Positions 1 to 64,000 of a DNA stretch of 64,000 nt are shown here, piece by piece. The notes under the pieces were generated by a model. That model did no database searches and was not told where the DNA came from. It was given only the letters and a program-made list of their open reading frames with translations. How positions within the stretch are numbered: position 1 is the first letter of the stretch; every line of letters begins with the position of its first letter. The position numbers were made by a program, and so were the translations under genes. This DNA comes from Pseudomonas sp. J452 (GTDB lineage Bacteria > Pseudomonadota > Gammaproteobacteria > Pseudomonadales > Pseudomonadaceae): positions 620,001 through 684,000 of the forward strand of contig NZ_CP088294.1 in the NCBI RefSeq assembly GCF_024666525.1, read 5' to 3'.

Positions 1-102
1 TGGTATCCAAAGACAATGAAGTTTCAATTCCTCTTGCGTGATTTCGCGCCACCACAACTGGATCTAGCCTCTCCTCGCCACCTAAACTTCTACTTGGCTT
101 AA
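1..102 (+). CDS. possible C-terminal end of a gene cut by the window edge
   Basis: Frame 1 is open from the first base to a TAA at 100-102, giving 33 residues ending HLNFYLA. The composition (aromatic, Pro and Leu rich) looks protein-like, but it is too short to assign to a family and may be chance. Confidence 0.25.
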   Translation, partial: WYPKTMKFQFLLRDFAPPQLDLASPRHLNFYLA

Positions 103-524
103 TAAACAGAGTTCTTTTTTCCATATACCCTACTTAAATTCTGAATTTCGAAAAGTGGCGGTGATTGAAGGTACTGCAGCTGGAGAGGCGGGTACCAAGC
201 CATACCTCGAGGGAGGCCACCGCATGCTGTATGGCCAACAGGTGCCGCCAACAAATACTGTACGCACATACAGCAAAAAGCAACTACCCCCATTTTCAAT
301 CACTGCCAAAACACTCCCACATCCGAACTCCATAGCCGAGTGACGAGACGAGACTTGAATGAGCAGAGAGCAAGCTCGTATGATTGATGCAGGCTGGATC
401 GGAGCCTGCTGCCCACCTAGGCAAACCCGAATGGGACGATTCTCTTCTTACTTAATGCGTTTGGGATTCCCTGTGCGGATCTCGGCAGTGGGCACCGGCA
501 CTCCGCGAACAGAGGAGCCTTTAC
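103..524. other. 422 bp with no recognisable gene
   Basis: Short overlapping open frames occur on both strands but none has a convincing ribosome binding site or protein-like composition. The last bases carry the Shine-Dalgarno sequence GAGGAG for the gene starting at 525. Confidence 0.4.
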
Positions 525-1115
525 ATGCAACGCATTTACTTGATCCCGCAAGAAGCCATCTCTCGCCTTAAGCAACGTGCTCGCCGCATGAAGCGAGAAA
601 AAGATATCCCGCATCACGAAGCTCTTGAGATCACAGCCAAGGCCGCTGGATTTGATAACTGGCATCAGGTCGCAGAAGCTGCGGAGAAGTGCAAGCCGAT
701 TGAGGATGCATACCACCGAGGATTTCTGCTGGCTTTCGACCCATCAGAAGTGCTTGACACAGAGGATGAAGACTCGCCTCTCAAGTGGGAGCCTTATGCT
801 TTCAACCTTCTGCAAGATCGACTGTTTGAAAACTATGCCAGTCAGCTTGACGAAGAAGATCCTGATGAAAGACCTATTTCGGAGACGCTAGATCCGAGTG
901 ATCTCCAAGAGTACTTCAGCGATGACTGGGGCAGCATGTACTTCTTCCGACTGAAGCGCTCCAACCAAGTGACCACAATCGAGCAACTCTTGTCGCTCGT
1001 GAGCAAGAACTCGTTTTGGCCTCCACGCTTCGTCTTCTCCAAGGGAAAACTGGTGGATACCTATAGGCAACCAGCGCTGAACGCCAACGGTGAAGTTGTG
1101 GGCATTCGCTTCTAA
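525..1115 (+). CDS. hypothetical protein, 196 aa, acidic, with a basic helical N terminus
   Basis: The start is supported by GAGGAG about 7 nt upstream of ATG. Residues 1-50 are basic and helical (two Arg/Lys-rich helices, then a HHEALE...AGFDNWHQV stretch). This resembles the short N-terminal segment of accessory-element proteins such as the DUF5623 group, though that is only a resemblance. The remainder is acidic (DEEDPDERP around residue 107) and ends in a possible beta-rich tail. No catalytic motif is visible. It is a lone gene facing the leftward genes 3' of it. It is probably real; the function is unknown. Confidence 0.6.
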   Translation: MQRIYLIPQEAISRLKQRARRMKREKDIPHHEALEITAKAAGFDNWHQVAEAAEKCKPIEDAYHRGFLLAFDPSEVLDTEDEDSPLKWEPYAFNLLQDRLFENYASQLDEEDPDERPISETLDPSDLQEYFSDDWGSMYFFRLKRSNQVTTIEQLLSLVSKNSFWPPRFVFSKGKLVDTYRQPALNANGEVVGIRF

Positions 1116-1197
1116 CGGCAAACAGCCTTAAGTCTGGCCGTGTAGACGCCTACGCAAAACAGCTGCCTGGGTTTAATCATTGATTTGAGAACAAAAG

Positions 1198-1404
1198 CTA
1201 GGCTGGCAATAATTCTTCACGCAAGATTAAAAGCTCCCGCGGCGCGTCGATGCCGATACGAGCGGTTCGGTCGCTGAGCTCTACGACATCAATGTAAATG
1301 CCGCCGGACCTTAGATCATCCAACAGCGCCGCCTCGTCGGCACCCTCCTTAATGCTTAAGCAAAGCCGTTCTCCTTGATGACGCGCGAGCACGAGATAAC
1401 CCAT
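1198..1404 (-). CDS. CsrA-family RNA-binding regulator of the RsmN/RsmF type, 68 aa
   Basis: CsrA proteins bind GGA motifs in mRNA leaders and control translation and stability. The chosen ATG at 1404 sits behind a strong AAGGAGGG. The longer reading frame upstream has no such support. The protein begins MGYLVLARHQGERL, and its last strand reads RIGIDAPRELLILREEL, the conserved Arg-containing edge of the CsrA RNA-binding surface. Between them is an extra helical insertion (about residues 22-36, ADEAALLDDLRSGG), where ordinary CsrA/RsmA has only a short loop. That insertion is the hallmark of Pseudomonas RsmN/RsmF. A copy on a mobile element could titrate or replace host Rsm control. The family call is firm; the targets are unknown. 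Confidence 0.85.
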   Translation of the reverse strand: MGYLVLARHQGERLCLSIKEGADEAALLDDLRSGGIYIDVVELSDRTARIGIDAPRELLILREELLPA

Positions 1405-1609
1405 TGTGTTGCCCTCCTTGGATAATGGTTCAAGGAGGTTAGCGCGTTGCGAGAAAAGCGCCATCGGGCCTATGGATTGCACTTCTCATGCTTGTGTTTC
1501 ATGCATCGGATACCGACAGGTAAAATGACTTGTTCGGAACGGGCAGCAGGCCCATGTTCTCGGTCGCTGAAGTAGTCGCCCACTGCCTCTCCTTGCTGGA
1601 ATGGCAAGA

Positions 1610-1813
1610 TCAGTCTTGATGCAATGACGCTTGCCGGCGCTCTTCTTTCTTGACCTCCTCCTGAAACGCCTCATCCAACAAGCTAGGGCGCTTCCTCCAG
1701 GGCTTGCGGTCGGGCTCAGGCTGCGCCGCATAGGTCACGACTTCCCCGCCGTAAACCGCCTCAAACCGTTGCTTCTGGCGCTCAAGCTCAGCGCGCAGTT
1801 CGTCTTTCGTCAT
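1610..1813 (-). CDS. hypothetical small charged protein, 67 aa
   Basis: This short protein starts at an ATG at 1811-1813 with only a weak AGGG-like ribosome site. It is very rich in Glu, Lys, Arg and Gln, with a helical N terminus ([21 protein letters not shown]), a short Pro/Trp linker and a second charged helix. The protein-like composition favours a real gene over chance. No family is recognised. It lies about 200 bp upstream, in transcription direction, of the RsmN-like gene and could be co-transcribed with it. Confidence 0.5.
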
Positions 1814-1950
1814 GCTCTGCCCTGAAGATTCGGATGATCTGAGATTGCCACACCTTCCGGCCGCCCAGCTTAGGGACCAAGTGGCGATTCACAACTTGGC
1901 TGCTTCCTACGGTGAAGGCAATCCAAGACGTGCGGTGCTGATTGGCGACC

Positions 1951-2469
1951 CTAGCTGAGGAGTGGAGAGAGAAAGTGACGAACGAACACGCCTGTACTTG
2001 GCTTCCGGGTAAAATCCATCGTTCCTAAAAGAGCAATCATGGCCTCGGAGGCAGGGAGGCACCGAACCATTAATCGACGATTATTTCCTCTTAGATCATT
2101 CACAAACCATTGAACTACTTGACTCGCATAGCCCCGTCTCCGATATTCAGGAGCTATTATCAGCATATGAAGCTCCATTTCCGCAGGTTCTGGACATGCT
2201 CGTAAAATAACAAACCCCACAGATTCACGACCAACAACGAGCATCTGCAAAATCACACCCACTTGCTGCCTTGCTCTATAAGAGTCGACCGATAGGCGTA
2301 ACTGCTGCATGTATGAGTCGACCGCCGTGGGAGTGTCCAGGCCTGTAAAGTGACCGTTACGCGCCTCCGTCATAAGCAGTGCTCGCACAGTCGATAAATC
2401 CACATCCGAAGCCTCGCACAATTGCAACTCCGTCTTCCTGCGCCTAAATAAACTAAAAATAGCCCACAT
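1951..2469 (-). CDS. GNAT-family N-acetyltransferase, 172 aa
   Basis: GNAT enzymes transfer acetyl from acetyl-CoA to amines. Motif A is clear in the centre: a strand (MELHMLIIAP) followed by EYRRRGYASQVVQWF, the R-x-x-G-x-A pyrophosphate loop and helix. Motif B follows (LMVRCLPASEAMIALL, then a DFTRKP tail). The ATG at 2469 is preceded by AGGAAAG; an upstream in-frame TTG is less likely. It starts 24 bp after the end of the 1248-aa gene on the same strand, so the two look like one transcript. Base composition is AT-rich like that gene. The substrate is unknown, and a partner or toxin-like role is possible. Confidence 0.8.
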   Translation of the reverse strand: MWAIFSLFRRRKTELQLCEASDVDLSTVRALLMTEARNGHFTGLDTPTAVDSYMQQLRLSVDSYRARQQVGVILQMLVVGRESVGFVILRACPEPAEMELHMLIIAPEYRRRGYASQVVQWFVNDLRGNNRRLMVRCLPASEAMIALLGTMDFTRKPSTGVFVRHFLSPLLS

Positions 2470-2492
2470 ACTTTCTTTCCTACTCGCCAAAA

Positions 2493-5400
2493 TTAATCGT
2501 CTGACAGATATAAATCAACGAGATAGTGATAGAAGTGAATGCCACACCCCTGAATACTTCTTACTTCGTGATAGCAACTCAAATGCGATTCACGAATCAA
2601 GTCATTCGCTGCATGACCTTTGCACCTTGTATCAAACCCTTCATAGTCGATACTATTAATATGCAACTGATAGTCCATACATAGCTTATTAAAATCCGGA
2701 CTAGCCACATAAACCACAACAATTATCGGGCTCGCACCAACCGAATTGTATCCCGCTACTTTATTTAGGTGCTCATTAATAACTGTTGTATTGAGCCCCT
2801 GAACTCGAAAGGCCTCAAGAAGCGAAACACGATTTGAATCACCGTCAAAAATCCAACCATCCCCTTCCCCTACACCTTTCCCTGAGGCGGACTTACCCGC
2901 CCTGGACTGATCAGCAACAGTCCACTTTAAATAATTCAAGCGATGCCTAAGAATTGAAACAAGCCAATCGTTGATCATGTCCTCATCATCAAGCGGGATA
3001 GTTTTTCCACCACCTACTTTTTTACGCTGCAAATTACTCTTGCGACTCAATAGCTCGCGCACCGCCAATTCTGTATTTTTGGAGATAAATTTCTCAACAG
3101 TGCAATCATTTCCAGCTATTACACGACATTGCTGCCGAGCATCCATTGACCCTATTTGCCTCCAAACAATACCCGCTTGATCGTGTGAAGATCTTGCGAA
3201 CAACTCGAGAGTATACGGAGATCCACTTATCTTAATGAAGTTCTCATTATTCAGTGCATCCTCTAGTTCTTCGAGTCTCTTAGACTCCGAGGCAGGACAC
3301 TCCCCATGATGCTCTTTAACTGCGGCCAAGTGTGCCAATGCATCCTCTATACGACCAGTTGCTCGTAGGTGCTCGCACCAAAGCGGAGCCAACTCAAAGG
3401 AGTTACGCTGGTGTGAAGATGCCCCTTTCCAGAACTGCTCAAACGTATCCGGATCATTAGCACGCTTTAGGAGAGAAAGCACCTCATACACATCAGGCAT
3501 CCCAAGTTCCACGTGCCCAAGATCTTGGTAAACCTCCAGCCAACTAGCATACAAACGCCTATAATGTGACGGGCTGACCTGCTCGCTTGACGCATCAGAC
3601 AAAGCCATATGCGCCTTTATTACTCCGGTAGCATATTGGATCTGCTTCTTCTCTTTCAGCAATAACTCAAAAAATGCTAATGCCTTATTAGCATCCACCT
3701 GAAGATAAGCCAGTGCCAACAAGTATCTTTTGAATCGCCCCATTTCATTGGCATACGTTGCATCATCCCCTTTAACTTGATACGCCTTCAATGCTTCAAC
3801 TCGCTCCTCCACTGAGTTATAACTGGACTCAAAAATATCCTTTAGCTCAATCTGCGTTTCTAAGGAATCGAATTCTTTCTGGAATGACTTATGTGCATTC
3901 TCTCTTCCAAGCTTCAATAGCCTAGCCACCAATCCTGAAAGACCAATATTGGCAGCCATAGCAATCATCTTTGAAATTTCTGGAGCAGAATATATTTTCT
4001 CCTCAGACAGATCCCTAGCATCGATCACTTCTTGAATTTGAGACTTCCTCGATAACGAGTTGGTTCCAACGTACATTTTGAGCAAGCAACTCAGCGGCGC
4101 TTCATTTTTTGAAATATTTACAAGCCGCTTAAACTCATCATCTCCAAAAATATTTGCCTTCTCACACAAGTCCTTCCAAAGCCGAATCCTGCTATACGAG
4201 GACTCATCAACAAGATTCTCAAATACACCTGAGAGTCGATCAGCGCCAAATCCATACGAAGCAGTAAGTGATAATATCGCTTCAACCAAGTCAACTTTGA
4301 CCTTTGAATGCAACTCACTGGCATACAAACTCAAGAGAAGCCTAATATGGGTACGCACAGCAGACAGGAAACCACTGCGAAGATTCGAATCTTTAGGAAT
4401 TTCCTTTATTTCAAAATCATCAAATGCGAATATAAGCTTGCGCCTTGAAGAGGCTTTCGCGTGCTTAACAAGAAACTCCCAGCCCAACTCTTCGAATGCC
4501 TCTGGGTCGTCGCTCGAATTGCACCTAAAGCTCACCCTATATCGTAAAACATCTAAATAGCATTCGATTAAATATTCGACAACCCTTTCTATCTCTGCCT
4601 TGCTACCCTCGCCGCCTATTGACGACTGCTTAGAATCCAACACATCTAAGCACCAAAATAACAGCACCCACTGACCGAGAGGAATTTCTCCATCTTCATA
4701 TCGCTTACCGCGCGGGCTAGCCATAAACAGATTTGCCATATGATGACACTCATGCCTGATTAGGCTAACCTCACCAACAGTATTTACAGAAAAATATCTT
4801 ATGCTTTCAACAGCCAACTTCAGCTGAGGAATTAATGTTTCCCGAATAGACGTCGATTTTGAGGAAAAGCCCAGCTCCCTGTCTGAGATCCAAACTATAA
4901 GCTCACCAATGTTCTGCAGCACATCGACTACATTTCCCTCATGCACATTACGATAATGAGAGCCTACGTAGATCTCTAATGCCTGTGTCCAAGCTAAATT
5001 CCACCATAGTCGCTCATAATCCACCTGTTCAGATAATCCCCGCCCTGACCGCTGCAGTTCATTTGATATTCTGACAAGCCCTAAATGATTAGTGCTTAAG
5101 TTTGAAAGCAAATAACAGAGATACTTTGGCGCAGATATTCCACTTACCAGAACACCCAGCAACCGCGGCGACTTATTTGACAGTTCAAATAGCCTCCTCG
5201 TAATTGGGAAACTGCTATTCACGTTATATAAATTTCGTTCACCACTTACTATAGCCCATACAATATTATGCACCATTCCGTAGTGACCACTATGCCTTTC
5301 AGCTTCCATCCACCATTGATAAGCCTCAAGCAATCCTTCGCGCGGCTTTTTAAGCAATCGAGCAATTACACCTGCCAATGGCTCTAAATCAAGCTGCTCG

Positions 5401-6239
5401 TAGTACTGCGGCGGACTATCGTTCCTGCCATCTGAGCCGAATGCCACCACCCTGCCCATCTCGACAATTGATCCAATCCGATTGACGTCTAATGCGATAT
5501 CAGCAGCAATTTTATCCCAACTTTCGAACAGCGAATCATCAGCCTCTACATATTTATATGCCGCCTCCAGAAACTCATCGCGCTCATCATTCCCCGAGAA
5601 TTCCATATCAAATACATATGACACATCTGAAGCCATGACTATTTTGGAAAGCCATACTTTAAAGACCTCCAACCCAGGCTTACTCTCCGCCTTCAATATT
5701 CGCCACAAGTTCAGCGCCACACCAGGAATGTCTTGCCTCTCCAGTGAAATCTTGTAGCCCCCTTCAATGGGAGCCAGGCTAGTACTGGCCTGCATAAATG
5801 TAGATACTGATACATCTGAGCTCTGCAACCTCAAGTGCGGCGCCACGCAACCTATTCCATATCTAATCTCATACAGAGTTCGTAACGCATCCAACTGCCC
5901 CTTTAATTTCTCCGGCATATCTGGAGATGACTCTACGTGACGAATAATTTCAAGCCTATCGTTTCGAAATTTAATTACTCGTGCACTCTCCAGCTCTTGC
6001 ATAGATACCCTGGCACGAACAGAGAGCAATCCTCCATCGCCTACAGGCCAAGGCTCTCCATCCTCCAAAATACATCTGACCATCTCTCTACTGAGCTCAG
6101 CTGGATATACTTTCGCGCGACTTATCAGCGCTGCAATTTCACGATGCGTATAACATTGCTTGAAACTTTCATTTTTATGTAGCTCCCGGTATAGGCTTAA
6201 TTTTTTTTCCAAATCTTCAATAAGACTATACTGAGTCAT
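2493..6239 (-). CDS. large helical-repeat protein with a possible PD-(D/E)xK nuclease-like C terminus, 1248 aa
   Basis: The start chosen is the ATG of MTQYSLIEDLEKK at 6239; the open frame continues upstream but its composition there is not protein-like. Most of the protein is a long run of amphipathic helices with no obvious P-loop, suggesting a HEAT/TPR-like solenoid. A degenerate TPR-like stretch lies near residues 940-1020. Near residues 1080-1180 are DDEDMINDWLVSILRHRL, then VADQSR.GK.ASGKG, GEGDGW and SLLEAF. The spacing of GE-x-D and E-A resembles the core of a PD-(D/E)xK nuclease, but no lysine sits at the usual ExK place, so this is tentative. It is clearly AT-richer than its surroundings, indicating recent transfer. 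It is probably an anti-phage or DNA-processing protein, by context only. Confidence 0.7.
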   Translation of the reverse strand: MTQYSLIEDLEKKLSLYRELHKNESFKQCYTHREIAALISRAKVYPAELSREMVRCILEDGEPWPVGDGGLLSVRARVSMQELESARVIKFRNDRLEIIRHVESSPDMPEKLKGQLDALRTLYEIRYGIGCVAPHLRLQSSDVSVSTFMQASTSLAPIEGGYKISLERQDIPGVALNLWRILKAESKPGLEVFKVWLSKIVMASDVSYVFDMEFSGNDERDEFLEAAYKYVEADDSLFESWDKIAADIALDVNRIGSIVEMGRVVAFGSDGRNDSPPQYYEQLDLEPLAGVIARLLKKPREGLLEAYQWWMEAERHSGHYGMVHNIVWAIVSGERNLYNVNSSFPITRRLFELSNKSPRLLGVLVSGISAPKYLCYLLSNLSTNHLGLVRISNELQRSGRGLSEQVDYERLWWNLAWTQALEIYVGSHYRNVHEGNVVDVLQNIGELIVWISDRELGFSSKSTSIRETLIPQLKLAVESIRYFSVNTVGEVSLIRHECHHMANLFMASPRGKRYEDGEIPLGQWVLLFWCLDVLDSKQSSIGGEGSKAEIERVVEYLIECYLDVLRYRVSFRCNSSDDPEAFEELGWEFLVKHAKASSRRKLIFAFDDFEIKEIPKDSNLRSGFLSAVRTHIRLLLSLYASELHSKVKVDLVEAILSLTASYGFGADRLSGVFENLVDESSYSRIRLWKDLCEKANIFGDDEFKRLVNISKNEAPLSCLLKMYVGTNSLSRKSQIQEVIDARDLSEEKIYSAPEISKMIAMAANIGLSGLVARLLKLGRENAHKSFQKEFDSLETQIELKDIFESSYNSVEERVEALKAYQVKGDDATYANEMGRFKRYLLALAYLQVDANKALAFFELLLKEKKQIQYATGVIKAHMALSDASSEQVSPSHYRRLYASWLEVYQDLGHVELGMPDVYEVLSLLKRANDPDTFEQFWKGASSHQRNSFELAPLWCEHLRATGRIEDALAHLAAVKEHHGECPASESKRLEELEDALNNENFIKISGSPYTLELFARSSHDQAGIVWRQIGSMDARQQCRVIAGNDCTVEKFISKNTELAVRELLSRKSNLQRKKVGGGKTIPLDDEDMINDWLVSILRHRLNYLKWTVADQSRAGKSASGKGVGEGDGWIFDGDSNRVSLLEAFRVQGLNTTVINEHLNKVAGYNSVGASPIIVVVYVASPDFNKLCMDYQLHINSIDYEGFDTRCKGHAANDLIRESHLSCYHEVRSIQGCGIHFYHYLVDLYLSDD

Positions 6240-6801
6240 AGCTGAAACCCTGATCGCTGAAGTCTTTCGGTAAGGATGATGTTTTGGCTGTTGCTGTGGC
6301 CGATGCTTACTTTTCGCTAAGTACCTGCATTCACGCATGAAACCGGCTGTTCCCACGGATGGCAAGCTACTTGTGGCAGCTCGATGCCACCCTGCCGTCG
6401 AATGCAGGTCTATTTTGATTGGATCTCGGCTTCCCCGGACGGGGTTTGGCAAGAACCGAGTTCATTACTAGCTGCAGGCTAAGTCGATAACCTCGCGCCC
6501 CACCTTACAGGTGCTAGCTGATAGCCAAACCCAGCCCCCAAATTGGCCATGTCTCCTATGAGGCGGCGCACGGGCTATTCAATGGATTGATGGGTTGCAC
6601 GGTGGCGGGTGGACTCCTGATCTGGCGCTATGCGCCAACCCCGGATTAAGGCAGTTAAGGTTGGCCAGAATGAACTAGAAATTTCGGCAAGAAACCCCGA
6701 ATCTATTGGCCTGCACGCCAGATTTGCGGACGCCTATATCTAGATGGTCCATTCAAGGTAAGCAAATCTGCAGCCTCATCCACTACCTGGAGCGTTACGA
6801 G
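6240..6801. other. 562-bp intergenic stretch
   Basis: It lies between the divergent large protein gene (leftward) and the small membrane protein gene (rightward), so it should carry both promoters. No open frame with a credible ribosome site is seen, and no strong hairpin or repeat was recognised. Confidence 0.4.
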
Positions 6802-6921
6802 ATGGCTGCATTCATTAGCTTGGTAGAGAAAGCACTAACTACCGATCCTCTAACTTTGGCGCTTTGCTGCATCTTGGTACTCAGCTGCGGACTCGCAGCA
6901 GTTGCCTGGAGATCTAAATGA
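6802..6921 (+). CDS. small single-pass membrane protein, 39 aa
   Basis: ATG at 6802 is preceded by GGAG about 10 nt upstream. The peptide has a short amphipathic start (MAAFISLVEKAL), one hydrophobic segment (LTLALCCILVLSCGLAAVAW) and ends RSK. Its TGA overlaps the next ATG (ATGA at 6918-6921), which implies translational coupling to the winged-helix gene. The function is unknown. It could instead be a leader peptide for the downstream gene. Confidence 0.5.
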   Translation: MAAFISLVEKALTTDPLTLALCCILVLSCGLAAVAWRSK

Positions 6922-7757
6922 GCGATCGGAGCCAATGGGCAAAGCTCCCTATCCGCTGGGTGCATAAAGGTGGTCTAGGCAGGTTCACTGGTCGCGCCAT
7001 AAGGAAGGTGCCGGTAGCCATGCCTTTCATGCCGCACGGACTCGAGGTCGAGCGCGAGGTCGATGTTGAGGCCCTGCGCAACGAATGCATCGCAGCACTA
7101 CGGCTGTATCTGGTGCTGTGCTGCAGGGCCGACTTTGGGACAGGGGTCGCCCATGTCACGTACCCACAGCTGACATGCCTCGCCAAAATGTCTAGGGCGG
7201 TGATAGCGAGGTCATTCAGCAGGCTTGAGCAAGAGGGCTTGATAGAGCGCCAAGCACAGGCCACAAAGAGCGGCACGTCCGTAAGGATTGTTGGTTGGAA
7301 TGACGAGTACGCCTGGGGAAAGATCCCGAAGCTTCATCTCCATGACGGTGGCAGCGATCGGATGCTATTACTGGCTGAATTCAACTACTGCAAATCCAGC
7401 CTAGATGCGCTGAAGGTCTTAATCGCCATACTTTCCCACCGCGATAAGTCTCGGGCAGGCATTGCGCGGTTGAGTTACGACGCGCTATCCAAAATAACTG
7501 GTGTGCCCCGATATCGGGTCGCGGACGCGATCACCAAGCTGTATGACATGAACCTCATCTCCTTCAGGCAGGGTGATTTTCGAGATATGGATCCGATGGA
7601 CAGGACAAATCGCTACTTGGTCAGAGGATTGGGAAGCTATTGGCCGGAGGAAGACGCGGAACAAGCTGATCTTGCTGTCGGAGCTCCAGCTGCCCCCCAA
7701 AAGCCAAGTAAGAAGGAGTTGAAAGCCGCTGTCGACTTCGTGAAAGCCGGTGGTTAG
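6918..7757 (+). CDS. winged-helix DNA-binding protein, 279 aa
   Basis: The start overlaps the preceding stop as ATGA. Residues about 75-120 form a helix-turn-helix with wing: YPQLTCLAKMSRAVIARSF followed by RLEQEGLIER. A second similar unit lies near residues 185-225: LSYDALSKITGVPRYRVADA, then KLYDMNLI. Two tandem winged helices on a plasmid-like element fit either a transcription regulator or a replication/partition initiator. The true replication gene appears to be at 25945, so a regulator or accessory replication role is more likely. The C-terminal tail is Ala/Pro/Lys-rich. It converges with abiF, with a 10-bp gap. Confidence 0.7.
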   Translation: MSDRSQWAKLPIRWVHKGGLGRFTGRAIRKVPVAMPFMPHGLEVEREVDVEALRNECIAALRLYLVLCCRADFGTGVAHVTYPQLTCLAKMSRAVIARSFSRLEQEGLIERQAQATKSGTSVRIVGWNDEYAWGKIPKLHLHDGGSDRMLLLAEFNYCKSSLDALKVLIAILSHRDKSRAGIARLSYDALSKITGVPRYRVADAITKLYDMNLISFRQGDFRDMDPMDRTNRYLVRGLGSYWPEEDAEQADLAVGAPAAPQKPSKKELKAAVDFVKAGG

Positions 7758-7767
7758 CTGGGGTTGG

Positions 7768-8682
7768 TCAGTTCCAGAAAGGCCTGCCTTCCCAGCCTTG
7801 AACCAGACCCAGCACGCTCGGAGCGCAGCCGGCCTTTGCCATAGTGGCCAAGGGAAGCGTTGCCATCACTTGCTTGAACTTGTCATTCCAGTTTGAGCTG
7901 GGATCGATCGCGTGCATCAGCGCCTGGGCCACGACGGCCCGCGAAAAAACCCGACCTCGATCAACTTGTGGCGGGAATTCGGCTTGAATGGCGTTCGCAT
8001 ATTTTGGGGCATTCGATGTGATCGAGGTGTTCCACAAGCGGCTATGGTGAGCACACAGGTTTCTGAGGAGAGTGAGACTCTTCAACCAGGATGTGATCAC
8101 ACTCTCGTCATAGCCAAAGCAAGCTGCGATGCTTTTGCGGTGATCGAGATGGAGGCCAGCCAAGAGCTTGGATAGCTGCCCGATGCTCATCGCTTCCAGG
8201 ACTGCCCAAATGGGCGGGAGCGACGGGGTGTTGTAGGTGCTGTAGTAGTGCTTCATCGGCAGATTTTCTCTGAGGCCCACTACGTTCCTCAGGAAGTTGC
8301 GGTGATCATCACCACTCTCAAAGTGGATGGCATCAAGATAAAAATGCGGCCCGCAAGTGCGGTCGTTCGCCAAAGTGTTGGCGATAGCGGCACGGAAGGC
8401 GACCTCGATGCGCTCAATCGCATCCAGGCAAACAAGTCGCAGCTCACGGTCGAAATTGTAGAGCGCGAGAATGTCGTCGAAACGAACACCTGGATGGAAT
8501 TGTTTCGCTGCGTCTTGGAGTGGACGCATGTAGATCAGCAGGCGGTAGTAGCCGATATAAGTAAGCGCCTGCAGTGCAAGAGCGGATTGGCCTCGCGTGG
8601 TCAGGCCTTTGGCTCGCAGGTGTTTAAGAAGGGCTTTCGGGGTCTTCGCCGGCTTGGCGTAAACGACGGGGGTTAGCGGCAT
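7768..8682 (-). CDS. abiF: AbiF/AbiD-like abortive infection protein (Abi_2 family), 304 aa
   Basis: Abi_2 proteins stop phage growth by killing or arresting infected cells; many carry a HEPN-type RNase centre. Features seen are the N-terminal TPKALLKHLRAKGL helix, the family core IGYYRLLIYMRPLQD, then FDDILALYNFDRELRLVCLDAIERIEVAFRA, and near the C-terminal third LLRNLCAHHSRLWN, the R-N-x-C-A-H-H-x-R-x-W-N motif typical of the family. The ATG at 8682 has AGGAC upstream. A longer frame to 8748 is rejected because it would run through a terminator-like hairpin. A promoter and small structured RNA lie just upstream (8714-8813), as described for some abiF loci. Confidence 0.88.
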   Translation of the reverse strand: MPLTPVVYAKPAKTPKALLKHLRAKGLTTRGQSALALQALTYIGYYRLLIYMRPLQDAAKQFHPGVRFDDILALYNFDRELRLVCLDAIERIEVAFRAAIANTLANDRTCGPHFYLDAIHFESGDDHRNFLRNVVGLRENLPMKHYYSTYNTPSLPPIWAVLEAMSIGQLSKLLAGLHLDHRKSIAACFGYDESVITSWLKSLTLLRNLCAHHSRLWNTSITSNAPKYANAIQAEFPPQVDRGRVFSRAVVAQALMHAIDPSSNWNDKFKQVMATLPLATMAKAGCAPSVLGLVQGWEGRPFWN

Positions 8683-8713
8683 GCCGAAGCGTCCTGCTGG
8701 CTTTTTCTCGCAG

Positions 8714-8778
8714 AAAAAACTAACCCCCTGGTGCGCAGTACGGGACAAGTCCCGCCCGAGGCGTGGGGGTTATTCTTG
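8714..8778 (-). ncRNA. short structured RNA upstream of abiF (abiF-RNA-like)
   Basis: On the minus strand, UAACCCCC (8772-8765) pairs perfectly with GGGGGUUA (8728-8721). Inside is a second hairpin, CGGGACUUGUCCCG (8754-8741), a five-pair stem capped by CUUG. The outer stem is followed by a run of six U (8719-8714), as in a Rho-independent terminator. A matching promoter ends 7 nt before the proposed start. The product would be a discrete RNA of about 65 nt. A conserved abiF RNA motif upstream of abiF genes has been described, and this position and layout fit it. The sequence match itself cannot be tested here. Confidence 0.65.
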
Positions 8779-8784
8779 AGATCA

Positions 8785-8813
8785 ATCCTAATCGGGCTTG
8801 ACGGTGTCGTCAA
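8785..8813 (-). promoter_or_regulatory. sigma-70-type promoter for the abiF upstream RNA
   Basis: Reading leftward: TTGACG (8813-8808), a 17-nt spacer, then TAGGAT (8790-8785, four of six consensus). The -35 element also forms half of a 6-bp inverted repeat (8798-8803 with 8808-8813), so it could be an operator. Confidence 0.55.
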
Positions 8814-8889
8814 CCTTTGACGTATCGCCACTTAGAGCGGTCTGACTGTCGGCTCTGGTGCGTCCTGTACACATAGCGGGGCCTCGCGC

Positions 8890-9678
8890 TTACACGGGCG
8901 GAAGGACTGAGGAGTACATCGGCCCAGTGTAATTGATCGGCTCACCGTTGATATCCTCAGCCATGCGGTTCTTCGCGTCCACCCAGTCTTGGAGCAAATC
9001 GACACGCTCATTGATTAGAGGGTGATTCTCCGAAGATGCTGCGACCAGGAACGCGATCGCCTGGCCTACCTCTACGCAGACCAGTAACGCGAAGTTTACG
9101 TGCCAGCTATTCTGACCATAAACGCCAGTCAGCTCGAAACTGTGAAAGTCCTCTCCAAGCGGACCGGAGTCCTCCAGGTGATCAATCACTGACTTCCGGT
9201 TGGGGTGAGCGCCGAAGTCGATCGAGGCCTCATAGTGAGCCTGTACGTACTCGGCCATCACTGGATCGATCACCTTGAGCTCTTTTACAGCCCTTCCGAC
9301 TGTAAAAGTGTCCCGACAATCCTTATGAGCTTTTTCTGAATCGTGTCGGTGAAACCAGACATCGGCCTTCGCTTCGTCACGTGCGATCAGAAACGCATAA
9401 CAGGCCGACTCAAGCGCTGTACGAACAATCGGAAATGTTGACACAACATGCCCCGATAGCGCTTGCCGTACCCCGCCAAGAAGCATGGTGTAGGCGTTCA
9501 TCACCAGCAGGCCGGCCGTTGGATTCACTTCGAAATCCCGGGCGAATATCTCCTCCTGAAAGATCTGATCCATCTGGTCTACCAGGCACATCAGCTGAGG
9601 CGGCTCAGCCGCATGATCCTGAGCGTTTTCAGTGGTTGCCACCAGGTAGTCCCGCAGGGTGCCGGCATTAATTTTCAT
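8890..9678 (-). CDS. hypothetical helical protein, 262 aa
   Basis: ATG at 9678 follows GGAG. The predicted protein is wholly soluble and helical, with a conserved-looking centre (VRTALESACYAFLIARDEAKADVWFHRHDSEK) and a second block, AHPNRKSVIDHL. The placement of Arg and His in the helices recalls loosely the HEPN/DUF5677-like groups of hypothetical proteins, but no diagnostic R-x4-6-H motif can be named with confidence. It is the last gene of the leftward run that starts at the relaxase accessory gene, separated from the exonuclease gene by a 36-bp near-palindrome. The function is unknown; a defence role is possible by location next to abiF. Confidence 0.65.
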   Translation of the reverse strand: MKINAGTLRDYLVATTENAQDHAAEPPQLMCLVDQMDQIFQEEIFARDFEVNPTAGLLVMNAYTMLLGGVRQALSGHVVSTFPIVRTALESACYAFLIARDEAKADVWFHRHDSEKAHKDCRDTFTVGRAVKELKVIDPVMAEYVQAHYEASIDFGAHPNRKSVIDHLEDSGPLGEDFHSFELTGVYGQNSWHVNFALLVCVEVGQAIAFLVAASSENHPLINERVDLLQDWVDAKNRMAEDINGEPINYTGPMYSSVLPPV

Positions 9679-9691
9679 CACGCTCCGTCCA

Positions 9692-9727
9692 TGTACGTTA
9701 AATCACAGATTTGTGATTTAACGTACA
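9692..9727. repeat. 16-bp perfect inverted repeat with 4-nt spacer
   Basis: TGTACGTTAAATCACA (9692-9707) is followed by GATT and its exact reverse complement (9712-9727). There is no T-run, so a terminator is unlikely; an operator for a dimeric regulator is the simplest reading. It sits between two leftward genes, just before the start at 9678. Confidence 0.8.
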
Positions 9728-9737
9728 CGAAGCATCG

Positions 9738-10202
9738 TCATGCGGGATTGGATTTTTCGGCTAGTGCGGCGAGAAGGCGGGCATCTTGGAGAGCATGGTG
9801 GGGCGGCTCGTCGCCGCTGTAGTCGGCATCGAAGTCGATGCACAGCAGCCCGGGTTGAGGTTGCACGTTGGCCGGCAACCCTGCCGGGTCGACGAGCCAC
9901 AGCAGCAGAGTCCAGTCATAATCGGGAGCGTCAGTAATGACCTCTACCGGGCCGAGCGCCTGCAGGAAAGCCAGCAGCTCGCCCCTAGCCAGCTCCGTAG
10001 TGCGCCCGTGCTTAGACAGATCAAGCTGCGGCAGAACGGTTTCCCGAACAAAATCAGAGCAATCGCTCTCATCCCAGTTGTCGGTCAGCTCGGCATAAAA
10101 CTCGGGGCCTTCTTGCACTACTAGGGCGAGGCTGATCAGCTTTGCCTGGTAGCGGTTGAGGCTCGTAAACTCGGTGTCCAGGTAGATGCGGCGCATCGTC
10201 AT
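9738..10202 (-). CDS. DEDDh 3'-5' exonuclease-like protein, 154 aa
   Basis: DEDDh exonucleases remove nucleotides from 3' ends of DNA or RNA with two metal ions. The first motif is near the N terminus (RIYLDTEFT, the D-x-E pair), the second acidic residue is in TDAPDYDW, and the last motif reads HHALQDARLLAAL (H and D of the DEDDh signature). The length fits compact single-domain members such as the Rv2179c-like exoribonuclease group. ATG at 10202 is preceded by GGAG about 9 nt upstream. It belongs to the leftward operon after relaxase traI, with a 19-bp gap from the previous gene. It may process element RNA or DNA; the substrate is not deducible. Confidence 0.75.
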   Translation of the reverse strand: MTMRRIYLDTEFTSLNRYQAKLISLALVVQEGPEFYAELTDNWDESDCSDFVRETVLPQLDLSKHGRTTELARGELLAFLQALGPVEVITDAPDYDWTLLLWLVDPAGLPANVQPQPGLLCIDFDADYSGDEPPHHALQDARLLAALAEKSNPA

Positions 10203-10221
10203 CCGGGGTTGCTCCTTTGAG

Positions 10222-10563
10222 CTATGCACCGTGCATAGGTCTTTTGGCCTTCCATTCCGAGAAGGCTCGAATCAGATCCCCTTCGGGCCAGCTGCCAATT
10301 TCCACCCTCTCGTTGACCCAAGCTTGAAGCTCAGCAGAATCGATGCCTAAGGCATCCAGAAAGGCTTTGCTACGAACTGCGGCGGCCCGTCCAGCCTGCG
10401 CGATAACTTGCTCAATGGCCAGTTCAACGGATTCCTCAGAAGGGATCACTCCGTTTTCATGGCCGCATGCGGGTGCCTCCTCCCAAGCCTTTCCCTCAGC
10501 AGACTGTGAAGCGCTTAGATCACCTTGCTTGAGCAGGCCATCAAGATTCTTGCGCTGGCTCAT
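10222..10563 (-). CDS. hypothetical protein, 113 aa
   Basis: ATG at 10563 has GAGGTG upstream; an in-frame GTG nine bases earlier is the alternative. The N-terminal half is polar and probably unstructured. The C-terminal half is helical (ESVELAIEQVIAQAGRAAAVRSKAFLDALG, then ELQAWVNE and DLIRAFSEWKAKRP). No family is recognised. It is in the leftward operon, 23 bp after the 58-aa gene and 19 bp before the exonuclease gene. Confidence 0.6.
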   Translation of the reverse strand: MSQRKNLDGLLKQGDLSASQSAEGKAWEEAPACGHENGVIPSEESVELAIEQVIAQAGRAAAVRSKAFLDALGIDSAELQAWVNERVEIGSWPEGDLIRAFSEWKAKRPMHGA

Positions 10564-10586
10564 CGGAGACACCTCGTAGTTCGTAA

Positions 10587-10763
10587 TTAATATTCTGTGA
10601 GTTGTGATTTGATCTCTGCCAGAACGCCGATGATCCGCGCCTGCAAACGTGGATCGTGAAGTGCTGCCGCTGCTGCGACAGCTTCAGGATGGTCGACAAG
10701 AGTACGCAGCGCATCAATGTCGTTAGCGTTTAAATCGAGGCTCAATTTGATCTGGATAGTCAT
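10587..10763 (-). CDS. hypothetical small protein, 58 aa
   Basis: It starts at an ATG whose first bases overlap the TGA of the preceding gene (ATGA, 10760-10763), a sign of translational coupling. The sequence starts with a strand-like MTIQIKLSLDLNANDIDAL and continues with two Ala-rich helices. It may be a small adaptor or antitoxin-like protein; no family is recognised. The open frame upstream of this Met lies inside the previous gene in another phase and is a shadow. Confidence 0.55.
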   Translation of the reverse strand: MTIQIKLSLDLNANDIDALRTLVDHPEAVAAAAALHDPRLQARIIGVLAEIKSQLTEY

Positions 10764-11176
10764 CGTGCAGCACCGTGCAGATAGATCTGGATGCCGGCCG
10801 CCCGGCACTTCGCCAGCATTGCGGAATTGTCGTGGGAAAAGAGTTCGACTCGACTGCGCACACTCAGCGGGGCGTCGTCGAACAGGGCGTTTCGCAGATC
10901 CAATAAAACCGTTTCTGTCGGAGGCCACACGCTGAATAGCGCCAGGTGCCAGTTGGTGTTGCAGTCGCCAGGCAGGCCGATAGCGTGTCTCGGCACGACA
11001 TAGGCAGCTGTTACAGGCACAACGAGATTGGCGATGGTCATAGCCAGGATGAAAGGGCCGGCCAGGCCGTTGCCTGGGGAGGTATGCAGCTCTTCGAGTT
11101 GGGCCTCCAGGCAGGCGATCTGGTGATCCCGCATCCCCTCGGCCAGGCGCTGGATCTCGATGAGGGTGTCAAACAC
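10760..11176 (-). CDS. hypothetical protein, 138 aa, GTG start
   Basis: The start is a GTG at 11176 with GGAGGT five bases upstream, overlapping the end of the preceding gene by 8 bp. The N terminus is an amphipathic helix (FDTLIEIQRLAEGMRDHQIACLEAQLEEL), then a more hydrophobic stretch (FILAMTIANLVVPVTAAYVV) and a mixed C-terminal domain. No motif is recognised. Gene overlaps on both sides show it is translated as part of the traI operon. Confidence 0.6.
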   Translation of the reverse strand: MFDTLIEIQRLAEGMRDHQIACLEAQLEELHTSPGNGLAGPFILAMTIANLVVPVTAAYVVPRHAIGLPGDCNTNWHLALFSVWPPTETVLLDLRNALFDDAPLSVRSRVELFSHDNSAMLAKCRAAGIQIYLHGAAR

Positions 11177-11534
11177 CGGCGACCTCCAGAGTTCGCGTCT
11201 GAGCGTGTTTCTGGCAGCGAGTGCGCAGCCAGCCGACAGGTTGGCCTTGGTCGCCGTCATGCCATAAGTGGCCATCGTCGCCACAGATCTCGCAAACCTG
11301 CAGGGAGCGATGCTCGATCGGCTGCAGCGCTTTGCGGACATCAGGAGAGCAGGCGTTCGTGATGACGCGCAGGGAGCCAAACTTCTCTTTGATCTGGAGG
11401 ATCTCGACGCCGGCAGGCAACACGGCCAGGGCTTCGCGAGCAAGGTGGAGCCAGCCTCGACCGGCAGAGATTGGGGTGATAGGGCGCAGCCGCGCGCCCG
11501 GGAAGTCGGCGGGGGTGATATGTAGGTCGGTCAT
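11169..11534 (-). CDS. hypothetical protein with a C-terminal zinc-ribbon-like motif, 121 aa
   Basis: The ATG overlaps the traI stop codon (TAATG), so translation is coupled to the relaxase. Near residues 50-60 is QIKEKFGSLRV and towards the end CEICGDDG...GWLRTRCQKH. This CxxC...C-x-x-H arrangement with a preceding KEKFG-LR is common in short phage and plasmid proteins of unknown function, and could bind zinc. The molecular role is not known. Confidence 0.65.
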   Translation of the reverse strand: MTDLHITPADFPGARLRPITPISAGRGWLHLAREALAVLPAGVEILQIKEKFGSLRVITNACSPDVRKALQPIEHRSLQVCEICGDDGHLWHDGDQGQPVGWLRTRCQKHAQTRTLEVAGV

Positions 11535-14500
11535 TACATAGATCTCCTGTGTGCTGCCGTCTCTTGCATCTCTTCCTCCGCCGTCGCAGGTTTCGGTGCA
11601 GCCTGCGACTGAGGGCTCTCGTCCTGCTGCTCGGGCACTGCCTGGGGGGGCTGACTTTCCTGATGACAGCGAAGGAGGAGATCGTTGGGATCCTCGCCCT
11701 CAGTCATCCGGTAGTCGTCACGGTGATCAGCGACCTGCAGACCGGGAGCTTGCTCGGCGAGCAGTTGCTTCAGAACTTCGGTGTGCCGAGTACCTGCATC
11801 ATCTTGGTCATAAACGAGATCGACCTGCCGAACACCGGTACGGTTGGCCAGGCCTCGCAGGGCACGGGCAGTATCCTCAGCAGGATTTCCGCCCGAGCTG
11901 ACGTAGAGCGTGCGGGCGCGCTGCTCGGGGGTATCGAGCTGATACAGGCTAAGAGCGTCGAGACCGCCCTCGGTGACCTTGATTCGCTCGGGGTTCGTGC
12001 AGCCTGGGTTGGCGATGTAGACGCCCCTCTGGCTCTTCGAGAAAAGTGCCGGGCCGTCGTGCTTGCGCTCGAAGCCGGTGAATTTTCCGTCTTCGCGGAC
12101 ATGCGGGAAAACGGCGTTCCCGTGCCGGTCGGTGCGCCATTTCGTCTCCGCGAGCGTCTGTTCATCAATACCGCGCGATGCGAGGAAAGCGTTGGACTGG
12201 TCGTTGGTCTGTTTGTACTGTTTATATGCCACTGCCCGGCGGAACTCGGCCTGCAGAGCCTCCTGCTCCCGCCGCTGCTCGGCCTGTGCGTCACGCTCTG
12301 CAGTCGGCACACACTGGTACTTGGCCCCGGATTCGAAGTCGCGGCCGAAGGCGATTTTCCGCAGTTCGTCACGGGTTTCGAGAAAGCCCGCGCCGGTGGC
12401 GTGCTGATGTAGGTGGAACACATCGCCGCCGACGCCGGAGCCTTTACCGCCCTTTACGGCGATCCAGCACTCTTCACCGCGTGCGTTGGTGCGCAAAGTG
12501 ATTTCGCGCATCGGGTCAGCGCTGTCCAGGGTCTTATTTTCGAGGCGCAGTTTCGCACCGGCGCCGCTCACCTGGACGTACCCCAACCGCTCGGCGTGGG
12601 CGCGAAGGTCTACACCATCGCGGATTGCCTGGGTCTCCCGCTGCTGATCGGCCTTCGTCCACACCAGGCGTTGTTTCACCGGAGCCGGCGGCGACAGATC
12701 GTGAGTTGTTTGCGCGACTGGCTGAGCCGGCAGTGGCTCGGCGAGCAGTGCGACACGCTCAGCACCGGCTGGCAGATCATAGGGCTTGCCGGGCTTGAGG
12801 CGGGTATCGGCGGGCTGGTCGATCAGGCCAGTGACAGCAAACCCCCTGGCAGCGGCTAGGTCGTGGTCGGCCTGGGTCGCGGGCATCACGCTGATTTCCG
12901 GGGTCGTCTTCGGCTCGGTCTGCGGCTGGCCAGGATACTGGAAGCGATCGCCGGCCTTTTCGAGCAGATCTTTCGTGCTCGGCTGCCGGACCTGGATGGG
13001 GTTTTCCGGGGGCATGCCGGCCTGGGCGTTGGCACGGATCAGCTCGCGGAATTCGGAGTCGGCATCAAGGGCGCAGCGCTTCGATTTAAACGCGGCGGTG
13101 TTGCGGGCCAGCTGGTTGATCTGCTGTTGGTCGTTTTCGATGTAGAAAGCGCAGGCCTCCCGCGAGCGAGTGAAGGCAACATAGGCAAGGCGGCGGTCTG
13201 TAGACTCCGAGGTGAGGTAGAAAGCCCGATCTACCGTGAGGCCCTGGGACTTGTGCACGGTCATCGCATAAGCGTGGTCGAGAGAGGCAGAGTCCGACAA
13301 AAGCCAACTCACCTCCTCCCCAGTGCGGTCGAGGCGCGCGGTGAGCCTGGTATCGTAGATCGGCTCGCCGTTCTCGCCGGTGTCGGTCTGCACGCGCTCG
13401 ATAGCAGCCAGGGTGGCCCGGTCGCCGTTGTAGACGGGCTCACCATCAATCTTCTGGTTTTTGCGCAGCATGATCCGGTCACCAGGGGCGAGATCCAGGT
13501 CTGCATAATCACCTCGGCCGGTCTCGACCGGCACACGAATTTGCTGGGCCTTATCCAGCTCGCCGGTCGAAAAACGGTACTCACGCACCTTCGAGTTCAG
13601 GGCGCGGACAGACTGATTACGGTCGGCCAGGAGCAGAATATCTTGCCACTCAGTTCCAGCCGCGTGAGCCTCCAGGGCATCGCGCATCATGAGGTCGATG
13701 GGTTTTTCTTTACTATCGCCGGCCGGCATTTTCAGTAGGCCGCGGTTCACCATCATGTCCAGAGCGTCAAGGCCGCCCTGCTCTGCTGGGCCTTCAAACC
13801 AAGTCTGCGAGATTGCTCGGTCGGCGGAGTCTTTTTGACGAGCGATTTCGATGAGCTCCGCGCAACCAACTTCCTGCGTGAGCATGTCGAGACTCGACGC
13901 CGAGCCGACGGCTTCGAGCTGACGGCCGTCGCCGACCAGGATCAATTTCGCGCCGGCCGCATCACAGTACCCCGCGAGCTTGTGCAGAGTGCGCAAGTCG
14001 GCCAGGCCAGATTCGTCGCAGACGATCACGTCCGTCGGCCGGATTTTTTCTCGAAATTTCTCGTTGTCGTTTTCGAGGCGCATCAACAGTGAGTGAATTG
14101 TTCTCGACTTGATGCCGGCGGAATTTTCCAGCTCGGCGGCGGCTGCCCCAGAGGGGGCCAGACCGATGACTCGGTTTCCGCTCGACTCGTAAGCGAGGCG
14201 CAGGGCGGTCAGGCTGGCTGATTTCCCCGTACCGGCCGCGCCTTGAAGGATCTGAAAGCGGGAGCCAGAAGCGCAGAGCTGAACAGCGGCGCGCTGCTCG
14301 TCACGCATCCTGAAACCTTTTTCGGCCTCGAAGCGGGCGATCGCTGCAGAAACGCGCTCACCCGGAATGGCGAAGCGCGACGCAGGCACTTGTGCGGCGT
14401 GGGCATAAGAGAGCAGTTCGGCCTCAAGCTGGCGATAAGTCTCGGTGGTGAACTCCCGCGCGCGGCCTTCTTCTGGCGGAAGTTCAATTACGCCGAGTTG

Positions 14501-15622
14501 CTGGACCAGGCCGACGCGGATCGCGGGAATAGCTTGCTCGCCTCCGTGCAGGATCGACAACTGCGCTGCAGCACGGTCCAAGGCGTGAGCACCGAACACC
14601 GAGGCGTTCCGAAAAACCAATTGCTCGGCAAACAGGCAGGTCTGAGGGGTCAGGTCGCCTCGCTGCAGCTCCTGCTGCAGGTTCACCAGCTGCTCGCGCC
14701 ATTCGGCGCGGAGCTCGTCGCTATCCTTCTCTTTTTTGCCATCGCGGCTCCGTTTCGCTGCCCCACGTGCAGCGTCAGCACCGCTCGCGCCCATCGCGTC
14801 GAGCGCTTGTAATATCTCGATTCGGCGCGTCGAAAACTCCAAGACCGTTTCCCGGCTGATGCCGGCGACACGCAGACCGTTGCGATCCAGATCGACTTCC
14901 AGGTGCCGGCCAACCTGCGACAGATCGCGCTGCAGAGCGCGGGAGAGGTAGGTGTCAAACAGCGCAGCGAATTCAGTTTGACGGCGGAACATCTCACCAC
15001 CGTCGAGCGGACGCCACTGCCCGTCAGCGCCGAGGCAGGCATTCGGGATCTCGGCGTGGACATGGAGATGCGGCTCCTGGTTGCGATTTGTGAAGTGAAG
15101 GTAGGTCGCCGCGACCATTCGGCCATTGTGCCGATCGCAACCGCCGGCGCCGGTGCGATAGCAGACATAGCCCTGCCGCTCCGCGTAGTCAAAGACGCTG
15201 CGCGAGGCTTCCATCATCGCCCGCTCGACGATCAGCTGATGATCGCGTGGCAGCGAGGCATATAAAAGCGAGATCGTCTTGTCGACGTTGAAACTCGTCG
15301 AGTAGCCCGCTAGGCCGGTGCCTCGATCCAGCTCGCCTTGGCGACGTGCGGAAACATAGGACTCCCCGGTGCGCGGGTTCGCGCCCGACATGAGCGCAGC
15401 GTAGTCGCCGTCCTGGGGTGTAACTCCTAGCCCCAGCGCTGCACCGGCACTGCCAGCGTACTCGGCAACCAGGGTTCCGGCGCCCGGAGCGTGGTAATAG
15501 TCCTCGCCGCCGCTGCGCGGCTCATTAGCGTCGTCCCGAACCAGGCCCTCTCCGCGCTCGAAATACGCGGCGCGGGCGGCGATGTCGGCGGCGGTGAATT
15601 TGTCGATTGTGAATATGGCCAT
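11534..15622 (-). CDS. traI: MobF-family conjugative relaxase-helicase TraI with C-terminal Toprim-like domain, 1362 aa
   Basis: MobF relaxases nick oriT, stay bound to the 5' end through a tyrosine and unwind the transferred strand. Seen here: N-terminal Tyr20 (AAYFERG) and the Tyr42-Tyr43 pair, the metal site H185-x-H187-x-H189 within EPHLHVHAEIPN, a helicase Walker A (QGAAGTGKS, about residues 460-470), a Walker B-like VIVCDESGLAD and a late helicase motif VHKSQGLTVDR near residue 790. The last 300 residues hold RGIDEQTLAETKWR, VTEGGLDALSL and DLVYDQDDAGTRH, a DUF3991/Toprim-like region as in some large TraI proteins. ATG at 15622 overlaps the upstream stop. Typical MobF length is about 970-1750, so this is complete. 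Confidence 0.93.
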   Translation of the reverse strand: MAIFTIDKFTAADIAARAAYFERGEGLVRDDANEPRSGGEDYYHAPGAGTLVAEYAGSAGAALGLGVTPQDGDYAALMSGANPRTGESYVSARRQGELDRGTGLAGYSTSFNVDKTISLLYASLPRDHQLIVERAMMEASRSVFDYAERQGYVCYRTGAGGCDRHNGRMVAATYLHFTNRNQEPHLHVHAEIPNACLGADGQWRPLDGGEMFRRQTEFAALFDTYLSRALQRDLSQVGRHLEVDLDRNGLRVAGISRETVLEFSTRRIEILQALDAMGASGADAARGAAKRSRDGKKEKDSDELRAEWREQLVNLQQELQRGDLTPQTCLFAEQLVFRNASVFGAHALDRAAAQLSILHGGEQAIPAIRVGLVQQLGVIELPPEEGRAREFTTETYRQLEAELLSYAHAAQVPASRFAIPGERVSAAIARFEAEKGFRMRDEQRAAVQLCASGSRFQILQGAAGTGKSASLTALRLAYESSGNRVIGLAPSGAAAAELENSAGIKSRTIHSLLMRLENDNEKFREKIRPTDVIVCDESGLADLRTLHKLAGYCDAAGAKLILVGDGRQLEAVGSASSLDMLTQEVGCAELIEIARQKDSADRAISQTWFEGPAEQGGLDALDMMVNRGLLKMPAGDSKEKPIDLMMRDALEAHAAGTEWQDILLLADRNQSVRALNSKVREYRFSTGELDKAQQIRVPVETGRGDYADLDLAPGDRIMLRKNQKIDGEPVYNGDRATLAAIERVQTDTGENGEPIYDTRLTARLDRTGEEVSWLLSDSASLDHAYAMTVHKSQGLTVDRAFYLTSESTDRRLAYVAFTRSREACAFYIENDQQQINQLARNTAAFKSKRCALDADSEFRELIRANAQAGMPPENPIQVRQPSTKDLLEKAGDRFQYPGQPQTEPKTTPEISVMPATQADHDLAAARGFAVTGLIDQPADTRLKPGKPYDLPAGAERVALLAEPLPAQPVAQTTHDLSPPAPVKQRLVWTKADQQRETQAIRDGVDLRAHAERLGYVQVSGAGAKLRLENKTLDSADPMREITLRTNARGEECWIAVKGGKGSGVGGDVFHLHQHATGAGFLETRDELRKIAFGRDFESGAKYQCVPTAERDAQAEQRREQEALQAEFRRAVAYKQYKQTNDQSNAFLASRGIDEQTLAETKWRTDRHGNAVFPHVREDGKFTGFERKHDGPALFSKSQRGVYIANPGCTNPERIKVTEGGLDALSLYQLDTPEQRARTLYVSSGGNPAEDTARALRGLANRTGVRQVDLVYDQDDAGTRHTEVLKQLLAEQAPGLQVADHRDDYRMTEGEDPNDLLLRCHQESQPPQAVPEQQDESPQSQAAPKPATAEEEMQETAAHRRSM

Positions 15623-15963
15623 CAGTGCCCCTCCCCAAGAGCCGTGGCCATGACCTCGGCAACCGCGCGCTGCGCGCCCAGTCGGCTCGCGTCCGCAATC
15701 CGAGCCCCCAGAAGGGAAAGAGAGGTCTCGATTTCGGCGCGTATCGCAAGAGCTGCGTCAGCGTCGAGGCCGACCGTTTTGGCGTCATGCAAACGCAACT
15801 CGCCGCGCAGAAGAGCGACCAGATCGGAAGTCGGCACGGCCTCCAGGATCGCCTGCAACACCCCAGATTTCGGTGTGCAAAGGTCGCGCACCAGGCGCTC
15901 GAACGCCTGCTGGGACCGCTCAGTAGCAATGGTCTGCGTATGGTTTTTTCGCTCGAAAGCCAT
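15622..15963 (-). CDS. putative mobilization accessory protein, 113 aa
   Basis: It starts at 15963, just inside the candidate oriT region, and its TGA overlaps the traI ATG (TGATG). The protein is helical and charged (ERSQQAFERLVRDLCTP... ALAIRAEIETSLSLLGARIADASRLG) with no catalytic motif. First gene of a MobF operon next to oriT is where the DNA-binding helper of the relaxosome (TrwA or TraY-F like) usually sits, but no ribbon-helix-helix is obvious. The call rests on position. Confidence 0.6.
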   Translation of the reverse strand: MAFERKNHTQTIATERSQQAFERLVRDLCTPKSGVLQAILEAVPTSDLVALLRGELRLHDAKTVGLDADAALAIRAEIETSLSLLGARIADASRLGAQRAVAEVMATALGEGH

Positions 15964-16043
15964 CCTGTGTCCTCCCCTCCTGGGGGGCTACTACGCCTGT
16001 AGTAGTCATGCCTAAACCGAATGCGCCCAATTGGCGCGGGCTT

Positions 16044-16079
16044 ACACGGCTGCACCTCGCGAAGCGAGTGCAGCCGTGT
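16044..16079. repeat. inverted repeat in the candidate oriT
   Basis: ACACGGCTGCA (16044-16054) pairs with TGCAGCCGTGT (16069-16079), and CTCGC (16056-16060) with GCGAG (16064-16068), leaving C16055 bulged and GAA as loop. There is no T-run on the plus side, so relaxosome recognition is a better reading than termination. Confidence 0.75.
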
Positions 16080-16133
16080 TCTGTCTTCGCCGCTGATATA
16101 CAAGCATTTCGCATCTCTTTACGCAAGTTATGC

Positions 16134-16161
16134 TTGACTCGCACTAGTTTACAACTAACAT
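16134..16161 (+). promoter_or_regulatory. sigma-70-type promoter for the stb-like operon
   Basis: TTGACT (16134-16139), a 16-nt spacer and TAACAT (16156-16161) match the -35/-10 pattern. Transcription would start near 16168, about 112 nt before the ATG at 16280. The leader then crosses the AACCAA repeats, which may be autoregulatory sites. Confidence 0.5.
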
Positions 16162-16279
16162 GAGAAGCAAGAGCTAGATGTTTGCACCGTGTTTGCAACA
16201 AACAACCAAGAAAAGGCGAAACCTTTGGTAGAGTTGGTAAGCAGTTTCCAACCAATCACAACAAACCAAGGTGATCGCC

Positions 16280-16825
16280 ATGTACGACCGACGCACTGAC
16301 GCCGAACGCGCCCGTGATGAGAAAGAAGAGTTGGAGTGGATCCGCATGCAGCAGGAAGAGGCCGACCGCAAAACGGCGGCATTGAAGGCCGAGCTGGAGC
16401 GCATGAAAGCAGCCGCACAATCAGGCAGCGGTCAGAAGAACGTAAGAGGGAGCGTCACGAAGGCTCTGCTCCCGCGAATCGACATCCTGCGCGAAGCAAC
16501 GCGCTTAGGTACGCCAATTACGCAGCAGCAGGAAATGCTGGATAGAGCCGGGATCATCGTCAGCTACAACAGCCTGCGGAAATTCATCCAGAAATTCCTT
16601 GCGCGCGAATACCGGGAGTTTCTAGCGAATGTACGAACTACGGGGGCCGACCCTGAATACGGGCGTGAATTGCACCCGGAGGTAATTCAGAACAACACCC
16701 CTCCTGAGTTCGCCGCGCCCACCGCAGCATCTCAGGAGCAGACCACCCCGCCTGCCGAACAGGCAAAAACCAGCTTTCTGGAAGAGGCCGCAACGCCTCG
16801 ACAGTTCTTCAAGAAGAAGGAGTAG
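16280..16825 (+). CDS. putative StbA-like DNA-binding protein, 181 aa
   Basis: ATG at 16280 follows AAGGTG. A long charged coiled-coil segment occupies about residues 5-45 (ERARDEKEELEWIRMQQEEADRK), followed by a helical region (VTKALLPRIDILREATRLGTPITQQQEMLDRAGIIVSYNSLRKFI) that looks like a helix-turn-helix, and a Pro/Glu/Thr-rich tail. First gene of a three- or four-gene operon divergent from the relaxase, next to a ParA/StbB-like ATPase gene, which matches the position of stbA in R388. StbA binds repeats upstream of its own gene. The family match itself is inferred from position and composition. Confidence 0.6.
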   Translation: MYDRRTDAERARDEKEELEWIRMQQEEADRKTAALKAELERMKAAAQSGSGQKNVRGSVTKALLPRIDILREATRLGTPITQQQEMLDRAGIIVSYNSLRKFIQKFLAREYREFLANVRTTGADPEYGRELHPEVIQNNTPPEFAAPTAASQEQTTPPAEQAKTSFLEEAATPRQFFKKKE

Positions 16826-16828
16826 CAC

Positions 16829-17629
16829 ATGAAAGATGCAGTCCACCTGGTCGAAATGGATGACCTGAACCTCGATTCCGCCTGGCTCACTCGCTCGACG
16901 ATCCGGTCGCAGCAACTGGCGGTCGGCAGCGATGCGGGAGCCCCGATCGAGCACTTGATCTACGGGAGCGGACTCGACAGTTTCGTACTGGATATCGGCG
17001 GCAACGAAACGGCCTCGAAAACTCTTGCGGCTGTCGGCGAGCAGATGCTTTTCCGCCATTTCGACCTAGTGGTAATCCCTGTTCGCGACGAGGGGCAGGA
17101 CGTAGACAACGCGGAAAAAACTATTCAGGCAATCCGCGTACATGACGCCGATGTAAAGATCGCAATCCTGCTCAATGACATTTCATCGCGTAGCCAGAAT
17201 CTGGCCGATCACGCGCTGCGGGAGTCCTTCGCTGAGGTGTTCGATCTGGCCGAACAGGCAGATGCAGAGCTGCTGGTGATGCCGCGCATCGAGCGGTACG
17301 GGCGTAGTCGTCGTCTGGGCCAAACGCAGTGGGAGCTGGCAGAAAACCGCGACGAGCTGATCGAAGAGCTGAAAAACACCGTGCTTAGCGCTGAGGCAAA
17401 TGGTGACCTCGAAAAAGGTAAGCGCTACACCCGTTTGATCCGATCCGTAACCGGTGCTCGCCAGGCTCGCGAATACATCGATGAAGTACACCGTCGCTTG
17501 GATGAAATCCTCGAAGCAGAAAAACAGCGCCTGCGCATCATGGTGGTAAGCACCAAGGGCGGTGTCGGAAAATCGGTTGCGAGCCAGCAGTTGATGGCCA
17601 CCTACTTGCTTAGCCGCCTGAGGGGCTGA
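16829..17629 (+). CDS. ParA/StbB-type ATPase with C-terminal Walker A (apparently circularly permuted), 266 aa
   Basis: ParA/StbB ATPases drive plasmid positioning. In normal members the KGGVGKS Walker A is at the N terminus. Here the protein begins with what usually follows it: LVEMDDLNLDS (residues 7-17, switch-like), then VLDIGGNET (53-61, Walker B) and FDLVVIPVRDEGQD (78-91). It ends with MVVSTKGGVGKSVASQQL (238-255, K243 to S249) and stops only 11 residues later at LRG. All core motifs are present but in rotated order, so a complete circular permutation fits better than truncation. It starts 3 bp after the StbA-like gene stop. A fused tandem duplicate with loss of both ends is the main alternative origin. 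Confidence 0.75.
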   Translation: MKDAVHLVEMDDLNLDSAWLTRSTIRSQQLAVGSDAGAPIEHLIYGSGLDSFVLDIGGNETASKTLAAVGEQMLFRHFDLVVIPVRDEGQDVDNAEKTIQAIRVHDADVKIAILLNDISSRSQNLADHALRESFAEVFDLAEQADAELLVMPRIERYGRSRRLGQTQWELAENRDELIEELKNTVLSAEANGDLEKGKRYTRLIRSVTGARQAREYIDEVHRRLDEILEAEKQRLRIMVVSTKGGVGKSVASQQLMATYLLSRLRG

Positions 17630-17631
17630 TC

Positions 17632-18369
17632 ATGGCCGAAGGTCGACGTACGCCAGGCTCCGACGAGATCCAGTCGATCGTTGATCTCGTAGACTCCCTT
17701 GATCGCCTGCGATTCAAGATTGATGGGACAAAAGGACAGCCAGGCCTGCTGGATCGAACCGAGAAGATGGTCGAAAGGATCGGGACCGCAGGCGACAACA
17801 TCTCTGTTTATGTCGATCGCCTGGCCGCCGCGGATCAGCTTCACGAGCAACTCAAAGCCTTACCTAGCCAGTTACTTCGCCCACATGAATCGCAGGCGTT
17901 TAGAGAGTCAATGCAGCGAGCACTCTATGAGGATGCCACTCACATTCTCCGAGCCTCCTACGAAGCTGCAATGACGAGCGGCTGCCTCGAAGCTGTCGAA
18001 ACAGCGGTCACAGAGATTCAGGCTCGGGTCGACACGGCCGCACTGGAGCGCAGCTACGCAGCAAGAGAGGCAAGTCACGCGCTTCAAAGCAAGCTAGATA
18101 GTGCGAACGAAGAGATCACCAAGCTAAAAACGGAGTTGAACGCAGCCCATAAGCAGATCAGCGGGCACAGCACGTCGTTGAACAATCTGCGCGATGTTTT
18201 GAACTCCCGATTCATCGAGCAATTAGCGACCGCCCGCAAATGGAACTTAGCCATTGCTACCGGGGCGATTCTCGGAGGAATTCTGAGCAATCTCTATCTG
18301 ACGCCCAAGATAGAAGCCTTCCTAACATCTGAAGTTATCGACAAGCCGATCCACTACGCGCGCAAGTAG
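17632..18369 (+). CDS. coiled-coil protein with a C-terminal membrane segment, 245 aa
   Basis: The ATG begins 2 bp after the ATPase stop, so it is in the same operon. Residues about 10-130 are helical, and about 130-190 form a strong coiled coil (ALQSKLDSANEEITKLKTELNAAHKQI). A hydrophobic segment (WNLAIATGAILGGILSNLYL) near residues 206-225 could anchor it in the inner membrane, leaving a short tail. It may link the ATPase to the membrane or to the coupling machinery, similar in place to stbC of R388, but no sequence similarity can be claimed. Confidence 0.65.
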   Translation: MAEGRRTPGSDEIQSIVDLVDSLDRLRFKIDGTKGQPGLLDRTEKMVERIGTAGDNISVYVDRLAAADQLHEQLKALPSQLLRPHESQAFRESMQRALYEDATHILRASYEAAMTSGCLEAVETAVTEIQARVDTAALERSYAAREASHALQSKLDSANEEITKLKTELNAAHKQISGHSTSLNNLRDVLNSRFIEQLATARKWNLAIATGAILGGILSNLYLTPKIEAFLTSEVIDKPIHYARK

Positions 18370-18402
18370 CGCGAAAAATCAGTGTAACTGGAGAAAATTC
18401 GC

Positions 18403-18942
18403 ATGACTATTCATGGCGGTGATGGGGACTTTCGTGCCCAGAAAAGTCTTACCCTTATTTCTGAGGCAAACGCCAAAGTGGATGGGAAAGTCATTCTTGC
18501 TACGGCAGCACTAGTCGATCGTTTCACTGGCCAAGCTGAAACCCGCACGTTTGAATCGCGTGATGAAGACGCAATTGGCGTCTTCGATCTTAGGCAGCCA
18601 GGTCAGGCAGTTATGCACATAGGGCTGATTGCTGCGGATTACCGTATTGGCCTGCTTGAAGCTGAGATCCGCTCATTACGCATTGCCCTGATGAGCGGCA
18701 CTCCACCGAACGATAGCAGCCTTGAGTTATTCCCTAGCCTGGAGGCGCTTAGAGACGCCTACCTTTCAGATCTACTGACGATGAAAACCGGCCGTATGCC
18801 TGAGCTAAATCGCTTTGAGCGGCGACTTTCAAACGCGGACACAAGAGCAAAAATTACTGATGCGGCTCGTGCACTCCAAATAGAGAGCGCTCATCTCGCT
18901 GCCCGCAAGGCTGCAGGCAAAGCTGAACGGATTGAGGATTAG
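18403..18942 (+). CDS. hypothetical protein, 179 aa
   Basis: GGAG lies about 9 nt before the ATG. The first 80 residues contain beta-like strands (KVILATAALVDRFTG, AVMHIGLIAADYRIG) and the rest is helical and charged, ending in an Ala/Lys/Glu-rich helix. It follows the coiled-coil gene by 33 bp and is probably the last gene of the stb-like operon. No family is recognised. Confidence 0.6.
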   Translation: MTIHGGDGDFRAQKSLTLISEANAKVDGKVILATAALVDRFTGQAETRTFESRDEDAIGVFDLRQPGQAVMHIGLIAADYRIGLLEAEIRSLRIALMSGTPPNDSSLELFPSLEALRDAYLSDLLTMKTGRMPELNRFERRLSNADTRAKITDAARALQIESAHLAARKAAGKAERIED

Positions 18943-19326
18943 ATCATGCGAGATGTAAACGACGACCAACTGTCGACCAAGCCAGCTGTCCAGACGGACT
19001 AGCCGTACATGCAATTCGAGTGAAGGTATCAAAATCGTCGTAATCATTACGAATCCGCGTTATTTGGCATAGATATGCATTTTCTAGTTCTGAAAGAATG
19101 CAAATGGTGAATCAAACCTAAAGTATGCAATAGAAAGCGATTAATTTACTTTCAAACAATCGTTTTACCCGCACCATGCGAACACGCACAAATATATATT
19201 TGTGCAATTCCAAAAGCACATCATCTAAAAATATTCACCGCGCCCATCTTGAAAGACTTACGGGCATGATTAAACTAACTATACGCCCAGCCTAGCAAGT
19301 ATTTGCAAACTCTCAAGGCAGCCAGA
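18943..19326. other. 384-bp AT-rich intergenic region
   Basis: It contains no credible gene. Its main feature is a perfect 20-bp palindrome (19186-19205). The region likely carries the promoter for the two-gene membrane operon that follows. Confidence 0.5.
19186..19205. repeat. 20-bp perfect palindrome
   Basis: GCACAAATATATATTTGTGC is fully self-complementary. It lies 122 bp upstream of the first ATG of the DotA/TraY-like operon and could be a binding site for a dimeric regulator. No T-run follows, arguing against a terminator. Confidence 0.75.
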
Positions 19327-19620
19327 ATGATGAAAATCAAAAGTATATTTAACGCTTTAAATATCACCCTGCTCACTCTCACAATCTACATCAGCAAAAC
19401 CATAAAAAATATTAGCCCGAAACAATACAAAACCATCACCAGAGCGGTGATCCTGTTTTGCATTTTAACTGCATTTATTGGACCACCCCGACTAGCGCCA
19501 GAACTAAGAATTTTTTCATCAAAGAAATCACCACACGCCGAAAGCACAAGACCAATTGAATTCAATTTTCCACCACCACCACAAACCCCTGACTTTACTA
19601 AGATAGGATTGCAGCGATGA
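19327..19620 (+). CDS. small membrane protein preceding the DotA/TraY-like gene, 97 aa
   Basis: ATG at 19327 follows AAGG. There are two hydrophobic stretches (ALNITLLTLTIYIS and AVILFCILTAFIGP), then a Pro/Ser-rich tail probably outside the inner membrane. The stop overlaps the next start (ATGA at 19617), so it is co-translated with the DotA/TraY-like protein. It may be a partner or chaperone of that protein. No family is recognised. Confidence 0.6.
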   Translation: MMKIKSIFNALNITLLTLTIYISKTIKNISPKQYKTITRAVILFCILTAFIGPPRLAPELRIFSSKKSPHAESTRPIEFNFPPPPQTPDFTKIGLQR

Positions 19621-21806
19621 ACAGCTTTTCTACACTAGTATTAGTTTGGCTATTTGGAGCCTGGATGTTTGATCAGAACGAACTGATCGGGATCGGCAGC
19701 ACCCACATAACCCAGGTAACGCCTCTCACCATCTTCGCGAGTTACTTTGCACTCGTAGGCCTGGCCGGCTTCGGCGTACTGTCGTCCTGGGCCATGTTCC
19801 TGGGCATTTTCCGGCTTCGCCAGAACGGGAATTTTTTTGGTTCCCGAGACGGCAATGAAGCCTTTTTCTATCCGCTACGAGTAATCGTCGCCCTGACTCT
19901 TTGCGCTCCAGTCATTCCCGTTGCCAGCGCCGGGGGCCAGTCAGTTGTCCTTACGCCTGGACATAGCTTGATTGCAGGCATTGCAAAAAATGGCAGTAAA
20001 TGGGGCGATGATGCGCAAACGAGCAGTTTCAAGCTCATGCATGCATACAACCTCTTTAACGAACCGAACTATGAAGTTTCAATTAATAGGCCTGAAGCCA
20101 AAGGAATGATTGTTAATTGGCTTCACTTAGCTACGGTTGCTACTGGTTATTACATACACAAAAACCCGACTAACGCTCTAAAAGACATCACTGCGACTCA
20201 GCTTGCAGTGATGCTCGCGGAAGGGGCTTGGCGCCGACAATACACGGATAGTTCAAAGCCTGGCTATTACGGTGCTTCCAGCACTACAGCCCCTTTTATC
20301 AACCAAATCCTGAACCACACAGCGATTCCATTGATTCCTCCGACTGATGCGATTGCCGCAGCGATTAAGCACAGCGACAGCAGCATCCCAGAGGATGTCG
20401 GCGAAGGCACCGTCGACCACGAAATGGGGTCAGAGAACTTCCTTTGCAAAGGTAGCGGCACATCGGGCTTCGCAGCCTCAATCGTGTGCTCCGATGAACA
20501 GATGGCGCTGCGCGTTACGAACGACAAATCCATATCCCAAGGCCTGGCCGCGGCACAGCGCCAGATGTGGCAACGAATCGTGCAGACGCAGTTCAGCCGA
20601 CACATGGGCTTCAAAAACAACCAAGACGCAGAAGAAGCTAACGCACTCGCTGCAGCCAGCAAGACGTATCTTGAGAGCGAGGTCGATTGGTACATTGCTA
20701 ATGCGCAATTTACCATTCGGACCGCAATAGCATCCCAACTCCTAGCCGAGTCGGAGCGATTCTTCGCCTCCCTGGAGGAATGGGGCTGGATGATGGGCGG
20801 AACCTTCGTCCTCCGCGCCGCGAACGATTTCACCAGGGCTCAGAGTTATGCTTCTGAGGGTACTTCGAAACTCTACCCAACCAGCGACCTGGCTGACCTC
20901 ACCTTTGGTGACGACCTCACGAAGCTGACCATGAACAAGGTCGAGCGCGAATTGGAAGATAGCGGTGACTCTACTGATCTGACAGAGCTTCTCGGATTGG
21001 ACATCCTAGGGAAGGATCCTTCGCAAGCTAACCTGTACACCGTCGCAGCCTTCGGCCGAGAGCTCGCAGGCACTGGCCTGATGTTCATCAGCGGCAGCGG
21101 CCTCTCCCGAATCGCAAGCAAAGGTAATGGCGGGATGACCAAGGCCCTGTTCATGATCGGCGTTGTCTTGCTGATCGCGGGGGCCATGATCGGATACGTG
21201 CTGCCGGTCGTCTTTGCGATCTTCGGCCTGATGGGCGTTATCAGCTGGCTGACCTTCGTAGCCTCAGCCTTTTTCGGGGTCACGTTATGGGGGGCTGCTC
21301 AAGCTGCGCCCAAGGGTGAAGAGCATTCGTCCCAGATGGCCGGCAAAGGCTGGAACACCCTCATCTTCATCGGTTTCTATCCAGCGCTTGCGGTAGGCGG
21401 CCTGGCGGCTGCAGTCACCATCACCAGCATCGGTCTGCCGATCGTCAATACCATGATGGCAGGGCTCTGGGGAATGATGGACAACGGCGTAGCAGATCTC
21501 AGTCAGCCTTTCGACGCGATCGCAGGACTGCTTATCGGCTCTATCATGATGGTGCTGCTCACCTGCATGCTCTTCTGGTCGGTGTGCATGACCTCCGCGT
21601 CCCTGATCACCAACTTCCCGCGGACAGTGCTGAACATGATCTCGTTCTCCGAACCAGGTTTGAACCCATACGAGAACACTGCTCAAGGCGTTATGGGAGG
21701 CGTCAGCGGCATGGTGAAAGCGCCTTTGTCGATTGCGACGCAATCTATTGTTCGCAGGATTGTCCAGCCAGGCGGGCCTCGATCCCCCCAAGGCGGTGGT
21801 GAGTAA
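19617..21806 (+). CDS. DotA/TraY-like multi-pass membrane protein, 729 aa
   Basis: DotA/TraY proteins are inner-membrane parts of IncI/Dot-Icm (type IVB) secretion systems. Here an N-terminal pair of membrane segments (residues 1-75) is followed by a large soluble domain of about 400 residues. A C-terminal cluster of hydrophobic segments starts near residue 500, with SQMAGKGWNTLIFIGFYPALAVGG near residues 575-600, a stretch typical of the family. No other type IVB component is visible in the window, which makes it an orphan here. In IncI plasmids TraY is the target of the entry exclusion protein. The family call is from overall layout and the C-terminal motif, so moderate. Confidence 0.6.
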   Translation: MNSFSTLVLVWLFGAWMFDQNELIGIGSTHITQVTPLTIFASYFALVGLAGFGVLSSWAMFLGIFRLRQNGNFFGSRDGNEAFFYPLRVIVALTLCAPVIPVASAGGQSVVLTPGHSLIAGIAKNGSKWGDDAQTSSFKLMHAYNLFNEPNYEVSINRPEAKGMIVNWLHLATVATGYYIHKNPTNALKDITATQLAVMLAEGAWRRQYTDSSKPGYYGASSTTAPFINQILNHTAIPLIPPTDAIAAAIKHSDSSIPEDVGEGTVDHEMGSENFLCKGSGTSGFAASIVCSDEQMALRVTNDKSISQGLAAAQRQMWQRIVQTQFSRHMGFKNNQDAEEANALAAASKTYLESEVDWYIANAQFTIRTAIASQLLAESERFFASLEEWGWMMGGTFVLRAANDFTRAQSYASEGTSKLYPTSDLADLTFGDDLTKLTMNKVERELEDSGDSTDLTELLGLDILGKDPSQANLYTVAAFGRELAGTGLMFISGSGLSRIASKGNGGMTKALFMIGVVLLIAGAMIGYVLPVVFAIFGLMGVISWLTFVASAFFGVTLWGAAQAAPKGEEHSSQMAGKGWNTLIFIGFYPALAVGGLAAAVTITSIGLPIVNTMMAGLWGMMDNGVADLSQPFDAIAGLLIGSIMMVLLTCMLFWSVCMTSASLITNFPRTVLNMISFSEPGLNPYENTAQGVMGGVSGMVKAPLSIATQSIVRRIVQPGGPRSPQGGGE

Positions 21807-21813
21807 GAATAAA

Positions 21814-21835
21814 AAAGGCCGCAGAAGCGGCCTTT
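21814..21835 (+). terminator. Rho-independent terminator after the DotA/TraY-like gene
   Basis: A perfect 9-bp stem AAAGGCCGC/GCGGCCTTT with AGAA loop, followed by CGTTTC. An upstream A-run makes it likely to work in both directions, also ending the convergent lipoprotein transcript. Confidence 0.85.
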
Positions 21836-21848
21836 CGTTTCAAAAACA

Positions 21849-22292
21849 CTACAAGTACTCGCGAAAGAATAATGGATAATTATTCATTAGGGCCTTGTAT
21901 ACGCCTTGTCCATCTTCATGCAGGGTCGAGACCTTATATCCTTCACCCTTTGTATAAACGACATGTACTCCGTCAAGCTGCACCGCCGAAACGCCACCAA
22001 CCTTGTGTGCACCGTTCGGCCTCAAATCCTCAATGTAACGTCCATCTATGTATAACGTATTGAAATAGAAGTGCCCTTTGCGCTTAACCACCTGATAGTG
22101 ATAGACCTTACCGGGAAGGTTCTTTAACGGAGGAACATTTTCGTTAAAAAATTTTGTAGCCTCTTCGCTCCACACCTCCGGCCAGACTTCGCCACTTTTC
22201 TCACCGCAGCCTGCAAGAAAAATAAATGCTGCAACACAAATTATGGTTGTAACGAGGGCCTTGAAATTACTTTGGATGCTAGATTTTGTCAT
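21849..22292 (-). CDS. small lipoprotein, 147 aa
   Basis: ATG at 22292 has GGAG about 8 nt upstream. Residues 1-29 form a lipoprotein signal peptide: a basic start, a hydrophobic core (ALVTTIICVAAFIF) and lipobox LAGC. The mature part is beta-rich (KVYHYQVVKRKGHFYFNTLYIDGRYI). It lies convergent to the DotA/TraY-like gene. Small lipoproteins next to transfer genes are sometimes entry-exclusion (Eex-type) proteins, but there is no motif to show that here. Confidence 0.7.
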   Translation of the reverse strand: MTKSSIQSNFKALVTTIICVAAFIFLAGCGEKSGEVWPEVWSEEATKFFNENVPPLKNLPGKVYHYQVVKRKGHFYFNTLYIDGRYIEDLRPNGAHKVGGVSAVQLDGVHVVYTKGEGYKVSTLHEDGQGVYKALMNNYPLFFREYL

Positions 22293-22602
22293 ATCGACAC
22301 TCCGAGATCTGTTAATCGAATGAATGAAACTAGAGCGTTCCGAAAGGCCAGAAATCAACTGGAATCATATCGAATAACAGCGAGCGTCCTATAGGACATT
22401 TCTTGATTTTGCCGCAACCTCCCTGTCGCTGCTCCTGGAGGTTTTGGTGCGCAGCTTTTGCTGCGAGGTACTACACGACTAAATTATCATACCGCTCTCA
22501 AATATACACAAGAGCATAAAGCAAATATAACGATGGCAAATACATATCAAGCAGCCAAGCCTGATATATAATCCGAACAACTAGCTTTCAAATGGCAGCG
22601 CA

Positions 22603-23337
22603 ATGAATAATTTTGAACGCAATAATTCCCTTGATTTTATTAAGTGGATTGCACTGCTATCAATGATCATTGACCATGCCTGGTATGTCATCCCCAGTGA
22701 GTTGCAAGAACCTTTCCGGTGGATGCGTACAATTGGTCGACTTGCTTTTCCGCTCTTCTGCCTCGCGATCTCAGCGAACGTTTATCGCCAACCAGTTGGA
22801 TATTCAGGTGGCTTGAATTATCTTGGGGGTATTTTCTTTTTTGCGCTTATCAGCCAGCAACCCTATTCAAGATTCTTCGAGGGGGATCATTTAAATATTC
22901 TTTTCACTCTCGGGCTTGGTCTTGTCATCACCCAAGCGATACATCACCGAAAGCCAACGCTCATCGCAGCCGGCATTACGGCACTGGTTATCGCCGTCGT
23001 TTACCGGCCAATTCTGAGCTTCGGCCTTTGCGGGGCGCTACTGCCGGCGGTACTGCTGCTCGCGATCCAAGCACGCTCAGAAGCGGCAGTCTCTGCTACC
23101 TGGCCACTCGCTGCACTACTTGCCGTTCTGGCAAACACCGGCTCAGGGCTCCTGCTGTGGACCGATCTGCCGGTTACCGCACAAACTGGCATCGCTACTG
23201 CCGCCCTGGCTCCGATTCTCGGCCTGGCACTACTTCAGATCCGCTTACGCCTGGTCTGGCCTGTCGGCACCTGGATGTACCCGATTTATCCGGGCCACCT
23301 GTTACTACTCGGCCTGCTCCCACTCGCCTGGGTTTAA
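22603..23337 (+). CDS. traX: TraX-like pilin acetyltransferase, 244 aa
   Basis: TraX acetylates the N terminus of F-type pilin and is an integral membrane protein. Diagnostic features are at the N terminus: DFIKWIALLSMIIDHAWYVIP, then RTIGRLAFPLFCLAIS, the H and R-containing signature of the family. About seven further hydrophobic segments follow to the end (YPIYPGHLLLLGLLPLAWV). Length matches TraX (about 240). The usual pilin and pilus assembly genes are not in the window, so the target could belong to a helper plasmid or to genes left of the window. It converges with the HEPN-like gene, with a 12-bp gap. Confidence 0.85.
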   Translation: MNNFERNNSLDFIKWIALLSMIIDHAWYVIPSELQEPFRWMRTIGRLAFPLFCLAISANVYRQPVGYSGGLNYLGGIFFFALISQQPYSRFFEGDHLNILFTLGLGLVITQAIHHRKPTLIAAGITALVIAVVYRPILSFGLCGALLPAVLLLAIQARSEAAVSATWPLAALLAVLANTGSGLLLWTDLPVTAQTGIATAALAPILGLALLQIRLRLVWPVGTWMYPIYPGHLLLLGLLPLAWV

Positions 23338-23349
23338 GCGGCACAAGGA

Positions 23350-25059
23350 CTAGTCAGCAACCTCAAAGCCAAGGACATCCAGCACTTTGTCTAGGGCCTT
23401 GTCGCAACCTTCAGCTAGATTAAAAAACTGCGTTCGAAAGTTGCCGTGAGTGGTGCGAGCCTCGCGGATTGCGACTTCCTTCTTTTCGTTCGTGGCGTGG
23501 CCGCGGATTTCAGTGCGTAGGTCATGGAGCTTTTTCAAGGGTGCCAACAATTGCTTGGCATCGGCAGGGCTCATGCCGCTTCCCACCAATATCTCGTAAA
23601 GCAACTTCAGGGAGCGCCACCCATCTTCAAGCACGCGTCCTTTCTCTTTCGCGGCAGCGCGCAGTGGTTTGTCTAGGAAGCCTTCAACCAGGACTTGATC
23701 GAGCGCCATGATTTCATCCCCCCATTCCTTGGGGGAGTCAGTTGCAGGTGCGAGAACACTGTCAATGAGCGCCTCACCTCGCGGACTCCACCATTCCGGT
23801 TGCCGCTCATCGAGCGCCCGGACCTTCGATTTCAGGGACCACAGGGGGTTGTAGTCGGTATTCCAATCGCCCTCAATGTCTGTCCGGTGCGCTCGCGCTG
23901 AAATCGTGCCCTTGGGCCATTCGTTGAACGTCTTCCAGTAAATCTGCTCTTCGTAGGGAAGCCGAGCGAGGTCGCCAATGTAGGCATGAACCTGTCCAGC
24001 GTCATTGATGTCATAAGACTTCAGATACCAGGCTCCGCGGCAGGTGATGCTGCGCTCTTCGAGCGTGTATTTTTCAGGATCGGCCTTGAATCGCTGCAGC
24101 ACCTCCGGCCTGAAGAACGCTGGAGAGATGTGCCAGGGTAGGTCGCTATTCTCAAAGTAACTGACGATGTGGTTCGGGCTGCAAGAGGTTTCAACGTTAC
24201 GGTCGTTCTTGCGGTCATAGATTTTGTATACCGCGTACTCCCGCTCCTCGTCTCCATCGCATTCTTTACGCCAGGCTTCTTCTTGCTCCGCCACGCTCAC
24301 CTGCGACCGGACCACCATTGCACCATGAGCGAAGCTTGCACTCCCAGTAACGCCGCCGTGATAGAACAGGTCTTCTTCGTAGCGGTGATAGCGGCTCGCA
24401 CCATTCCAGCTCCCAAAATTACTGGGGATGAAGCGTGTGAAATCGAATTTTAATACGAGGGCCATGTCCGCAAGCGCCATATAGTCATCCAGATCCTTGC
24501 GAAGGATTGTCACAACCTCGCGGCCTTCAAGGGTGTCAGGCATTTGAAGCGTCAAAATCCGAATCACATCTTCGATGTCACCATTCTTGTCGAGGCGGCA
24601 ATACGCCTTACGCTCGGGGAGGTAGTGCACGTCAAGGCAGTGAACAAGCTTCTGGCTCAGCTCAATAGGCATGGGGCCTTTTTGCACCCCGCTCAGGTAC
24701 CTGCGATGCACCAAGGGCTCACCGCCAGCCAGCCCCTTAGACTCGTTCCCCGGGAAAGGCGGCTCTAGGTACACGCGGTATCCATCTGAACTCCAGGACT
24801 TCTGAACCTTCCAGCTAGCGTCCGTGAAGAGAGACTGGTTTTGCAGGTCGCGTCCATCAGGCGGTGTGACGTTTGCCGTTGGGACGAGGGCTCCGACAAT
24901 CAGCACAGATGGCGCTGACGCATAGATCACGATCTCGGCGGCCACAGCGTTGGCCTTCATGAATTGGACAGACTTCTCAGCCTCTGCGAGCCAGGAGGTT
25001 TCTTCTCCCGCAGGCGCAGTAGCGATTGCGATCAAGTCCTTCGATTCAAATCTGCGCAT
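23350..25059 (-). CDS. hypothetical protein with a HEPN-like C-terminal region, 569 aa, possible defence protein
   Basis: The first 300 residues are beta-rich with no recognised motif. The middle includes a Trp/Tyr-rich block (YLPYEEQIYWKTF-like, EWPKGTISARAHRTDIEGDW). The last 150 residues are helical and read WRSLKLLYEILVG..., KKLHDLRTEIRGHATNEKK, where R-T-E-I-R-G-H fits the R-x4-6-H RNase motif of HEPN domains. HEPN domains are common in anti-phage toxins such as ApeA. The gene is single, next to the replication origin, and faces TraX. The function is proposed only from the HEPN-like motif and the element context. Confidence 0.6.
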   Translation of the reverse strand: MRRFESKDLIAIATAPAGEETSWLAEAEKSVQFMKANAVAAEIVIYASAPSVLIVGALVPTANVTPPDGRDLQNQSLFTDASWKVQKSWSSDGYRVYLEPPFPGNESKGLAGGEPLVHRRYLSGVQKGPMPIELSQKLVHCLDVHYLPERKAYCRLDKNGDIEDVIRILTLQMPDTLEGREVVTILRKDLDDYMALADMALVLKFDFTRFIPSNFGSWNGASRYHRYEEDLFYHGGVTGSASFAHGAMVVRSQVSVAEQEEAWRKECDGDEEREYAVYKIYDRKNDRNVETSCSPNHIVSYFENSDLPWHISPAFFRPEVLQRFKADPEKYTLEERSITCRGAWYLKSYDINDAGQVHAYIGDLARLPYEEQIYWKTFNEWPKGTISARAHRTDIEGDWNTDYNPLWSLKSKVRALDERQPEWWSPRGEALIDSVLAPATDSPKEWGDEIMALDQVLVEGFLDKPLRAAAKEKGRVLEDGWRSLKLLYEILVGSGMSPADAKQLLAPLKKLHDLRTEIRGHATNEKKEVAIREARTTHGNFRTQFFNLAEGCDKALDKVLDVLGFEVAD

Positions 25060-25344
25060 GTTGTCCCCTCTTTTTCGGACTATGCCACGTTCCAGTCATG
25101 GTGGTAGATGTCCGCAATTGGTCGGCCTTCGCCTCCAGGTCATCATCAATGCAATTGGCTGGTCAGTTTTCTTCAATTACACCACTCCCCTTTTGGGGGC
25201 TTTCACGCCGAAGGCGCACTCAAGCGGAGGCGCAAGCCTCTGCGCTGGTCAGCCCCCTTTATATGTAAATACATGTAATACATGATAAGGGGGGGCGAAC
25301 ATCTCTGGAACCCAAGTGCCGCGAGGCCTCCAGAAAACCCAAGG

Positions 25345-25539
25345 CGCAGCTAGTACGAACTTTTGCGCAGCTAGTACGAACTTCCGCGCAGCTAGTACGA
25401 ATCTATTTCCTGGGTCGGCGCAGCTAGTACGAACCGTGTGGGTAAGTGCTCTCCCCCCATAAGCCCAAAGGCTTTCAGACTGGTTAGATGGAGTTTTTTT
25501 ACAGCTCATTGAAGAGAGCACTTTCGCAGCTAGTACGAA
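25345..25539. repeat. five iterons
   Basis: The core CGCAGCTAGTACGAA occurs at 25345-25359, 25366-25380, 25387-25401, 25419-25433 and 25525-25539. The first three are spaced exactly 21 bp apart, two helical turns, so the initiator would bind on one face. The fifth lies next to the DnaA box. Confidence 0.9.
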
Positions 25540-25542
25540 CCT

Positions 25543-25551
25543 TGTGGATAA
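25543..25551 (-). promoter_or_regulatory. DnaA box
   Basis: The reverse strand reads TTATCCACA, the exact consensus, 4 bp after the fifth iteron. This supports initiator plus DnaA cooperation at this origin. Confidence 0.75.
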
Positions 25552-25757
25552 TCCCGCTCTCTTAAGTTTTTAGCGGAAACTGACGAACGGTAGTGGCATA
25601 TATAAATCAACAACTTACGAAAATAGTGTTGCAGTAAAAATTTACTCGCGCAATCCCAATAATAAAACATTAACAATATTCAAAACATCGCCCTCATTGA
25701 CTTGATAACTCGGTCTAGCAAAATGGACTTAGCCCCATGCAGTTCCGAGGAAAGCTC

Positions 25758-25970
25758 ATGAATAATTTAAAGCGTCAAATCAAGCGCCAACCACTCTCAA
25801 CGATCAGTGAAATCTGTGAGTACCTGCATATCGGTAAAACGACATTTTACCGACTATCCGCAACCCCAGGCTTTCCTGAGGCCATCCGCTTTAATCAGCG
25901 CGTAGTTCGCTACGATCTCGCAAAAGTGATCGATTTTATCCAGGATGACTCACTTAAAGAATCAGCTTGA
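25758..25970 (+). CDS. AlpA-like/MerR-type helix-turn-helix regulator, 70 aa
   Basis: The start at 25758 has a strong GAGGAAAG. Residues about 15-50 form an AlpA/excisionase-type winged helix: STISEICEYLHIGKTTFYRL followed by TPGFPEAIRFNQRVVRYDLAKVIDFI. Such proteins act as excision directionality factors or as repressors of replication genes. It overlaps the TrfA-like start by 26 bp, which suggests translational coupling and control of replication, though excision control with the nearby integrase is also possible. Confidence 0.8.
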   Translation: MNNLKRQIKRQPLSTISEICEYLHIGKTTFYRLSATPGFPEAIRFNQRVVRYDLAKVIDFIQDDSLKESA

Positions 25971-26928
25971 TTTCCCGGGCTTTGCTGTTATGAGTCGCCA
26001 AAGAAGTGCACATGCTCAAGAATCCAGACTGAATAAGAGTAATAGCTCCGTCTTCAGAATACTTCGAAACCATGCTGATAGACTGGCTTCGAACAATGAA
26101 CTTTGTGAAGACTTGCTCAGAGAGCTGGAGTCAGGACTATTACCGCCGCTTCCCGAAACAATCACTATCCCCTCGTTACCGCAACGAGCCTCCGCGATGC
26201 CCACGAGCTGGGTGCGGACATCTCTATTTGTTAATAAGACGCAAACACAGGTCAAGTACTTGAGAAACCAGGTTCTTGAAAGCATCAACGACACTAAGAT
26301 TGAGTTTACTGGCGAACAACTCAATATGTTCGACAATGATGTATACCTAGAAGTGATTCGCCTAGCTCTGAGCCGAGCACCAGGTGAACAGATACTATTC
26401 ACCCGACACTCATTTTTACGCACTATGGGAATGTCTGGCGGAGATAATAACTATAAGGCGCTTAAAAATTCGTTGCAAAAGCTTAAGGCAAATACCATAA
26501 CAATTGAGAACCTTAAAGCTGGCAAATCATTTAGCCTAATTGATGAGTTTTCATGGGATGAAAATATCGGCTATTGGTTTTCCGTCGGAAATGTAGTCAT
26601 TGACATATTCTCCAGAACAGCTCTTTCGTACATAGACTTAGACGCTCGACGGATGTTGTCAAACTCTCTTTCAAAATATTTGCAAAACTACATGTCTGGT
26701 AGCACAGCAGGCGAGCAAGAAGTCAAAGTCCATAATTTAATGAGATTAAGCGGCACTACTAGCCAACTTAAAGATTTTCTTGGGAAAGGGAGAGGGCTCC
26801 TGAAAGCACTGGATGAAGTCAAGGCGGCTGGGCTGATCAGCAGTTACGCTATCAGAAAGAACAAGAATGACGAGCACGTTGTTACATGGATTCGTATTGC
26901 CCACAAAAACTCTAAGCGGGCTTTATAA
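25945..26928 (+). CDS. TrfA-like plasmid replication initiator, 327 aa
   Basis: TrfA-type initiators bind iterons and open the origin. Seen here is the family core SWVRTSLFVNKTQTQVKYLR (TrfA-like R-S-x-L-F), then ITGEQLNMFDNDVYLEVI-like and RHSFLRTMGMSGGDNNYKALKNSLQKLKANTITI, a winged helix with linker. Length is near that of TrfA-32/44. It sits directly beside the iterons. The listed start (25945) overlaps the AlpA-like gene and has no clear ribosome site; an ATG at 25990 is the alternative. With an integrase next door, the element can probably replicate after excision. Confidence 0.85.
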   Translation: MTHLKNQLDFPGFAVMSRQRSAHAQESRLNKSNSSVFRILRNHADRLASNNELCEDLLRELESGLLPPLPETITIPSLPQRASAMPTSWVRTSLFVNKTQTQVKYLRNQVLESINDTKIEFTGEQLNMFDNDVYLEVIRLALSRAPGEQILFTRHSFLRTMGMSGGDNNYKALKNSLQKLKANTITIENLKAGKSFSLIDEFSWDENIGYWFSVGNVVIDIFSRTALSYIDLDARRMLSNSLSKYLQNYMSGSTAGEQEVKVHNLMRLSGTTSQLKDFLGKGRGLLKALDEVKAAGLISSYAIRKNKNDEHVVTWIRIAHKNSKRAL

Positions 26929-28254
26929 CTAGTCGAGTACCGCACTAAGAGCCGCTTCGAACCCAGCCATTGCTTTTGATTTTTCTGGTAAGTAGGCCTC
27001 TGGATTATTCCTATAATGCTGTCCAACTACACCAGTCTGACCATGGGACTGCAGCAAATCACTCAGCCGATCGTCTACACCATTGCGTTGCATGAGCTGC
27101 GCGCAGGTCCGTCGCAGATCTCTAGGCGTAAAGTGCGGGATTTGTTCGTCATCGATCTTTCCGTGCTTTGACCCGAGCCAATCCCTGATTGCGTGAGCGA
27201 AGCTGGTAGTAGCGAATGGCTTCTTCCCATAGCTCGTCCACGGCCATTCAAAACCGCCTGTAATCGCCTCAACCTGCTCAAGCAACTCCAATGCTCGATC
27301 AGTTAGCGGCACGAGATGAATTCGCTCAACCTCTCCTCGCCCCTTCCTATCCACCAGTCGCAAAGTCCGGTTTTCTTTGTCGTAGCTCGACCAGGGCTCT
27401 CGCGCGACTTGCTCAATCCGCTGCCCCCCAAGGACGATGACGAATTGGAATAGACGACTGATGACAGGGCCAATGCCGTCGGTTTCGGTAATCGTCGTCC
27501 AGAAATGCTTTAGCTCTGCATCTGTAAGTGCCCGAGTGCCAGGACGGCTCGTATTGGGAACCAACACAGCATCGACCGGGTTCGACTCCAGCGCATAATT
27601 TTTACCGCTGGAGCGGCCAAGGGAATGCTCAGCAGTCATTCCGTACTGGAAGGCGGCGCGCAGGAACGAACGAACTTTATCCGCTTGTCTCGTAGCCCCC
27701 CGGCTCCAGATTGTCTCTAGAACTTGTCGAACATGTGCTGGACGAATCTCTGCCGCGCGCAGGGCCAAAATACTCGGGTGGGCCTCAAGAAGATCGACCT
27801 TTAGAATGCGCTCATACTCACTAATCTGGTCATCTCGAACCCTCCCGCGACGCCCATCGACGTATTCGCGAAACAGCTCTTCGAATGAGCCCTGCACACG
27901 CAACGCATTGATTTCTCGCTCTCGCTCATTCCGAGCTAGTTCAGCCTGATTTTCGAGGTCCTCCAAGTGCGCCCGAACATCTCCATGCTCGACAGCGACC
28001 TTCGCCAACTCGCGTGCACGCTCCCGAATCTCGGGCAGAGTCAGCCCAATACCCCGCGCATTGAGCTTGCAGACCCCGATTTTGATTAAGCTGTCCTTCC
28101 CATCCAATCGATAGCGATAAAAGGCCATCGGCGGCGTCTCGCCTTGACGCTTAAAAATCAGTGACCCCATCCCCCGTCCCGGTAAGCTCTCGGTGAGCTT
28201 ACCGGGACCAGGTTTCATCCCTCGGAGCTTTTGCTCGTTAACTGTACCGACCAT
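26929..28254 (-). CDS. int: tyrosine recombinase (integrase), 441 aa
   Basis: Integrases of this family insert elements at tRNA genes. There is an N-terminal DUF4102-like arm-binding portion, then a core-binding region near residues 120-220. The catalytic residues appear in order: Arg in GGQRIEQVA (about residue 279), H/R box TPRDLRRTC (about 377), HGQTG (about 403) and the Tyr nucleophile in QHYRNN (about 413). ATG at 28254 follows GGGGA. The gene points away from the tRNA-Met fragment 168 bp upstream, the usual arrangement for phage P4-like integrases. It converges with the replication gene, with no gap. Confidence 0.93.
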   Translation of the reverse strand: MVGTVNEQKLRGMKPGPGKLTESLPGRGMGSLIFKRQGETPPMAFYRYRLDGKDSLIKIGVCKLNARGIGLTLPEIRERARELAKVAVEHGDVRAHLEDLENQAELARNEREREINALRVQGSFEELFREYVDGRRGRVRDDQISEYERILKVDLLEAHPSILALRAAEIRPAHVRQVLETIWSRGATRQADKVRSFLRAAFQYGMTAEHSLGRSSGKNYALESNPVDAVLVPNTSRPGTRALTDAELKHFWTTITETDGIGPVISRLFQFVIVLGGQRIEQVAREPWSSYDKENRTLRLVDRKGRGEVERIHLVPLTDRALELLEQVEAITGGFEWPWTSYGKKPFATTSFAHAIRDWLGSKHGKIDDEQIPHFTPRDLRRTCAQLMQRNGVDDRLSDLLQSHGQTGVVGQHYRNNPEAYLPEKSKAMAGFEAALSAVLD

Positions 28255-28421
28255 TTTTGCTAGTCCCCGAAAGTCCCCGTTTCAGTCCCCATTTTACGCA
28301 GGACTCAACGGTACTAAGTGGAACCATACGGCACAAGAAAAACCGCAAAGGCTAGTAAAATCAGTGCATATACAATCCACACGGAACTATCAGAATCAAT
28401 GAGGAACTATTAAGCACCTCC

Positions 28422-28466
28422 CTCATAATCCTTTGGTCCACGGTTCGAGTCCGTGTGGGCCCACCA
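28422..28466 (+). other. attachment site: 3' fragment of tRNA-Met(CAT)
   Basis: CTCATAATC (anticodon loop, CAT), then the T arm with GGTTCGAGTCC, the acceptor strand TGGGCCC and ACCA at the end, all match elongator tRNA-Met. The 5' half of the tRNA is absent: the bases before 28422 do not pair. So this is the displaced tRNA end left by integration, and the intact gene should be at the other end of the element. Confidence 0.85.
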
Positions 28467-28471
28467 CCTTT

Positions 28472-28494
28472 AAAGCCGCGCGCTGCGCGGCTTT
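28472..28494 (+). terminator. terminator of the original tRNA-Met gene
   Basis: AAAGCCGCGC/GCGCGGCTTT forms a 10-bp stem with loop GCT, followed by TTCC. It lies 5 bp after the tRNA CCA, as expected for the original tRNA transcript. Confidence 0.85.
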
Positions 28495-28635
28495 TCCGTG
28501 TCTACGACAAAATCAGCAGGGCTAGGCCAGCCCTGTGCCCATGTTTTGTATAGGTAACAAACAAGACTAGATGTCACGCCGACCTCACCTTCAGCGGCAT
28601 CAAAGCAGCCTCCCACTCAAACGCGAGAGCCCTCA

Positions 28636-28941
28636 CTACGTTGCCATATAGCGCGCCACCACCACGTTCAACTCGCGGCTCCGCTGGCGGTAGGTCTCAA
28701 GCACTTGCTGATACGTCTCTACGCTTGCGCCGGGTAAGGAGTACTGCAGGTCAAACGCTTCGCTGTCCATGGCATCCCACTGTGCGATCAAAGCCAGGTC
28801 TGGCTGCGCTTTCTGGCTTTCGGCATGGATCAGATAAGTCAGACCGGAGACAAAGAAATCAATCGTGTCCTCGACACTCTCCAACAACGTCAGGCATTGG
28901 CTGTGGGTCATTCCCTGCTCTTCAGCGCCCGGTAAAAACAT
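28636..28941 (-). CDS. hypothetical small helical protein, 101 aa
   Basis: The start is supported by AAGGAGG, 4 bp from the ATG. The sequence is helical (CLTLLESVEDTIDFFVSGLTYLIHA and ETYQQVLETYRQRSRELNVVVARY) with no signal peptide or motif. First gene on the host side of the integration site. The function is unknown. Confidence 0.65.
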   Translation of the reverse strand: MFLPGAEEQGMTHSQCLTLLESVEDTIDFFVSGLTYLIHAESQKAQPDLALIAQWDAMDSEAFDLQYSLPGASVETYQQVLETYRQRSRELNVVVARYMAT

Positions 28942-29322
28942 GTTGCCTCCTTGCGACTCATCAGTGCCTTATGCGGGGATTGATCGAGGCTGTCGCGGCA
29001 ACGCCTGATCCTCAAGACGACCAGCGGCATCGTCGCAGTCAGCGCCTCATGGAAAATAAAAACCTGACCGTTTCGTGGCCCAAGAGCCTTACGTTAGCGG
29101 TACCGCGCCCAGCTTTCGCGCAATGACGCCAACCCCATCTGCAGCCCTATTTCTCCCTAACTGTACCTAAGCCAACCCACCCGTGATTTCAGCGGGTTTA
29201 CAGCCTATCCAGGCAAGTGATAATTCTTTGATCAACAGCTCAGGTACGTGTAGCCTGCGCACCTTTTATCGTACCGAGCAGGATGCTCCCTGCCTTCCTC
29301 GAATTACCAGGATGGTGACTAG
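28942..29322. other. 381-bp region upstream of the protease
   Basis: No gene is supported. The last bases carry AGGATGG, the ribosome site of the protease, and the promoter must lie here. No clear hairpin or repeat was seen. Confidence 0.4.
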
Positions 29323-31575
29323 ATGCCAAGCCCAACCCAATCCTCGCCTTACTCCTTTGTCACCCTGTCCGGCAAGACCGAAACCGACGGGCTGATTCAT
29401 GGCACCAAATGGGGCGGTGGAACCGGTAGCGGCACGAGCATCAGCTACAGCTTCCTGGGCCAAAGCTCCTATTTCATCGAAGACTACTCCTACGACAACG
29501 AGTACCTCTCGGCCTTTGTCCTGACCGCAGGTCAGCAGAGTGCGGCAATCCAGGCTCTGGCCGACTGGAGCGCGGTTGCCAATATCAGCTTCAGCAAAGT
29601 TACCGATAGCAGCACCCAGGCCGGCATCCTGCGCTTCGGCGGCTACCTGGATATGGGCGAGGATGCTGCAGCCTGGGCCTACCTGCCCGGTTCCGAACCG
29701 TCCGCCGGCGATATCTGGATGAGCCCGAGCACCGGCGCCAACCCAAAGCCCGGCGACTTCGACTACCACACCTTTGTCCATGAAATCGGCCATGCCTTGG
29801 GTCTGAAGCACCCCTTCGAGACCAGCGATCGAAACAGCGTATCCCTGGCTGGCGGCCAGTACGACGATGTGCGCTACACGGTGATGAGTTATACGGACCC
29901 CTACAGCTTCGAGCCGACCGGGCCAATGCTGTTGGATATAGCTGCCATTCAGCACCTGTATGGCGCCAACATGCAGTGGCAAACCGGCAATAACACCTAT
30001 AAGTGGGATGCCACCAGCAGCGTGTTCGAAACCATCTGGGATGCCGGTGGTGTCGACACCATCGATGGCAGCAACCAGAGCAGCGCGGTCAAGATCAACC
30101 TCAATGCCGGCAGCTTCAGCAATATCGGCAAGACCTTCTGGGATGGCAGCGCCTATATCAACAACGGCCTGGCCATTGCCTACGGGGCGCAGATCGAGAA
30201 CGCCACCGGCTCCGCATACAACGACAGCCTGACCGGCAACGCACTGAACAACGTGCTCAATGGCCTGGCCGGGGCCGACAAAATGACCGGCGGCAATGGC
30301 AGCGACACCTACTACGTCGACAACAGTGGCGATGTGGTCAGCGAGACCAATGCGGATGCCAGCAGCGGGGGCAACGACAACCTCTGTAGCTACCTGTCGT
30401 CCTACATCCTCGGCAGCAATATCGAGAACCTGCGCCTGATGAGCAGCGCCGCGGCCAACGGCACCGGCAACCTGCTGAACAACTACCTGTATGCCGGCAG
30501 CGGCAACAATATTCTCGACGGCCTCGCCGGCAGTGATACCGCCTCCTACAGCTATGCGACCCAGGGCGTTTCACTTAACCTCGGCATCACGACTGCGCAG
30601 GCGACTGGCGGCTCAGGCAGCGACACCCTGCGCAATATCGAGAACCTCGCTGGCAGCAAGTACAACGACAGCCTGGTAGGCAATAGCGCAGCGAACCGGT
30701 TGACCGGCAACGCCGGCAACGACACGCTCAACGGTGGCGCCGGTGCCGACAGCATGACCGGCGGCGACGGCTCCGATACCTATTACGTCGACAACAGCCA
30801 GGACGTGGTCAGCGAGAGCAATGCCGATAGCTCGCTCGGCGGCAAGGACCTGGTGCACAGCTACCTGGCGGCATACACCCTGGGTAGCAATGTCGAGAAC
30901 CTGCGCATCCTCGCCACGGGCGCCGCAAATGGCACAGGCAATGCTCTGAACAACACGCTCTACGCCGGTAGCGGCAACAATGTCCTCGATGGCGGTGCGG
31001 GTGATGACTTGCTGGCCTACACCTATGCCAACCTGGGCATCTCCCTCAACCTGGGCCTGACTACTGCACAGGCCACCGGCGGCTCGGGTAGCGACACCAT
31101 TCGCAACTTCGAGCGGATCAGCGGCAGCAACTACGCGGACACCCTTACCGGCAGCAGCGCTGCCAACAGCCTGTACGGCAATGCCGGCAACGACACGCTC
31201 AATGGTGGCGCCGGCAATGATCTGATCAGCGGCGGCAGTAACACCGACCAATTGAGCGGGGGCAGCGGTGCAGACACCTTCGACTTCGATGCACTCACCG
31301 ACAGCGGCCTTGGCGCCCTGCGCGATGTGATCAGGGACTTCAAGCTCGGCGAAAGCGACAAGATCGACCTGTCCACCCTAGACGCCAACCTCGCCACCAG
31401 CAGCAACGATGCCTTCACCTTCATTGGTAGCAGTGCGTTCAGCAGCAATGCCAGCGGACAGCTGCGCTTCAGCAACGGCATTCTCTACGGCAGCGTCGAT
31501 GCCGATACCGCGGCAGAGTTCGAAATCCAGTTGCTCGGCGTCAGCAGCTTAAGCAGCAGCGCCCTGATCGCCTGA
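29323..31575 (+). CDS. serralysin-like M10 metalloprotease with long RTX region, 750 aa
   Basis: Serralysins are zinc proteases secreted by type I systems. The zinc site is H153-E-x-x-H157-x-x-G-x-x-H163 (VHEIGHALGLKHP) with Met-turn VMSYT at residue 188. From about residue 290 there are RTX blocks (GGNGSDTYY, GNAGNDTLNGGAG) in three groups, each followed by DVVSE-type segments. The C terminus (about residues 665-750) reads DVIRDFKLGESDKIDLSTLDANL, the M10 C-terminal domain shared with the RTX gene at 58397. There is no Sec signal, as expected for type I export. It is about 270 residues longer than AprA or PrtA because of extra RTX units. The operon for export follows 221 bp downstream. Confidence 0.92.
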   Translation: MPSPTQSSPYSFVTLSGKTETDGLIHGTKWGGGTGSGTSISYSFLGQSSYFIEDYSYDNEYLSAFVLTAGQQSAAIQALADWSAVANISFSKVTDSSTQAGILRFGGYLDMGEDAAAWAYLPGSEPSAGDIWMSPSTGANPKPGDFDYHTFVHEIGHALGLKHPFETSDRNSVSLAGGQYDDVRYTVMSYTDPYSFEPTGPMLLDIAAIQHLYGANMQWQTGNNTYKWDATSSVFETIWDAGGVDTIDGSNQSSAVKINLNAGSFSNIGKTFWDGSAYINNGLAIAYGAQIENATGSAYNDSLTGNALNNVLNGLAGADKMTGGNGSDTYYVDNSGDVVSETNADASSGGNDNLCSYLSSYILGSNIENLRLMSSAAANGTGNLLNNYLYAGSGNNILDGLAGSDTASYSYATQGVSLNLGITTAQATGGSGSDTLRNIENLAGSKYNDSLVGNSAANRLTGNAGNDTLNGGAGADSMTGGDGSDTYYVDNSQDVVSESNADSSLGGKDLVHSYLAAYTLGSNVENLRILATGAANGTGNALNNTLYAGSGNNVLDGGAGDDLLAYTYANLGISLNLGLTTAQATGGSGSDTIRNFERISGSNYADTLTGSSAANSLYGNAGNDTLNGGAGNDLISGGSNTDQLSGGSGADTFDFDALTDSGLGALRDVIRDFKLGESDKIDLSTLDANLATSSNDAFTFIGSSAFSSNASGQLRFSNGILYGSVDADTAAEFEIQLLGVSSLSSSALIA

Positions 31576-31797
31576 TTCGGTCAAGAGCCCCCTCACCACA
31601 GCGGCGCCAGCGGGCAACTTGCCTGGGCTGTGGCCAGGTGAGTGGGCAGCGATACGTGCCGCCCAAGTTACCCGGGACGCAGCCGATAGCCTGACTAAGT
31701 GCCTGAAATTTTCCTGCTGGCTACACTGATCAGTGCCATCACGCAGGAGCACATTTCATGGCAACATGATGGCCCCCGAGAGATGCCCTGACACTCC

Positions 31798-33531
31798 ATG
31801 CGCCTACGCTTTGATCCGACCCGTGATATCGACGCAGCCCTGCTGCGTTACCGCAGCCTGTTCTGGGTAATCGCGCTATTCAGCGGGGTCATCAACCTGC
31901 TGACCATCGTGCCGGCCATCTACATGATGCAAGTCTTCGACCGGGTAATGGCTAGCCGCAACGAAACCACCCTGTTACTGCTGACATTGCTGGCCCTCGG
32001 CCTGTTCATGTTGAGCTCACTGGTGGAGTGGATTCGCGGGCAAGTGATGATCAAGATGAGCGTCGGTATCGACCTGGATCTTGGTGAGCGCCTGTTCGGT
32101 GTGGCCTTCCAGAAGAGCCTGAAGGAGCACAACGCCAACCCGGCCCAGGTGCTCGGCGACCTGACCGCCTTGCGCCAGTTCCTCACCGGCTCGGCCGTCA
32201 TCTCCCTGCTGGATCTGCCCTGGATGCCGATCTTCCTGATCGTCACCGGCCTGCTGCACCCCTGGCTCGGCCTGTTCACCCTGCTCGGCGCACTGATCCT
32301 GTTCGGCCTGGCCTGGTGGAACGAGCATGCCACGCGCAAAGGCCTGACCGAGGCCAATCAGATCTCGGTGATGTCGGCCAAGTACGTCAACAGCACCCTG
32401 CAAAATGCCGAAGTGATCAAGGCCATGGGCATGCTCGGCAACCTGCAGAAGCGCTGGGCCGGCATGCAGCAGCGACTGATCGGCGCGCAGAGTTCGGCGA
32501 GCGACAAGGCCGCGCAGATCTCCACCGTCACGCGGCTGGTGCGTACCGCCTGGCAGTCATTGGCGATGGGGCTGGCCATGCTGTTGATCCTCGATGGCCA
32601 GATCTCCGGCGGTGTGATGATGGCGGCGGGCTTCCTGATCAGCAAAGCCATGCTGCCTGCCGAGCAGGCCATCAGTTCCTGGAAGCAACTGGACGGCGCC
32701 AAGGCCAGCTATGACCGCCTCTGCCAGTTGCTGGAAGAATTTCCCAAACAGGTCGAGCGCATGGCCCTGCCCGCCCCAAGCGGGGCGATACGCATCGAGC
32801 GCCTGGTGGTCACTCCGCCCGGCAGTCAGCGTCCCTCGGTCAATGGCATCGATCTGGTGCTAAGCAAGGGGGAGGTGCTGGCGGTGATCGGCCCAAGCGC
32901 TTCCGGCAAATCCTCCCTGGCGCGAGCCATGGTCGGCGTTTGGGTGCCGTCGCACGGCGCGGTGCGACTGGATGGTGCCGAAATCGGCCAATGGTCCAGC
33001 GAGGCGCTGGGCCCACATATCGGCTACCTGCCGCAGGATATCGAGCTATTTGACGGCAGCGTGGCAGAAAATATCGCCCGCTTTGGCGAGATGGAGGCCG
33101 GGCAGGTAATCGAAGCGGCCACCATGGCCGGTATTCACCAGATGATCCTGCGCTTTCCGAATGGTTATGACACCCAACTCGGGCCTGGCGGGCTAGGCCT
33201 ATCCGGGGGACAGAAGCAGCGCATTGCCCTGGCTCGGGCGCTTTACGGCAAACCGGCACTGATTGTCCTCGACGAACCCAACTCCAACCTCGACGATGCT
33301 GGAGAGGCCGCTCTGGTTAGCGCCATCGATGCCCTGCGCAGCAACGGTTCGACCGTGGTCTTGATTACCCACCGTCCCAATGTGCTGGCTGTAGTAGACA
33401 AACTGCTGGTGCTGCAGGACGGCACGCAGAAGCTGTTCGGCCCGCGCGATCAGGTACTCAAGGCCCTGTTGCCGGCGGCGGCCAACGCCCAAGCCGCAGC
33501 TGCCGCACACTCCAGTTCGCCGACGAGTTAA
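31798..33531 (+). CDS. type I secretion ABC transporter, PrtD/AprD type, 577 aa
   Basis: It is the inner-membrane energy component exporting RTX proteins. N-terminal half: membrane segments from about residue 20 to 300 (ALFSGVINLLTIVPAIYMM and LLTLLALGLFMLSSLVEW). Nucleotide-binding domain: Walker A GPSASGKS (residues 365-372), signature LSGGQKQRIALARAL (about 467-481) and Walker B LIVLDEPNSNLD. There is no C39-peptidase domain, which fits the AprD/PrtD group for uncleaved substrates. The MFP gene follows within 6 bp, so one operon. Confidence 0.95.
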   Translation: MRLRFDPTRDIDAALLRYRSLFWVIALFSGVINLLTIVPAIYMMQVFDRVMASRNETTLLLLTLLALGLFMLSSLVEWIRGQVMIKMSVGIDLDLGERLFGVAFQKSLKEHNANPAQVLGDLTALRQFLTGSAVISLLDLPWMPIFLIVTGLLHPWLGLFTLLGALILFGLAWWNEHATRKGLTEANQISVMSAKYVNSTLQNAEVIKAMGMLGNLQKRWAGMQQRLIGAQSSASDKAAQISTVTRLVRTAWQSLAMGLAMLLILDGQISGGVMMAAGFLISKAMLPAEQAISSWKQLDGAKASYDRLCQLLEEFPKQVERMALPAPSGAIRIERLVVTPPGSQRPSVNGIDLVLSKGEVLAVIGPSASGKSSLARAMVGVWVPSHGAVRLDGAEIGQWSSEALGPHIGYLPQDIELFDGSVAENIARFGEMEAGQVIEAATMAGIHQMILRFPNGYDTQLGPGGLGLSGGQKQRIALARALYGKPALIVLDEPNSNLDDAGEAALVSAIDALRSNGSTVVLITHRPNVLAVVDKLLVLQDGTQKLFGPRDQVLKALLPAAANAQAAAAAHSSSPTS

Positions 33532-33537
33532 GCCTTG

Positions 33538-34875
33538 ATGAGTACCGCCCCTATTACCCCCGCCCCTCCCGCGCTACCGGCCGCCGTCAGGGATGCCGCC
33601 GCCACGGCCAAAATAGGCGTGTGGATCATTCTGCTGGGGCTTGGCGGGTTCCTCCTATGGGCCAGCCTGGCGCCCCTGGCACAAGGCGTCGCGGGTAGCG
33701 GTACGGTGGTGGTTGCGGGCGAACGCAAGACCGTGCAATCACTGGCCGGCGGCTCGATCGAGCAGATCCTCGTGCGCGAGGGAGATCATGTCAAAGAAGG
33801 CCAGCTGCTTATTCAGCTCAATACCGTGCAAGCCCAGTCCCAGCTCGATGTCGCCCTTGGCCAGTGGTTCAGCGCGCGCAGTGTCGAAGCCCGGCTGACT
33901 GCCGAACGCCTGGGGCTTGAGGCTATTCGCTGGCCTGACGAACTGCTGGCCAGAGGCAACGATCCTCGAGCCCGCACGGATATGGAGTTGCAAGGCACGC
34001 TGTTCGAAACCCGCCGCGCCGAGCTCGCCAGCCGCCTGCAGATCATGCAGAACGAGACCGAGTCGCTGCTGGATCAACTCGCCTCGTACCAGGAAATCAA
34101 GAAGCATCTGGAAACCCAGCAAAGCTACCAACGCCAGGAGCTGGAAGGGTTGCGCTCACTGGCCGAGGAAGGTTATGTGCCGCGCAATCGCCTGTTCGAA
34201 GCCGAACGCAATGCCGCGCAGCTAAGTGCCCAGATGGCGTCCGGCATCGCCGATATCGGCAAGACGCGCCAGGCCATCAATGAAAGCAAGCTGCAGATGC
34301 TGCAGGTACAACAGGCCTTCCGTATCGAAGCGGAATCGCAGCTGACCGCCACCTCTGCCGAGGCCTCCAGCCTTGGCGAGCGGATCAAGGCGCTCGAATT
34401 CGAGGTGCGTAATGCGGCGATACGCGCACCGGTGACAGGCCAGGTTATCGGCCTCGCCGTGCATACCGAAGGCGGGGTGATTCCTGCCGCGCAAAAGCTC
34501 ATGGATATTGTGCCCAAAGGCTCGGCCTGGATCATCAAGGCCAAATTCGAGCCTGTGGTAGCCGATCGCCTGAAACCGGGATTACCGGTCAACCTGCGCT
34601 TTTCCTCGCTGACCAGTGCCACCTTGCCGGTAGTGGAAGGCAAGGTACTGACCGTTTCCGGCGACCAGTTGATCGACGAACAGACCCGCCTGCCCTATTT
34701 TGCCGTGGAAGTCGAAGTGGGCAGTGACGCCGTAGCCCAGTTGTCGACCCATGGCCTGGATGTGAAACCGGGAATGCAGGCCGAGGTCATGGTGCAGACC
34801 GGCGAGCGTACCTTCATGAACTACCTGCTCAAACCACTCCAGCAGCGCATCCGCGGCGCATTGAAGGAAGAGTGA
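33538..34875 (+). CDS. type I secretion membrane fusion protein, HlyD/AprE type, 445 aa
   Basis: It links the ABC transporter to the outer-membrane channel. There is a short cytoplasmic N terminus rich in Pro and Ala, then one membrane segment (GVWIILLGLGGFLLWASLAPL). It continues into a lipoyl-like region (VKEGQLLIQLNTVQ), long coiled coils (LLDQLASYQEIKKHLETQQSYQRQELEGLRSLAEEG) and a C-terminal beta domain. An in-frame TTG three bases before the ATG is the other possible start. Its TGA precedes the outer-membrane gene by 2 bp. Confidence 0.93.
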   Translation: MSTAPITPAPPALPAAVRDAAATAKIGVWIILLGLGGFLLWASLAPLAQGVAGSGTVVVAGERKTVQSLAGGSIEQILVREGDHVKEGQLLIQLNTVQAQSQLDVALGQWFSARSVEARLTAERLGLEAIRWPDELLARGNDPRARTDMELQGTLFETRRAELASRLQIMQNETESLLDQLASYQEIKKHLETQQSYQRQELEGLRSLAEEGYVPRNRLFEAERNAAQLSAQMASGIADIGKTRQAINESKLQMLQVQQAFRIEAESQLTATSAEASSLGERIKALEFEVRNAAIRAPVTGQVIGLAVHTEGGVIPAAQKLMDIVPKGSAWIIKAKFEPVVADRLKPGLPVNLRFSSLTSATLPVVEGKVLTVSGDQLIDEQTRLPYFAVEVEVGSDAVAQLSTHGLDVKPGMQAEVMVQTGERTFMNYLLKPLQQRIRGALKEE

Positions 34876-34877
34876 GG

Positions 34878-36203
34878 ATGCGTGCCAGCCTGTTCCTGTT
34901 CGTCGCATTGAGCCTGCCCGTCCCCTGGGCCGCAGCGGCCGAGCCACTGTCCCTGTTGGAAGCCTATGACCGCTCGTTGCATAGCGATCCGGCCTTCCAG
35001 GGCGCGGCCTTCGACTATCAAGCCTCCCAGCAGGAAGAGTCTATCGGCCGTGCCGGTCTACTGCCGCAGATCAGTATTGGCGCGCGCTATGGCGATACCA
35101 AGCAGTTGAGTGGCCAGGATGTCGACAGCAGTACCGCAGAGGCACGCTACAGCAGTGGCTCTGCGGGCCTGAGCGCACGCCAGGTGCTCTTCGACAAGGC
35201 CAAGGTTGCCTATTTCGAGCAGGCGCAGGCCCGCGGCAAAGTTGGCGAGGCACTCTACGACGATGCCTCCCAGGAGCTGTTCAATCGGGTTAGCGAGGCC
35301 TATTTCGAGGTGGCCCGCCAGAACAACGAACTCAAGCTTTCTTCGCAACAGAAGGCCGCTATCGAAGGCCTGGTGAAACAGACCAGGCGCCTGTACGAAG
35401 CGGGCGACGGCACCATTACCGATATCGAGGAAGCGCAGGCGCGCCTCGACCTGATCAAGGCTCAGGAAATCGAGAACCAGGCGCGCATTCGCGCCGCATT
35501 GCGCACACTGGCAGGACGGACCGGCCTAGCGAATGGCGAACCCCTGCCAATGCAGGAGAGCCTGCCGGCTACAGCCCCGCTGGATAGCCGCGCTGATCTG
35601 GAGTTCTGGCAACGCCAGGCTCGCTACGCCGCCCCCAAACTGGATGCCCGTCGCGCTTCGATCGAGCTGGCCGAAGCCGAGCTGCAAACGCAGAAATCCG
35701 GCCACTATCCTTCCCTGGCCGTGGTCGGCGAGCTGAACAAAGCCCAGCAAGACAATCTGTCCGAAGACTATCGCAAGCAATCGTCCTACTACGTCGGCCT
35801 GTCACTCGATGTACCGCTTTTTGCTGGCGGCGGGGTTGCAGCGTCGGTACGCAAATCCCAGTACGCCCTCTCCAGCGCCTCCGCGCAGTACGATACGGAA
35901 CGTCAGCAACTGACCGAGAACATCGAACGCGACTATCTGGGGGTCATCAGCGGCTACGAGAAATGCAAAGCCTTGCAGACGGCAGTGAAATCCAACCAAC
36001 GCGCCCTGGAGTCAGCCGAGAAGGGCTATCAGGCTGGCGTGCGCTCCACGGTGGATATCCTCAACGCCCAGCAGGTGTTGTTTACCGCGCGGCGGGATTT
36101 GCTCAACACCAAGCTGCTGATGCTGCAGAGCTATGTCAGTCTGCATGCCCGCAGTGGCCTGATGCACCGCGGCATTCTTGAGCAGGTACAGCTGCTGTTC
36201 TAG
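34878..36203 (+). CDS. TolC-family outer membrane channel, AprF type, 441 aa
   Basis: It completes the exporter. A Sec signal peptide covers about 20 residues and ends in AAAAEPLS. Two TolC repeats are visible: LLEAYDRSLHSDPAFQ and, in the second half, SIELAEAELQTQKSGHYPSLAVVGELNKAQ. The C-terminal end QAGVRSTVDILNAQQVLFTARRDLLNTKLLML is a family signature. The upstream GTG two codons earlier is less likely because the ATG has AAGGAAG at a good distance. It converges with the DUF4422-like gene. Confidence 0.93.
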   Translation: MRASLFLFVALSLPVPWAAAAEPLSLLEAYDRSLHSDPAFQGAAFDYQASQQEESIGRAGLLPQISIGARYGDTKQLSGQDVDSSTAEARYSSGSAGLSARQVLFDKAKVAYFEQAQARGKVGEALYDDASQELFNRVSEAYFEVARQNNELKLSSQQKAAIEGLVKQTRRLYEAGDGTITDIEEAQARLDLIKAQEIENQARIRAALRTLAGRTGLANGEPLPMQESLPATAPLDSRADLEFWQRQARYAAPKLDARRASIELAEAELQTQKSGHYPSLAVVGELNKAQQDNLSEDYRKQSSYYVGLSLDVPLFAGGGVAASVRKSQYALSSASAQYDTERQQLTENIERDYLGVISGYEKCKALQTAVKSNQRALESAEKGYQAGVRSTVDILNAQQVLFTARRDLLNTKLLMLQSYVSLHARSGLMHRGILEQVQLLF

Positions 36204-36224
36204 GAACCGGCAGAAACCAGCTGA

Positions 36225-37064
36225 TCAGACCCCTGGCACATAGTGCTGCTCGCCCGCCGGGACCAGCAGGTTGAGCTGGCCCGTGTGTCGAGTCAGCCAG
36301 TCCGGTCCGCTTGCGGCCTGCGCACGCAGGTGGCGCAACAGAAAGTAACTGCCTAGCCGCTCGGCACAGAACGCCCAGACCCGCCCCTGCAGGTCAGGCC
36401 GTCGGGTGTCATGCAACTGCACGCAGCGCCGCACCACCGACTCGATGGCGGTGATATGGCTGACCCAGAACTCCGCCGGCAGCACGCCCAGCTCGATGCC
36501 ACCGGGGAAGAACACCTTTTCGTCGAAGAACGGGATCACCTCCTGCTTGCTCAGCACGCCCAGCTCGACAGCAACGGCGGTGAAACGCAGGAAGTCCTCG
36601 ACATGGTGGACATCCTTGTACTGATACAGGTAACCGTGGTTCTGCCCGTTGAGGGTGAACTGCCCCGGCTTGCCGATCAGAAAATCCGACTCGCTGGGCA
36701 GCATCAGGTCGGCCAGGGCGAACTCCCCCATCTGCTCGGCCGAGAGCACATCCATCACCTGATAATTCTGCGCCTGGGCACCGATGCGCTCGCGCGAGAG
36801 AAACTTGCGGTACTGGCAGATGCCCACCTGGCGAATGCTGCCCGGCTGGCTGAGCAGCAGGTTTTTCAGGGCAAAAGCGCCCGCCGTCGCCCCCAGTACC
36901 GGGTGATAGGGCTCCCACTCGGGGGCCAGATCACGCAGGTTAAGGCGCCCGGCCCCCTGCGCCTCGCCCATGTAGATGGGCGTGACATAGCTCGGAAACT
37001 CGACCTGCAACGGCACATGGGTGAGGCAGGCGTACAGCAGGTTCTCGGGTGGGCAAACAGGCAT
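36225..37064 (-). CDS. putative glycosyltransferase-like protein (DUF4422-like), 279 aa
   Basis: The protein has VTPIYMGEAQGAGRLNLRDL near its start, followed by ATAGAFALKNLLLS and QVGICQYRKFLSRERI. The last resembles the YxGxCHYRR signature of DUF4422 sugar-transfer proteins. There is no signal peptide, so it is cytoplasmic. It starts 38 bp after the GT41 gene on the same strand, and the two may form a glycosylation pair in which this enzyme extends the first sugar. The relationship is modest, so treat it as a lead. Confidence 0.5.
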   Translation of the reverse strand: MPVCPPENLLYACLTHVPLQVEFPSYVTPIYMGEAQGAGRLNLRDLAPEWEPYHPVLGATAGAFALKNLLLSQPGSIRQVGICQYRKFLSRERIGAQAQNYQVMDVLSAEQMGEFALADLMLPSESDFLIGKPGQFTLNGQNHGYLYQYKDVHHVEDFLRFTAVAVELGVLSKQEVIPFFDEKVFFPGGIELGVLPAEFWVSHITAIESVVRRCVQLHDTRRPDLQGRVWAFCAERLGSYFLLRHLRAQAASGPDWLTRHTGQLNLLVPAGEQHYVPGV

Positions 37065-37102
37065 GGAGGGACTTCCTGGATAAACGATAAGGCCGCAGGG
37101 AC

Positions 37103-38938
37103 TCAGTCTGAGCGTTTGCGCTGATGGGCTGCCAGCAGGCCGTCCTCGAAACTGCGCACGAACCGCGGCATGTCGAACAGAGGCGAAGCATCGCGGCCGC
37201 GCTGTAGCCGCTCTTTCAGCGCCTGCAATACTGCCGGAGCGCTAGCCAACTCGACGGCACGCTGCTCGTAACTGGCCAGGTCATTGGTGATCAGCTCCGG
37301 CAACTCCAGTGCCGTCAGCAGGCTACCCGCCATGCGCGAGGCGAAGGTACGCCCCGAACGGGTCAGCACCGGCAGCCCCATCCACAGGGCATCGTTGGCC
37401 GTGGTGCCGCCATTGAACGGATAGGCATCGAGGAACAGGTCCGCCGCCGTGTAGCGCGCCAGGTAGAGTTCCGGCGCCACCCGCGGGGCAAAGATCAGCC
37501 GCTCGCGGGCCACGCCATGCTGCTCGGCGCATGCCAGCAGGTTGGCCTGCGACCACTGGTTGTCGGCCAGTAGCCAAAACACGCTGTTCGGTACCTGGGC
37601 GAGGATACGCATCCAGCAGCTGAACATCTCTTCGTTGAACTTGTAGTTATTGTTGAAGCAGCAGAACACGAAGCTGTCTGGCGGCAGGCCACATTCGGCG
37701 CGACTCGGCAGCGCAGCCACCGGCCGCTGCCGATCGCTGCACTGGAAAGCCGGCAGATACAACGGCGTTTCGCTGTAGAAGGGCTTCTCGGCATCGGGAA
37801 TCAGGTAATGATCGGCGATCACATAATCGATGCAAGGCAGACCGGTCGGCCCAGGAAAACCCAGGTAAGTGATCTGCACCGGCGCCGGACGATAGGCCAG
37901 GATGTTCGGTCGCGCCCCGGAAGTCAGGCCCTGCAGATCGACCAGGATGTCGATTTCCTGCTGGCGGATCAGCTGCGCGGCAGCGGCATCATCCAGCGCG
38001 CCGATCGGGATGAAATGATCCATGGCCGCCTTGACCCGCGCGCGCAGGGCCGAGCCGTCTTCACGGCTCCAGCAGAAACCGTAGACCTCGAAACGCTGAC
38101 GATCGAGCAGCTCGAACAGCTCTACCGTCAGCAACGACACTGCGTGCAGACAGAAATCGGAGGAGAGAAAGGCGATACGCAGGCGCTCGTGCTCATAGCC
38201 CCGCGGCGCCAGTTCAGCAACTCGCTGGTTCACTCGCTCGCTGACAAAGCGCAGGGCCGTGGCCAGTTGCAGCCCAGGGTCATCGGTGGCCGAGAGCATG
38301 GCCAGGGGTGAAGTGGCCTTGAGCAAGTCACCCACGGACAGCTGGACCAGTGGGGTGAACACCGGCCACTCGCACTGTTTCTGGCGTAGATGCACCCAGT
38401 GCTGGATTACCTTCGGCTGCTGCGGGTCGGCCTGCAGGCTGGCCAGCAGCTTGGCTTCCGCCGAATTGAGCTGACGCACTTCCTCCATCAGGCGGCCCAT
38501 GCTGTTGAGCAGCATGATGTACAGCTCGGTATTCAACTCCGGCCCCACCAGCGGGTGATCCAGCATCGACTGCCAGATGACCAGCGCGTTCTCCGCCCGC
38601 CCCTGGCGCTCGATCACCGCGCCCAGATTGAACCAGGCCTGGACGAAATCCGGCTTGCGCATGATCGCAGCACGATAAGCCTGCTCGGCCGCCGGCAACT
38701 GCTCCAGCTGGGAAAGGGTCACGCCCAAGTTGAACTGTACGATGTAATCGGCGGTCGAGCTGCAGTGCCCCAGCCAGCACTGGTAAAGGCGCACCGCGTC
38801 GGTCAGACGCTGCGCAGCCCCCAGGCGCTCGGCCACGACGATCAACTGCGTCGGCTCCAGACTGGCTTGTTCAGCCAACTGCAGAGCATTGAGAAAGGCG
38901 CTATCGAGGTTTGCGGTTGTAACGGGGTTTTCCGGCAT
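37103..38938 (-). CDS. TPR-containing GT41 glycosyltransferase (O-GlcNAc transferase type), 611 aa
   Basis: GT41 enzymes transfer a sugar from a UDP-sugar to Ser/Thr (OGT) or Asn (HMW1C). The N-terminal 200 residues contain TPR-like helices (YRAAIMRKPDFVQAWFNLGAVIER). The catalytic part has ILVDLQGLTSGARPNI, APVQITYLGFPGPTG and FNNNYKFN. Near the end comes DLFLDAYPFNGGTTANDALWMGLPVL, then TFASRMAGSLL, which together are the OGT signature and UDP-binding face. Cytoplasmic. ATG at 38938 follows AAGG. It lies just after the giant repeat gene on the same strand, so that protein, with a Thr/Ser-rich repeat, is the natural substrate candidate. Confidence 0.85.
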   Translation of the reverse strand: MPENPVTTANLDSAFLNALQLAEQASLEPTQLIVVAERLGAAQRLTDAVRLYQCWLGHCSSTADYIVQFNLGVTLSQLEQLPAAEQAYRAAIMRKPDFVQAWFNLGAVIERQGRAENALVIWQSMLDHPLVGPELNTELYIMLLNSMGRLMEEVRQLNSAEAKLLASLQADPQQPKVIQHWVHLRQKQCEWPVFTPLVQLSVGDLLKATSPLAMLSATDDPGLQLATALRFVSERVNQRVAELAPRGYEHERLRIAFLSSDFCLHAVSLLTVELFELLDRQRFEVYGFCWSREDGSALRARVKAAMDHFIPIGALDDAAAAQLIRQQEIDILVDLQGLTSGARPNILAYRPAPVQITYLGFPGPTGLPCIDYVIADHYLIPDAEKPFYSETPLYLPAFQCSDRQRPVAALPSRAECGLPPDSFVFCCFNNNYKFNEEMFSCWMRILAQVPNSVFWLLADNQWSQANLLACAEQHGVARERLIFAPRVAPELYLARYTAADLFLDAYPFNGGTTANDALWMGLPVLTRSGRTFASRMAGSLLTALELPELITNDLASYEQRAVELASAPAVLQALKERLQRGRDASPLFDMPRFVRSFEDGLLAAHQRKRSD

Positions 38939-38984
38939 GCACACGCCTTAACGAGAACAGTCCATCCGACAGACAGGCAAGCAA

Positions 38985-39016
38985 CCCTGCCAAGTGCACC
39001 ATCTCACCTGGCAGGG
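38985..39016 (-). terminator. possible terminator after the giant gene
   Basis: CCCTGCCA (38985-38992) and TGGCAGGG (39009-39016) can form an 8-bp stem with a 16-nt loop. The downstream bases on the minus strand are only moderately T-rich, so attenuation between the giant gene and GT41 is as likely as full termination. Confidence 0.5.
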
Positions 39017-39028
39017 CTACTCCAACGT

Positions 39029-42000
39029 TTACGAATAGAAGCTGGTATTCACGCTGGTTGCAACCAGCAGCTGAATCTCGCCATCGTTGTAGACGTTGTA
39101 CTCGGCACCCTCGACCTGCACGCTACCCGCCGCTTGCCAGGCACCCGCCGGACCAGTGATCACCACACTGTCATTGGCGTTGCCATTGATCAGCATCTGC
39201 ACCGGAGCCGAGGCACCCAAGCCGGTTTCGACCAAGCCCACCTGACCAAACTGGCTGACACTTTGCGCATCCAGCGTCAGGGTAGTCGCCAGCCCGCCAT
39301 CGCCGGCCAGGTTGATCTGGCTGAGGCTATTGGCCGCGACGATATCCGGGTTGACCGCAGTCAGGTCGATGTCCTGACCGTCGCTGCCACCGTTGCGGAA
39401 CCAGGCATCGACGATGCTGTGCACCTGACCATCGACGGTCTCGTAGCTGGAACTCAGGCCGATCCAGTTGCCATTGTTCAGCTGCGAGGTCTGCTCGGCG
39501 CTCAGGTTGATGCTGGCGATCCCCAGGGAAGACAGGTTGTACAACTCGTCCGCCTGGCTGACGCCATCCTGATTGCCATCGACCCAGACGCGCAGTGCAG
39601 CAAAGTCCTGGTCATCGGCACTGATGCGCCCATCCTGGTTGCTATCCAGCTCGGCCAGGGCGGCGAAACCGTCCTCGGAACGACTGCCATCAGCCAGCTC
39701 GGTAGCGTTACCGAACAGCTCACCACCATCGTTGATCACGCCATCAGCGTTGCGGTCGATGGCCAGCAGGCCGTCGCCGCCAGCTACCCAGCCGGTGTTG
39801 TCCAGATCGCCATCGGCATCGATGTCGAAGTGAGTATTGGCCGCCCAATGCAGGGTCTGCACGCCGTCGCCGTTCAGATCGAGGATCAGCGGCGAGGTGT
39901 TCAGCACGGCAATCTGCTCAGTCGCCATCGCCGCCAACTGCTCAGCAGTGAAGGCATCAGCCTGGGTCATGCTCAGCGCGGTCAGTTGATCCGTGGTCAG
40001 GGCCGGGACATCCGCCACATCGATCGCCACCAACTGCGCGGTATTCAGCAGGGCAAAGTCGCCCACCTGAATGGCGCCGATCTGGGCCGAGGTCAGTGCG
40101 GCGATATCCGCTGTTTCCAGCGCCTGCACCTGCACCGACGTCAGCGCAATGATCTGATCGGTGGTCAGCGCTTTAACCTGCGAGGTAGTCAGCGCGATGA
40201 TCTGTGCCGTAGTCAGCGCCGCGATCTGAGCGGAGGTCAGCACCGCCAGGTCGACGTTCTGCATCGCCTGGATCTGCTCGGTGGTCAAGGCCGCCACATC
40301 GCGGGTCTCCAGGGCAGCCACCTGTTGCGTGGTCAAACCGGAAATCTGCGAGGTGGTCAGCGCACGGATCTGATCGGTGCCGAAGGCAACGATCTGCGCC
40401 GTGGTCATCGCGGCCAGGTCGGATATCTGCAGCGCGGCAATCTGCGCCGTGCCGAGTGCCGCCACATCTGCCGTTTCCAGCGCAGCCACCTGGGTCGAGG
40501 TCATGGCCACCACTTGCGAAGTGGTCAAGGCAGCCACCTGAGCAGTGGTCAGGGCAACGATCTGCGCGGTATCCAGCGCTTGCAGATCGGAGGCCTGGAT
40601 GGCGGCGACCTGCGCCGTGCTCAAGGCAGCCAGATCCGCCGTTTCCATGATCGAGAACTGCTCGGTGGTCAGCGAGACAATCTGAGCAGTGGTCAGGGCA
40701 CGCACTTGTTCCGTGGTCAGGGCCTGTATCTGGGCCGTGGTCAACGCGGCCACGTCAGCCCCCTGCATGGCGGCAATCTGCACCGTGGTCAGGGCCTGCA
40801 GCTGCGCAACCTTCAAGGCCGCTACCTGCTCCGTCGTGAGTGCCACTATCTGCGCCGTGGTCAACGCCGGCAGCTGGTCGGTGGTCAGCTCACGCAGCTG
40901 ATCCGTACTCAGCAGGGCCAGATCGGTAGCATCCAGCGCAGCGATCTGCTCGGTCTTCAGCGCCACCAGATCACGGGTTTCCAGGGCTTGCACCTGGGCA
41001 CTGGTGAGGGCCGCGATCTGTGCCGTGCTCAGGGCACGGAACTGATCGGAAGCCAGGGTCTGGATCTGTTCGGTGGTCATGGCCGCAATATCACGGGTTT
41101 CCATGGCCACCAGCTGCGCGGTCGACAGCGCGACTATCTGGTCGGTGGTCAGTGCGGCCACCTGGCCAGTCGTCAGGCCGGCGATAGCGACGCTGCTCAG
41201 GGCGTTGAGGTCTGCTGTTTCCAGCCGGACGATCTGCGCCGTGGTCAGTGCGGCTACCTGAGCGGAACTCAGCGCGGCAGTTTGCGCGGTAGTCAAGGCC
41301 ACCACTTGCGCGGTGGTGAGATTCGCCATGTCGGCGGTCTGCAGGGCAGCGATCTGCGCAGTGCTGAGCAACGCGAAGTCCGGAGTCTGCAAGGCCGCGA
41401 CCTGGGCGCTGGTCAGCGCCACGATCTGCGCCGTAGTCAGTACCTGCACCTGATCGGAGGTCAGCGCCACGATCTGGGCAGTGGTCAGCGCCTCGATATC
41501 GGCAGTTTTCAGCGCCACTACCTGCTGGGTTTCCAGTGCCGCCACCTGAGCGGTGGTCAAGGCAGCCGCTTGTTCCACGGTCAAGCCTTGCAAGGCTTGC
41601 GTGGTCAGTTCCACCAGGTCCGCGACCTCCAACTGGGCCAATTGCGCCGTGGTCAGTGCCGCCACTTGTGCAGAACTCAGGACTGCAGTCTGCGCGGTGG
41701 TCAAGGCAACGATTTGCGCCGTGGTCAGTTCGGCCACATCGCGGGTTTGCAGGGCCGCAATCTGCGCAGTGCTGAGCAGGGCGAAATCAGCCGTTTCAAT
41801 GGCCGCGACCTGACTGGTGGTCAGCGCGACAATCTGTGCGGTGGTCAACGCCTGGACCTGATCACTGGTCAGGGCAGTGATTTGCGCATTGAGCAGCGAC
41901 GCGATATCGCGGGTTTCCATGGCCGCGATCTGCGCCGTGCTCATCACCGCCAGATCGGCGTTCTCGATAGCCGCCACTTGCTCCGTACTCAAGGCCACCA

Positions 42001-45000
42001 CTTGCGCGGTGGTCAGCGCCGCGACCTGGGCGGTAGTCAGAGCGACGATCTGCGCCGTGGTCAGGCCCGCCAGATCCGGGGTCTGGATCTGACGGATCTG
42101 CGTGGTGCTCAGGGCCGCGATATCGGCGGTTTCCATCGCCGCCAACTGGTTCTTGCTCAGCGCCTGGATCTGCTCGCCGGTCAGCGCACCGACCTGAGCG
42201 GTAGTCAGCGCGACAATCTGGTCGGTGGTCAGCACGCTGATGTCGACCGCTTCCAGGCCAGCAATCTGTGCCGTAGTCAGCGCGACCAGATCGGCAGTTT
42301 CCAGCGCAGCAATCTGGCTCTGCGTCAGGGCCTGCAACTGGTCAACGCTCAGGGCACGCACCTGAGCCGTGGTCAGACTCTGGATTTGTCCGGTGGTCAG
42401 CGCCGCAATCTGCGACAACTGCAGGCCGGCGATCTGCGTGGAGTCGAGCACCACCAGGTCAGCGGTCTCCAGGGCACGAACCTGAGCAGTAGTGAGGAAA
42501 CCGATCTGATCCGCGGTGATAGCCGCGACCTGAGCAGTGGTCAACAGCGGAATCACCGTGGTCGACAGCGAAGCCAGGTCCTGGCCCTCCAGGGCGGCAA
42601 TTTGCGCAGTGGTCAGGTTGACCACCTGAGCCGTGGTCAGCGCAGCGGCCTGGGCGGTGGACAGCAGTTGCACCTGATCGGCCGTGAGCGCAGCGATATC
42701 GGCGGTTTCCATGGCCACGATCTGGTCAGTGGTCAGCGCGCCAATCTGTTCCAGGGTCAGGGCACGAGTCTGCTCGGTGGTCAGCGCAACCAGCTGTGCC
42801 GAGCTCAGGCTCTGCACGTTGGCAGTGCCCAGGGCAGCGATCTGCACCCCGGACAGCTTGCTGAACTGCGCGGTACTCAATGCGCCCGTTTGTGCCGTGG
42901 TCAGCGCAGACACTTGCTCCTCGGTCAATGCGGCAATATCGGCCGTGGCCATTGCGGTGATCTGACTGGTGGTGAGCTTGACCAGCTGCGCCACACTCAG
43001 CGCGGCAAAGCGATCCGGCGTCAGGGCGACAATCTGGTCGGTGGTCAGAGCAACGATCTGCGCGGTAGTCAGCGCCGAGATCTGCGCGACGTTGATCGCC
43101 GCGACATCGGCCGTTTCCAACGCTTTGATCTGCGCCGTGGTCAGCGCGGCCAGTTGGCTATTGGTCAGCGAGACAACTTGCTGGGTGGTCAGAGCCGCCA
43201 CTTGCGTGGTGCTCAGGGCCTGCAGGTCGGCAATTTCGATGGCCGCGATCTGATCTGGCGTGAGCGCGGCCAGGTCGGCAATTTCCATGTTGCGGAACTG
43301 CGCTGTGGTCAGCGCCTCGATCTGCTCGGCGGTGAGCGCAGCCATCTGCTCGGTGGTCATGCCCTGTATCTGGCTATTGGTCAGCGCCTCGATCTGCACG
43401 GTGCTCAGGGCGGCCACCTGCGACAGTTTCAGCGCAGCAATATCGGCAGTTTCAATGGCCCGAATCTGAGCGGTATCCAGCGCTGCCAGCTGGGCGTTGG
43501 TCAGCGCACCGACCTGCGCAGTGGTCAAGGCGATCAATTGCACGTTGCTGAGAGCGGCAACGTCCTCGGTTTCCAGCGCAGCCACCTGGCGCGTGGTCAG
43601 GCCGGCTACCTGTGCGGTAGTCAGTGCGACCAGCTGCTCGGTACTCATGGCGACGATCTGAGCAGTGGTCAGCGCGGCCACATCCTGGGTTTCCATGCTG
43701 CGCACCTGGCTGGTGGTCAGCGCGGCTACCTGGGCCGTGGTCAGGGCCGGCACGTTAACCGTGGTCAGGGCGTCGACCAGGTCAGCACCAGCTGCGGCAA
43801 TGGTGCTCGCATCCAGCGCCGCCAATTGGCTCGGGCTCAAGGCTGCCAGTTGGGCACTGGTCAGTGCTGCCACCTGGTCGCTATCCAGCACGGCCAGTTG
43901 TTCGGCCGCCATCGCGGCGATATCCGCAGCCTCCATGGCCGAGATTTGCACGCTGGTCAGGGCATCGATCTGCGCCGTACTCAGGTTGGCCACCTGGTTG
44001 GTGGTCAGGCTCGGCAGTGCCGCCGTGGACAGCGCAGCGATGTCAGCCACTTCCAGGCTGGCAATCTGGTCGGCACTCAAGGCCGCCAGTTGCGCACCGG
44101 TCAGGGCTGCCGCTTGCTCGGTGGTCAACGCCACCAGTTGAGCACTGGTCAGGGCAGCAATGTCGACCGTTTGCAGGGCCGCGATTTGGGCGCTGGTCAA
44201 GGCAGCCACCTGAGCGACCGACAGCAGTTCTACTTGCGCCGTAGTCAGGGCGACGACCTGGGCGGTAGTCAGGGCAGCCACCTGGGCAGTAGTCAGGGCG
44301 ACTATCTGATCCGAGGTGAGCAGGGCCAGGTCGGCGACTTCCACGGCACGAATCTGCGCCGTGGTCAGCGCCGCCAGATCGGCGGTTTCCACCGCGACGA
44401 TCTGCGCCGTGCTGAGGCCGGCGATTTGCGCCGTGGTCAGGGCTTGCGCCTGCAGGGTGGTGAACGCGGCAATCTGCTCGGCACTCAGCTTGGCCAAATC
44501 GGCCAATTCCAGGGCACGCAGTTGCGCGGTGGTCAGGGCCGCAATCTGCGCACCACTGAGCGCCTGCACCTGAGCCGTGCTGAGGGCCACGATCTGCGCG
44601 GTAGTCAGGGCCGCCAGGTCATCGGTTTGCAATGCCGCGACCTGGGTATTGCTCAACACACCAATTTGTACGGTGGTCAGGGTTGCCGCCTGCGCTGTCG
44701 TCAGTGCGGAAATCTGGGCGGCGGTGAGGGCCGCCACATCCGCCGTTTCCAGAGCGCGGATCTGCGCCGTGGTGAGGGCGGCAAGGTCAGCCGTTTCCAG
44801 AGCAGCCACTTGCACGGTGGTCAGGCTAACCACCTGATCCGTGGTCAGCGCGGCGGCCTGCTCGGTGGTCAGCGCACGCACCTGCAAGGTCGTCAGTGCC
44901 TGCAGATCCTGGGTCTCGATCACGCGCAGCTGCGCCGTGGTCAACGCAGCAATCTGCTCGGCGCTCAGCGCCCGCAGCTGAGCACTGCTCAAGGCAATCA

Positions 45001-48000
45001 CCTGGGCATTGGTCAGTGCCTGCAGATCCGCCGTTTCAATGGCGCCCACCTGTGCCGTGGTCAGGCTGGCAATCTGCGCCGTACTCAGCTTGCTCAGCTG
45101 CAGCGAAGTCAGCGCGGCAATTTGCTCGACGGTCAAGGCAGCCAGATCGGCATTTTCCATCGCGGCCAGCTGGGCAGTGGTCAAGTGTGCCAGGTCGGGA
45201 GTTTCCAGAGCCACGACTTGCGCGGTGGTCAGGGCAACGATCTGCGCCGTACTCAGGGCCGCGATTTGATCGCTGGTCAGCGCAGCAATCTGGTCACTGG
45301 TCAGCGCCGCGAAGTCGGCGGTTTCCAACGCACGCACCTGGGCGGTGGTCAAAGCCTCGATTTGCGTCTGGGTCAGCGCCTTGACCTGGGCAGTCGTGAG
45401 CGCAGCCACCTGGCTGGTGCTCAGGGCTTGCAGGTCGGCCACTTCCAGGGCAGCAATCTGATCCGTGGTCAGCTTGGAGAGCTGCAGGGTACTCAGGGCA
45501 GCGGCCTGTTCCGTGGTCAGGGCGGCGATCTGCTCGACGCTGAAGGCCACCAGATCGGCGGTTTCCAGGGCCGCTACCTGATCCGAGGTCAGGGCCGCCA
45601 CCTGAGCGGTGCTGAGCGCAGCAATCTGCGCAGCACTGAGGCTGGAGATGACTGCCGTGGCTATCGCGGCCAGATCAGCCTCTTGCAAGGCGGCAACCTG
45701 GTCGACGCTGAGGGCAGCCAGTTGAGCAGAATTGAGTGCCCCAGCCTGGGCAGTGGTCAGGGCAATGATCTGCGCCACCGTCAGCGCTGCCACATCTGCG
45801 CTTTCCAGCGCACTGATCTGGGCCGTAGCCAACGCGGCAACCTGCGCAGTGGTCAGCGCCTCGACCTGGGTAGTGGTCAAACCCACAACCTGGGCGGTAG
45901 TCAGTGCTGCAACCTGGGCAGTGGTCAGCTTGACCAACTGAGCGGCGGTGAGCGCAGCCAGATCGGCCACTTCGATGGCACGGATCTGCGTGGTACTCAG
46001 TGCCTGCAATTGGTCACTGCCGAGCGCTGCGACTTGCGCCGAGGTCAAGGCAGTGATCTGCGCCGTGCTCAGGGCATGCACATCAGCGGTTTCCAGGGCG
46101 GCAATCTGGGCCGTACTCAGGGCCGCGATTTGCGCGGTAGTCAGCGCAACAACCTGTTCGGTGGTCAGCGCAGCAACCTGAGCGGTTTTCAGACCGGCCA
46201 GGTCGGCTACTTCGATGGCGCGAATCTGGCTACTGCTCAGCACCTGCAGATCCGCCACTTGCAAGGCACCGACCTGCTCACTGGTCAGGGCGGCAACTTG
46301 CGCGGTGGTCAGGGCCGCCACCTGGGCGGTGGTCAGCGCAACGATCTGCGCGGCGGTGAGGGCCGCAATATCGGCGATTTCCAGCTGCGCGATCTGGCTC
46401 GGCGACATCGCCGCCAGATCGACCGTCTCAATCGCAGCCACTTGTTCAGTGGTCAGGGCCTGCAATTGCGCAGCACTCAGCGCCTGGATCTGTACCGAGG
46501 TCAGACCGGCAATCTGGTCGCTGCGCAGCGCGGCGAGGTCAGCCGTTTCCAGCGCCTCGATCTGTGCAGTGCCCAGGGCCTGCAGGTCAGCCAGTGCCAG
46601 AGCAGTCATCTGCGCGGTGGTCAGGGCCACGATCTGCGTGGTGGTCAACGCCGCGGCCTGGGCCGTGGTCAGGGCATCGATCTGCTCGGCGGAGAACACG
46701 GCCAGGTCGGCCGCTTCGATGGCACGAATCTGCGTGGTGGTCAGCGCGGCGATCTGGGCCAGGGTCAGGTTCTGCACCTGGGCCGTGGTCAGGGCGGCAA
46801 TCTGCGCCGCCGTCATGGCGACCAGATCCTGGGTTTGCAGGGCGGCCACTTGGCTGACGGTCAGGCTGCTGACCTGAACGGTGGTCAGGGCGGCGACTTG
46901 GCTGCTGGTCAGGGCGGCCACTTGTTCGACAGTCAGGGCACGCAGATCGGCGGTTTCCAGGGCACGAATCTGCGCCGTGGTCAGCGCAGCCACGTCGGCC
47001 ACTTCCAGGGCGGCGACCTGGGCGGTGCCCAGTGCAACGATCTGATCGGTGGTCAGTGCGGCCATCTGCGCCGTCGTCAGGCTTGTCAACTGGTCAGCCG
47101 AGAGCACGGCGACATCCGCCGTATCCAAGGCACGTACCTGCGCAGTCGTCAGGGCCGGGATCTGCTCCTGGGTCAGCGCCTGCACCTGGGCGGTAGTCAG
47201 CGCGGCAATCTGCGCGGTGGTCAGGGCTGCCAGGTCGGCCGTCTGCAGGGACGCGATCTGCGCGGTTGGCAGGTTGGCGATCTGCGCCGTGGTCAGGGCG
47301 GTAGGTTGAGCGCCGCTCAGGGCGATCACCTGTTCCTGACTGAGGGCCGCCACATCCGCGGTTTCCATGGCGGCGATCTGCGCGCTGCTCAGGGAGGCGA
47401 TTTGCGTGGTGGTCAGCGCCTGCACCTGAGTGGAGGTCAGGGCCACGATCTGCGCGGTGGTCAAGGCTTGCACGTCGACCACTTCCAGTGCGGCGACTTG
47501 CGTCTGGGTCAGGGCGGCGACCTGTTCGGTACGCAGAGCAGCTATCTGCTCGGTGGTCAGGGCAACCACCTGGGCGGTGCCCAGCGCTGCCAGATCAGCA
47601 GTTTCCAGTGCACGCAGCTGGACAGTGCTCAACGCCTGCAGCTGTGCCGTGCTCAGCGCCGCAGCCTGAGCCGTGGTCAGAGCAACGATCTGCGCCGTGG
47701 TCAGCGCAACCAGGTCCTCGGTCTCCATGGCACGAATTTGCGCCGTGGTCAGCGCAGCCACCTGAGCCGTATTCAGTGCCGCTGCCTGAGTGCTGGTCAG
47801 CGCCACGATCTGAGCGGTACTCAGGGCTACCAGATCAGCCGTTTCGATAGCGCGCAGCTGCGTAGCGCTGAGCGCCGGCAAATCGCCGACTTCGATGGCG
47901 GCAATCTGGGCCGAGGTCAGGGCAACGATCTGCGACGTGGTCAAAGCGGCCAACTGGTCGCTACCCAGCGCAGCAATCTGATCGCTGGTCAGCGCAGCCA

Positions 48001-51000
48001 GATCGGCAGTTTCGATCTGACGAATCTGCGCGGTGCTCAATACAGCCAGGTCAGCGGCTTCTACCGCAGCCATTTGCTCAGTGGTCAGGGCACGAATCTG
48101 TGCACTGCTCAGGGCAGCAAACTGGGCGGTGCTGAGGGCGGCGATCTGGGCAGTGGTCAAGGCGGCCAGATCTTCGGTTTCCATGGTCAGCAGCTGAGCG
48201 GTGCTCAGAACCTGCAGATCGGCGATCTGCAAGGCGGCCGCTTGGGCCGTGGTGAGTGCGGCAATCTGCGCAGTGGTCAACGCCGCTGCCTGGGCAGTAG
48301 TCAGGGCAATGATCTGATCGCTACTCAGGCTGGCCAGATCAACCGTCTGCAGGGCTTGCACCTGAGCAGTTGTCAGGGCACTGATCTGCGCGGTGCTCAG
48401 CGCCTGTACCTGGGCGGTGCTCAATGCCACCACCTGGGCCGTGGTCAGAGCAACCAGATCCTGGGTCTGCAGGGCCGCGACCTGGGCGGTGGTCAGGCTG
48501 GCGACCTGCGCGGTAGTCAGGGCCGCCACTTGTGCTGTGGTCAGTGCCACCACCTGGGCAGTGCTGAGCGCTACCAGGTCGGCAGTTTCCAGGGCACGGG
48601 CCTGGGCCGTGGTGAGGCCGGCAATATCTTCCAGCTCCAGCGCACGAACCTGGGCGGTAGTCAGCGCAGCAATCTGATCGGTGCCCAGTACAGCGATCTG
48701 GGCCGAACTCAACGCCACGATCTGCGCGGTCGACAAGGTTGCCAGATCGGCCGTCTCGATCGCCTTGATCTGGCTGCTGCTCAACGCTGCCAGCTGGTCG
48801 GAGCTCAGCGTTTGCAGTTGGGCGCTACTCAACGCCACCACCTGAGCAGTGGTCAGAGCAGCAACATCAGCGGTTTCCAGGGCAGCAATCTGCGCCGTAG
48901 TCAGGGCTGCTACCTGAGTAGTGGTCAGCGCCGCTACCTGGTCAGTCAGCAAGGCCTGGATCTGATCGCTGGTCAGCCTGACCAGGTCGGCGGTTTCCAG
49001 CGCAGCAATTTGTACCGTGCTAAGGGCCGCAGTCTGTTCGGTAGTCAGGGCCGCTACCTGGGCAGTACTCAGCGCAACAATCTGGGCCGTGGTCAGTGCC
49101 TGCACATCCTCCACTTGCAAGGCCTGCACCTGCGCAGTGCTCAGCGCCGCCAGTTGCTCGGTGCTCAATGCCGCGACCTGGGCGGTGGTCAGCGCAACGA
49201 TTTGCGCCGTGGTCAGGGCCGCCACATCGACGGTATCCAGGGCACGAATCTGCGCGGTACTGAGTACGGCCAGATCCTGGGTCTGCAGGGCCGCCACTTG
49301 GGCGCTGCCCAGGGCAGCAATCTGCACGGTACTGAGAGCGGCATACTGTGCCGTGCCAAGAGCAACAACCTGCGCGGTAGTGAGAGCCGCCAGATCTTCG
49401 GTCTGCAGGACCTGCAGCTGAGCATTGCTGAGTGCCGGGATATCCTCGACCTCGATGGCGGCAATCTGTGCACTGGTCAGCGCCAGCACCTGAGCGGTAC
49501 TCAGGGAGCCAATCTGATCGGAGCTCAGGGCCGCAATCTGCGAGGTTTTCAACGCCGCCAGGTCATCGGTGGCCATGGCCCGTATTTGCACGGTGGTCAT
49601 GGCATTCAATTGTTCAGGCGTGAGGGCACGCACCTGCGCGGTGGTCAGCCCGACCACCTGCTGGGTGCTAAGTGCTTCCACTTGCGCGGTGCTCAGGGCT
49701 TCGATCCGATCGGTGCCCATGGCCGCCAGATCGACCGTTTCGATGGCGCGCACCTGGGCGGTCGACAGAGCAGCCAGCTGTTCAAAGGTCAGGGCAGCAG
49801 CCTGCGCCGTGCTCAACGCGGCAATTTGTGCGGCGCTCAGCGCAGCGATGTCCACGGTATCCAGGGACGTCAGCTGGTGGGTGTTGAGAGCCTCGATCTG
49901 CGCGGTCTTCAGCGCAGCGACCTGAGCCGAGTTCAGAGCCACCACCTGATCGGTGGTCAGCGCCGCCACATCGACGGTCTCCAGGGCAGCGACCTGGGCG
50001 GCTGTCAGTGCTTCGATCTGCTCGACAGCCAACGCACGCACCTGGGCGGTGGTCAACGCGACAATCTGCGAGGTACTGAGCGCTGCCACCTGGGCCAGGC
50101 TCAGGGACACCAGTTGGGCGGTGGTCAGTGCCGCGACATCGGCGGTTTCCAGCGCACGCAGTTGAGTAGTGGTCAAGGCGGCCAGCTGGCCAAGGGACAG
50201 CTCACGCACCTGAGCGGTGGTCAGCGCGGCAATCTGGCTATTATCCAGTGCGACAATATCAACCGTGTCCAGAGCCCCCAACTGAACAGTCGTCAGGGCG
50301 GCAATCTGCTCGGTGGTGAGCGCCGCTACCTGCACGGAAGACAGGGCGGCAATCTGCGCGGAACTCAAGGCGCGCAGGTCGGCTGTTTCCAGTGCGGCAA
50401 TCTGCGCAGCAGTGAGGGCGGCGACCTGTTCAACCGTGAGTGCAGCCGCCTGAGCAGTAGTCAGCCCCGGGATACTGGCGGTCGAGAGCTTGGCGATGTC
50501 CTCAGGTTCCATGGCGGCCAACTGGGCCGGGGAAAGCGCAGCCAACTGGGCTGAGCCCAGCGCCCGCACTTGAGTCTGGGTCAACGCAACAATCTGGTCG
50601 GTGGTCAGGGCCGCGACGTCCTGGGTTTCCAGGGCGGTGATCTGCTCGGTGGTCAATGCCGCGATTTGCGCCGAATTGAGCGCAGCGACCTGGGCACTGG
50701 TAAGGCCAGCGATAGTGGCGGAGGACAGCGCCGCCAGATCGACAGGTTCCAGGGCAGCGATCTGCGCGGTGCTCATCGCAGCGATCTGTGCCGAGGTCAG
50801 CGCCGGAGCCTGGTCTTCAGTCAGGGCATAGATTTGCGCAGTGGTCAGCACCGCGACCTGCGCAGGAGTCAGCGCGCGAATGGCCGCAGTAGAAAGCGCG
50901 GCCAGGTCATTGGTTTCCAGCGCCGGAATCTGATCGGTAGTCAGGGCAACCAGTTGTGCCGAAGTCAGAGCGACCACCTGGTCTTCGCTGAGGGCGGCAA

Positions 51001-54000
51001 TCTGTGCCGTACTCAAGGCACGGATATCGGCGGTTTCCAGCACAGCGATCTGCGCCGGAGACAGCACATTGAACTGCTCGGTAGACAGTGCCTGAACTTG
51101 GGCGGTGGTCAGCGCAACGATCTGCGCCGTGCCAAGCCCCGTCAGGTCATCAACCTCCAGCGCGGCGATCTGCTCAGTACTCAAGGCAACGACCTGAGCG
51201 GTGCTCAAGGCTGCGACTTGCTGGGCACTCAGTGCCTGCACCTGTTCGGTGGTCAGGGCCGCAATCAGGCTGGTGCTCAGCCCACGAATCGAGGCGGTAC
51301 TGAGCAAGGCCAGGTCACCCGCCTCCAGAGCAGCAAACTGCTCGCTGGTCAGCGCCCCCAGTTGCGCACTGGTCAAGGCCACGACTTGTTCATTGGTCAG
51401 GGCAACGATCTGTGCGCTGGTCAAGGCGCGGAAGTCCTGGGTTTCCAGGGCGCGCAACTGCACAGTGGTCAGAGCCGCTATCTGCTCTGTGCTCAGCGCC
51501 GCGGTCTGTTCCGTGGTGAGGGCGGCGATGCTGGCCGTCGACAGCACGTTGAGGTCATTCAGCTCCAGAGCGCCCAGCTGTGCCGTGGTCAACTTGGCAA
51601 TCTGCGCGGTGCTCAGCGCCGCCGCCTGGGCGGTGGTCAGGGCGATGATCTGCTCGGCACTCAGGGCTTGTAGGTCAGCGGTTTCCAGCGCGCGAATCTG
51701 CGCCGTGGTCAGCGCTTCGATCTGCTCGGTGGTCAGGCCAGCCACCTGGGCGCTGCTCAGGGCGGCAATCTGCACGGTGCTCAGGGCACGCACCAGCGCG
51801 GTGTTCAGCGCACCGACTTGGTCAGCGGAAAGCACCGCCAGATCCTGGGTTTCCAGGGCACGCAGCTGCGCCGTAGTCAGCGCGGCTACTTGCTCAGTGG
51901 TCAGGGCGACCACCTGGGCGGTGGTCAGCGCCAAGATAGATGCAGTCGACAACTCGCTGAAATCAGCGGTTTCCAGTGCGGCCACTTGCTCTGCCGTCAG
52001 CTTGCTGATTTGGCTCGAGGTCAGGGCAACGACCTGGGCGCTGCTCAGGGCCGCAATCTGTGCGGTATTCAGCGCCAGCAGCTGATCGCTGCTGAGTGCC
52101 GCAATCCCCGCGGTAACCAGTTGCGCCAGATCCACGGTTTCCAGCGAAGCCAGTTGCGAGGTAGTCAGCGCCAGGATCTGCGACGAAGTCAGGGCAGCCG
52201 CCTGATCGCTGGTCAGGGCAACGATCTGCTCCTCATTGAGTACGCGCACCTGTGCCGTACCCAGGGCACGAATGCCGGCAGTACCCAGCGCCTGCAGATC
52301 CTGAGTCTGCAGGGATGGCAGTTGCGCGGTAGAAATGCTGGCAACCTGCGCGGTGGTCAACGCCGCCACTTGCTCGGTGGTCAGCGCGATCAGCTGCTCA
52401 TTGCTCAGAGCACGCAGATCTGCAGTTTCCAGCGCGCGCACCTGGGCCGTGGACAGCGACGCCAGTTGTGCGGTGGTCAGTTCCGCCACTTGTGCGGAAG
52501 ACAGGGCCTGTATGGCGGCGACAGTCAGCTGGGCCAGGTCGATAATTTCCAGCGCGGCAATCTGCTCGCCAGTCAGGCTGGCGACCTGGGTGGTGGTCAG
52601 CGCCGCGACTTGAGCGGTGGTCAGGGCCTCGATCTGTTCCGGGCTCAGGCTGGCCAGGTCGGCAGTTTCCAGGGCGCGCACTTGCACCGTGGTCAATGCG
52701 GCAATCTGCGTGCTGCTCAGGGCCGCCAGCTGAACATTGCTCAAGCTACCGATGGCGGCAGTGGAGAGCGCAGCCAGGTCGGCCGTTTGCAGAGCGGCAA
52801 TCTGCGTGGTGGTCAGTTTGCTGACCTGTTCGGTGCTCAGCGCTGCCGCTTGAGCAGTGGTCAGCGCCACAATCTGCGCGGTACTGAGCTGGCGCAGGTC
52901 ACTGGTTTCCAGTGCACGGATCTGCGCAGTGTTCAGGGCCGCCACCTGGGCGGTGGTCAGCGCCTGGATATGGGCGGTACTCAAGGCCACCACATCGGCA
53001 GTTTCCAGTGCGGCAATCTGCGCAGTGGTCAATGCCCGCACCTGGGCCGTAGTCAGAGCCTTGATGTCTTCGGTTTGCAACGCACGGATCTGTGCCGTGC
53101 TGAAGACCGCCAGATCCGCGGTTTCCAGCGCCGCAACTTGCTTGCTGGTCAGCGCAGTAACTTGTGCAGCTGTCAGCGCTTGCGCCTGTGCAGTGGTCAA
53201 TGCGACCAATTGCGCAGTGCTGAGCTGAACCAGATCAGTGGTTTCCAGCGCGACTACCTGCTCTGTAGTCAGGGCTGCGACCTGCTCGGTACCCAGCCCC
53301 TTGATCTGTTCGGTGGTCAGCGCCTTGATCTGGGCACTGGTCAGCGCCTGGGTCTGCGCAGTGGTCAGAGCCTCCACCTGGGCAGTGGTCAGAGCTGCGA
53401 TCTGTGCGGCGGTCAGCTTGCTTATAGCCAGCGTACTGATAGCCGCCAGGTCGGCAGTTTGCAACGCGCGCACCTGGCCCGTGCTCAGACTGGCAACCTG
53501 AGCCGAAGTAAGAGCCGCGGCTTGAGCGGTCCCCAGTGCGACCAGCTGTGCAGTAGAGAGTGCCTTGATATCGGCAGTTTCAATCGCCTGCACCTGGATG
53601 GTGGTGAAGGCCGCCACCTGTGCGGTGGTCAGGGCCGCTACCTGTGCAGTGGTCAGACTGCGCACAGCGGCGGTATCCAATGTGCGCAGGTCAACGGTTT
53701 CGATGGCACGAACCTGCGCGGTGGACATCACCGCGATCTGGGTCGAGCTCAGCGCAGCAGTATGCGCAGTGGTCCAGGCAGCGATCTGCGCGGTGGTCAG
53801 TGCAGCGATCTGCGCGGTAGTCAGCGCGCCAACCTGGCGGGCGATCTGCTGCGAGGCACTCAGTGGGTCATTCAGCGCGGCCACTTGAGCGGTACTCAGC
53901 GCCACCATCTGCGGAATGGTCAGGGCCGCAACCTGGGAAGCCGTGAGAGCGTTGACCTGGGCAGTGGTCAGCGCCTTGATATCAGTGGTTTCGATCGCCT

Positions 54001-57000
54001 GAATCTGGCGCGTAGTCAGGTCATCAATCTGGGTGGTGAGTACGCTGGCAATTTGCGCCGTGGTCATGGCCGCAATGGCCGAGGTCGCCAGGGCCGCCAG
54101 ATCGGTGGTTTCCAGCTTCTGTACCTGGGCGGTGGTCAACGCCGCTACTTGTGCGTTACTCAGGGCAGCAGCTTGAGCGGTAGTAAGGGCAACAATCTGC
54201 GCAGTGGTCAGGCTGACCATTTGCGCCGCCGTGAGCCCCTTGATGGCCGCGGTGCTCAGGGCGGCCAGATCGGCCACCTCCAGTTTCTGCAGTTGCGCAG
54301 TAGTGAGTGCGGCAACTTGCGCCGAAGTCAGGGCCTTGGCTTGCGCCGTGGTCAGCGCAACGATCTGCGCCGTAGTCAGACCCTTGATGTCTGCCGCGTC
54401 GATCGCGGCCACTTGTGCGGTACTCAAAGCCGCCAGCTGAGTCACGCTGAAAGCGCCAATCTGAGCAGAGCTCAACGCTTTGATATCGTCGACTGCGAGC
54501 GCCGGCAGGTCTGCCGTGTCGATGGCAGCAATCTGTGCGGTGGTCAGGCCAGCCATCTGCGTCGGAGTCAGCGCAGCAATCTGCGCAGAGCTCAACAAAG
54601 TGATATCCGCCGCGCTGAAAGCCTGAATATCGGCTACGTCCATCTTGCTCAGTTGCGCCGTGGTCAGGGCCGACACTTGTGCATCGGTCAACGCCACAAC
54701 CTGAGCGGTGGTCAGCCCGGTGATGGCTGCCGTCGAGATGGCGGCCACGTCCGCCACCTGCATGGCGGCAATTTGTGCCGTGGTCAGGGCTCCAACCTGA
54801 GCAGCGGTCAGTGCTTCGGCCTGGGCAGTGGTCAGCGCCTGCAACTGGGCGTTGCTGAGTTTCTGTAGCTGGGCAGCGGTCAAGCCCTTAATAGCCGCCG
54901 TAGTCAGCGCCGCAATATCAGCCACTTCGATAGCTGCGACCTGGGTCGTGGTCAAAGCCGCCACCTGGGCAGCGGTCAACGATGCAGCTTGCGCCGTGGT
55001 CAGCGCCACAATCTGGTCGCTGGTGAGCTTGGCGAAATCAGCCGGTTCCATGGCCGCCAACTGCGCGGTGGTCAGGGCGGCAATTTGCTCATCGGTCAAC
55101 GCCACGACCTGGGCGGTCGTCAAGCCAGCAATAGCAGAGGTCTTGATGGCGGCAAAGTCCGCCGTTTCCAGAGCGGAAATATTGTCGGTGCTAATGGCGC
55201 CCAACTGGGCGGCTGACAGGGCTGCCGCCTGTGCGGTAGTCAGAGCAACCAGCTGAGCCGTGGTCAGCGCGTTGATTTGCGCAGTAGTCATACCGGCGAG
55301 CACGCCGGGAGCCACGACCGGAACGTCTGCAGCATCAATGGCTGCGACCTGCGCAACACTCAAGCCTGCCACCTGGGTCACGCTCAGGGCGCCGATCTGC
55401 GCCGAACTCAGTGCAGCCATGTGCGCAACCGTCAGAGCCTTGACATCGGCCAGATCCAGCTTGGCGATTTGCGCGGTGGTCAGCGCCTGCACCTGGGCAT
55501 TGCTCAGGGCGGCAATTTGCGCGGTAGTGAAGCCGGGGACCGCAGCCGTCGACAGTGCGGCAATATCCGCTACCTCAATCGCCGCCACCTGCGCCGTACT
55601 CATGGCGGCAAGCTGGGTCGACTTCAGAGCCTGCACCTGGAGGGTGGTCAGGGCCGCAATCTGGCCCGCACTGAGCGCAGCGACCTGGGCGTTGCTCAAG
55701 GCAGCCACTGCCGCCGTGCTCAAACCGGCGATATCCACCACTTCAATCGCCGCGATCTGGGCGGTGGACATGCCACCCACCTGCCCGGCAGTCATTGCAC
55801 CCAACTGGCTGGAAGACAAGGCCTCGATATGATCGGTGGTCAGCGCCTGTACATCGGCAATATCCAGTTTGGCCATCTGCGCGGTGGTCAAGGCCTGCAC
55901 CTGAGCATCGCTCAGGGCGGCAATTTGCGCCGTGGTGAAGCCGGTGATAGCGGCTGTAGACAGGGCGGCAACATCTGCCACCTGCATCGCCTGGATCTGC
56001 GCAGTGGTCAGCGCTGCCAACTGGATGGCGCTGAGATTGCTGACTTGCAAAGTGGTCAGGGCCACCACTTGAGCGGTGGTCAGGGCACCAAGCTGGGTGG
56101 TGCTCAGGCTATCGATAGTCTCGCCACTCAACCCCGGCACATCGGCCACTTCAATGGCCTGCACCTGGGCGGTACTCAGGCCGGCAATCTGCGCGGCAGT
56201 CAGCGCGCCAATCTGGGCGGAGCTCAGAGCCACCACCTGCGCGCTGGTCAACGCCTGTACATCTGCCACATCCATGGCCGCTACTTGCGCGGTGGTCAGG
56301 GCCGCCACTTGCGCAGTAGTCAAATTGGCGACCTGGACGGTGGTCAGGGCTTTCACCACCAAAGGATCGAGCACCGCCACATCAGCAACTTCCAGTGCAG
56401 CCACCTGAGCGGTAGTGAGCTTGGAGATTTGTGCCGTGGTCAGCTCTGCCGCCTGCGCGGTGGTCAGGGCCACCATCTGTGCAGTGGTCAGGGCCACGAT
56501 CTGCGCGGTAGTCAAACCACTGATGACACTGGGGTCCAGAGCAGGAATATCGGCCGCATCGATGGCCTGCAGCTGGGCCGAACTCAACCCCTTGACCTGC
56601 ACGCTACTGAGCGCGCCAATTTGGGCAGAATCCAGCGCGGCAATTTGCGCCGTACCCAGCGCACCCAAGTCGGCAGACTCCAGCTTCTCGATCTGAGCAG
56701 TTGTCAAAGCCGCAACCTGAGCAACGGACAAGGCCGCGGCCTGGGCAGTCGTCAGGCTGGCGATCACACCCGTAGACAGACTGGCCAGGTCGGCCGTCTC
56801 CATGGCTACAACCTGCGCGGCAGTCAGTGCCTTGACCTGGGCACTGGTCAGTGCGGCCGCCTGCTCAGTAGTCAATGCGACGATCTGCGCGGTGGTCAGC
56901 GCGGCCACATCGGCCGTTTCCAATACCTGCAGCTGATCGGTCGTCAGCTTGGCAAAATCTTGGGTCTCCAAGGCGGCCGCTTGGGCAGTAGTCAACGCCT

Positions 57001-57880
57001 CCAGCTGCGCATCGGTCAGCAGCGGAATCTGCGCGGTGGTCAGCGCGGCGATCTGGGCGGTGGTCAATGCGGCAAAATCTGCCGGCTGCATGGCTACCAG
57101 CTGGGCACTGGTCAGCGCAGCGATATCTGCCGCATCCAGCGCAGCAGCCTGCGCAGTGGTCAGCGCGACTATCTGCGCGGTGGTCAGTGCCGCCACTTGA
57201 GCAGTGGTCAGCGCCTGAATTTGCGTAGTGGACAGCTTGGCGAAATCAGCGGTTGGCACCACCACCAACTGAGCAGTGGTCAGCGCAGCGATATCTGCAG
57301 TCTCCAGAGCCACCATCTGCGTGCTGCTCAACGCCACGATCTGGGCAGTAGAGAGCGCGGCAACCTGGGCGGTGGTCAACGCCTGAATCTGGGCCGTGGT
57401 CAGCACAGCCAGGTCGGCAGTCTGCATCGCCTGGATCTGGGCGACGCTCATGTTAGCCAGATCCGCGACTTCCAGGGCCTGAACCTGGGCAGTGGTCAAT
57501 GCGACCACCTGAGCCGTAGTCAGCGCTGCAGCCTGTGCAGCCGTCAACGCTTCGATCTGAGCAGTGGTCAGCGCCGCAAAATCAGCGGTTTCGAATGCGC
57601 GAATCTGAGCAGTGGTCAGCTCCGCAAAATCCTCAGTTTCGATTGCCCTGGCTTGAATGCTGCTCAGCGCAATGATCTGGTTGCTGGTCAGCGCCGGCAC
57701 CTGCTCAGTGGACAACGCCACCACGCTAGCAGTCGACAGTGCCTGGATCTGGGCAGTGGTCAACACCGCAAGCTGCTCGGTGGTGATACCGGCGACATCT
57801 TCAGTCGTCAAAGCCGCGATCTGCGCAGTGGTCAGCGCAATTACTTGGTCCGAGGTCAAGCCGGTGAAGATGCTGCTCAT
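39029..57880 (-). CDS. giant octapeptide-repeat protein with C-terminal calcium-loop domain, 6283 aa
   Basis: After a short start (MSSIFTG) almost the entire protein to about residue 5990 consists of an eight-residue unit, consensus A-L-T-T-A-Q-I/V-A, about 748 copies. Breaks are seen near residues 1344 (DPLSASQQIARQ) and 4697 (DASTIAAAGADL). Every fifth unit tends to be LETADL-like, giving a 40-residue super-repeat. There is little aromatic residue and no Cys. The last 290 residues have DLNGDGV, DIDADGD, DRNADGV, DSNQDGR and DGNQDGV, all EF-hand-like loops, ending in a beta-rich tail. No Sec signal and no RTX glycine repeats. Export by the adjacent type I system is inferred. The Thr/Ser dyads could be glycosylated by the GT41 enzyme downstream. 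Adhesin, fibre or surface-layer roles are all possible. Confidence 0.85.
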   Translation of the reverse strand: MSSIFTGLTSDQVIALTTAQIAALTTEDVAGITTEQLAVLTTAQIQALSTASVVALSTEQVPALTSNQIIALSSIQARAIETEDFAELTTAQIRAFETADFAALTTAQIEALTAAQAAALTTAQVVALTTAQVQALEVADLANMSVAQIQAMQTADLAVLTTAQIQALTTAQVAALSTAQIVALSSTQMVALETADIAALTTAQLVVVPTADFAKLSTTQIQALTTAQVAALTTAQIVALTTAQAAALDAADIAALTSAQLVAMQPADFAALTTAQIAALTTAQIPLLTDAQLEALTTAQAAALETQDFAKLTTDQLQVLETADVAALTTAQIVALTTEQAAALTSAQVKALTAAQVVAMETADLASLSTGVIASLTTAQAAALSVAQVAALTTAQIEKLESADLGALGTAQIAALDSAQIGALSSVQVKGLSSAQLQAIDAADIPALDPSVISGLTTAQIVALTTAQMVALTTAQAAELTTAQISKLTTAQVAALEVADVAVLDPLVVKALTTVQVANLTTAQVAALTTAQVAAMDVADVQALTSAQVVALSSAQIGALTAAQIAGLSTAQVQAIEVADVPGLSGETIDSLSTTQLGALTTAQVVALTTLQVSNLSAIQLAALTTAQIQAMQVADVAALSTAAITGFTTAQIAALSDAQVQALTTAQMAKLDIADVQALTTDHIEALSSSQLGAMTAGQVGGMSTAQIAAIEVVDIAGLSTAAVAALSNAQVAALSAGQIAALTTLQVQALKSTQLAAMSTAQVAAIEVADIAALSTAAVPGFTTAQIAALSNAQVQALTTAQIAKLDLADVKALTVAHMAALSSAQIGALSVTQVAGLSVAQVAAIDAADVPVVAPGVLAGMTTAQINALTTAQLVALTTAQAAALSAAQLGAISTDNISALETADFAAIKTSAIAGLTTAQVVALTDEQIAALTTAQLAAMEPADFAKLTSDQIVALTTAQAASLTAAQVAALTTTQVAAIEVADIAALTTAAIKGLTAAQLQKLSNAQLQALTTAQAEALTAAQVGALTTAQIAAMQVADVAAISTAAITGLTTAQVVALTDAQVSALTTAQLSKMDVADIQAFSAADITLLSSAQIAALTPTQMAGLTTAQIAAIDTADLPALAVDDIKALSSAQIGAFSVTQLAALSTAQVAAIDAADIKGLTTAQIVALTTAQAKALTSAQVAALTTAQLQKLEVADLAALSTAAIKGLTAAQMVSLTTAQIVALTTAQAAALSNAQVAALTTAQVQKLETTDLAALATSAIAAMTTAQIASVLTTQIDDLTTRQIQAIETTDIKALTTAQVNALTASQVAALTIPQMVALSTAQVAALNDPLSASQQIARQVGALTTAQIAALTTAQIAAWTTAHTAALSSTQIAVMSTAQVRAIETVDLRTLDTAAVRSLTTAQVAALTTAQVAAFTTIQVQAIETADIKALSTAQLVALGTAQAAALTSAQVASLSTGQVRALQTADLAAISTLAISKLTAAQIAALTTAQVEALTTAQTQALTSAQIKALTTEQIKGLGTEQVAALTTEQVVALETTDLVQLSTAQLVALTTAQAQALTAAQVTALTSKQVAALETADLAVFSTAQIRALQTEDIKALTTAQVRALTTAQIAALETADVVALSTAHIQALTTAQVAALNTAQIRALETSDLRQLSTAQIVALTTAQAAALSTEQVSKLTTTQIAALQTADLAALSTAAIGSLSNVQLAALSSTQIAALTTVQVRALETADLASLSPEQIEALTTAQVAALTTTQVASLTGEQIAALEIIDLAQLTVAAIQALSSAQVAELTTAQLASLSTAQVRALETADLRALSNEQLIALTTEQVAALTTAQVASISTAQLPSLQTQDLQALGTAGIRALGTAQVRVLNEEQIVALTSDQAAALTSSQILALTTSQLASLETVDLAQLVTAGIAALSSDQLLALNTAQIAALSSAQVVALTSSQISKLTAEQVAALETADFSELSTASILALTTAQVVALTTEQVAALTTAQLRALETQDLAVLSADQVGALNTALVRALSTVQIAALSSAQVAGLTTEQIEALTTAQIRALETADLQALSAEQIIALTTAQAAALSTAQIAKLTTAQLGALELNDLNVLSTASIAALTTEQTAALSTEQIAALTTVQLRALETQDFRALTSAQIVALTNEQVVALTSAQLGALTSEQFAALEAGDLALLSTASIRGLSTSLIAALTTEQVQALSAQQVAALSTAQVVALSTEQIAALEVDDLTGLGTAQIVALTTAQVQALSTEQFNVLSPAQIAVLETADIRALSTAQIAALSEDQVVALTSAQLVALTTDQIPALETNDLAALSTAAIRALTPAQVAVLTTAQIYALTEDQAPALTSAQIAAMSTAQIAALEPVDLAALSSATIAGLTSAQVAALNSAQIAALTTEQITALETQDVAALTTDQIVALTQTQVRALGSAQLAALSPAQLAAMEPEDIAKLSTASIPGLTTAQAAALTVEQVAALTAAQIAALETADLRALSSAQIAALSSVQVAALTTEQIAALTTVQLGALDTVDIVALDNSQIAALTTAQVRELSLGQLAALTTTQLRALETADVAALTTAQLVSLSLAQVAALSTSQIVALTTAQVRALAVEQIEALTAAQVAALETVDVAALTTDQVVALNSAQVAALKTAQIEALNTHQLTSLDTVDIAALSAAQIAALSTAQAAALTFEQLAALSTAQVRAIETVDLAAMGTDRIEALSTAQVEALSTQQVVGLTTAQVRALTPEQLNAMTTVQIRAMATDDLAALKTSQIAALSSDQIGSLSTAQVLALTSAQIAAIEVEDIPALSNAQLQVLQTEDLAALTTAQVVALGTAQYAALSTVQIAALGSAQVAALQTQDLAVLSTAQIRALDTVDVAALTTAQIVALTTAQVAALSTEQLAALSTAQVQALQVEDVQALTTAQIVALSTAQVAALTTEQTAALSTVQIAALETADLVRLTSDQIQALLTDQVAALTTTQVAALTTAQIAALETADVAALTTAQVVALSSAQLQTLSSDQLAALSSSQIKAIETADLATLSTAQIVALSSAQIAVLGTDQIAALTTAQVRALELEDIAGLTTAQARALETADLVALSTAQVVALTTAQVAALTTAQVASLTTAQVAALQTQDLVALTTAQVVALSTAQVQALSTAQISALTTAQVQALQTVDLASLSSDQIIALTTAQAAALTTAQIAALTTAQAAALQIADLQVLSTAQLLTMETEDLAALTTAQIAALSTAQFAALSSAQIRALTTEQMAAVEAADLAVLSTAQIRQIETADLAALTSDQIAALGSDQLAALTTSQIVALTSAQIAAIEVGDLPALSATQLRAIETADLVALSTAQIVALTSTQAAALNTAQVAALTTAQIRAMETEDLVALTTAQIVALTTAQAAALSTAQLQALSTVQLRALETADLAALGTAQVVALTTEQIAALRTEQVAALTQTQVAALEVVDVQALTTAQIVALTSTQVQALTTTQIASLSSAQIAAMETADVAALSQEQVIALSGAQPTALTTAQIANLPTAQIASLQTADLAALTTAQIAALTTAQVQALTQEQIPALTTAQVRALDTADVAVLSADQLTSLTTAQMAALTTDQIVALGTAQVAALEVADVAALTTAQIRALETADLRALTVEQVAALTSSQVAALTTVQVSSLTVSQVAALQTQDLVAMTAAQIAALTTAQVQNLTLAQIAALTTTQIRAIEAADLAVFSAEQIDALTTAQAAALTTTQIVALTTAQMTALALADLQALGTAQIEALETADLAALRSDQIAGLTSVQIQALSAAQLQALTTEQVAAIETVDLAAMSPSQIAQLEIADIAALTAAQIVALTTAQVAALTTAQVAALTSEQVGALQVADLQVLSSSQIRAIEVADLAGLKTAQVAALTTEQVVALTTAQIAALSTAQIAALETADVHALSTAQITALTSAQVAALGSDQLQALSTTQIRAIEVADLAALTAAQLVKLTTAQVAALTTAQVVGLTTTQVEALTTAQVAALATAQISALESADVAALTVAQIIALTTAQAGALNSAQLAALSVDQVAALQEADLAAIATAVISSLSAAQIAALSTAQVAALTSDQVAALETADLVAFSVEQIAALTTEQAAALSTLQLSKLTTDQIAALEVADLQALSTSQVAALTTAQVKALTQTQIEALTTAQVRALETADFAALTSDQIAALTSDQIAALSTAQIVALTTAQVVALETPDLAHLTTAQLAAMENADLAALTVEQIAALTSLQLSKLSTAQIASLTTAQVGAIETADLQALTNAQVIALSSAQLRALSAEQIAALTTAQLRVIETQDLQALTTLQVRALTTEQAAALTTDQVVSLTTVQVAALETADLAALTTAQIRALETADVAALTAAQISALTTAQAATLTTVQIGVLSNTQVAALQTDDLAALTTAQIVALSTAQVQALSGAQIAALTTAQLRALELADLAKLSAEQIAAFTTLQAQALTTAQIAGLSTAQIVAVETADLAALTTAQIRAVEVADLALLTSDQIVALTTAQVAALTTAQVVALTTAQVELLSVAQVAALTSAQIAALQTVDIAALTSAQLVALTTEQAAALTGAQLAALSADQIASLEVADIAALSTAALPSLTTNQVANLSTAQIDALTSVQISAMEAADIAAMAAEQLAVLDSDQVAALTSAQLAALSPSQLAALDASTIAAAGADLVDALTTVNVPALTTAQVAALTTSQVRSMETQDVAALTTAQIVAMSTEQLVALTTAQVAGLTTRQVAALETEDVAALSNVQLIALTTAQVGALTNAQLAALDTAQIRAIETADIAALKLSQVAALSTVQIEALTNSQIQGMTTEQMAALTAEQIEALTTAQFRNMEIADLAALTPDQIAAIEIADLQALSTTQVAALTTQQVVSLTNSQLAALTTAQIKALETADVAAINVAQISALTTAQIVALTTDQIVALTPDRFAALSVAQLVKLTTSQITAMATADIAALTEEQVSALTTAQTGALSTAQFSKLSGVQIAALGTANVQSLSSAQLVALTTEQTRALTLEQIGALTTDQIVAMETADIAALTADQVQLLSTAQAAALTTAQVVNLTTAQIAALEGQDLASLSTTVIPLLTTAQVAAITADQIGFLTTAQVRALETADLVVLDSTQIAGLQLSQIAALTTGQIQSLTTAQVRALSVDQLQALTQSQIAALETADLVALTTAQIAGLEAVDISVLTTDQIVALTTAQVGALTGEQIQALSKNQLAAMETADIAALSTTQIRQIQTPDLAGLTTAQIVALTTAQVAALTTAQVVALSTEQVAAIENADLAVMSTAQIAAMETRDIASLLNAQITALTSDQVQALTTAQIVALTTSQVAAIETADFALLSTAQIAALQTRDVAELTTAQIVALTTAQTAVLSSAQVAALTTAQLAQLEVADLVELTTQALQGLTVEQAAALTTAQVAALETQQVVALKTADIEALTTAQIVALTSDQVQVLTTAQIVALTSAQVAALQTPDFALLSTAQIAALQTADMANLTTAQVVALTTAQTAALSSAQVAALTTAQIVRLETADLNALSSVAIAGLTTGQVAALTTDQIVALSTAQLVAMETRDIAAMTTEQIQTLASDQFRALSTAQIAALTSAQVQALETRDLVALKTEQIAALDATDLALLSTDQLRELTTDQLPALTTAQIVALTTEQVAALKVAQLQALTTVQIAAMQGADVAALTTAQIQALTTEQVRALTTAQIVSLTTEQFSIMETADLAALSTAQVAAIQASDLQALDTAQIVALTTAQVAALTTSQVVAMTSTQVAALETADVAALGTAQIAALQISDLAAMTTAQIVAFGTDQIRALTTSQISGLTTQQVAALETRDVAALTTEQIQAMQNVDLAVLTSAQIAALTTAQIIALTTSQVKALTTDQIIALTSVQVQALETADIAALTSAQIGAIQVGDFALLNTAQLVAIDVADVPALTTDQLTALSMTQADAFTAEQLAAMATEQIAVLNTSPLILDLNGDGVQTLHWAANTHFDIDADGDLDNTGWVAGGDGLLAIDRNADGVINDGGELFGNATELADGSRSEDGFAALAELDSNQDGRISADDQDFAALRVWVDGNQDGVSQADELYNLSSLGIASINLSAEQTSQLNNGNWIGLSSSYETVDGQVHSIVDAWFRNGGSDGQDIDLTAVNPDIVAANSLSQINLAGDGGLATTLTLDAQSVSQFGQVGLVETGLGASAPVQMLINGNANDSVVITGPAGAWQAAGSVQVEGAEYNVYNDGEIQLLVATSVNTSFYS
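39906..57862 (-). repeat. 24-bp tandem repeat array of about 748 units, 120-bp super-period
   Basis: The octapeptide is encoded by a 24-bp unit, mostly of GCC/GCG, CTG, ACC/ACT, CAG/CAA and ATC/GTC codons. The ETAD-type unit returns every fifth unit for long stretches, giving 120 bp. Unit sequence varies at nearly every copy, so the array is ancient and maintained by selection on the protein and not a recent amplification. The unusual composition also leaves very long open frames on the opposite strand. Confidence 0.9.
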
Positions 57881-58037
57881 TTTTTATTACCTACACAGAG
57901 TGAGTCCGCATCGGCTTCTCTATCAGGCAGAGCCGCAGCAGAAATTATCCCAACTTGGGTTAGCGGCTGGACTCTTCAGTTCTTGAGAGTCCGATGGCGG
58001 CCCAGATCATCTATCTTGCTTGCTTCTTGAGGTGTCT

Positions 58038-58055
58038 ATTTTTTTGGCGTCAAAG
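58038..58055 (-). promoter_or_regulatory. shared upstream motif, copy facing the giant gene
   Basis: On the minus strand it reads CTTTGACGCCAAAAAAAT, and is 157 bp before the giant ATG. The core TTTGACGCCAAA is itself near-palindromic, as expected of a dimer binding site. An identical copy faces the RTX gene. Confidence 0.65.
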
Positions 58056-58332
58056 ATCCACAGGTGATACTACTCTGATAGCACATGGCCACGCCATTGA
58101 CCATCCAGACTAGCCGACGAACCGACAACCAGCACAAGCCTTCACCCGCCACCGCATCATCAGCGCCCTTGCAAGCGCCTCCCAGAGCCAGGCAAGACAA
58201 TGCCTATACCGCGCCACACGCGGCTGTAGACATAGAGCATAGGCCGGTTTTCCACTTTCAATGGCTATCCGCAGACCGAACAACACCCCTCGCAAAGGCG
58301 TGGGAGCCAACCCTTACACGCCGATAGTGGCA

Positions 58333-58350
58333 CTTTGACGCCAAAAAAAT
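58333..58350 (+). promoter_or_regulatory. shared upstream motif, copy facing the RTX gene
   Basis: It is identical to the copy at 58038-58055 in the opposite direction, ending 46 bp before the proposed ATG at 58397. An exact 18-bp match is unlikely by chance and implies co-regulation of both genes. Confidence 0.65.
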
Positions 58351-58396
58351 AGCAACGTACGATGTGCGCCTTCCAACCTGTCAAATGGACCTTGTC

Positions 58397-60568
58397 ATGC
58401 CGACCCTCACCCTGGGCGAAACTCGCATCAACACCACCACCACTGGCTATCAGAACGAGCCCAGCGTCACCGCGCTGAAAGACGGAGGCTATGTGGTGGT
58501 TTGGGCTGATCAAAGCAGCGCTAGCGCCGACTACATCTTCACTCAGCGCTACAGCGCCAGCGGCGTGAAAATTGGCAGCGAGTCACGTGTCAACGCCTCC
58601 ACCACGGGAGAGCAGGAAGATCCCACGATCACGGCCCTGGCCAATGGTGGTTATGTGGTGGCTTGGAAGGTCGATAATGGTGGCGGCAATGTCGACATCC
58701 GCATGCAACGGTTCGACGCCGCCGGCGCCAAGGCCGGCAGTGAATCACGCGTCAATACTTACACCACTGGCGAGCAGGACAGCCCCGAAATTACCGCCTT
58801 GATAGATGGTGGCTATGTCGTGTCCTGGGCGTCCTACCAGCAGGATGGCAGCGAGTGGGGCGCATACCTGCAACGCTATGACGCCAATGGTGCAAAGGTT
58901 GGCGTCGAAACCCGGATAAACACCACCAGCGCTGGAGAACAGGACGGCCCCACCATTACCAGTCTCGCCGACGGCGGTTACATGGCTGTGTGGGAAGGCA
59001 ATGGTAGCGGCGACACCTATGGCATTTTCGCTCAGCGCTTCAATTCAGCAGGCGCCAAAGTCGGCGGCGAAACCCGTATCAACTCGACTACTAGCGGTTT
59101 CCAGCAGGATCCCGTGGTCACAGTACTGGCCAATGGCGGCTACGTAGTCGCCTGGCAGTCGTACCCTGATGACCTGGACAATAACGAAGACACCCAAGCG
59201 CCCAGCGATATTTACACCCAACTGTATAACTCCAGCGGAGCCAAAGTCGGCAGCCAGACGATGGTCAACACCACGACCTCAGGCTCGCAGGAAGAACCTC
59301 GCGTGGTCGCCCTCAGCGACGGCGGATACCTGGTGGCTTGGAGCGGCAATGGTAGCGGCGACGCCTCCGGCGTATTCATCCAGCGCTATAACGCCAGCGG
59401 TACCAAAGTAGGCACGGAAACCCGAGTCAACACCACCACGACTGGCAACCAAGAACTCACCAGCATTGCCGCGCTTGCCGACGGCGGCTATCTAGTTACT
59501 TGGGAGTCCTATAGCGCTGACGGGACAAACTCCGAGGTCTATGCCCAACGCTTTGACGCCAACGGCAACAAACTGACCAACCTGATTGGCGATACCGCCG
59601 ACAACACCCTGACCTGGTCCAACAGCAGCAGTGCGATTATCGATGGAGCCGCCGGTAACGATAAACTCACCGGAGGCGGTGGCAATGACCACCTGAATGG
59701 GGGGAGCGGCAACGACGTGCTGAATGGCGGCGCGGGCGGCGACAGGCTTATTGGCGGCGATGGTTCCGACATCTATTACATCGACAACACGCGCGATATC
59801 GTCAGCGAAACCAATAGCACAGCCAGCACTGGCGGCACTGACACTGTCTACAGCTACCTTTCTGCCCACACCCTTGGCGCCAATATCGAAAACTTGCGCG
59901 TCATGGCGACTAGCACCGCCAGCGCGACAGGTAACAGCCTCAACAACGTGATTTATGCGGGGACAGGCAACAACACGCTGAATGGCGGCACAGGCACTGA
60001 CACCGCCTCTTACGCTCATGCAACCAGCGCTGTCACTGCGAGCTTGGCCAGCACAGGCGCCCAAGCTACAGGCGGTTCCGGCAGTGATACCCTGCTGAGC
60101 TTCGAAAACCTCACCGGCAGCAACTTCAATGACAATCTGACCGGGAATACCGCTGCCAACACCCTGAGTGGCGGATCCGGGAATGACACGTTGAGCGGGG
60201 GCGCCGGGAATGACCTGCTATTTGGCGGGGTGGGCACCGACAAACTCAGCGGTGGCAGTGGCGCCGATCGCTTCGACTTCAATGCCGCCAGTGAAATGGG
60301 ACTCGGCTCGCTGCGTGATGTTCTGAATGACTTCAAAACCAGCGAAAGCGACAAGATTGATCTGTCCACCCTGGATGCCAATCTGGCAACCTCAACCAAC
60401 GACGCCTTCAGCTTTATCGGCTCAACGGCTTTTAGTAGCAACGCAACCGGACAACTGCGCTATGCAAACGGCGTGATCTACGGAAGCACCGATGCCGACA
60501 CCAGTGCCGAATTTGAGATATCCCTGATAGGTGTGGCATCGTTGAGCAGCACAGACTTCATTCTTTAA
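58397..60568 (+). CDS. RTX protein with seven-repeat probable beta-propeller, 723 aa
   Basis: The ATG chosen at 58397 (MPTLTLGETRIN) has GGA 7 nt upstream; a GTG 33 bp earlier is the alternative. Residues 1-400 hold seven copies of about 55 residues, each with GGYVVAW-type strand, YTQRY-type strand and a K.G.ETRVNTTT tail. That count and length fit a seven-bladed propeller. Next are RTX nonapeptides (GGGGNDHLNGGSGND) and an NLTGNTAANTLSGGSGND block. The C terminus (DVLNDFKTSESDKIDLSTLDANL) is almost the same as in the protease at 29323, so the same type I exporter should secrete both. No protease motif. It may be an adhesin or lectin-like secreted protein. Confidence 0.85.
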   Translation: MPTLTLGETRINTTTTGYQNEPSVTALKDGGYVVVWADQSSASADYIFTQRYSASGVKIGSESRVNASTTGEQEDPTITALANGGYVVAWKVDNGGGNVDIRMQRFDAAGAKAGSESRVNTYTTGEQDSPEITALIDGGYVVSWASYQQDGSEWGAYLQRYDANGAKVGVETRINTTSAGEQDGPTITSLADGGYMAVWEGNGSGDTYGIFAQRFNSAGAKVGGETRINSTTSGFQQDPVVTVLANGGYVVAWQSYPDDLDNNEDTQAPSDIYTQLYNSSGAKVGSQTMVNTTTSGSQEEPRVVALSDGGYLVAWSGNGSGDASGVFIQRYNASGTKVGTETRVNTTTTGNQELTSIAALADGGYLVTWESYSADGTNSEVYAQRFDANGNKLTNLIGDTADNTLTWSNSSSAIIDGAAGNDKLTGGGGNDHLNGGSGNDVLNGGAGGDRLIGGDGSDIYYIDNTRDIVSETNSTASTGGTDTVYSYLSAHTLGANIENLRVMATSTASATGNSLNNVIYAGTGNNTLNGGTGTDTASYAHATSAVTASLASTGAQATGGSGSDTLLSFENLTGSNFNDNLTGNTAANTLSGGSGNDTLSGGAGNDLLFGGVGTDKLSGGSGADRFDFNAASEMGLGSLRDVLNDFKTSESDKIDLSTLDANLATSTNDAFSFIGSTAFSSNATGQLRYANGVIYGSTDADTSAEFEISLIGVASLSSTDFIL

Positions 60569-60577
60569 ATTTCGTTA

Positions 60578-60607
60578 GCCCGGCCTGTAATGAGCTCAAG
60601 GCCGGGC
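60578..60607 (+). terminator. terminator-like hairpin after the RTX gene
   Basis: GCCCGGCCT (60578-60586) pairs with AGGCCGGGC (60599-60607), a 9-bp GC-rich stem with 12-nt loop, 10 bp after the stop codon. There is no strong T-run, so efficiency is uncertain. Confidence 0.55.
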
Positions 60608-60675
60608 GGCTCCACATCCCCCAAGAGCAACCCGGCGCCAGCCTAGCTAGACGACCCAATATGCAAAGGAACTGT

Positions 60676-61677
60676 ATGAACAGGCTCAGTAAAAGCACCC
60701 TACTCCTCGCACTCTTGGCACCTCTTGGCGTGCAAGCCGCCACTACGTCGACCTCCTGCAACTCGACAGCGCCCAGTGGCTATGTGATGACCAAGATCCA
60801 GGAGCGCTCCAACTCCTGCAGTGGTGGCAACCTCTACACCTATACCAGGCTGGCCGGGGAAACCGTGCTGGATACCTGCATCCGCACCACCCCCACCGGC
60901 TGGGTGAACACCAAGGAGCGCAGCTACACCGGAAGCGGTATCTGCGGCAGCTCCAGCGGCACACCCAGACTGATCTGGCAGATCACCAACAGCTACGGCC
61001 AGGTCAAGCTCAACTCCTGTCTGCGCACCCTGCCTACCGGCTGGGTCATCACCCGCCAGACCAGCTACTCGGGGCCTGGCGATTGCGGCACGGCCAGCGG
61101 CAGCAAGCGCATCAAGTACGAAGCGCAGAGCACGGCGGGACAGAGCCAGATGAGCGTGTGCAATGCCTCGATCCTGCCCAGCGGCTGGGAAGTTGGCGCC
61201 ACCTCCAGCAGCACTAACTGCGGCACCGGGTCGGGCAATCTGTGGAAGATCCTCAATACCAAACCGCTGACCAAGGTGGCCCTGCACAACTACGTCGGCA
61301 AGACCGGCGACAACCTGTACGTGACCAAGCGCGATGACGCCGGCATGGCCCTGTACAAGTACAGCTACAACGCCATCGCCGCCCAGGTGCCCAGCAGTGC
61401 GGCGTTCGGTACCACCGTGCTGCATCGCTACTACAACGCCAGCATCTCCAACAGCCTCTACACCATAGGTCGTGACGACGCCTACTACAGCAAAGCCGGC
61501 TATGCCTATGTCGGTGCGGCAGCCAACGTGTTCACGGCCAAGGTGCCCAACGCAACGGCCTTGCACCGCTACTGGAACCCCACGACTAAGCACCACCTGT
61601 ATAGCGTCGTGTACTCCAGCACAGGCATCAATGGCTTCAAGTACGAGAAAGTCGAAGGCTACGTGTACAAGCCCTGA
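60676..61677 (+). CDS. secreted protein with DUF5648-like repeats, 333 aa
   Basis: ATG at 60676 has AAAGGA upstream. A Sec signal peptide of about 22 residues (STLLLALLAPLGVQA) is followed by four Cys-containing segments of about 45 residues each (SGYVMT, TGWVNTKERSYTG, TGWVITRQTSYSG, SGWEVG). The last 110 residues have LHNYVGKTGDNLYVTKRDDAG, LHRYYNASISNSLYTIG and LHRYWNPTTKHHLYSV, the LxRYxN...LYT unit of DUF5648, often found at the ends of secreted hydrolases or adhesins. No catalytic site is seen. It is probably a binding protein outside the cell. Its placement after the RTX gene may be coincidence. Confidence 0.75.
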   Translation: MNRLSKSTLLLALLAPLGVQAATTSTSCNSTAPSGYVMTKIQERSNSCSGGNLYTYTRLAGETVLDTCIRTTPTGWVNTKERSYTGSGICGSSSGTPRLIWQITNSYGQVKLNSCLRTLPTGWVITRQTSYSGPGDCGTASGSKRIKYEAQSTAGQSQMSVCNASILPSGWEVGATSSSTNCGTGSGNLWKILNTKPLTKVALHNYVGKTGDNLYVTKRDDAGMALYKYSYNAIAAQVPSSAAFGTTVLHRYYNASISNSLYTIGRDDAYYSKAGYAYVGAAANVFTAKVPNATALHRYWNPTTKHHLYSVVYSSTGINGFKYEKVEGYVYKP

Positions 61678-61694
61678 GCCAGTCCGGTCACAAG

Positions 61695-61722
61695 CCCTGA
61701 CGCTTCTGCCAACACGTCAGGG
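61695..61722. terminator. hairpin after the DUF5648-like gene
   Basis: CCCTGACG and CGTCAGGG pair over 8 bp with a 12-nt loop, 18 bp after the stop. No T-run follows, so this is a possible terminator or mRNA-stabilising end. Confidence 0.45.
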
Positions 61723-61872
61723 CGGCTTGGTGCGCAGGCACAGTACACCGAACAGCACCAGCGCGCCTTTCGCAACTCTCAGCATCCATCACTCTCTTGT
61801 TCGTTATAGAGAAAGCCCAGGGCGGATGTTTGTAGCCGTCATCGACACCGACTTCGCGCTCGACCAGGGCAT

Positions 61873-62260
61873 TCAGCCGGCCATTCGACGCTCGATCAGC
61901 GCGCGCTGTTGTTCGGGATCGCAGGCCAGGTTGCTCAGCTCATCCGGATCGCTCTGCGGGTCGTACAGTTGCGTTTGCTGGCAGTAAACAGCACCGAGCG
62001 TGACGGCGAGAGGGCGTGGTGTTGACGTGGAAGTTGCCCAGGCTGACACCGCGTTTGAGCAGGCGTTCATGCCCGGGCAGCGCCACGGCGGCCGGCAGGT
62101 CCTGATGGGCGCGCTGCTGGTCGGTGGCGATCAGCAGGATATTCGGCTTGCGCCCGGCGGATCGCCCCAGCGTCGGGGATGCCTGCTGGCTCAGCAATGG
62201 CGCGCAGACTCCGGCGGCGGACAGCACACCGGCTAACTTCAGCAGTTTGCGACGTTGCAT
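61873..62260 (-). pseudogene. remnant of a sulfatase gene
   Basis: The start is normal: AGGAGG, ATG at 62260 and a twin-arginine signal (MQRRKLLKLAG). The N-terminal sulfatase core KPNILLIATDQQRA and a segment GHERLLKRGVSLGNFHVNTTPSR follow. In another frame comes the typical sulfatase end, VYCQQTQLYDPQSDPDELSNLA...QRALIERRMAG, stop at 61873. The catalytic middle (about 400 residues) is missing and the frame is broken near 62010, so this is a deletion remnant. Confidence 0.8.
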
Positions 62261-62331
62261 CCTGTGTCCTCCTTGGCGTGACTGGCCGAGCGTACCCGGC
62301 CAGCCAGCCAACCGATGATCGCGCCAGTGAC

Positions 62332-64000
62332 TCAGCGCACCGTCAGGGCGATCGGCGCATCCTCAAAGTCGAAGCAGCCGAGGAAGGTCTTGATGTCGAG
62401 CAGATCGCCATCGACCTTTACATCGCCCAGCAGTGCCCCCTTGAGCAGACCGTTCTCGCCGCTCATCACGGTGTCCAGATAGCTTTTGTCGAGGGTCAGC
62501 TTGAGCGTGGTGCCGGCAGGAATGCCCTGGTGCAACTGCACCACGCCACGGCGCACTTCCAGCGCCCATTCCTCGCCGATATCCGGGAAGCTGAAGCCCA
62601 GGGTCAGCTGCACATCATTGGCCTTGTCCGGATCGATGCGGGTGATCCAGTTCTGCAGGAAGACCCGCGCCGGGAAGTTCTTCAGCATGTCCGGGGAGAG
62701 GAACGCACTGCGCATGTCCTGGGCCAGCTGCTGCACCTCGTCACCGTCGAATTTGCCCTCCAGCTCCATGGCGCTCATCAGGTACCAGTTGCGCCAGTTG
62801 ATGTTCATGCTGGCGTAGCCGAGCTTGCGGAAGCTGCGCGCCTTGATGTCGCGGGCCAGTTGATCCTCGTTGTCCAGGCTGATGACATAACTGGCCAGCT
62901 CCGCAGCCCACTGGTGTTCACCCTTGAGATAGGCCTCGCCGGCGGCCAGCAGCACCTTGTCATGCCCACCCATCAGGGCGATCAGCCGCTCGGCTTTCTG
63001 CTTCGGCGGCAGCGGATCGAGCGCCACCGGGTCGCCCTGGAACCAGCCCAGGTAGCCGTTGTAGATCTGTCGCACGCTGTGTTTCACCGTGCCGTAATAC
63101 TCGCGCAGGTAGGGCGTATAGCCGGCCAGATGCGGCGGCAGTTTGACCTTCTCGACCAGCTCGTCCGGGGTCAGGCCCTTGTTCATCCAGCGCACGCTCT
63201 GGTCGTGGATATAGGCGATGCCGTCGCGGGTCATGCGCAGCACCTCCTCGACCTGCGCCTGGCCGCTGACCGGACGGCCGTGCAGCGGCACCATATGCTC
63301 GGCTTGATAAGCGCGTAGCTTGTCCAGGCTCTCGACCCACACCACCGGGTCGCGGAACTTGGTGCCGCGCAGGGTGTGGATATTCGGCAGGGTCGGCCCC
63401 TGCTCCACCTCGGCGCTGATCAGCACGCGATTGGCCGGCAGGTAGACGGTGATCTCGTCCGGCGCTTCGCTGGGCACATGCAGGAACTGCAGATCCAGGC
63501 CAGCGATACGCGTATCGAGCCTGTCCTTGAAGGTCAGGGTCGGCGCAATAAAAGTCGAGGCCTCGACCTTGGCCAGTGGGCCGATGCCGGCGTTCATCTG
63601 CTCGTGGTCACTGTCCGGCAGGCCGGCACCGAAGCTGTAGCCGGAACGCACCGAGAGAATCGGCCCGACCAGCGCGCCCTGGGCCACCACGTTGGCCAGC
63701 AGGGTGTCGTGGGCGATGATCTGTACCTCGCCGCTACGCACCTGTTCCTCCGTGACGAAAGCCTTTACGCCATTGATATGATCCGGGTGGAAGTGGGTGT
63801 AGACCACGGCCTTGACCGGCTTGTCGCTGATCTTGCGGAACTCGGCCATGATCTTGCGCGACTCGCTGACCGCCTCGCCGGTATCGACGATGATCAGCCC
63901 TTCCGGCGCCTCGATCATCGCCACGTTGCCCAGCTGCCAGCCGACGGCGGAATACACGTTGCCGGCCACCTGGTAGACCTTCTGCGCGAAGTGCTTGGTG
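62332..64000 (-). CDS. SdsA-type alkylsulfatase, metallo-beta-lactamase fold, 5' end beyond window
   Basis: SdsA enzymes hydrolyse alkyl sulfates such as SDS. The visible 556 residues show the metal motif THFHPDHINGVKAF, the dimerisation region (MVPLHGRPVSGQAQVEEVLRMTRDGIAYIHDQ and PPHLAGYTPYLREYYGTVKHSVRQIYNGYLGWF) and an SCP2-like C terminus (VQLTLGFSFPDIGEEWALEVRRG). The open frame reaches the last base, so the N-terminal end with its signal peptide is missing. It is next to a sulfatase remnant, suggesting a sulfur-scavenging locus that has partly decayed. Confidence 0.9.
   Translation of the reverse strand, partial: TKHFAQKVYQVAGNVYSAVGWQLGNVAMIEAPEGLIIVDTGEAVSESRKIMAEFRKISDKPVKAVVYTHFHPDHINGVKAFVTEEQVRSGEVQIIAHDTLLANVVAQGALVGPILSVRSGYSFGAGLPDSDHEQMNAGIGPLAKVEASTFIAPTLTFKDRLDTRIAGLDLQFLHVPSEAPDEITVYLPANRVLISAEVEQGPTLPNIHTLRGTKFRDPVVWVESLDKLRAYQAEHMVPLHGRPVSGQAQVEEVLRMTRDGIAYIHDQSVRWMNKGLTPDELVEKVKLPPHLAGYTPYLREYYGTVKHSVRQIYNGYLGWFQGDPVALDPLPPKQKAERLIALMGGHDKVLLAAGEAYLKGEHQWAAELASYVISLDNEDQLARDIKARSFRKLGYASMNINWRNWYLMSAMELEGKFDGDEVQQLAQDMRSAFLSPDMLKNFPARVFLQNWITRIDPDKANDVQLTLGFSFPDIGEEWALEVRRGVVQLHQGIPAGTTLKLTLDKSYLDTVMSGENGLLKGALLGDVKVDGDLLDIKTFLGCFDFEDAPIALTVR

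Follow-up and report, generated by a model that had tools for sequence, protein, structure and literature searches.

Introduction

The closest described counterpart of the locus studied here is HMW1/HMW1C of Haemophilus, in which a large exported adhesin is modified by a GT41 glycosyltransferase. Adhesin and enzyme are encoded in the same operon, and modification takes place in the cytoplasm. A second relevant system is FlmG of Caulobacter, a soluble enzyme which combines a TPR part with a glycosyltransferase part and whose TPR part binds the export substrate (PMC7591256; the term GT41 is absent from the portion of that paper used here). HMW1C has no TPR and modifies Asn sequons, HMW1 leaves the cell by two-partner secretion, and human OGT, a TPR-bearing relative, places GlcNAc on Ser/Thr (PMC3012730, in the portion used here).

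We analysed a 64,000-nucleotide stretch of the Pseudomonas sp. J452 genome ("the window"), in which a giant protein made of eight-residue repeats ("octads") lies beside a GT41 gene. We consider it likely that this GT41 glycosylates the octad array and that the array is exported; we are less sure of the exact position of the sugar and of a second sugar. The features on which the analysis draws are as follows.

39029..57880, minus strand: giant octad-array protein, an ORF of 6283 codons with an ATG start
~39911-57880, minus strand: octad array, aa 1 to ~5990 of the giant (octad register model and PF20080)
39032..39910, minus strand: last 293 aa of the giant, a domain like the FrpC self-processing module (SPM) plus a strand-rich C-terminal end (PDB sequence match and Foldseek)
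37103..38944, minus strand: TPR-GT41 glycosyltransferase, 613 aa (PF13844 and TPR)
36225..37064, minus strand: second glycosyltransferase, 279 aa, with a predicted GT111 (WbbM)-like fold (AlphaFold and Foldseek)
31798..33531, plus strand: type I secretion ABC transporter, PrtD subfamily (TIGR01842, 716.5 bits, cut-off 510.15)
33535..34875, plus strand: HlyD-type membrane fusion protein (TIGR01843, 362.4 bits, cut-off 208.65)
34872..36203, plus strand: TolC-type outer membrane channel (TIGR01844, 275.7 bits, cut-off 225.15)

The octad array

A first-pass annotation of this DNA had described a 6283-aa ORF with about 748 octads and roughly 1,000 or more Thr/Ser. The length is exact, an eight-column register model gives 745 complete octads over residues 1-5990, interrupted at a single break zone (aa 1340-1348), and Ser+Thr number 1261 in the array (a count only), alongside 54 Asn. 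Octads make up residues 1 to ~5990; the last ~290 aa are an SPM-like domain that was missed earlier.

The unit had also been thought to belong to no described system, but it is already catalogued as Pfam PF20080 (ALTTAQ_rpt). Two 800-aa pieces of the array matched this family with E-values of 1.8e-196 and 2.7e-228 and scores of 635.9 and 737.8 bits (cut-off 26.4), and because the E-values are this small on both pieces, a chance origin of the repeat is excluded. The exact octad ALTTAQIA occurs 15 times, the array contains 566 distinct octads, and columns 1-8 have the composition A 76% / L 85% / T 46%, S 23%, E 14% / T 62%, S 12% / A 58% / Q 72%, D 21% / I 36%, V 30%, L 22% / A 47%. D-type octads (LETADxA) return at intervals of mostly five or seven units, with autocorrelations of 0.53 and 0.31. 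Within the open-access literature, we recognised nothing on the pairing of octad array and GT41, and found no paper for "ALTTAQ" or "HeliScrew".

No signal peptide was apparent by eye in the giant's translation, and no RTX nonapeptide repeats (PF00353) were found at E<=5 in the giant's tail or the two array pieces. A 4054-aa plus-strand ORF over the array was taken as a mirror of the 24-base period and not as a gene, and side matches of the array pieces to other Pfam families (LRR_EndoS, Phage_TAC_7, CAAP1) were taken as composition effects.

Six orthologous array stretches of ~3,300 aa each (ended by the locus edge) align to the window array with 0 to 6 gap columns beyond 40 added residues, and the residue at octad position 6 (Q or D) agrees at 95-99% of sites between the window array and these orthologues (L005-L007, L010, L011 and L019). 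These two results rule out variable-number tandem repeat drift among the closest orthologues, unlike between clades, where array lengths differ. Q- and D-type octads thus follow a frozen order among orthologues, perhaps because of superhelix packing.

The GT41 enzyme and its partners

The first-pass annotation placed a TPR-GT41 directly after the giant on the same strand, and this was correct: the enzyme matches PF13844 at E 2.8e-77, carries an N-terminal TPR, as OGT-type GT41s do, and its ORF begins 84 bp past that of the giant. The 279-aa ORF begins another 38 bp past the GT41 ORF, also on the minus strand, and a scan of 36000-39200 returned 0 promoters and 0 terminators. The closest solved structure to the enzyme is XcOGT (2jlb, E 9.1e-99 over residues 83-606). 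Its His, Lys, Thr-Thr and Asp active-site residues, which we take from human OGT to be the catalytic/UDP-binding positions, are all present. The array-adjacent loci contain 68 GT41 domains, counting second copies, and the same residues are kept in 66 (H), 64 (K), 63 (T), 63 (T) and 67 (D) of them.

The enzyme does not belong with the HMW1C-like N-glycosyltransferases. It has TPR, NCBIfam NGTferase gives it 24.3 bits against a cut-off of 1000, and there are 8 NXS/T sequons in the 5990 aa of the array. We therefore ruled out Asn-linked (HMW1C-like) modification on the presence of TPR and the number of sequons.

The 279-aa protein had been called DUF4422-like, a label which its fold bears out better than its sequence does. 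It has no Pfam match at E<=0.01, and DUF4422 reaches E 0.13 (12.5 bits, cut-off 25). Its AlphaFold model (pLDDT 93), however, matches WbbM (6u4b, entry as a whole) by Foldseek at E 1.3e-8 with TMq 0.72. The DUF4422 N-terminal part of WbbM is a GT111 galactofuranosyltransferase (PMC12269835, in the portion used here). The protein has 368 sequence matches at E<=0.001 (itself included), and a search with the window sequence detected it in only 6/80 GT41 loci (defined in the next section). Other sugar-modifying partners are found at other loci: GT41 is fused to a methyltransferase in L119 and to GT2/GT92 in L033, which also has an FkbM methyltransferase; two GT1 enzymes and a Stf0 sulfotransferase lie near GT41 in L048; L037 has GT2 and FdtA genes; and L129 has methyltransferases.

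Some genomes hold further GT41s. Another, distant TPR-GT41 of 939 aa is encoded in the window's genome (L126, G000:C1:3330000-3349999) among genes that look flagellar by eye, G418 likewise has a flagellar-neighbourhood GT41 (L121), and G563 carries an additional GT41 as well. Each substrate class may have a GT41 of its own. Family f40 contains single open frames of ~2,300-3,800 aa with several GT41 stretches each (G105:C92:24000-43000, i.e., L130:1254-12554; also G065, G085, G089, G117 and G129). In two genomes, G041 and G101, at least 52 and at least 46 GT41 stretches were counted, with one domain often yielding two of them. Octad arrays are present in these genomes too.

Co-occurrence of arrays and GT41

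The first-pass annotation had proposed looking for octads and GT41 together in other genomes, and they do co-occur. A search with the window GT41 gave 206 relatives in named genomes, of which we took the best 80, and a profile made from the octads of the window array was run on all ORFs >=60 aa of these 80 loci. An octad ORF lies directly upstream (<=600 bp, same strand) in 53/80. Another 11 have one further upstream on the same strand (7) or elsewhere in the locus/orientation (4); 15 have none and one sequence is too short. Titles of the 53 loci include Pseudomonas, Duganella/Rugamonas, Comamonadaceae, Geobacteraceae, Methylococcaceae, Thauera and Holophagaceae. Two of the 15 loci without octads (L026 and L056) have an SPM-like tail upstream at the contig end. 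Six array-less GT41 relatives form one clade, and five of them adjoin a gene that looks RsmB-like by eye.

The pair was also sought within the genus, using one draw of 199 Pseudomonas genomes (thresholds: GT41 E<=1e-100, PF20080 E<=1e-5, tail E<=1e-40). Among the matches listed, GT41 was found in 10 genomes, the tail in 11 and PF20080 in 12, and all 10 GT41 genomes are within both other sets, so 10/12 Pseudomonas array genomes have this GT41. In these 10, the GT41 match starts 83-112 bp after the tail match. Some genomes depart from this pattern: in G423, an array of 1015 aa without a tail precedes a divergent 931-aa TPR-GT41-methyltransferase; the array of G418 ends at a contig end, and its sole GT41 is on another contig by the flagellar-looking genes; and G389 encodes a protein resembling the tail but neither octads nor GT41. 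A Pseudomonas from another draw (G563) has array, tail, GT41 and exporter trio in the window's order, and G542, from outside the family, has a tail-less 2466-aa array ~105 bp ahead of GT41. Gene neighbourhoods of G542 and G563 were read from translated ORFs.

In family f40, GT41 was found in 14/14 array genomes of one search and 2/2 of another. Among the matches listed, array and GT41 share a contig in 8/14 genomes, ~1 to 24 kb apart, and no array is on the same contig as GT41 in 6/14. A control genome, Caulobacter vibrioides, has matches to both PF20080 and PF13844.

Adjacency to the array could be operon convenience if GT41 acts on some other protein, above all flagellin, as FlmG does in Caulobacter. 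We think this quite unlikely. It would fit some of the more distant GT41s, which lie by flagellar genes (L121, and L126, the second TPR-GT41 of the window's own genome, in an apparent flagellar cluster; gene names read by eye), and the flagellin-like genes near GT41 in L048 (read by eye from translated starts). However, these flagellar enzymes of two genomes (L126 in one; L121 and L086, which are one gene, in the other) group apart from the array enzymes, in a distant clade of the tree, so there is already another candidate enzyme for flagellin. The array GT41, moreover, follows arrays across several phyla and also in the tail-less pairs of G423 and G542, and octad sequence itself varies with GT41 presence, as described below. 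We therefore retain the array as the candidate substrate.

Octad position 4

Octad register for the position-4 tally was set by columns 1, 2, 6 and 7 only, and in the drawn genomes (18 with GT41, plus the others) the tally covers the stretch around each genome's best match. PF20080 has its own preference for Thr at position 4, which biases searches that start from it, while the GT41-first set is free of this bias. For the second array-first search, the query was a Pro-type stretch, i.e., one with Pro at position 4.

The window array has Thr/Ser at position 4 in 563/745 octads (0.76; 61% of D-type and 79% of Q-type octads). In the 53 GT41-adjacent arrays (15 to 376 octads each), the Thr/Ser fraction is 0.50-1.00 and Pro is <=0.17. 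Among the matches listed in the phylum draw, all 19/19 array genomes with GT41 fall between 0.37 (G542) and 0.94 (G045), whereas seven array genomes lack GT41, of which five could be scored and all 5/5 lie at 0.00-0.22, and two have no complete octads.

Among the matches listed, GT41 is absent from G194, G197, G274, G583, G231, G258, G056, G188 and G132. The first five have Thr/Ser fractions of 0.00, 0.06, 0.12, 0.22 and 0.00 and Pro fractions of 0.61, 0.61, 0.56, 0.25 and 0.14, respectively. G258 and G056 have no complete octads, and G188 has six, none with Thr/Ser at position 4. The idea that the array is the substrate of GT41 gains from co-occurrence, but repeat homologues lacking a GT41 neighbour, which the first-pass annotation had named as a refutation of it, do occur. 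Since these five arrays mostly lack Thr/Ser at position 4, the idea is sharpened and not refuted.

The lineages compared are f1, f37 and f40 with GT41 versus f44 and f10 without, and 16 of the 19 genomes with GT41 belong to one family. The ranking would have a chance of 1 in 42,504 if the 24 genomes were independent, but they are not. The split draws on a small number of independent lineages.

Position 3 is Thr/Ser-rich in arrays both with and without GT41. In the six Pseudomonas orthologues, Thr/Ser is kept at 82-97% of position 4 and 92-95% of position 3, and position 4 thus does not stand out by conservation alone.

Predicted octad structure

The last 30 octads plus tail were modelled with AlphaFold, which predicted each octad as a single short helix, four to seven residues long and usually five or six. 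Block pLDDT of the octad model was 88-98 over residues 1-210 and 69-82 over 211-240. The helix starts at position 4 in 30/30 modelled octads. Position 4 is therefore the first helical residue in the model and position 3 the N-cap, which would explain why Thr/Ser/Glu is found at position 3 with or without the enzyme. Apart from the tail, Foldseek against solved structures up to April 2026 found only a weak likeness to a mesothelin-like superhelix (E 2.3e-4). PDB 9zem (HeliScrew4) contains a 120-aa chain whose octads match the array by sequence at E 9.7e-15, and 10/11 of its octads are Pro-type.

Pro is a usual choice at the first helical residue, and the Pro-type arrays suggest, at the level of sequence, that the fold can do without Thr at position 4. 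This apparent independence from the fold, together with the link between Thr-4 and GT41, makes position 4 the candidate acceptor.

Thr-4 might instead be a helix-start preference or composition effect, in which case array and GT41 would merely travel together and the arrays would be an unmodified spring or spacer. That Pro-type octads and HeliScrew4 seem to fold without Thr-4 agrees with such a reading, as does the similar conservation of positions 3 and 4 in Pseudomonas. It does not, however, account for Thr/Ser-4 with GT41 versus Pro-4 without it, and the preference for Thr over Ser is stronger at position 4 (62% and 12%) than at the N-cap (46% and 23%). We regard it as improbable and favour position 4 as a candidate glycosylation site.

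The C-terminal tail and export

The giant's tail matches the self-processing module of FrpC by sequence (PDB 6sjw/6sjx; 6sjw at E 4.6e-37), and its AlphaFold model matches 6sjw by Foldseek (E 1.2e-16, TMt 0.80). A tail query matched 58/80 GT41 loci. DxDxDG-type calcium motifs are visible by eye in the tail. FrpC cleaves itself at Asp-Pro, and low cytosolic calcium leaves RTX proteins unfolded for type I export (PMC7078468, in the portion used here). The window has Ser-Pro at the scissile site, and 33 aligned tails have Thr-Pro (21), Ser-Pro (11) or an unparsed pair (1). Self-cleavage is not expected because Asp before Pro is replaced by Ser/Thr, and we ruled out clip-and-link processing on this basis (32/33 tails). 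The tail is thus probably a calcium-folding end without self-cleavage and, by analogy with RTX proteins, the giant too would stay unfolded in the low-calcium cytosol until type I export.

An AprDEF-type operon had been noted next to these genes. Its three proteins do exceed the NCBIfam cut-offs for a type I secretion system (ABC, HlyD and TolC components), but the trio (31798-36203) is on the plus strand and convergent with the giant and GT41 genes, not co-directional with them. The trio is close to GT41 in 17/20 Pseudomonas-titled loci (exceptions: L023, L025 and L058), and this gene linkage makes export of the giant by the neighbouring type I system plausible in Pseudomonas.

Two RTX proteins flank the locus, one M10 metalloprotease-like (29323-31575) and a second with five RTX stretches (58364-60568). 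The exporter could therefore serve the serralysin-like M10 protease, with the giant leaving by another route or staying inside. This has some appeal: the PrtD-type trio directly follows the metalloprotease, the giant's tail yielded no RTX nonapeptides, and among the listed ORFs (few of them searched), we recognised no exporter near the array/GT41 pairs of G423 and G542. Against it, tblastn with the two RTX genes gave no match at E<=1e-5 at any of the 80 GT41 loci, which rules out the M10 protease as the exporter's conserved partner, while the trio stays by the array as described, and in G045, from another family, HlyD and ABC genes lie between array and GT41. We find the protease reading rather doubtful and keep the giant as the exporter's putative cargo. 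The tail is absent from the G423 and G542 arrays, which counts against the scheme proposed below.

By eye, window positions 1-28254 contain an integrase-like gene (26929-28254), relaxase/helicase-like and plasmid-type genes, and partly lower G+C. Read in this way from translations, the stretch is probably an integrated mobile element adjoining the array locus.

Discussion

We propose the following scheme. The giant would be a secreted solenoid of ~745 one-helix octads. In the cytoplasm, the adjacent OGT-type GT41 would O-glycosylate the octads, mainly on Thr/Ser at position 4, and the GT111-like enzyme may add a second sugar. The glycosylated chain would then exit via the neighbouring PrtD/HlyD/TolC exporter, and its SPM-like tail, once outside, would fold with calcium but not cleave itself. 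This would yield a long rod evenly studded with sugars, either on the surface or released.

What the analysis shows is the order of the genes, a conserved pairing of array and GT41, the split at Thr/Ser-4 and the predicted folds; glycosylation, its site, the sugar, export and a surface role, like the fibre or adhesin of the first-pass annotation, are what we infer. Judged from sequence, the giants are probably sugar-coated, perhaps before export. Array glycosylation is now better supported than it was on first reading, and the earlier interpretation as a whole is partly supported.

More broadly, and tentatively, giant arrays with their own OGT-type enzymes may form a widespread class of bacterial glycoproteins, found in several proteobacterial families, Desulfuromonadales and Holophagaceae. 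Each would be a helical screw with a fixed acceptor Thr, on which a superhelical TPR enzyme lays a regular lattice of hundreds of sugar sites; partner enzymes would then lengthen, methylate or sulfate this lattice. Arrays without the enzyme would mostly lack the acceptor Thr as well, often with Pro in its place. If true, this could be a bacterial counterpart of mucin (very long, regularly sugar-coated and exported), and it would give PF20080 a functional hypothesis. We know of no natural substrates for most bacterial OGT relatives, and a GT41 adjoining an array of many similar acceptor units offers one that is directly testable, with arrays that have or lack the enzyme as a natural series.

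Comparison with known systems

PF20080 describes the same octad unit, and we found no function given for it. HeliScrew4 has similar octads, but they are Pro-type at position 4. The FrpC module resembles the tail in both fold and sequence, but the Asp before Pro belongs to FrpC, with Ser or Thr in its place here. XcOGT and human OGT are the closest solved relatives of the window GT41 and share its TPR + GT-B architecture; the literature consulted describes no repeat-array partner for either, whereas the window locus has a putative one.

The substrate of FlmG is flagellin and its donor is pseudaminic acid (PMC7591256, in the portion used here), whereas the partner here is an octad array. HMW1/HMW1C differs from this locus in three respects: here the enzyme has TPR, the array has few Asn (54/5990, with 8 NXS/T) and the neighbouring exporter is type I. 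The arrangement of an exported protein with its own cytoplasmic glycosyltransferase is therefore already known, but repeat fold, exporter and acceptor pattern differ from both HMW1/HMW1C and flagellin/FlmG. What this analysis adds is the predicted one-helix-per-octad model and the apparent split of Thr/Ser at position 4 by GT41 presence.
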